Below, piece by piece: positions 1 through 64,000 of a DNA stretch of 64,000 nucleotides. A program made the translations under genes and the position numbers. This stretch comes from Enchytraeus crypticus (lineage: Eukaryota; Annelida; Clitellata; Enchytraeida; Enchytraeidae), in contig CAJHZI010000495.1 in the NCBI GenBank assembly GCA_905160935.1, forward strand, positions 954,501 to 1,018,500, in the 5' to 3' direction. Every line of letters begins with the position of its first letter. Positions within the stretch are counted from its first letter, which is position 1. The notes below the pieces were generated by a model. The model saw nothing but the letters and a program-made list of their open reading frames with translations, was not told where the DNA came from and did not search any database.

Positions 1-419
1 ATAAATTTGCTACATTAATTCTAACTGAAAATTATATTAATAACGTGTTTTAAGATATCGAGCTGATAAATGTGGGCATATTTGTCTGCTACTCTGTTGA
101 CTAAAGGATTGATTGATTAACGGATTGATTACTAATTGGTTGATAGATTGATTGACCGATGTATATACGTGTATGTATAATGCATATGTTGACTGAGCTA
201 TGGATTAATTGACTAATCGATGAATAGAGTAATTGATCGATTGATTGATTGACTGATGTATTAATAGGTGGACTGATTTTGACTGAATGTCTGATAGATA
301 AATAGCTTAATTAATTGATTGATTGATTGATTGACTGATGTATTAATAGGTTGACTGATTGATTTTGACTGATAGATAAATATATTGATTAGTTGATTCA
401 TTGATTCATTGATTGGCAG
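1..419. repeat. GATT/GACT-rich intron end
   Basis: This is intron sequence made of degenerate GATTGATT and GACTGATTGATT repeats. A longer unit of roughly 85 bp is repeated around 240-390. It runs into the acceptor of the first exon (GATTGGCAG at 411-419). No coding sequence was seen. Confidence 0.7.
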
Positions 420-3400
420 CTGCTGACAGAGAAGGGCAGCCATGTTAAAGCTCGTCGAGAGCTGGAGCAGCTGACAGCAGAGCAGCAGCAGCTGAGCAAC
501 GAAGTGGAACAGCTGAGGAAGACCTTGACTACGCTGACGGAAGAGCTGGAGACAGAGCGGAGCTCGGAGATGACGAGGAAGCTGGAGAGCGAGAGACTGA
601 GCGGAGAACTGAAGACCGTCACTCTGGATAGGGACAGGCTGATGAGAGAGTCGATTGAGATGGAAGCCAAGGAAGCCACTATGAGAGAACAGATTCAGGT
701 TTGTTCAAAACTTCCTGTTAGAAGTTTCTGTGTAATATCTGTGGAAAATCTATGTAATACTTATGTAATATCTGTGTAATATCTATGTAATACTTTTGTA
801 ATATCTGTGTAATATCTATGTAATACTTATGTAATATCTGTGTAATATCTATGTAATACTTATGTAATATCTGTGTAATATCTATGTAATACTTATGTAA
901 TATCTATGTAATACTTATGTAATATCTATGTAATACTTATGTAATATCTATGTAATACTTATGTAATATCTGTGTAATATCTATGTAATACTTATGTAAT
1001 ATCTTTGTAATATTCAGTTGTAATTTTTGATTCTGACATTTAGTTTGTCTTACGTAGTCATTATTTAGCATCTCTACAAAAGTTGTTAATAGTTCTTCAT
1101 AGATATATTTGTTTAATACATTTTCGTCTGCTGATACATATTTGTTTGAATTGGTAATATTGTACTATTGTGTTTTTTTAAATAAATTTTCATGTAATCC
1201 TTTCTTTTACTCTGTCTTGATTTATTTATTTTATTGTATTTTATTATTGAAGTGGTTTTGAAACCGTAACAGGCGATACTGGATGGTTTTTTTGGATGTT
1301 ATGTTATATGTTTGTGTAATTATAGTTCTATTGAAATTATTATAGTTTTAATTAAATTGTCCTCAAATTCAGGCCACTCTGCCCTCTCCCCCCCCCCCTT
1401 GAGTGCATTGAAATGAACATAGTTCTCTCTCTCTCTCTCTCTCTCTCTCCCTATCGGCAATCTTAAAGCATGATGTCCGGAAATCAGTGGCTTCATCGTG
1501 GCCTAGACACAATGCTGCCACTAACAATGGTGACAATGTTATAATTTATATGACTATAATGGTGACGTTCTAATTACATGTAGCAATTAAACACGGTTTT
1601 GTATGGTTGTTGATGCTTACTTAGAGCTTAGAATGGAGGCACTCAGAGAAAGTAACAGAACTAAAGGCCTCCAGTGATCGCATTCAGCTGATAGAAGAGA
1701 GGCAGAGATTTGATATGAATAATCTCTCTCAGACATTGCAGGTAATCAATCAATCAATCAAACACCGCAGGTAATCAATCAATCAATCAATTAAACACTG
1801 CAGGTAATCAATCAATCAAACACTGCAGGCAATCAATCAATCAAACAAACACTGCAGGTAATCAATCAATAAAACACTGCAGGTAATCAATCAATAAAAC
1901 ACTGCAGGTAATCAATCAATCAAACACTGAAGATAAATAATCAACCCTGTTTTCAGACCTGTGTGTTCTAAATAGCTGACTGCTGTTTGATGATCATCTA
2001 TCGTGATCATCCAGGTACCCTGCTAGAGATCAGGTGGTACAAGTTCTGTGACAGGCCCAGCATTGACTTGTACTTGAGACACAGTTGAGACGGAAAGCTG
2101 ACGCTAAGCTTTTACTTTTTAAATAATAAATGTAAGGTTAACGTGATCAATTACAACTGGACTCGCCCTGACCATCCTAGGACACATTAGTGACTTTTCT
2201 ACTGTTCGAATGTTCCATTCATTTGTCCATAAATATTTTTAAGACAAACTATTGTACGATTAATTTATTGGTTTATAATTCATATATTTTATTTACGATT
2301 GATTGACTGATTGATTGATTGGCTGATTGATTAATTGATTGATTGATTGATTGGCTGATTGATCGATTGACTGATTGATTGATTGATTGATTGATTAGTC
2401 TACAACAACAGAGCTGGTATCACTACGACGTGAGATGTCGTTGATCACTCAGGAGAGGTCTGAGCTCAAGGCACAAATTGTTCGACTCAAGGAGGCTCTT
2501 AGGCTGATCATAGAGCAACAGCAGAAGGTCTGACTGTGGCTCATTTTATTTCTACTGTATTTAAAGGACTGTGGCTTTGCCTCATTTTATTTCTACTTTA
2601 ATTAAAGGACTGTGGCTTTACTTTATTTTATTTCTACTTTATGTAAAGGACTGTGGCTTTACCTTATTTTATTTCTACTTTATTTAAAGGACTGTGGCTT
2701 TGCCTTATTTTATTTCTGCTTTATTTAAAGGACTGTGGCTTTATCTTATTTTATTTCTACTTTATTTAAAGGACTGTGGCTTTACCTCAATTTTATTTCT
2801 ACTTTATTTAAAGGACTGTGGCTTTGCCTAATTTTATTTCTACTTTATTTAAAGGACTGTGGCTTTGCCTCATTTTATTTCTACTTTGCTTAAAGGTCGT
2901 TTTAAAATCCGAGTCTTACACGTTTTTAAAGTAGTTTACGTGGTTGTCTTGTGGTTTAGAGGTATGGACTATTTTTAGTCCTGAAATAGACTAATATATA
3001 AATAAACACTCTTGAATTATATTTCTCTCTCTCTCTCTCTCTCTAATATTCTGCCTATTGTCTGGTTTATGGTACATATTCGTGTTAAGAGTCTGATTTC
3101 TCTCTCCATAGAAACACTCTATTGAGCAACAAGTTAATATATTATACTATACACAACTGTGTATACTATACTATACACAAATTAATGATACTATACACAA
3201 CTGTGTGTAGTATCATTGCTGTGTTGTTATCATTGCTGTACACTGCCTACATAATTATACTGTATGAATGCAGTACACTGTTTATAGTATCATTGCTGTG
3301 TTGACTCTCTATGTACACATTATATGTTTGCTGAGACAGAAGGGAGGGAAGACTGAGATAGTGATTGACTATGAGGAGCTGAATAAACTACTGGCTGACT

Positions 3401-3681
3401 CTGAACCGCCCCCTGTTGAGAGCAGGTACTGCGCGTATACAATAAATAGTGTCTAAAATATAAGATAATATAAATATAAGATAATATAAAAGATCACATC
3501 AAATATAAGATAAACATAATTACCACAAAACATGGCGCACTTACAGCAGTATAATTCCCCTCCCTAATCCGAGGGTCATTGAGGTATTTGTCCTCATCCA
3601 AATCAGACTCCAGTGTCGTCTGCTAGTTATGCCATAATAGACTAATTAATTATAGTACTCTTTGCTAACCTTTTGATTGAT

Positions 3682-3747
<66 letters not shown>

Positions 3748-5409
3748 TCATCTTCTTTTGCCATTGGATCCCAGTTTAACTAGGGTGGGGATTAGAACAT
3801 TTTGTAGCAACTTCTGGAGCCTAGGCGCTTACCAACCTTATGCCCTTTCTGACGTTGGTTTGGATCGTAGTGCTTTGTTGCCTTTTACGACACGTGCAGT
3901 CCACAGTTTTTTTCTTATTTCTGTTGGGTTAAGCATAAAATGATAAATACAGCTGACAAATGTGTAAATATTCCGTAGATACTGCACACTAATAGTACTA
4001 TTAATCAATGAGGTGATTAAATGATCGACTTAGTTTACTGAATGATTGAGTTTAGATATTGATTCACCTTTGACGGATTGAAATATCGATTAATTGATTG
4101 ATTGATTTTTCTTATAATGATTCATTGGTTAATTAATTTTATTAGTTGATTAAGTAATAATTGATTCGCTGACTGACTGACTGGCTGATTGATTCACTGA
4201 TTGATCGACTGCTTGATTAATTGATAGATTGATTCACTGACTGATTAAATGATTCACTGATTGATTGATTGACTGATGGATTGATTTATTCATTCATTTA
4301 TTCATTCATTCATTGATCAAATGATTGATTGATTGACTGATTGATTGATTGATTGATCAGACCGCTAAGTTTCCTGCAGGCCACACTGACAGGGCTGAGA
4401 GGGGAGATCAGTAGTCTACAGCTGCAGGTGAACGAGCACACCTCAGCCGTGCAGAGCTCATCACTGGCCTGGAAGTATGTGCCTCTCTGATCTTTTACTA
4501 GGCCTGCTAACTAGGCCTGTTATCTAACTTGGCCTGTTGTCTCTTTTTGTATCTACTTTTATATATTATTTATATCCATTTATGTCTTTTTGTCATTTCT
4601 GGCATAAAACTAGTTATATATAACTTAATGGGTTTAGCGAGGGAATCTTGTCCAGTGAGCTTGTTGTCCGATATTGTATTGTATCGTATTGTATTGTATT
4701 GCATTGCATTGTATTGTATTGTATTGTTTTGTAGAGAGTTGGCGGCACAGGTTCTAGAGTGTATTGTATGGTATTATACTGTTTTGTATTGTATTGTATT
4801 GTAGAGAGCTGGAGGCACAGGTTCTAGAGTGTATTGTATTGTATTGTAGAGAGCTGGAGGCGCAAATTCTAGTGTGTATTGTATTATATTGTATTGTATT
4901 GTATTGTATTGTAGAGAGCTGGAGGCACAGGTTCTATATTGTATTGTATTGTATCGCATTGTATTGTATTGTATTGTATTGTGGAGAGCTGGAGGCACAG
5001 GTTCTATATTGTATTGTATTGTAGAGAGTTGGAGGCACGGGTTCTATGGTGTATTGTATTGTATTGTGTTGTATTGTATTGTATTATATTGTATTGTATT
5101 GTATTGTATTGTAGAGAATTGGAGGCACAGGTTCTAGATCTACGTGAGGTTTGTCAGAGCTCTGCCGCTGGTCGTGCTGCGGCCTCACAGGCTGACCTTG
5201 ACATTGCCTCTATACTTCAGCAAGCTCCGCCCAGTCTCACTGATCTGACCAATCAGACAACTCAAGATATATTCTCAGCGAATCAAACATCTCGAGACAT
5301 TTCCTCGTCTGTGATACAGGGAGCCGATGGTGCTGAAATTTCTGTGACAACTATCAACGTTTCTGATTCGTCGAAGAAAACGACTGTTACTAAGGCAAAG
5401 GTGTCCTGA
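420..5409 (+). CDS. Coiled-coil protein, C-terminal six exons (5' partial)
   Basis: I read six exons: 420-698, 1625-1741, 2399-2527, 3340-3425, 4361-4474 and 5115-5409 (TGA at 5407). All are bounded by AG and GT, and the phases agree (0, 0, 0, 2, 2). Together they encode about 339 aa. The first three exons are Glu/Gln/Arg/Leu-rich heptad sequence typical of a long coiled coil (for example EQLRKTL and RSELKAQIVRLKEAL). The next exon carries an acidic DYEELNKLL stretch and a PPP. The last exon begins ELEAQVLDLRE and ends in a Ser/Thr/Asn-rich tail without coiled coil, finishing TKAKVS. The 5' part lies left of the window, so length and N-terminal domains are unknown. A cytoskeletal or centrosomal/ciliary rootlet-type protein is possible, but I do not recognise a specific family. 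Exons are much richer in GC than the introns. Most introns end in GATT tracts in place of a pyrimidine tract. Confidence 0.72.
730..1012. repeat. Tandem repeat in intron after first exon
   Basis: Alternating units of TATGTAATATC and TGTGTAATATC/TATGTAATACT are repeated about a dozen times. The array begins some 30 bp after the splice donor at 699. Confidence 0.85.
1732..1932. repeat. Tandem copies of a splice donor junction
   Basis: The real junction at 1741/1742 reads ACATTGCAG|GTAATCAATC. It is followed by about six further copies of CACTGCAG|GTAATCAATC (one CACCGCAG, one with GC instead of GT), spaced 24-34 bp apart. Each copy holds the last 8-9 nt of the exon plus the start of the intron. 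Confidence 0.85.
2524..2896. repeat. 41-bp minisatellite starting at a splice donor
   Basis: About nine copies of a unit of roughly 41 bp (GGACTGTGGCTTTGCC followed by CATTTTATTTCTACTTT and TTTAAA). The array starts at the donor of the third exon (AAG|GTCTGACTGTGG), and later units carry AAAGGACTGTGG in the same register. Confidence 0.85.
3060..3140 (+). repeat. Interspersed repeat, 'GGTACATATTC' family, fragment
   Basis: It contains GGTACATATTCGTGTTAAG, TCTCTCTCCATAG and GAGCAACAAGTTAA. The same arrangement recurs at 9980, 45250, 50490 and 54955, so this is a dispersed element. Confidence 0.55.
3120..3306. repeat. Degenerate tandem repeat (ACTATACACAACTGTGT)
   Basis: Units containing CTATACACAACTGTGT and TATCATTGCTGTGTTG are repeated imperfectly. 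The stretch is intronic, just upstream of the exon at 3340. Confidence 0.6.
3686..3745. repeat. (TA)n microsatellite
   Basis: About 30 uninterrupted TA units. It directly abuts an interspersed repeat copy at 3746, as other TA tracts in the window abut mobile elements. Confidence 0.9.
3746..3935 (+). mobile_element. Dispersed element, 'CAGTTTAACTAGGGT' family
   Basis: It shares CAGTTTAACTAGGGT, CTGGAGCCTAGGCGCT, CCTTTCTGACGTTG and TTACGACACGTGCAGT with copies at 18690-18985 (minus), 43865-44125 (minus), 59690-59885 (plus) and 63895-64000 (plus, cut by the edge). It is probably a non-autonomous retroposon. I see no coding capacity. Confidence 0.7.
4060..4360. repeat. GATT microsatellite ending at a splice acceptor
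   Basis: Degenerate (GATT)n with ATTC interruptions. It finishes GATTGATTGATCAG at 4347-4360, immediately before the exon at 4361. There is no conventional polypyrimidine tract in the last 40 bp of the intron. Confidence 0.8.
4672..5114 (+). repeat. TATTG microsatellite with six decoy copies of an acceptor and exon start
   Basis: (TATTG)n tracts separate copies of TTGTAG|AGAGCTGGAGGCACAG at about 4732, 4801, 4847, 4911, 4981 and 5021. The true exon start is at 5115. Every copy carries the acceptor AG (GTGG in the fifth) plus about 22 nt of exon, up to GGTTCTA. Part of the region stays open in frame with the last exon (from about 4939), so exonised forms could be translated. Confidence 0.9.
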
Positions 5410-6654
5410 TTGATTTAAAAGTTTTGCTCTACAGTGTGGATAATATCAAGTGAAGAATCAGCGTGTTCCAATTTATATAAAGATATAGCTATAGTTATAG
5501 TTAAATTATAGCTGCTCTTTTGTTTTACAAGAAAGCAACATTTTCTATCAGAATTTTTGTATTTATAGCTATATGTTTAAACCATATGTTTGTCTAAGCT
5601 ATTTCAATGTTTGCTTAGTTATGCTTGTGCGTTGGCCGTTCCATAACTGCTTATAATTCATAAGATTATTAATTCCTGTTTAGGAAAAGCAATCAAAAAT
5701 TTCCATATCTCTTAACGGCTCATTACGTTATATTTCCAAATATATGCGTTGTTATATGAACAGTTGTAAGGTAATCGAGTGCTCGTTACCATATCTGAAA
5801 GAATTTATCTATAGGAATATCCATACTGGGTCGGCAATATAAAGATTAGAGCATGGTTGAAAAATGAAATGAGCAAAATGTTCATTGGTCAGAGAGAGTG
5901 TAATCGAATACATAAATTCAAGGAAATTTAGCCAAGCTTTACTGAAAATCGATGAAAAAGAGATTTATAGGGTTTATTTCCTTTTATTGTTGTCGGGTTA
6001 ATATTATCTAGTTTGGAAATGATAGAGTTTATGTGTATGACATTTTGAATAATATTAATTTTTTATTTTACTTGTTTATGTGAGGTTTATTATTCAACGA
6101 TTCTTTGATTGAAAGTATTCTATATTTGAATAAGATGAATTTAGCAACTCTCTCGCAATCTGACTGTTATGTCAGTGATGGTTTGGCTTGAAATTTGAAC
6201 CTATAATAGGAAGCAAAGGCATATAATACTGAACCAATGTACCACTGACTAATGCTGTTTATAGGTTTACGCGAATTAATATAATTACAAACGGAATCCC
6301 ATTTTCTTCGAAGTTATGTTGTTCTATTAATTAAGTAATGTTATGTTGTCCCGTCTGTAGAAGCTACAGACAATGATTAGTAAATTATTATCTTGTAAAA
6401 GGTTATATATATATTTATGCTATTATTTCTATTAATATATTTATTTACTATTATTAAGATTTTTGCCACTTTCTTAGAATTTCTATGTTTCATTTTGTTA
6501 ATTATGGGTTCTAGTACAATGCAATTGTAGAACGTTTCTGGTTATTTTTGCATTGTCACCACAACTTGGTTGTTGTTGAAAAATGAAATGAACAAATGCT
6601 ACTTGGTCAATACTTTTTATATTTTATATGTACTGTATAATATCATAGGGTGTT

Positions 6655-7110
6655 CATTCTACAACTGAGTTGCGAGAGCAGCAGTTGAATCTTGAACTCG
6701 AAACTGCACTCGATTCTGTAACCTCTTGCTTGCTTATAAAGTGTGCAACCAACTTGAACATCCGCCAGAAAGTCTTAGAGTAGTGTGACAATGTAGCTGA
6801 GGGTTTTTGTACTTCAGTAGATAGGCTGAAAATCCACCTGGCTGAATTTAAAATATTACTCTAATCTTTGTTTGTAGAATCTGATAACATTCGTCGACTG
6901 CGTTTTGACTATTGGCCATATATTCTTGTGACCAAGCAAATCTAGTTTTCTCGCTGCATAGTAACTGGACGCGCTAAGATGAATAAGATCGCATAATCTG
7001 GACTTTAATGTTAATAGGATTGATTGAAAGCCTATGAAAGCATCATCGTATGTTTCATCATTATTGATGAAATAATAGGATGATGCTTTCATTGGATGAA
7101 GCCACTGACG
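6655..7110. other. Unassigned intergenic sequence with nested inverted repeat
   Basis: ATGAAAGCATCATC at 7034-7047 is the reverse complement of 7079-7092. A second inverted pair, TTTCATCA/TGATGAAA, lies inside it near 7053-7071. The small minus-strand ORF over this hairpin has no recognisable domain. Confidence 0.45.
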
Positions 7111-8184
7111 TATATTGGATGATGTTGTTTTGAACTGTTGTTATGTTTACTGTGCTGAGGTGACAGACTGTGTACTCTAGCTTAATGGACATAGCTTAAG
7201 CCTCACTATATTTTCTTTAGCTCTGTTCAGAATTTCGATTTGTTTTTGTATCAAAAAATCAATTGTTGTAGTTGATATTGCTGACCCATTTGTTATTTAT
7301 AACTTGAAATTGTTTTGAAAAATCTTCAAACTAGTTCATTTGTCAGTTCTGCCGGTATATGCATAGAAATAATTATGGAAAAATCTTCTCTATGGATCAT
7401 CAGTAATTTCATCTGTATCCCCAGTTTGAATAGATGTACGCAGAAGTATAGCTTTGTTTGGCATGTTGTATGAAATAGATGATCGAATTTGTGTGTAAAA
7501 CTATGATCTCTTTCACTCTGAAAGCTTATAATAGCAAGCTAGAGAAGAGAGATAGTTTTCATTTTTATAGAATTGTTTAATACATACCCCATTGTTATAT
7601 CAGCACAGTTGACATATTAAATATGCAAATATGCGTAACTTTTTATTTCTTAAAGTTATATTAATTGGCATTTTCTTTGTAGTCCCTTCTACGCTTCTAA
7701 AATTGGCTTTGGCTACACAATTCTCTATATTGCTGTAAGTTCTGCTTTTTATCACTATAATTGGTTCATTGTTCTAGAAAAATTGCTTCATAATGTATCG
7801 CTAGTGTGCTGACTTGGAGTTAATTTAATTTTTTGCGAATTTGGATTGACTTTCCAACGTGGCCTGTGTATATATTGCTGGTGGTAATTTACAGTGTTTA
7901 ATTGTATAGTCGTCCTAAAACTCGTTGGACTTGATACTAGCAGTCCTCTTTGCTCTTGTTGTATATAATGTTGTTGTTAACAGCTTTAGTAGTTAGACAG
8001 TAATCTATGCAGTACTGGGTACTTGTGTGACTGTAAATAGCGTTGCTAGTTTCGGGTACGTAATTCTGATATTACAGTTGAATGCATTATGTTAATGGTG
8101 TATAATGGTCTACCTATTCTTTATGCTTTCATTTACAATACACGCCTCACATAAATGTGACATAATCAACTGTGGCTGTGTAAT

Positions 8185-8253
8185 GTCGATTAGCCTGGAA
8201 CTCTCTGCCTCCTGATCTTCGCTCATATTTCCACTTTCTATAGTAGGTTGAAA
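8185..8253 (+). mobile_element. LINE 3' end fragment, left part (split by a SINE)
   Basis: The conceptual translation reads WNSLPPDL, the familiar C-terminal motif of LINE ORF2 proteins. The rest of the same element resumes after the SINE at 8527. Too short and degenerate to be coding. Confidence 0.6.
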
Positions 8254-8526
8254 ACCTACTATAAAAGGTTGGGGAACGCCTCGTGGCGCAGTGGGCAGTG
8301 GATAGAGCGCTCGCCTCCTGCGTGAGAGGTCGCTGGTTCGAGACTGCGTAGCGACGTGGGTTTTTCTTTTCCGAGGGGCGAATAAAAACCCAGTCGTGTA
8401 CACTTGGTGGTGTCAGGCCGATGGATAGCCGACCTTAATATTCCATTTCCTATCTAGACCCCTCCGTGTCGACCCCGAATAGGGATTAACGGCACGCTAA
8501 AAGGAAGTTTTTTATTTTGTATTTTT
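8254..8526 (+). mobile_element. tRNA-derived SINE inserted in a LINE tail
   Basis: The tRNA-like head has an A-box-like TGGCGCAGTGG and a B-box-like GGTTCGAGACT, followed by a tRNA-unrelated body with TCGACCCCGAATAGGGATTA and a T-rich 3' end. The insert is bounded by the same 17 bp, TATAGTAGGTTGAAAAC, at 8237-8253 and 8527-8543, as expected for a target-site duplication. It is the only copy of this family I see here. It is not a functional tRNA gene: no cloverleaf was established and the B-box is followed by unpaired sequence. Confidence 0.8.
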
Positions 8527-8790
8527 ATAGTAGGTTGAAAACACATCTCTTCCCAAAAAAGGATTTATATCATAGATTTTTATCACCAGACCGGCATCGT
8601 CTAGGATCTCCTGCTTTATATCACATAGGCCTAAATTTAAATCATCAATAGACCTTTAATTTAGGTCTATTTTTAAATCCTTTGGGTTAATCTATTAGCA
8701 GTGACGCTTGATGGGGGACGTCCCAACAGCATCCTTGTATTGCATATGGACGTTAAACCTTATTGCTATGATTATTATTATTGGTATTTT
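8527..8790 (+). mobile_element. LINE 3' end fragment, right part
   Basis: It resumes with ACACATCTCTTCCC (translated HLFP-like), then CCAGACCGGCATCG, GATGGGGGACGTCCC, ATCCTTGTAT and GGACGTTAAACCTTATT, ending in an ATT-rich tail. Related tails occur at 15800-16008, 26205-26385 and 56590-56755, and on the minus strand at 25130-25192 and 37780-37842. Confidence 0.65.
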
Positions 8791-8999
8791 TATCTATTCT
8801 GCATTCAACCTGATAAAGGTCCTACATTACAAATATTGCACTCAGTCAACTTTCTAGCTAACCATTGAGCGCACAGTTCAATGCTTAGCTGAAACTGGAA
8901 TATGTGGGATATTTCTACCAGAGTTTGCTTTCGAAAATGGTCAGTACATCTCAAACAGCAATATCGGTTATTAAAATCTCATTACAGTACAGAACCTAT

Positions 9000-9013
9000 G
9001 AGATATATATAGG

Positions 9014-9081
<68 letters not shown>
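9000..9081. repeat. (TA)n microsatellite
   Basis: A nearly pure TA run after ATATATATAGGCC. The overlapping Tyr/Ile ORF is an artefact of the repeat. Confidence 0.9.
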
Positions 9082-9083
<2 letters not shown>

Positions 9084-9159
9084 GGTGAGAAACAGGGAAC
9101 AGGGCAGAGCATAGTATGACATTAATTATGGCGTCTTAATAAAACGTTTAACGCTCGAT

Positions 9160-9280
9160 CTGAAATCAACACAGATTTCAAAAAGCTTATAGATATCAAA
9201 AGGCCTATAGATTTCAATAGGCGTATAGATTTCAAATCTATAGATTTTAAATATATATATTTTAAATCTATAGGCCTTGT
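9160..9280. repeat. Short repeat with ATAGATTTCAAA and its inverse
   Basis: Units around ATAGATTTCAA are repeated four times, then inverted as TTTTAAATCTATAGGCC, giving an AT-rich imperfect palindrome. Confidence 0.55.
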
Positions 9281-9820
9281 TATATACGGCTTAGAATAGT
9301 TCTGACCCGCTGTCATCCCACAGTGCTCTTAATTGGTTTAGTCATTTTCTCATCTTCCCTAGATCTGAAAAATCGTTCTGCCTTTAATAAGTCTCGTATT
9401 ATTGCTTGATACAATCAAGCAGCATTGTCAAGTATTCAAGCGGTGACTAAATAACCACAACTATTTTAAGCCGTGTTTTACTCCGCACGTTCTGTTGTAC
9501 GCAGACATTCCTCAATGAAATAACCAAACAAGTCGTGCTCGAAGCTAGCCAGTGATTTCTGATTTACGTGAAGAGCAGAAGAAGAGTTGAAATGGTCTGG
9601 AGGGAATGCCACTCCACTGCTGGAAAGGAATTTTACGTTATTTTCATCATAATCATCACTCGTTTATTTCAGACAAAGGTCCATAAGACATTTCATGATG
9701 CAATGACAGAAACGAGAAAAAGAAAAAGAATTACGTAGTCTAACATGAAAAGATACAAAAGCTAAACAAAATTAGTGATCAGCTTAGATAGAACCTTGAC
9801 ATGGAGGGAATAAGAGCATT

Positions 9821-9960
9821 ATGTGACCGCGGTAAGGTATTCGACCGCGGATCAGTATGTGCGGGGTTCAAATCCTGGGCTCTCCCGTCACTGACATCGC
9901 TTTCGAGTGAGAAAACTGACGTTAACCTTAGCTGTTTACCAGGACCTTCTTTTTCTTTAG
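9821..9960 (+). mobile_element. tRNA-derived SINE, 'GGGTTCAAATCCTGGGCTC' family
   Basis: The head carries GATCAGTATGTGCGGGGTTC with a B-box-like GGTTCAAATCC. The body has CGTCACTGACATCGCTTTCG and AACTGACGTTAACCTTAGC. Other copies: 10790-10912 (minus), 14053-14190 (plus), 38174-38293 (minus), 54709-54835 (plus) and 62028-62115 (plus). Confidence 0.75.
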
Positions 9961-9979
9961 TGCACTGCCAAGTGGCATG

Positions 9980-10180
9980 TTCAAGGTACATATTCATACT
10001 CAAAGTCTGTTTTCTCGCTCCATAAGAGCACTCCTTAGATCAACAAGTTAATCCCTTCACAAAGTCAATGCCTTATCCATACCTTGTGTAGCCTATAGCT
10101 TGGGAAATGTATGGCTTCTGAGACCAGGGCCTTATAATGCCGTATTTATCAAAGCAACGAGCTCCGTGGCCATGCTTTAA
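9980..10180 (+). mobile_element. Dispersed repeat, 'GGTACATATTCATACTC' family
   Basis: It holds GGTACATATTCATACTCAAA, CTGTTTTCTCGCTCCATA, GATCAACAAGTTAATCC and TATGGCTTCTGAG. It matches copies at 45250-45400, 50485-50720 and 54955-55025, with weaker ones at 3060 and 53860. No coding capacity was seen. Confidence 0.65.
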
Positions 10181-10789
10181 ACGAAGTGAAAGAGTAAGCC
10201 TGAATTAACTTTTGTGACGGTAGCCCGAATGTGTTCAATCATCTTGAATGCATGGCTTCTGAGCATGTCATTAAAACCACCGCATCACTCGTCTGGTTAT
10301 TCGTTTTTCCTGCAATATAATTAACTATGTCTGATTAGACATTAGAGCCGACGAACTTGTGTAAATATTGAGTAACGGTATGGCTCATTACAAACAATGA
10401 GTTAGGTCCACTCGTTGGTAATTTAAAATTAGGGGAAAATACCCTACAGTAGTTTTCAACCTATTCTATACAGTGCAGTGATGAAATGCTTCCCCGTGTT
10501 TCATAGACCGTTGCTAAAATTTCACTAAAAAAGAGTAACTTCAGGACATTAAAGAAATATAAAATATTTTAAACAAATTGCGTGCGGACATTAAGATCTA
10601 ATAATAGTCATGTAGGTGACATTAACCGTTATTGAGGAGGATTTATTTTTTATCCATTGAAGCTGATGTGGAAAGTTAGCTTTGGGAGTAGCCTTTGAAG
10701 TAGCCAAAGAGGTTAAACTTTAAGATTAGCCTTTGAGGTAATCAATGAGGTTATAATGTGAGACTAACATTTAATTTAAAAGCTAAAAA

Positions 10790-10912
10790 AGCTAAGGTTA
10801 ACGTCAGTTTCCTCACTCGAAAGCGATGTCTGTGACCGGCGAGCCCAGGATTTGAACCCGCACCTACTGATCCGCGGTCGAGTATCTTACCGACTTCACC
10901 ATTGGCTCCAGC
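10790..10912 (-). mobile_element. tRNA-derived SINE, minus-strand copy
   Basis: Reverse complement of the SINE at 9821: GTTAACGTCAGTTTCCTCAC, GGATTTGAACCCGCAC, TCCGCGGTCGAGTATCTTAC, GCCACTGGCTCC-like end. Confidence 0.75.
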
Positions 10913-11148
10913 CAATTCAGAATACTGTTGAAATAGGCTAAGACCAATTAAGTTCAGACTACTGCTGAAGTAGGCTAAGCACGAAGTAAAGCATCGTTTG
11001 TGTGCGCAAAGTTCCAAATACTCTATATGGTCGACGCAGTTTCAATTTCCATATTAATAGAAGATTGATGATTTAATCAGTTAACATTCAATTGTAAATG
11101 TTCAAAATGCAATAAGTTAACATAGCAATATTAATACCTCACAGCATT

Positions 11149-11151
<3 letters not shown>

Positions 11152-11196
<45 letters not shown>

Positions 11197-11321
11197 ATTA
11201 TATATTATTATAATATTAATATAATATATTATGTTATATATAATATATATATAATATAATATAATCTATATATAATATACTATTTAATATATATATATAT
11301 ATATATTTATATTATATATAT

Positions 11322-11385
<64 letters not shown>
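11152..11385. repeat. (TA)n and AT-rich low-complexity tract
   Basis: Long TA runs separated by ATATAATAT variants. No other structure was read. Confidence 0.9.
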
Positions 11386-11392
<7 letters not shown>

Positions 11393-11894
11393 GTCTATTA
11401 TTTAAAAGGTTTAGGCTAACAGATTGATTACGTAACACTAGTCAAGGCTGTTTGGCCGCTGTTGTTCTGAGGAAATCCTCGCTGAGCTGAAGGGTGTGAG
11501 GCAGCGCCTGGCTGATGACTCATTCTACGTGTAAAAAATTGTAAACAAAGAGTTCTCAACCCATCAGCTGCAGGCCAACAGAGAACTACTAAGACGCAGC
11601 CCTTAAGTCTAAAATAATTAGACATTGAAAAAAATTCCTGTTTTTTAAAGTGTGTAAATCTCATATTCTGCAATCTGAGTAGACTTATTCAGATTTCAGA
11701 ATATGAAATTTTGAAAGAGATTAACGCAAATAACGTACTAAGCATATGAGAATTGATCAAATGTGTTACTACTCCTAACCACTGTAGAATGGACTAAACG
11801 TAAATGTCACGGGTAGCAGGAGGTGACTGAGCAAGAACCGAGAAAGACAAAGAGAAACCACCCCGTAAACCATATTTTTCAAGCTATAAGCTTC

Positions 11895-12150
11895 ACTTAT
11901 GGGTAAACAGCATTGTTTTCTCAGGGAATGACTCCCCTGCCCAGTAAATGTTAGTAGAAGCTGAGGAAGGCATAGGGGCCTACCTCATTATATGCAGAAT
12001 CCCCCAAGAATAATGGTATATAAAAAGGAATGTTATAAATAATTAAAAAAATCCACTCGTATGTGGACATGATGAGAAAGATAGAGATAAGTAGAGGCGT
12101 TATATACCATGGACCTGCCAGTAGGCAGTGCACTAAGAGAGATCGGAGCA
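11895..12150 (+). mobile_element. Non-autonomous element sharing the LINE 3' tail
   Basis: It runs from GGGAATGAC through AAGCTGAGGAAGGCATAGG and CAAGAATAATGGTATAT to GTTATATACCATGGACCTGC and GGCAGTGCACTAAGAGAGA. The same series occurs on the minus strand at 22928-23165. The last 40 bp equal the 3' end of the LINE at 31797-33370. Confidence 0.7.
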
Positions 12151-12634
12151 GATAACGGATAATTAATCGAGGGACCGGTAAATGTATAGCGGACTAAACT
12201 ATGCTACGATTTAGGCATGCGATAATAGAAGTCATAGAAATCATCATGGATCATCGTTTAACTACGGTGGCTATCCTTTTATCAATTTATTCGCAGCTAA
12301 GTTAAATTTTATTAACAGAGTTATTGTATCTTAATTGATCTATACTTACTTACGTTTCTGTGTTTATTCACGATACCAATTAATAAGCACAGTTATCTCT
12401 AATGATTTGTTAAAAGATATTATTATTGTTTTATAATTATTTACCAGAATTTACCTCAAATAGTCTGAATCTCGCTCATTCTAAGATGCTCAGAAAAGTG
12501 AAACGAAATACTATCCCTTGTCGCCATCATAACAGCAAACAATTAGAACGCTATTCTCGATAATGATCATTGAACATATAGAGAACATAGAGAGTCAACC
12601 TCAATAATAATAACATAATAATAATAATAATAAC

Positions 12635-12895
12635 CTCCTACAATTTCTATGCAGTGTCATGACAGTGACCGGTTTTCGAGACTGCTTTTAAAGGTTCCTG
12701 GCAGGTTATTGTCAATCCTTTTCCTGTTTAATAAAATCTTTGCTATTCTAGCTCCAATTGGCGGCAAAGCTCTAATACATGATTAGCCTTTCATTGGCCC
12801 ATGGGGACATACTTCATTTTTTGACTGACCTGGACTTTGAACCTAGGCCACTTGCTTCCGAGGCGAACACTAGTCTTTACGCCATATCCCACCCC
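12635..12895 (-). mobile_element. tRNA-derived SINE, 'GGTTCAAAGCCCAGGTCGG' family, minus strand
   Basis: Homologous to the plus copy at 52377-52655, with a matching tRNA-like head (GACTTTGAACCTAGGCCACT here) and body (TTCATTGGCCCATGG, GTTCCTGGCAGG, GTGACCGGTTTTCGAGACTG). Fragments lie at 19170-19215 and 59325-59450. Confidence 0.75.
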
Positions 12896-14052
12896 CTTCT
12901 GGCACATCGATTAATGCGTATCGGTCGCGGATAATTGCTCATCTCTATTCTTATTTCTTACTCGACAGATGCTAACGGAGTAAATGAAAACTTGAAGGCA
13001 ATTTTCCAGATTTTCAATTTGAACCCTGCTCTAACCTAATTTGCCGTCACGTTAAATGTGGTGCACCATATTAACAGTGTAAACACATCGCACTGTGTGT
13101 AAGACTGCGTGCTTTCAGGCACGGCATAATGCTTGACATTCCAAGCATTTCATTATAAAAACACGAACACTACGGCGCTAGCTAACTAAAGAGTCATCAC
13201 TGTTTACATTGGCTACTTATGTTGTGTCATTATTGGTATTAGCACGTACGAAACACTAAATCAGCTACGATTACTTTATTATCAAAGCAAGAGTAACACT
13301 AGTGCTATTTCATTAAGCAATTAGATAACGTATTTGACTAATTTTAGTCAATAACGAATTGAGTAAAAATTAGACTTATTTTAGCAAACGTGTCTGCTTA
13401 AACGTGATTAGCGGGTAGTGCAGAGGTTAACCATGACAGTAAATACATGAATTCTGATGATAATGCAGCTTCCTAGCTAAAATGACGTAGCGTAGTTTGT
13501 CAGAATAAAACCTTATCAGCAGTAACTGCTTGATAAGGGTTTCCTATTTTATCATGCTTTAAACATGGCTAATTTCTAATTGTAATATTGCTTGCTTTAG
13601 ACTTTGACGCAGTTTGCTAGCACGCATTGAACCTCCAGCCTATAAATACACTTACATCTTAGTGCGTTTTGTTGTTTCAGTTGGTTCTTCAGACCTAACA
13701 GTGCTAGACGTCAAGTATGTCACAAAACAGTGAGTGTAGGTATGAAATGAAAATAGAATAAATCAATAGATAATGTGCTACTACATAGTAGAATAAATCG
13801 TATAGGCCTACTTATAATAAATATTATACAAGTTAAGTCGCAAGCTAATATACAAGTTGCAAGCAAGTTTTTAAGTTGTAAGCTGTAGACCTGAATACTG
13901 CTAGACTAAGTTCTATATCGGTAGGTTACAGTGTGTTTGCCATCATTGTTCTAAAACACAATGTTTATCTTTAAGGTGACTTGACAAAAGCGAGCTACCG
14001 TTACAAAGCCTTCTTCAAGCTTTCATTAAGTTCAGCATAGCTTCTGTACTGT

Positions 14053-14190
14053 CTGGAATCAGTGGCGAAGTTGGTAAGATACTCGACCGCAGATCAGTAT
14101 ATGCGGGTTTCAATCCTGGGCTCGACCGTCATTGACATCGCTTTCAGTGAGGAAACTGACGTTAACATTAGCTTTTTTATAGCTTTATTA
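14053..14190 (+). mobile_element. tRNA-derived SINE copy
   Basis: It carries AGTGGCGAAGTTGGTAAG, an A-box-like head, then GGGTTTCAATCCTGGGCTC, GTCATTGACATCGCTTTC and GACGTTAACATTAGC, with a TAGCTTT-repeat tail. Confidence 0.75.
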
Positions 14191-14524
14191 GGGAATTTAA
14201 ATGAAGGAATAAAGCTTAGCTTAGCTTTACTTTTAGCTTTTAGCTTTACCAGTATAGCTCTCATCGAATTAGTAAACAAATTCATGGAATAATACAATCG
14301 GTATAAATATTCATATATCTATGAATATTTATGAAATTGCTAATCCGCTAACAAGGAACATTCGATCGGGAGTCTAACACATGTCTGGGATGACTTGTTG
14401 ATTTATTTCTATTTAGTTTTTTAGTTTTAATTTGGTTATTTGTTACTTTTCGGTTTATTTTGTTTTTTTTAATTTTCTGGGTGATCCTAATTATCGATCT
14501 TGAATATCATTATCAATGCTGCAC

Positions 14525-14890
14525 AGGAAAGAAAAGGAGAGATAAACAGAGATAGACCGAGATTAGGAATGTTTGATGATTCAAAGATCTACTCATACAT
14601 GTATGCGGACATGAAGAGAGAAACGAAGACAGAGAAGAGTGGATGTGTTCCATGAACAGAGACCATCACGCAAACCTTCATTGCGCTAGTACTCTTCTTT
14701 GGACTGATTAACCGAATTTTGGCACGTTCCTTTTATGGACCCCTCACTCTTCTCATCGGTTTTGATTGGTTCCATAGTGCTCGATGTTGTCATGGACATC
14801 ACTAGCACTCTATTTGCATTGTTGCTGTTGTCGATTTTTTGTTATATACCATGAACCTGCCAGTAGGCAGTGCATTAAGAAAAGAGAGAA
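14525..14890 (+). mobile_element. Degenerate LINE 3' end plus inserted dispersed repeat
   Basis: The first part translates to PRLGMFDDSKIYSYM, related to the C-terminal PRLGMLD-type end of the LINE at 31797. The stretch 14690-14830 matches another family (CATAGTGCTCGATGTTGTCA) also found at 15160-15290 (minus), 29310-29400 and 38400-38600. The end at 14845-14890 is the shared tail ACCATGAACCTGCCAGTAGG. Confidence 0.6.
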
Positions 14891-15084
14891 TGTTGAGGTG
14901 AGACGCTCAAATCTTTTCTTCCTGGAACCTCATCATTGAATTCTGCTTTAGAATTTTTATTTTGTACCGTTCAATTAATATTTTCTCTTTAACTTATCGA
15001 CTTTGTTGTGCCTTCAATATGCTCGATGTTTCCATGGATGAATACTTTAACTAAATGATGTTTCTGCTTTTATTTCTAAAAATC

Positions 15085-15325
15085 TATCCGAGATATGTTA
15101 GATGATTTAAAGACCCGCTCATGTGGACAATAAGAGGAAAGCGGAAGAGAGAAGAGTAATAATAACAATTAGAGTTCTACAATCATCAATGACAACATCG
15201 AGCACTATTGAGACAAAATCAAGCCGGTGAGCAAAAAGAAGGTCCAAAAACGGTGCAAATTCCAAAAATCAGATAGTCCAGAGTGAAGGTGTTATATACC
15301 ATGGACCTGCCAGTAGGCAGTGCAC

Positions 15326-15335
<10 letters not shown>
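15085..15335 (+). mobile_element. Second degenerate LINE 3' end
   Basis: TTAGATGATTTAAAGACCCG recalls the LINE ORF end. An inverted copy of the CATCGAGCACTATTGAG family interrupts it, and it finishes CCATGGACCTGCCAGTAGGC, AGTGCACTAAGA, running straight into a (GA)n tract at 15327-15366. Confidence 0.6.
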
Positions 15336-15366
<31 letters not shown>

Positions 15367-15609
15367 TCCGAGATCAACTGACATCGTCAACAAGTAGCAA
15401 TTTGAGCTTGAATCTATGAGGCACATATTTTTCTAACATGTCTTTCAAGACACGAGAAAGTCCAGAGAGCCCAATAAAGGAAACTCCCATTCTGACATCA
15501 TTCTTATGTTGATTCTATCCAACGGAAGCTTGTAAAAATAACTCGCACTAATTGATTATTGCGTCGCGTAAAATGAAAAATTAACTTACTTTCATAAAAG
15601 GTCCGTTAA

Positions 15610-15775
15610 CTTCTTTAGTAACTTAGTTAACTTCCTTAATATCTAATTAACTTCCTTAGTTAATATCTAATTAACTTCCTTACTTCATATCTAATTAACT
15701 TCCTTAGTTGATATCTAATTAACATCCTTAGTTAATATCTAATTAACTTCCTTAGTTGATATCTAATTTTTTTAA
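15610..15775. repeat. 24-bp tandem repeat (TTAACTTCCTTAGTTAATAT)
   Basis: About seven copies of TAACTTCCTTAGTTGATATC-like units. Confidence 0.85.
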
Positions 15776-15799
15776 CTCGTTGAATTACTGTTCATCTTG

Positions 15800-16008
15800 C
15801 CTGACTGTTTTTTGATCAGCGGAACGGCACCGTTTAAGATCTTTTTCTTTCTTTTCAGCACATGTTTTTTTCAGCCCGTTTGGGGTGAATCGTTTTGTAG
15901 TGACAAGTGATGGGGGACGTCCCTGATATCATCCTTGTATGAGGAAACGGAAGCTAAACCTATATTATTATTATTATTATTACTATTATTATTATTATTA
16001 TTATTATA
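15800..16008 (+). mobile_element. LINE 3' tail, 'GGGGACGTCCCTGATATCAT' family
   Basis: It contains CTTTTCAGCACATGTTTT, GATGGGGGACGTCCCTGATA, TCCTTGTATGAGGAAACGG and a terminal (ATT)n tract. It is the best-preserved match to the copy at 26205-26385. Confidence 0.7.
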
Positions 16009-16257
16009 TTAATATAAAGTTATTCTTTAAAAATGTATCGAGATCCTTTGATCTATCGAAAGAGACACATGCTCAAGCTGGTTACAGTATCTTGCAGGAG
16101 TTACATTGGAACGGAGGAATACTCGAGGTCTACGCTTTGCATGTCATGTTTTGTTCATGCTTGTCTTGGACTTCTACCAATTCCTTCTCTACCTTACAGA
16201 ACAGCTTAATGCGAACATTAGAACTTAATAGACCTACTGCGCATTATAGAGTGTGTC

Positions 16258-16259
<2 letters not shown>

Positions 16260-16305
<46 letters not shown>

Positions 16306-16500
16306 TCTGTCTATCTGTCCATATCTCTTTCTTTCTCTGTCTCTCTATCTCTCTCTCTCTCTCTCTCGCTTTCTCTTGCTCTTCCTTTCTTTCTCTGTCT
16401 TTCTATATCTCTCTAACTTTCCCCCTCTGTCAGTTCCTCTTCCTCTCTCACAATCTCTCTCACATTATCCTCATTCTTTCTCGTTTTTCTCAGACGACCT
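16260..16500. repeat. (CT)n low-complexity tract
   Basis: CTCTCT with scattered TTTC and TGTC interruptions. The Leu/Ser ORFs across it are repeat artefacts. Confidence 0.9.
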
Positions 16501-16602
16501 CTTCACGACGTCCTACTAGCAGATCAGTCAGTTGTCAGCCTCTTAGTCTTTCTTAATATTGCTTTGTTGCTCTTTCTGATTCAGCGCTGAATCCTTACCT
16601 TT

Positions 16603-16815
16603 TGACGTCATGAATGTATGACGTCATGAAAGTATGCCATCGTGTGATGTATGACGTCATGTATGTATGACATCATGAATGTTTGACGTCATGAATGTAA
16701 ATGTATGCCGTCGTGTGACGTATGACGTCATGTATATAATATATACATGATATCATACGTCACACGACAAGATTGCGTCATATATACATATTATGTATAT
16801 ATGACGCAATCTTGT
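16603..16815. promoter_or_regulatory. Cluster of five TGACGTCA palindromes with two hairpins
   Basis: Perfect TGACGTCA octamers, the consensus CREB/ATF site, lie at 16603, 16619, 16652, 16684 and 16723, with a TGACATCA variant at 16668. Two back-to-back inverted repeats follow. 16711-16767 has 28-nt arms with two mismatches, and 16767-16815 has arms ACAAGATTGCGTCATATATA and its complement. The block lies about 2.7 kb upstream of the RUNX start codon. A regulatory role is inference; the octamers may simply be the unit of a decayed ATGTATGACGTCATGA repeat. Confidence 0.5.
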
Positions 16816-16831
16816 AAGTAACTATGAGAAG

Positions 16832-17058
16832 ACTGATAACAGGGGTGGAATGATAACAGGGGTGGACTGATAACAGGGGTGGACTGATAACTGGGGTGGA
16901 CTGATAACAGGGGTGGACTGATAACATGGGTGGACAGATAATATGGGTGGACTGATAACAGGAGTGGACTGATAACAGGGGTGGACTGATAACAGGGGTG
17001 GACTGATAACAGGGGTGGACTGATAACATGGGTGGACTGATAACAGGGGTGGATTTGT
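16832..17058. repeat. 17-bp minisatellite (ACTGATAACAGGGGTGG)
   Basis: About 13 copies with few substitutions. Because 17 is not a multiple of 3 and the unit makes no stop, three minus-strand frames stay open and give His/Pro-rich spurious ORFs. Confidence 0.95.
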
Positions 17059-18289
17059 AGCAGGGGACAAAGCTTAGAAACGGGTTTTGGAAAAATTGGA
17101 AAACTTGAGTGACTAATTGTTAAGATCTCTATAGGAATATCTTGTATTTTCAATTCCTATAACTGTAGTAGTTCATATCTATTTAGGTCGCTTTCTCTGT
17201 TTCACTGCCAGTGTTGAATTTAGGTTTGGAATTTTGGATTCGAAGCTACAATTGTTCCGTAGGAGATACTAACGCCGAAATTGAGGAAGATGGTGGGAAA
17301 TTGTCAATGAAACTATTTTGGCACGTTGCTCGTTCGCGAAGGTTTTGAGCTTGGTAATACCAGTATCTCAACTTGAAGTTATTAACCTCTTCGATTAATC
17401 GCTTATGTACTCTTTAATGGCAAATGTAAAAAGTTTGAGGGTAGGAATTTACGTCTTCTATACTATTTGTTAGTGATCTAAGTAGAGGATTGCACAGTTG
17501 TTCGCTTGCTGTGAAGTAAACGTACATGCAACGAAATATATTGATTAATCTTAATTGATTGATTTAAGTTACATGTACATGATCAATTGCTAAACTGCCT
17601 TAGCATTTTTTTATTTATTTTTCCTTTTTTCAAAAAACAAACAATTAATCTTAATTTACTGATTTAAGTTAAATGATCAATTACATAACTGTCTTAGCGT
17701 TTTTAAAAAATTCCTATTTTAAAAAAACCTGAACAATTAATCTTTATTTATTTATTTAAGTTGCTCGATCAATTATTGAGAGAGAAGTGACTAATAATAA
17801 TTTAATGACAACACTCTAATTGTTGTTATTATTATTAATTACTTAACTGTCTAGCATTTTTAACATTATTTTTCCATTTTTCAAAGAACATGAACAACGC
17901 CACACCTCCCAATCCCGCCCTACTAATTCCCCAGCCTCCCCACCGAGTCCTACACGGTACCGCATGCCGCTCTAGCTTATTACTCATTCCCTCCTTCATT
18001 CACCCTGCGCTCCCACAGCTCTGCCTAATTCTCAGTCACTTCTCCTTCACACGGTGAGCGATAGATCACGGCGAACAGTTCCCGAAATAAAAACGATAAT
18101 CGAAAGTAATCGATAACGATTGCGGTAAGAGTGATCGATAATACGGATTTAAAAAGTTGATCGAGTGTCTTAGAGGTTAGATTGTAGGTGCAGATTGCGC
18201 AATAGTTTCTCGCTAGCCGGTAGTGCTTAGTCTATAGTCGCCTGACGGGCTGATTGTAGAGTAATGCGAAGTTTTGTGGTTTAGCATTC

Positions 18290-18605
18290 GTGTGTGAGCT
18301 AGTAAACAAAAGAAACAATGGTCCGTATGTGTAGTATATGCTTCTCAGTAAAAAGCAACAATAGTTAGTACGAGTAGTATTTGCTTTAAGTAAAAAATAA
18401 TAATTAGGTATGAGCAGTAGGCCTATATGCTTCAAGTAAAAAGCACAAATTGTTAGTATGAACAATATATGCTTTTAAGTAAAAAGTAACAACAGTTAGC
18501 ATGAGTAGTATATGTTTTTAAGTAAAAAGTAATAATAGTTAATACGAGCAGTATATGCTTTTAACTAATAAAAAACAATACATGTTGTTAGTACGAGTAG
18601 TAGTT
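18290..18605. repeat. Degenerate ~55-bp tandem repeat
   Basis: About six copies of a unit with GTATATGCTTTTAAGTAAAA, AGTAACAACAGTTAG and TACGAGTAGTA variants. Confidence 0.75.
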
Positions 18606-18689
18606 CTGGATAGAGTTGGTACAGGTAGATAGTTATAAATGACAAGTACATGTAATATGACGTAACGTACTCGTTAACGCATTAAGCCT

Positions 18690-18990
18690 TGATCTCACCA
18701 TATCGACGTTGATGATCTCTTTCCCCGCGTTGTGTCCGGGTTGTTTGAAGAATTGACCAACCGGTGACTGCACGTGTCGTAGAAGGCGACTAAAGCACTA
18801 AGATCCATACCAACGTCAGAAAGGGCATTCGGTTGGTGATCGCCTGGGTTCCAGAAATCGCTACAAAAATTTAAACTATGGAAAAGTCTCAAATATGGAA
18901 TTGACTGATGATATGATGTAGGACAGAGAGGATTTGAGACAGTCTATTCGTATCCCGACCTTAGTTAAACTGAGATTTAAGGGAAGATGA
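18690..18990 (-). mobile_element. Dispersed element, 'CAGTTTAACTAGGGT' family, minus
   Basis: It reads CGTTGTGTCCGGGTTG, GACTGCACGTGTCGTAGAAG, CAACGTCAGAAAGGGCAT, GAATCGCTACAAAAATTTAAA-like and TAGTTAAACTGAGATTTAAG. It is nearly collinear with 43865-44125. Confidence 0.7.
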
Positions 18991-19320
18991 TAATAATGAT
19001 GATTATGACGTTGATGATCTCTTTTTGAGAGCTACGATACTAATATTTTATTGCAATATTTGTATTTATCTTATTATGTATATGTAATTTCAGGACCTGT
19101 ATAATTACAATTACCACGAGTCTAAGAGCCCAATAGTAGTAATTCTATGAAGATGGTTCGACGTGTAATCAACCGCAATCAGTGTCGTAACTGAAACCGG
19201 CCTTCGAGACTACTTTTTAACTGTAAAATAGTTACTTTAAATTACCTTCCATCGCTTGACCTTAAGTTACTATCGACGGAATAATTTCAAACTATAAACT
19301 TTAACCAAATATCCAGTTAA

Positions 19321-41425
<22,105 letters not shown>

Positions 41426-43860
41426 CTTATACAGTGTTCTCAATCAATCAATCAACCAATCAGTTAGTGATATAACAATCTCGTTCAATCACTCGACAAC
41501 CAATCTATAACACAACATTTAATCTATCTATATACATGAATATGCAGATCAAGTAATTCCATTTTCTCTCAATTATTAAATCAATAACAGTATAGTTGTG
41601 TGTTTAAAAATTTACTGAATAGATCACACAGTACAATTAAAAAATAAATTAGATCTGTTAATAATGGACAGACTATTAATGAAATGTCGTCAATAGATCT
41701 ATCAGTTTTGTTCTCATAGTTCTGATATACTTGTACATGCACAGCTCAGTATTAAACTGTGCTAGCATCGATGAAATCATCGTTGTCTATCTGTCTCTTT
41801 AAACTCTATCTTTCCATGATATCGCCGACTAATGAAAATTAAACATTCGCTTTTCTCATAAACGACATATTAATTGTAATCATATATGGTTATAGCTTAT
41901 GACATATATTTTACATTTAACTAAAGTATCGCAGAATGATCATATTCCCGCTGAGGGCCTATATTTTCCAGATAGGCCTATAGCCTACATATATTTTCTT
42001 TAGGTCCTTAGCGAAATATCTATCGGGAAGACCAGTGCTCAAATTTTCTCTCTAGAATTTGATCACAAAACAATCTTCACGTTTTTGAAGCTCTTCTTAG
42101 CAGGCCTGGTTCATATCAAAATTAAACGCCTAAAATGACGCCTTTACGAATAACTACGTTCTATAAATGTCCTAGTAAACAATTTATTCTCACTAAAACT
42201 ATTATTTTTAAAAGAAAGTTGACTATTTGTAGGCGCTTAGGCCTTTGACACAAAAGGGTCGACCGAAACGTATAAAATTTCATCCACGGATTTCTAAGCA
42301 TTAATTCAGAAATCGCGTTGCCTGAAGGACTCAACATCCTATAGATTCGACTAAACTAACTCTGATTTGATAATAACTTGTAATTAAACAAATCCTTGCA
42401 GCGGAAATTTGAAATTGAGTTTTCCAATTTCCGTCGCGGTGACAGGCAATATGAAATGAACGAAGAGTAATTATGAACGATGACGACTAATTATTATTTA
42501 ATTATTATTTAATTATTAATCCTCTTGTGTTTCTCAATTGACGAGTTATTGCGTGATACGGTTAGTGTGTGCGTGGAAAATTCAATACGTTTTGCAATTA
42601 TCTTTCGGTCGCTTTTGATGTTTGAAATTTTGATTTGTTAATTTGTGAACCAATGCAATATCTTGACGTGTTTATCGCTATTTTTATAGTAAATGGACCT
42701 ACAATAAATATAAGATATGATAATATGAATGACACTGTCATTCATGATAACATTAGTGAAGCCAATTAATTAAATCTATTAAATCTACACCGATAAGCAT
42801 ATTATTAGGTCTATAGGTGTAACACAGGGCTTCATCCCCCCTAGAGCAACAATGCATGCTTCCCCCCTCGCAAAACTATGACAAATTTTTCACTTTCCCC
42901 TCCATTTTTTGAAACTCTATACCATTTTCCAATATCCCCCTATACTGCCAACGACGCAATTTGGGTCGTTGTTAACTTTGTGTCGAAGGCCACTGGTGTA
43001 GAATAATTTTTTTTGCAATTTTATACAATGTTTAATAATACCTTCCTTTTTATCTGCGTTAGACGGCCCCTTTGAAGCACGTACGGTAATAAATTATATG
43101 TGGGTAGATTTATTTCTCAAATTTCCCGCAGCCAATAGGAAAAACTATATGATGCACCAATTAATATCTTTCAATCAATTTAAAATTTCTAAAAGGGTTT
43201 TGTGAATAAGAATTATTTATTCGACCGAATACACAGTTATTATTACAACATTTCCGCTAGTTCATATTTTACGTCCGATCTACCGGCGAACAGACCAACC
43301 GTAAACTGCAAGCGTCGCAACAGGCGACTAAGCAGGAAAGGAGGAAGACAAAACGGAGGCGTGAAAACGACACCTCGTGAAAACGACACCTGTCTAGGAG
43401 ATCTTTCTCTAGTCAAATAATTCTGCAATAGAAATGTTCGTTGAAATAAAATTATAAATTTATTTAAATACAACTTGTAATATCTAATCAAGCATTATAG
43501 TTAAACATTATAATATTTCTACAGTTGACCTTAAAGGTGTTTCCTTAATTTGTGTCGGATTTTTTGATGAATTTTAAGGAATCAAATAAAATCTGTAAAT
43601 TTACTAAATGAACACAAATTATTAATAAAAATTATTATTATTTTCATTTATTTCTTCAATATAAACTTAATTGCTACTTATTATTAATTTTAACAAAGAA
43701 GTTCAGACTAGCTGACTCATTTCAAAATATAATTATTTGTTTTCAAATAATTAAATAATAATTAATAATTCAGCTTAAACGACTGACTATACGCTGTCTC
43801 CAATTCTAGGAAAGAAGACTTTAGGTATAAACTAATATAAAATGAAGTTAGTTTTATTGG
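41426..43860. other. RUNX 3' flank; no further gene recognised
   Basis: AT-rich. The stretch begins with (AATC)n-like sequence after the stop codon, with a possible AATAAA at 41643. Two small overlapping ORFs near 43202-43491 have no recognisable domain, and the plus one is Arg/Lys-rich. I do not call them genes. Confidence 0.5.
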
Positions 43861-43864
43861 ATTT

Positions 43865-44125
43865 GAAGAAGTCCATCCCCCGTGTTGTGTCCGGGTTTGT
43901 GAGAGAATAGACCGTGTAAATACGCACGTGGCGCAGAAGGCGACATAAAAATTATATCCAAACCAGCGTCAGAAAGGGCATGCGGTTGTTGAGCGCCTAC
44001 GGTCCATAAATCGCTACAAAATTTAAACTAGAGGAAAGCTTCATGACAGAGAGGACTGGAGAAAGTCTATTCGTATCCCGATCCTAGTTTAACTGGGATT
44101 TAAGGGAAGATGATGATAATGAAAT
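43865..44125 (-). mobile_element. Dispersed element, 'CAGTTTAACTAGGGT' family, minus
   Basis: It runs CCCGTGTTGTGTCCGGG, GTGGCGCAGAAGGCGAC, CAGCGTCAGAAAGGGCAT, GAGAAAGTCTATTCGTATCC, TAGTTTAACTGGGATTTAAG. This is the fullest copy in the window, ending in a GATGAT tail. Confidence 0.75.
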
Positions 44126-45249
44126 GATGTAGAGGTCCACCATGTTAAGAATCGTCATAGAATATCGAATTAGTAAATTTCCCAATTGTCAGACGAGAAT
44201 TTTGTTACGTTAAGTCAACCCTCGTTAGCTTAGTATTTTCTCAGTATTGATTTTTAATTCATTTTGAATTTTGCATTCTCTACGTACTTTGTGTACTCTT
44301 TTGATTTGTATATAGGTCATCTTTTGTCTCAACGGTATTTTGAATACTATGTTTTTGATATTTTTGTAGTTACCTTCTTTTTATGGGCAGTAATTAACAT
44401 GTATAGTTGCCATACGTTTTAAATAATTCTTTAATATAGAAGGCAATAATATTAGTAAACGAATTTCCTACTCTTACTGGCTGCTACCTTTCACATAGTA
44501 CCCTATCCACACTATAATGCAGTCTATAACTTAAAATAAAAATATGGTCTCTGATCTGATGTAATTTCCCATTGTCTTCCTCAGTTCCTTTTTATTCGTC
44601 ATTTACAATAGGTACAATTTATAGTTAATCTCTTTAATGGCCCCGATAAAACACGGGAAAAAATACGTGTATAATAATTAACATTAACACATGGAGACAT
44701 AGTTTCATCAAAAATCTTTAGCTATAGAATCAGTAGTACTTAGACTTTTTAAACATGTTTATATTTACATGGCGCTGTATACACAGGTACAATCATCATA
44801 CACTCATAGTCACATTAAATACAGACACCTGCACCTTGGTCCTACAGGTACACAGTTCTAATCTCAGTCCAGTCACTAAGACCACCTCAATCAGAAAACC
44901 AGCACAAAACTTCAAGGTCTAAGAGATCTGCTCCTAGTATTCCTTCAAATAACTCTCCCCACGTACAACTTTTTGTACACTTCAAGCACTATCCATAGCG
45001 ACCACAGCATCAACTGACAGGCTGATTGCTTCATCCATGATTACTGCAGGAGTATTAGATCTAAATTGATGTCCACTGTATATTTCACTATCTCAACTAA
45101 CACGCTCTTCCCGAACAAGTACAGTTTACGATGATAATCTAATTTGAGTCTAATGGCTTAATTCCAGACAACATAAAGACGTGTTAAGAAACAAGCATAC
45201 AATATACAAGGTAGAAACGAGCTATCATTACAGTGTATCATTATATTCT

Positions 45250-45400
45250 CTCTTCAGTGGCAGGTTCAAGGTACATATTCACACTCAAAGTCTGTTTTCT
45301 CGCTCCATATGAGCACTCCTAAGATCAACAAGTTAATCCTTTCACAAAGTCTATGCGTTATCCATACCTTATGTATGGATAAGGCATTATATTATATCAT
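45250..45400 (+). mobile_element. Dispersed repeat, 'GGTACATATTCACACTC' family
   Basis: AGGTACATATTCACACTCAA, CTGTTTTCTCGCTCCATA, TCAACAAGTTAATCCTTTCA, collinear with 9980-10100. Confidence 0.7.
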
Positions 45401-46030
45401 TTCAAAAGTCGAGGAGGCATTTAGACTGCAGAGTCATAGGCTCGCACTTAAAATCCATTGCACACAATGTCTGATGACGCTTATTCCAGACATCTAATGA
45501 GTTTATGGAATAACTATTAGCAATATGAACCAAGATATATCAGGTGCAAAGAGTAGGTATCATGGAAAGTAAAGATATAGTCAATGTTACAGAATAAGTT
45601 TAAAATTATTGTTTACTATCCATAGTAGTCTGGTGTATGTACTATGTAGTAGTATTGCAGTGGCCAATGCATATCTTTGGTTAGCAGAAAAGATAAGTTC
45701 TACACACAAGATTAAGGACCCCTATATAATGGAGCATCAGTTGCAGTGCTATATCTACAACGAATGTACAGATATAAGAGATATTTCAGTAAAAGACCTC
45801 AAAATTGAATCAATCAGTCACTTTAATAGGCATCAATTTCACAGCTTAGCAAGGCAGCTTTGAGACATGTCTTAACAAAGTGTATAATATATACAACACA
45901 CAACTATTAACCTTTTCGTTCTTGACAACAGAAATACAGTCTCGGCAATCACAAAATTAGGCAAATGTTAAATTGATAATAAGTCTATTATAAACTGCTA
46001 ATCTATTTACAGTTTCCACTCTTCTTCAGT

Positions 46031-57119
<11,089 letters not shown>

Positions 57120-58630
57120 TGTGGCGTTCTAGGGTCTTAACCTGTACCACAAAGTAGGCTATACGCATGTGTTTAACCGGGAGTATATAGTGATAAAAAC
57201 ACTTCTTTTAAATTTCTTAATTGACTTTAAAAAGCTCAATATATCAGTAACCCATCAAAGTACTACTCAATTTTGACATTACCAATTGAATATCATCATA
57301 AAATAACTAAATAGATATATTCAACAACTTTAAATCAAAATAATTTAGTCAGCAAAAATTGATCTGCTAGTACTGAAACAACTCCATCTGGAACTTTAAG
57401 TACTTATCATAAAACAAAACAGATTCCAACAAGTACATTTTTTAAAACAAATTGATATTACTGTTTAATAGTATCATCTATATCCGTACAATGAGAGACT
57501 TAAAACTAAATATCCAAAATCTTCAAACCCTTAACAAAAGACAAACACGTGATAAACATATCTATAAATCAGTAACACCAGTTCAAACTTCTAAAATTTC
57601 AACAATCTTTTCCAATATCTGTGCCAGCTTAGAAGGAGCAATATGAAAAGGATATTATTCGATATCATCCTAATTTTAATAAATTAGGCGAGCTATTTAT
57701 TTCTAACCTGACAACATCAATTGACACGCGAAGAAATTTTAATTCACAAAGTCGTGTTACTTAATTTTTACTACTCTTAAAAATAGACATAAATCCAGCT
57801 TGCAATCACAACATAACCAGTTAGTTCAGAAGTAAAGAAACAATCTCGTTTTATTAAATAGCTTGTTAAGCATAATATGATTGTGTATCAATTTAAGAAA
57901 ATAATAATTTATAAGTATAGGCAAATGAACTGCATTTAAAATTTATTTAAAAATGTGAAACCGTTTGTGCAAAAAAATAATCACAAAAAGTGGACTTGAT
58001 AAATCACACCACAAAAACATTAAATCTTGACCTATTTCTCCATAACTTAATCTATTTCTAATTTTCATCAGAAATAAACTCATATTCAAGTACTATCTTA
58101 GGTTAGTGTTATTGCATGAGTTATCGTTTGAGACAGGATTTTGATCAATAATAGGACTTAGAGATATTTTGAGCTTAAGAAAATTTTTCCTAGAATTAGG
58201 TCAGTATCTATTGGTTTGAACTTAGCACTAGTAGGACTGTTACAGCGGAGATCTAGGGTTTAGAAGCAGTTTTTGTAAATAAAAAATACATGATTGTAGA
58301 TTTTATATACAATAGGCTATGAAATATGTTTAAGAATAAATTCAAATTACCAAAAATAGCACAATGAAACAAAAAATCTCCCTGAATGTAGCAAATAAAG
58401 TTTATCAACTTCAAATAATTATTTGGCCCAATATTCTCGTTGATTGGCGCCAACCTAAGCCGCCAAGGCAGCGATTTGTCGTTAAATTTCAGCAGTGCAT
58501 TTTTTTCGTGTTTCAAACTATCATAATCGTAAGTGGCCTATACGCTATTCCATGTATAATTTCCAATCTTAGTCCACTCTCTGCCTAAGTCATGAAATCG
58601 ACCTATTGCTTTATTTAGAATATCTTAATA
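57120..58630. other. Presumed CTP synthase 5' flank
   Basis: AT-rich sequence upstream of the ATG. No TATA box or 5' UTR intron could be fixed from sequence alone. No coding ORF is supported. Confidence 0.4.
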
Positions 58631-58632
58631 AA

Positions 58633-58865
58633 GCAGGGGTAACTTCATGAAGTTTTAAATGACAGATCCTGAGGTGAACCATCATGGGTTCGAATGAATC
58701 GAATCTCAGCCGCGCTGATCTGAGAGTAAAATCTCGGACATTCACTGGACTGGTTACACGGAAAATGGAATAAATTGCCTAGCGGTTTAACCATGTGTTA
58801 TTAAAAAGTGCTATATATCATCACAGTTGATCATTTCACTATAGGCCTAATGCGTGTTTACTTTA
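58633..58865 (+). mobile_element. tRNA-derived SINE, full copy
   Basis: GGGGTAACTTCATGAAG, CATGGGTTCGAATGAATCG, CAGCCGCGCTGATCTGAGAG, CACTGGACTGGTTACACGG, TTGATCATTTCACTATAGG, collinear with 22500-22735. Confidence 0.8.
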
Positions 58866-59324
58866 TTGTATTTAATGATTTAAATAGTATTGGCCCATAT
58901 ATACATGCATATTATATATAATTAAGCTAGCAGGTACGTAACGACAGCAATTAAATTCAGAGTAGGCCTAGTTATATTGTCATACTAATTAAATGAAGTA
59001 GTACATTATGAAACAAACTGAATTGCGCAATATTGAATTTGTCAGGGATAAAAGTTACTTAGGCTAGGTTTTTGATGGAATTTTCTAGCTTCTGAAAAAA
59101 TTTAAAGGCTTTCCAAAATGTTGTAAATGAAGAGCCATATTTAGAGCCCACGCTTCGTTTTTTATTTTCTTCCCAGAGTAAAACTCGCTTAAAATTTATC
59201 TCAATTATATCGTAAGCCAAATGAAGGTTATAATAATAAACATGTAGGCCAACTGTATTGAATCAGAAAGCACTTATAAGCTTAATTTTTTCAGACCAAT
59301 TTAGACTGCTTTACAGCTTGCGAC

Positions 59325-59450
59325 AGGTTATCAGTAATCTTTTCATGGTTAGGCCTAATATTATCTCTGCTATTTATAGAGTCAACTGGAAACAATCTCC
59401 GATAGGCCTAAATGACTAACCTTCCATGGGCCCAAAGGAATATCCATAAT
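59325..59450 (-). mobile_element. SINE fragment ('GGTTCAAAGCCCAGG' family)
   Basis: CAGGTTATCAGTAATC, ATAGAGTCAACTGG and CCTTCCATGGGCCCAAAGG correspond to the body of 52377-52655 in reverse. Confidence 0.55.
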
Positions 59451-59689
59451 TTGAACTCAGTCCACTTGTAATCCTACAAAAACTTAACCGAATTGATAGT
59501 ATTCCGACCCTGGTTAAACTGGGATTTAAAGGAAGATGATAGTGATGATGATGTCACTATGAAGAGAGTGAAAACTAGTGGAGTATTGATGGTCAAGATG
59601 GTAGCAGATCTGCCTACACAAGCAAGTGGTCACGGGATTGAATTTCATCAGCGAAAGGTTTTGTCAAAGTTCTGTGATTTCAAATCATC

Positions 59690-59885
59690 ATCATCATCTT
59701 CCCTTAAATCTCAGTTTAACCAGGGTCGGGATACGAATAGACTTTCTCCAGTCCTCCCTGTTCCACACCATATCATCAGTCAATCCCCTATTCTTTTTAA
59801 GTTTATCCATTCGTTTAAATTTTGTGGCAATTACTGGAGCCTAGGCGCTCACCAACCTAATGCCCTTTCTGACGTTGAAAGTTCT
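59690..59885 (+). mobile_element. Dispersed element, 'CAGTTTAACCAGGGT' family
   Basis: CATCATCATCTTCCC, CTCAGTTTAACCAGGGTCGG, AATAGACTTTCTCCAGTCC, CTGGAGCCTAGGCGCTC, CCCTTTCTGACGTTG. A minus-strand scrap of the same family lies at 59495-59545. Confidence 0.75.
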
Positions 59886-59899
59886 GTGATTTAACAAGA

Positions 59900-62025
59900 G
59901 ACGTTAATTCTAGAAGCAGCATTAACTGATAATACAGTGATCATAATATTATGTGACGTTTATATAATGAAGTGAATTCAAATGAACAGCAACTACAGTT
60001 CATCATCTAAATGCAGCATCTGCCAACTCTTAACCTACAACCCTTTCTGTGAATCATTGCCTTTGTCTTCGCACAGAACCTATCGAATATGTTTGAAACA
60101 CATTAACAAACTTGCCAACATAACGAAGTTTAATTGAATTAATTAACGGAGTTGCTATACAAAACTAGAGAGATTTCCAAAGGATATAAAAATATGTACA
60201 CATTCTTCAAGCAAAAGCCAATGAAAAAATAAGCTAAAAGTATAACTGATATATAATCAATAAATATTAAAATATCCAAATCTTCTGTAACAAGTAACGA
60301 AACTAGAAATGCGATTGAATATGGGTTACAACTTTAGAGCTGTCACCTAAGTTTGATGACAACTCTGACGTGCATGGCCACGTTTATAACGGCAGCATCG
60401 GAAAGTATCCCGCAGCAGTGGCCGTTATACATGTACATTATCCAGTATTAATTATACATTTGCAGAAGACAGTGGGATACCATTTCGCACACTCTATATT
60501 TATGACATTACAAAGTCCCCATTGAGGTACTATAAAGGTATGGCCTTTGCTACAGGGTTAACTAGCTGACAGACTAAGTTTTCCTATGGTGGGAGTATAC
60601 GCTGTTAGCAGGAACGGGCACATTGGACGTGCCATTAGTCACTAAGAAATATAAGAGATAGAGAGAGAGCTAAATAATATTAATTATACTTATAACATTA
60701 TAACAAGCAAGTGCTCTGACATCATCAACGGATAGTAGAGTTAGTGCTGATTATAATTATTGCACAAGATGGCTCAGGAATTATTATGTCCATATTTACT
60801 AAGTTCTCCTTAAACTGCAGATTATTTACACCTCAGACGAGAGTTAAACTATGGATCAGAAATTCCGAAATATTCAATAAAAAATGTTGCGTGGTTTTTA
60901 ACTATAATGTCGCCCACAAAAATTAAAGCGCTCAGCCAATAACAGCATTGTCCGTCAGGCTGATCGACCAATCAGCTTATTTCGTTAACAGAACTAAAAT
61001 ATTGCTTCTTAATTGACGGATTCACTAAACCATGGTATAAACCTCTGAAAAGAGAGGCGCAGCGAGAATCACTTTAAACCACGATTTTAGCTTAGAGAAT
61101 ACCAAATTTTGACCAATAGTAGTTTACACCACTGTTGAGGTTTAAACTGCGGTTTATCTCACCAGTGAATATGGCCATTAGATAAACTCATGACTAATGG
61201 AAAGCGCTTGTACAATTGAAATAATATAGCCATTGACTTTCAATGGGACCTAAATGATTAAAGAAATACAGGGGCTTTATTGAGCTCGCAAAAACGAAAA
61301 TAATACTAGTAAATGAAGTCTCAATATAAACACTGAATCAAGCCTACAGTACGTGTTATGGATCTAAACAGAACTCATAATTACAACTTAACTACAAAAT
61401 TAACATAAACTTCGAATGCAAAAAGCCTATTTTAATTATAATTCAAACCATAAACTTAACTTTTCAATCAATCATGATTTCAAAATGCAAATACTCATAA
61501 CGGCAAAAAATTCAACCCCTCTCGAATAGGACACAAAAATTGCAACCAATTATATTCTACCATTCATCATTGTGTGCAGCAAATGTCATATCAGTATTTC
61601 AAGCATAAATACACATTTTTAAAGCCATGGTTGGGGAATTTTTAAATCAACAGAAAAAAGTAAAACACAATTCAACTACCACAAATTTGTAAAAACCTTA
61701 AACTACAATTAATTCTGTCTCCAAAAAAATTGAGAGAGTACTATTAACAACAAATATTAGGTTTTAAATTTTTTTTAACTATAAAGGTCAAATTAATTTT
61801 ACAGTAGTTAATGCTACGTACACATTGTATTCCAATTATTAGGCCAGATATAATTCTTGCTTATACCTTTGAAAAAAAAGTGATCCAACACAACTGAAAT
61901 GTTTGGATTAATTATCTAAACTTATTTAAATAGCGCTCAACACCCCATAGATGCCACGACCACAAAAGAAGTCTCAATATTGTACAGGGCTCAACAGAGC
62001 GCCTCATGTTACTTAATACTATATA
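59900..62025. other. Intergenic AT-rich stretch; no gene recognised
   Basis: I see no conserved ORF, RNA gene or clear repeat here. CTP synthase (upstream region) and the RING gene (3' end) are both on the minus strand, so promoter elements of the former and the 3' UTR end of the latter may lie in this gap. Confidence 0.4.
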
Positions 62026-62027
62026 GT

Positions 62028-62115
62028 ATGTGCGGGGTTCAAATCCTGGGCTCGCCCGTCACTGACATCGCTTTTGAATGAGGAAACTGACGTTAACATT
62101 AGCTTTACCAGCTTT
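62028..62115 (+). mobile_element. tRNA-derived SINE, 5'-truncated
   Basis: GTATGTGCGGGGTTCAAATC, CTGGGCTCGCCCGTCACTGA, GAAACTGACGTTAACATTAG. Confidence 0.7.
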
Positions 62116-62204
62116 TACATGCAAAATACAGAATAATTACTACAAAAGTGTAGCAAAACTTCTACCAATTCATTGCATCATTACAATAAACCACTACACT
62201 TGAT

Positions 62205-62335
62205 AGCGACTATCAAGGCAGAGCTGACCTTAACAGAGACTACTAAGGCAGACATGACCTTGACAGAGACTACAAGGCAGAAATGACCTTGACAGAGACT
62301 ACAAGGCAGAGATGACCTTGACTACTCACCTAGAG
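62205..62335. repeat. 29-bp tandem repeat (GACAGAGACTACAAGGCAGA)
   Basis: About four to five copies, in the probable 3' UTR or flank of the RING gene. Confidence 0.85.
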
Positions 62336-62633
62336 ATGACTTTGGCAGAGCTGTCACATAACTTATGGAATGTTCCTGAATACTCACTCCTTCAGAATTA
62401 CAAGGAAATAAGCATCAAACTGTTATTCCAGAGATGATAAGATTAAAACTAAGAAATAACTAAAAGAAATAAGTTTAACCTCAGTTTCTCCAACATAAAG
62501 GGGTAACTGGAAAAATTCAAACCGATGACAAATTACTATCAAGCCAGTGTGCTTACAATTCGGTCACGCAACCAGTACAATGATCAACAACAATGGCATG
62601 AGCAACAACAACATAATCTCTAATAAGTCATTA

Positions 62634-63824
62634 CTATTCCGTAGTTTCGCTTGACCTGCTACGACTGGCAGCGGAGAATTTCCTAGCGGACGGCCCACTG
62701 GTACAGACTACGTGACTGACAGGGAAGCAGCTCACGCCCAGCGGGTCCATCACGCAACAGTCTACGGCTGATTCGAGGGGACTCAAGGGATTTGAACTAC
62801 ATCTATGATTCGTGGATTTGGCCGAGTCAAGTGCCGATTGGTAACTGCGATCAACTCGATCGATATTGTCAGCAGATGGCCAGACGTTTACGCGAGCAAT
62901 GCTGCGGCGTGCTCGAGGCATAAATTCACTACGTAGATCACAAGAAACCTCACTAGGCTTTTGCTTATCGACCACGCAGCTCTTTCCGTCGACGTCCAAA
63001 CTGCAAGCAGTCATGTCTCCCAGCTGACGAGATGTAGCTAAGTTGTCCGACAGACTTATTACACCTTCAATGGGCTGATCTTTACCACTAGTCTTCTGGC
63101 CATGTTCCTTCTTTCTTTCGCAAGCACGGTTCTCTACGCAACATTCAGAATTAAAATCTGCTTGCGGTTCAGCAAACACTCTTTCAACTGCAGCAGGAAA
63201 ATCAACGTTTGAACTCAATGTCCTTGGTACATCTAATGATTCGTTTGCAGCTTGAGTAGCTCCTGAAGTAGGCATGAGAGGGTGGGTCAATACTGAAGGC
63301 ACAAAGTTGAAATCATACACAAAATCCCGATCAGTCGGAGAAAGACGAGAATCACCGGGCGATAAAATACAATCTCCACGATTAGCCGCAGGGAAAGCAT
63401 AATCACCACGGTCAGCCCATAAACTATCCTCAATTCTTTGATTATCCTCAGCGATATCATCGGTGTCGTCATCTGCGACACTCCTCCAGAACTCTGAGTT
63501 TCTCTCATCAATACCATCTGTCACAACGTTCAAATTGGCCGTTGGCTCAGCATTTCTGGGATAATACAATCTGTAGAGACTATTAAACCTATTATCGTCC
63601 ACAGCGTAGGTTTGACCTCTGTCAGCCGCTAGTCTGCTGCTTCTAGACGAAGGAAGCACATCAGCGCGTTGACGTGGGGCCCGAGATGTAGGAGGAGACG
63701 AAATCAGACTTCCGGAAAGTTCTGTTCTGGGCAGATCAGATGGTCGTAACACATTTCTGACCTGATTGTGCAGCGACGTGTCTGGAGAGCTCAGGGTTAG
63801 GCGACATATCGGACATGTGCCGTG
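62634..63824 (-). CDS. RING-H2-type finger protein, terminal exon (5' partial)
   Basis: On the minus strand, TTGCAG|CACGGCACATGTCCGATATG opens the exon at 63824, and the frame runs to TAG at 62634 (396 aa). It starts HGTCPICRLTLSSPDTS. CPxC is the last zinc-binding pair of a RING-H2 domain, and the (Q)H(x)TCPxCR context resembles RNF115/RNF126-type E3 ubiquitin ligases, where this segment also lies near the C terminus. The earlier zinc ligands must lie on exons beyond 64000. Unlike those proteins as I recall them, about 380 residues follow: Ser/Arg/Asp-rich, with no recognisable domain, ending SRSRSSETTE. The acceptor is duplicated in the intron at about 63862-63880. A different RING E3 family remains possible. 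Confidence 0.8.
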   Translation of the reverse strand, partial: HGTCPICRLTLSSPDTSLHNQVRNVLRPSDLPRTELSGSLISSPPTSRAPRQRADVLPSSRSSRLAADRGQTYAVDDNRFNSLYRLYYPRNAEPTANLNVVTDGIDERNSEFWRSVADDDTDDIAEDNQRIEDSLWADRGDYAFPAANRGDCILSPGDSRLSPTDRDFVYDFNFVPSVLTHPLMPTSGATQAANESLDVPRTLSSNVDFPAAVERVFAEPQADFNSECCVENRACERKKEHGQKTSGKDQPIEGVISLSDNLATSRQLGDMTACSLDVDGKSCVVDKQKPSEVSCDLRSEFMPRARRSIARVNVWPSADNIDRVDRSYQSALDSAKSTNHRCSSNPLSPLESAVDCCVMDPLGVSCFPVSHVVCTSGPSARKFSAASRSRSSETTE

Positions 63825-63894
63825 CTGCAATGATCAATCAATCAATCAGTTTAATAAATATGGGCATGTGCCGCGCTGCAACGATCAATCATCA

Positions 63895-64000
63895 TCATCA
63901 TCATCATGATCATCTTCGCTTAAATCCCAGTTTAGCTAGGGTCGGGATACAAATAGATCTACTCCAGTCGTCCTTGTCCCACACCATATCATCAGTCAAT
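63895..64000 (+). mobile_element. Dispersed element, 'CAGTTTAGCTAGGGT' family, cut by window edge
   Basis: CATCATCATCATGATC, AATCCCAGTTTAGCTAGGGT, CGGGATACAAATAGATC, ACACCATATCATCAGTCAAT, identical in order to 59690-59790. Confidence 0.75.

Follow-up and report, generated by a model that had tools for sequence, protein, structure and literature searches.

Why should the edges of exons recur, as copies, inside the introns that adjoin them? In the 64,000-nt stretch of Enchytraeus crypticus DNA analysed here (the window), exon/intron boundaries are found repeated within neighbouring introns, and the question raised by this locus is whether splice junctions attract duplication or are simply reached by a duplication process that affects introns at large. 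The assembly that holds the window comprises 524 Mb in 802 contigs. Four genes were modelled in the window: genes A and B on the forward strand, and genes C and D on the reverse strand. Gene A (6 exons modelled) encodes a coiled coil, gene B was modelled with 3 exons, gene C (coordinates 46034..57119) is a CTP synthase gene of 14 exons, and of gene D a single exon edge was modelled, with the exon end at 63824. With corrected edges the spliced frames of A, B and C are open and free of internal stops, and the exon edges of gene C are supported by the alignment of its product, from end to end, with a CTP synthase 1 of solved structure. A Pfam scan of the products of genes A and B matched no family.

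A junction was scored as duplicated (strict test) when the 20 nt centred on it (10 nt per side) had a direct copy no more than 1 kb away, matching in at least 8/10 positions on each side and in at least 17/20 overall. Using provisional edges, several of which were off by 1-2 nt, 9 of the 43 junctions modelled in the window pass this test, namely the donor at 1741 and the acceptors at 5114, 46554, 47240, 48138, 49488, 50890, 55603 and 63824. Once the edges had been corrected, the test was passed by 1/20 donors and 7/20 acceptors of the 20 introns of genes A, B and C, and by the acceptor of gene D. On the forward strand, donor 1741|1742 of gene A is accompanied in the intron by an array of about 7 units, CACTGCAG|GTAATCAATC (1729..1944; TRF period 25-29), in which five copies pass the strict test, and the acceptor 5114|5115 of the same gene is preceded by six TATTGTAG|AGAGCTGGAGGCACAGGTTCTA-like units within a (TATTG)n array (4672..5138; TRF and strict test), with 22-24 nt of exon copied. 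The donor 38106|38107 of gene B (38090-38113; feature 38090..38157, seen in the sequence) has a single 24-nt copy with one mismatch at 38134-38157, and stays below the strict threshold because the match stops 8 nt into the intron.

On the reverse strand, six acceptors of the CTP synthase gene are duplicated, five of them recognised by TRF in addition to the strict test. Acceptor 46554 (46518..46668) lies in a 74-bp tandem duplication with 37 nt of exon copied, acceptor 48138 (48103..48272) in an 81-bp tandem duplication with 36 nt of exon copied and a unit that includes (GATT)n, and acceptor 50890 (50853..50962) in a 54-bp tandem duplication with 38 nt of exon copied. Acceptor 49488 (49409..49817) has a copy that lies 146 nt upstream, includes 80 nt of exon and is followed by (TTG)n, and acceptor 55603 (TTAG|GTGAGG; 55590..56400) heads an array of about 17 units of about 41 bp, with 7-14 nt of exon copied and ten copies passing the strict test. 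The sixth, acceptor 47240 (47230..47375), is matched by a diverged intronic copy 123 nt upstream (10/10 and 8/10 in the strict test). The acceptor of gene D at 63824 (63814..63890, reverse strand; strict test) has one copy 51 nt upstream in its intron. On the sense strand, the repeats that adjoin the acceptors read (GATT)n, (TTG)n and (TATTG)n, and the one that adjoins donor 1741 reads (AATC)n. The preliminary description had counted about ten duplicated boundaries distributed over all four genes, with a diverged copy at 47240, and had placed most of them beside (GATT)n, (AAC)n or (TATTG)n; all of this is borne out, with nine boundaries passing the strict test, the tenth (donor 38106) having a shorter copy, and (AAC)n reading as (TTG)n in the sense strand. 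Its range of 9 to 80 nt for the exon part holds at the upper end and comes down to 7 nt at the lower, and its copy number of 1 to about 18 holds at the low end, with the largest array reaching about 17 units according to TRF.

Similar copies were found in other genes. Exon chains built from domain matches to dynein heavy chains and kinesins provided 121 further introns, giving 141 together with the window. For dynein, 93/96 domain matches were used; those left out were a lone match on contig C353, an unfetched match on C283 and the second match on C775, the latter corresponding to an upstream copy of the donor edge of locus L023, where either donor could be the used one. For kinesin, 32/128 match rows from seven genes were used. 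The score filter was passed by 79/106 chained introns, and in the dynein set a better model took the place of intron L019 5545-6818 and the overlapping L027 3123-3744 was dropped, leaving 101 introns. Because of the score filter and the row selection, the junction sets lean to consensus-like sites, and the sampled introns are not fully independent, homologous introns of dynein paralogues all having been counted. Outside the window, 14/121 acceptors and 11/121 donors of the dynein and kinesin genes are duplicated by the strict test, and the phenomenon is thus real and widespread beyond the locus in which it was noticed. At L040, for example, a kinesin donor has eight copies spaced 44 nt apart, at L019 a dynein donor has eleven spaced 33 nt apart, and at L022 there are three copies of a dynein acceptor, each carrying 58 nt of exon. 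The window is an outlier on the rich side (7/20 acceptors versus 14/121 in the other sampled genes, Fisher p=0.013), which may be why the phenomenon was spotted here.

The dynein genes also document the turnover of such units. L016 (contig C199) and L026 (contig C109), either unpurged haplotypes or paralogues of recent origin, are 85-91% identical in the longer aligned pieces of exons and introns alike, and a single 48-nt unit distinguishes them at a shared acceptor; junction units, on the evidence of this one pair, come and go. Another dynein gene, L015 (G000:C178:628000-637999), has few introns, with open frames that run for 422 and 644 codons; its paralogues were modelled with frequent introns, about 0.7 kb long on average.

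A typical acceptor unit includes a U-rich microsatellite together with the AG and a piece of exon (7-86 nt), and in many acceptor arrays the copy extends back into the microsatellite. The copies are direct, head-to-tail and local, with a constant period (TRF; strict test, within 1 kb), as is characteristic of tandem duplications and minisatellites. Of the copies that pass the test, all 55 at acceptors are located upstream of the real splice site, at a distance of 26-168 nt for the nearest copy, and 34/35 at donors are located downstream of it, the nearest at 33-277 nt; in the exception, L023, the wrong one of two donors may have been taken as the true one. The AG is intact in 51/55 acceptor copies and the GT in 29/35 donor copies, in a test that itself demands 17/20 identity, and the copies therefore constitute near-perfect decoy splice sites. 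Two controls for chance matching gave nothing: no junction had an inverted copy (0/282), and no junction word (0/846) matched the flanks of introns at other sampled loci. Dispersal by mobile elements or introner-like elements was rejected on this last count, which refers to the sampled loci and not to the whole genome. No new spliced intron between copies was seen in the gene models made.

The microsatellites themselves are distributed in a polarised manner. Of the 141 introns, 32 have a 10-nt (GATT)n word in sense orientation within their final 60 nt, versus 7 within 60 nt of mid-intron and 2 within the first 60 nt, and its complement (AATC)n is found in 1/141, 0/141 and 7/141 introns at the same three positions, respectively. 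TATTG repeats (8/141) and TTG repeats (5/141) likewise occupy the last 60 nt in sense orientation only, their complements being found there in 0 and 0 introns. Sense (GATT)n also leads into acceptors that have no junction copy, such as 2398|2399 (tract 2297..2398) and 4360|4361 (tract 4186..4360) of gene A on the forward strand (TRF, strict test). The metazoan branch-point consensus is yUnAy; the UUGAU of (GATT)n fits it, and the tracts may serve as a branch-point region. Duplication is found at 8/32 acceptors with (GATT)n and 13/109 without (p=0.09), an association that is suggestive only. At the opposite end of the intron the asymmetry is slighter (AATC in 7 and GATT in 2 of the first 60 nt of 141 introns, p=0.18), and genome-wide CAGGT(AATC) has 41 matches, two of them in the window, versus 10 for CTGGT(AATC). 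Introns with (AATC)n in their first 150 nt have (GATT)n in their last 150 nt in 5/9 cases, versus 28/132 for the remaining introns (p=0.03), a weak indication that pairing of the two repeats could bring intron ends together.

Genome-wide, (GATT)n followed by an acceptor-like end (GATTGATTGATTGAT-NCAG) occurs 865 times, versus 137 times for the NCTG form. Among the matches listed (the first 100 of the 865 and of the 137), loci with at least two occurrences within 400 bp number 15/76 for NCAG and 2/97 for NCTG (p=1e-4), the NCTG control not being matched for intron location. Of the 15 NCAG clusters 10 were fetched, and eight look like exon-edge arrays by the test and a ninth (L048) by eye; cluster L043 was excluded from the codon counts, no exon having been recognised in it. 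Five exon peptides from these clusters were scanned against Pfam, which identified a protein kinase in L048 and CDC50 in L046 and gave no match for L045, L049 and L051, so that most cluster exons are recognised by their open frame alone.

The frequency of junction copies has to be judged against that of duplication elsewhere in the same introns. With repetitive words excluded, 20/139 acceptors (14.4%) and 12/140 donors (8.6%) of the 141 introns are duplicated, versus 1009/7358 intron-interior points under the same filter (13.7%; bootstrap 10.6-17.1%). A looser intron control gave 15-26%, a value inflated by degenerate repeats, and the strict filter was used instead. With the looser filter, exon-interior points were duplicated in 16/484 cases, and the profiles of the 141 introns fell on the acceptor side from 27% (40-80 nt before the site) through 15% (at the site) to 5% (40 nt into the exon), and on the donor side from 23% (160-200 nt after the site) through 9% (at the site) to 2% (40 nt into the exon). 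The rate thus declines from intron to exon on both sides, with no peak at the junction in this 141-intron profile. Introns that have a duplicated junction are heavily duplicated as a whole (a mean of 32% of points in 31 introns, versus 11% in the 105 others). A small acceptor excess, 14% versus 11% in introns without a duplicated junction, is possible, because interior points inside junction arrays score as duplicated and raise the interior rate. We therefore consider it likely that junction copies are the overspill of a heavy load of tandem duplication in introns. To the preliminary description the frequency had looked exceptional, a view at odds with these counts: in this sample the junction rate is not above the intron-internal rate, which is the outcome it had named beforehand as speaking against it. 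The plain null that it had set beside this view, according to which junctions are merely where exon sequence can be copied into an intron without harm, fits the counts and outperforms an exceptional process. Its proposal that repeat slippage captures exon edges is right in that tandem duplication, often beside microsatellites, does so, slippage itself being the presumed step.

The opposite reading, in which junctions, or R-loops or microsatellites situated there, are duplication hot spots above other intron DNA, is improbable. It would explain the richness of the window acceptors, the excess of NCAG over NCTG clusters and the apparent exon-edge arrays in nine of the ten clusters fetched, but acceptors outside the window are duplicated in 14/121 cases, the comparison with intron interiors shows no excess, and (GATT)n tracts followed by a non-repetitive 20-mer are duplicated in 6/16 cases next to acceptors versus 8/13 inside introns (p=0.27; the latter count replaces an inflated 34/48 obtained without the strict filter). 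Misassembly of repeat arrays at exon edges is hardly credible as the source of the copies: arrays of this kind are difficult to assemble, but the copies are told apart by substitutions, they occur in many genes and on many contigs, and paralogues differ by a whole unit. It is also very unlikely that the copies are functional alternative splice sites maintained by selection, and the alternative exons that the preliminary description had thought possible are unlikely too. Although their splice dinucleotides are mostly intact, use of the copies would introduce a stop or a frameshift for 51/52 intact acceptor copies and 28/29 intact donor copies (the copy at L023, which lies upstream of the donor, was not properly evaluated), and (GATT)n contains a TGA in every frame. 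Splicing must therefore largely skip the copies, or else the faulty messages are destroyed. Apparently the cell ignores these decoy sites. Under exon definition, splicing favours the site that is nearest to its partner across the exon, and this would be the simplest rule by which the copies are passed by.

The differences between copies and exons, divided into those private to one copy, those shared by some copies and those at single-copy junctions, bear both on function and on the way in which copies arise. Private changes in array copies are spread over codon positions 1, 2 and 3 as in untranslated DNA (12/11/17, p=0.24 against a third each), which speaks against selected splice sites, as do the amino-acid changes in the copies of L046 and L047. 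On the other side, third positions predominate at single-copy junctions (10/4/28, that is 28 of 42 differences; p=0.004 against 45%, our own rough estimate of the neutral expectation for a copy that faces a conserved exon), also when only exon parts of at least 20 nt are considered (7/5/24, p=0.008), and the differences shared by some array copies lean the same way (10/8/24). At L045 (1-470; G000:C147:218740-219450), three upstream acceptor copies with 86 nt of exon start differ from the exon by synonymous changes only. These synonymous sites are combined among the copies in a four-gamete mosaic, which suggests exchange between alleles. It is therefore conceivable, though we would put the chances well below even, that many of the copies result from unequal exchange between diverged homologous chromosomes rather than from single-strand slippage, and that two once-functional alleles are thereby set side by side. 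Such exchange between homologues with synonymous differences may account in part for the third-position bias. The numbers are small, however, and the most distant copy of L022, with seven synonymous differences in 58 nt, is too diverged for an allele. Unequal exchange would in any case refine the explanation by intronic tandem duplication rather than exclude it.

Taken as an overspill of intronic duplication, the arrays probably arose as follows. Local tandem duplication would strike the introns of this genome heavily and largely regardless of the content of the segment, minisatellites probably starting from microsatellites and growing through slippage or unequal exchange. Where a unit happened to straddle a splice site, the extra copy would fall within the intron, either before the true acceptor or past the true donor. 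Selection would purge most exon-internal duplications and tolerate those spanning an acceptor about as well as those inside introns, with donor-spanning ones perhaps tolerated less. Sense (GATT)n, U-rich and with a repeated UUGAU, forms many intron 3' ends and so places a slippery repeat at many acceptors. The copies would then probably leave with the intron, the nearest sites being paired across the exon. A bolder version, which we regard as rather doubtful, has (GATT)n as a common 3' splice-site module of this lineage, with UUGAU branch points repeated up to the YAG, that, being slippery, keeps budding copies of acceptor and exon edge. Introns would thereby be stocked with decoy acceptors, disregarded under exon definition but available as a source of new introns.

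Several known systems resemble these arrays in part. For the new introns that the preliminary description had envisaged there is a precedent in the potato RdRp gene, where a tandem duplication spanning an acceptor (intron 3' end and exon 5' edge) is described as having made an intron (Ma, Lan and Niu 2016, PMC4974935); as far as the consulted part of that report goes, a new intron with a cryptic donor arose there, whereas the copies described here lie inside existing introns. Polyubiquitin genes are described, in the portion consulted of PMC10809524, as having AG|GT repeats that act as dual-specific splice sites, and several duplicated acceptors here, including 55603, are likewise AG|GT in tandem repeats, although the motif is not significantly enriched among them (a GT follows 8/21 duplicated acceptors versus 27/120 others, p=0.17). 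The idea that AG|GT enrichment is the reason why duplications are tolerated was rejected on the same counts. Earthworm metallothionein loci, according to the sections consulted of PMC12783039, contain intronic minisatellites together with copies of exon 4 that are absent from the transcript. The likeness lies in the minisatellites of an annelid intron; in contrast to the exon 4 copies at one locus, one of them inverted, those found here are of exon edges, direct and in many genes. In Caenorhabditis elegans, CeRep25B and other intronic minisatellites have been tied to alternative splicing (PMC4039745), and these too are tandem repeats near splicing decisions, though the part of that account consulted does not mention copies of the adjoining exon edge. 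In the open-licence PMC literature we found no report of genome-wide exon-edge arrays or of (GATT)n acceptors, which is not proof that they are unpublished.

The arrays make the choice between near-identical splice sites testable in ordinary genes, since they offer natural series in which between 2 and about 17 acceptors or donors resemble one another, and for which scanning (the first AG past the branch point), site strength and exon definition predict the use of different copies. Claims that introns have been gained by tandem duplication can also be measured against them, since duplications across junctions can be common without a junction-specific mechanism. In addition, the one-sided orientation of (GATT)n at the ends of introns suggests how, within a lineage, a microsatellite can come to be linked with splicing. 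Most worth following are the decoys and the polarised tracts of (GATT)n at acceptors.

Some further features of the genome were observed. The mitochondrial contig (15.2 kb, code 5) has all recognised protein genes on one strand, as judged from open reading frames, in the order cox1-cox2-cox3-nad6-cob-atp6-nad5-nad4L-nad4-nad1-nad3-nad2 (cox1 named via Pfam and the others by eye, atp8 and the rRNAs not being included in the list), an order that we take to be the annelid ground pattern. Fragments that resemble cox1 but contain stops, and that probably derive from the mitochondrion, occur in the nuclear genome at G000:C361:258458-258736 and in four other places. Dispersed repeats with tRNA-like boxes, SINE-like as judged by eye, are located in introns and intergenic DNA of the window (8260-8460, 38175-38275, 54700-54830 and 62020-62100). 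Intronic minisatellites of 30-41 bp in genes A and C (2540-2896, 48824-49083 and 51684-51891) lie close to exon edges and exclude the edges themselves, the one at 2540 beginning 13 nt past a donor.
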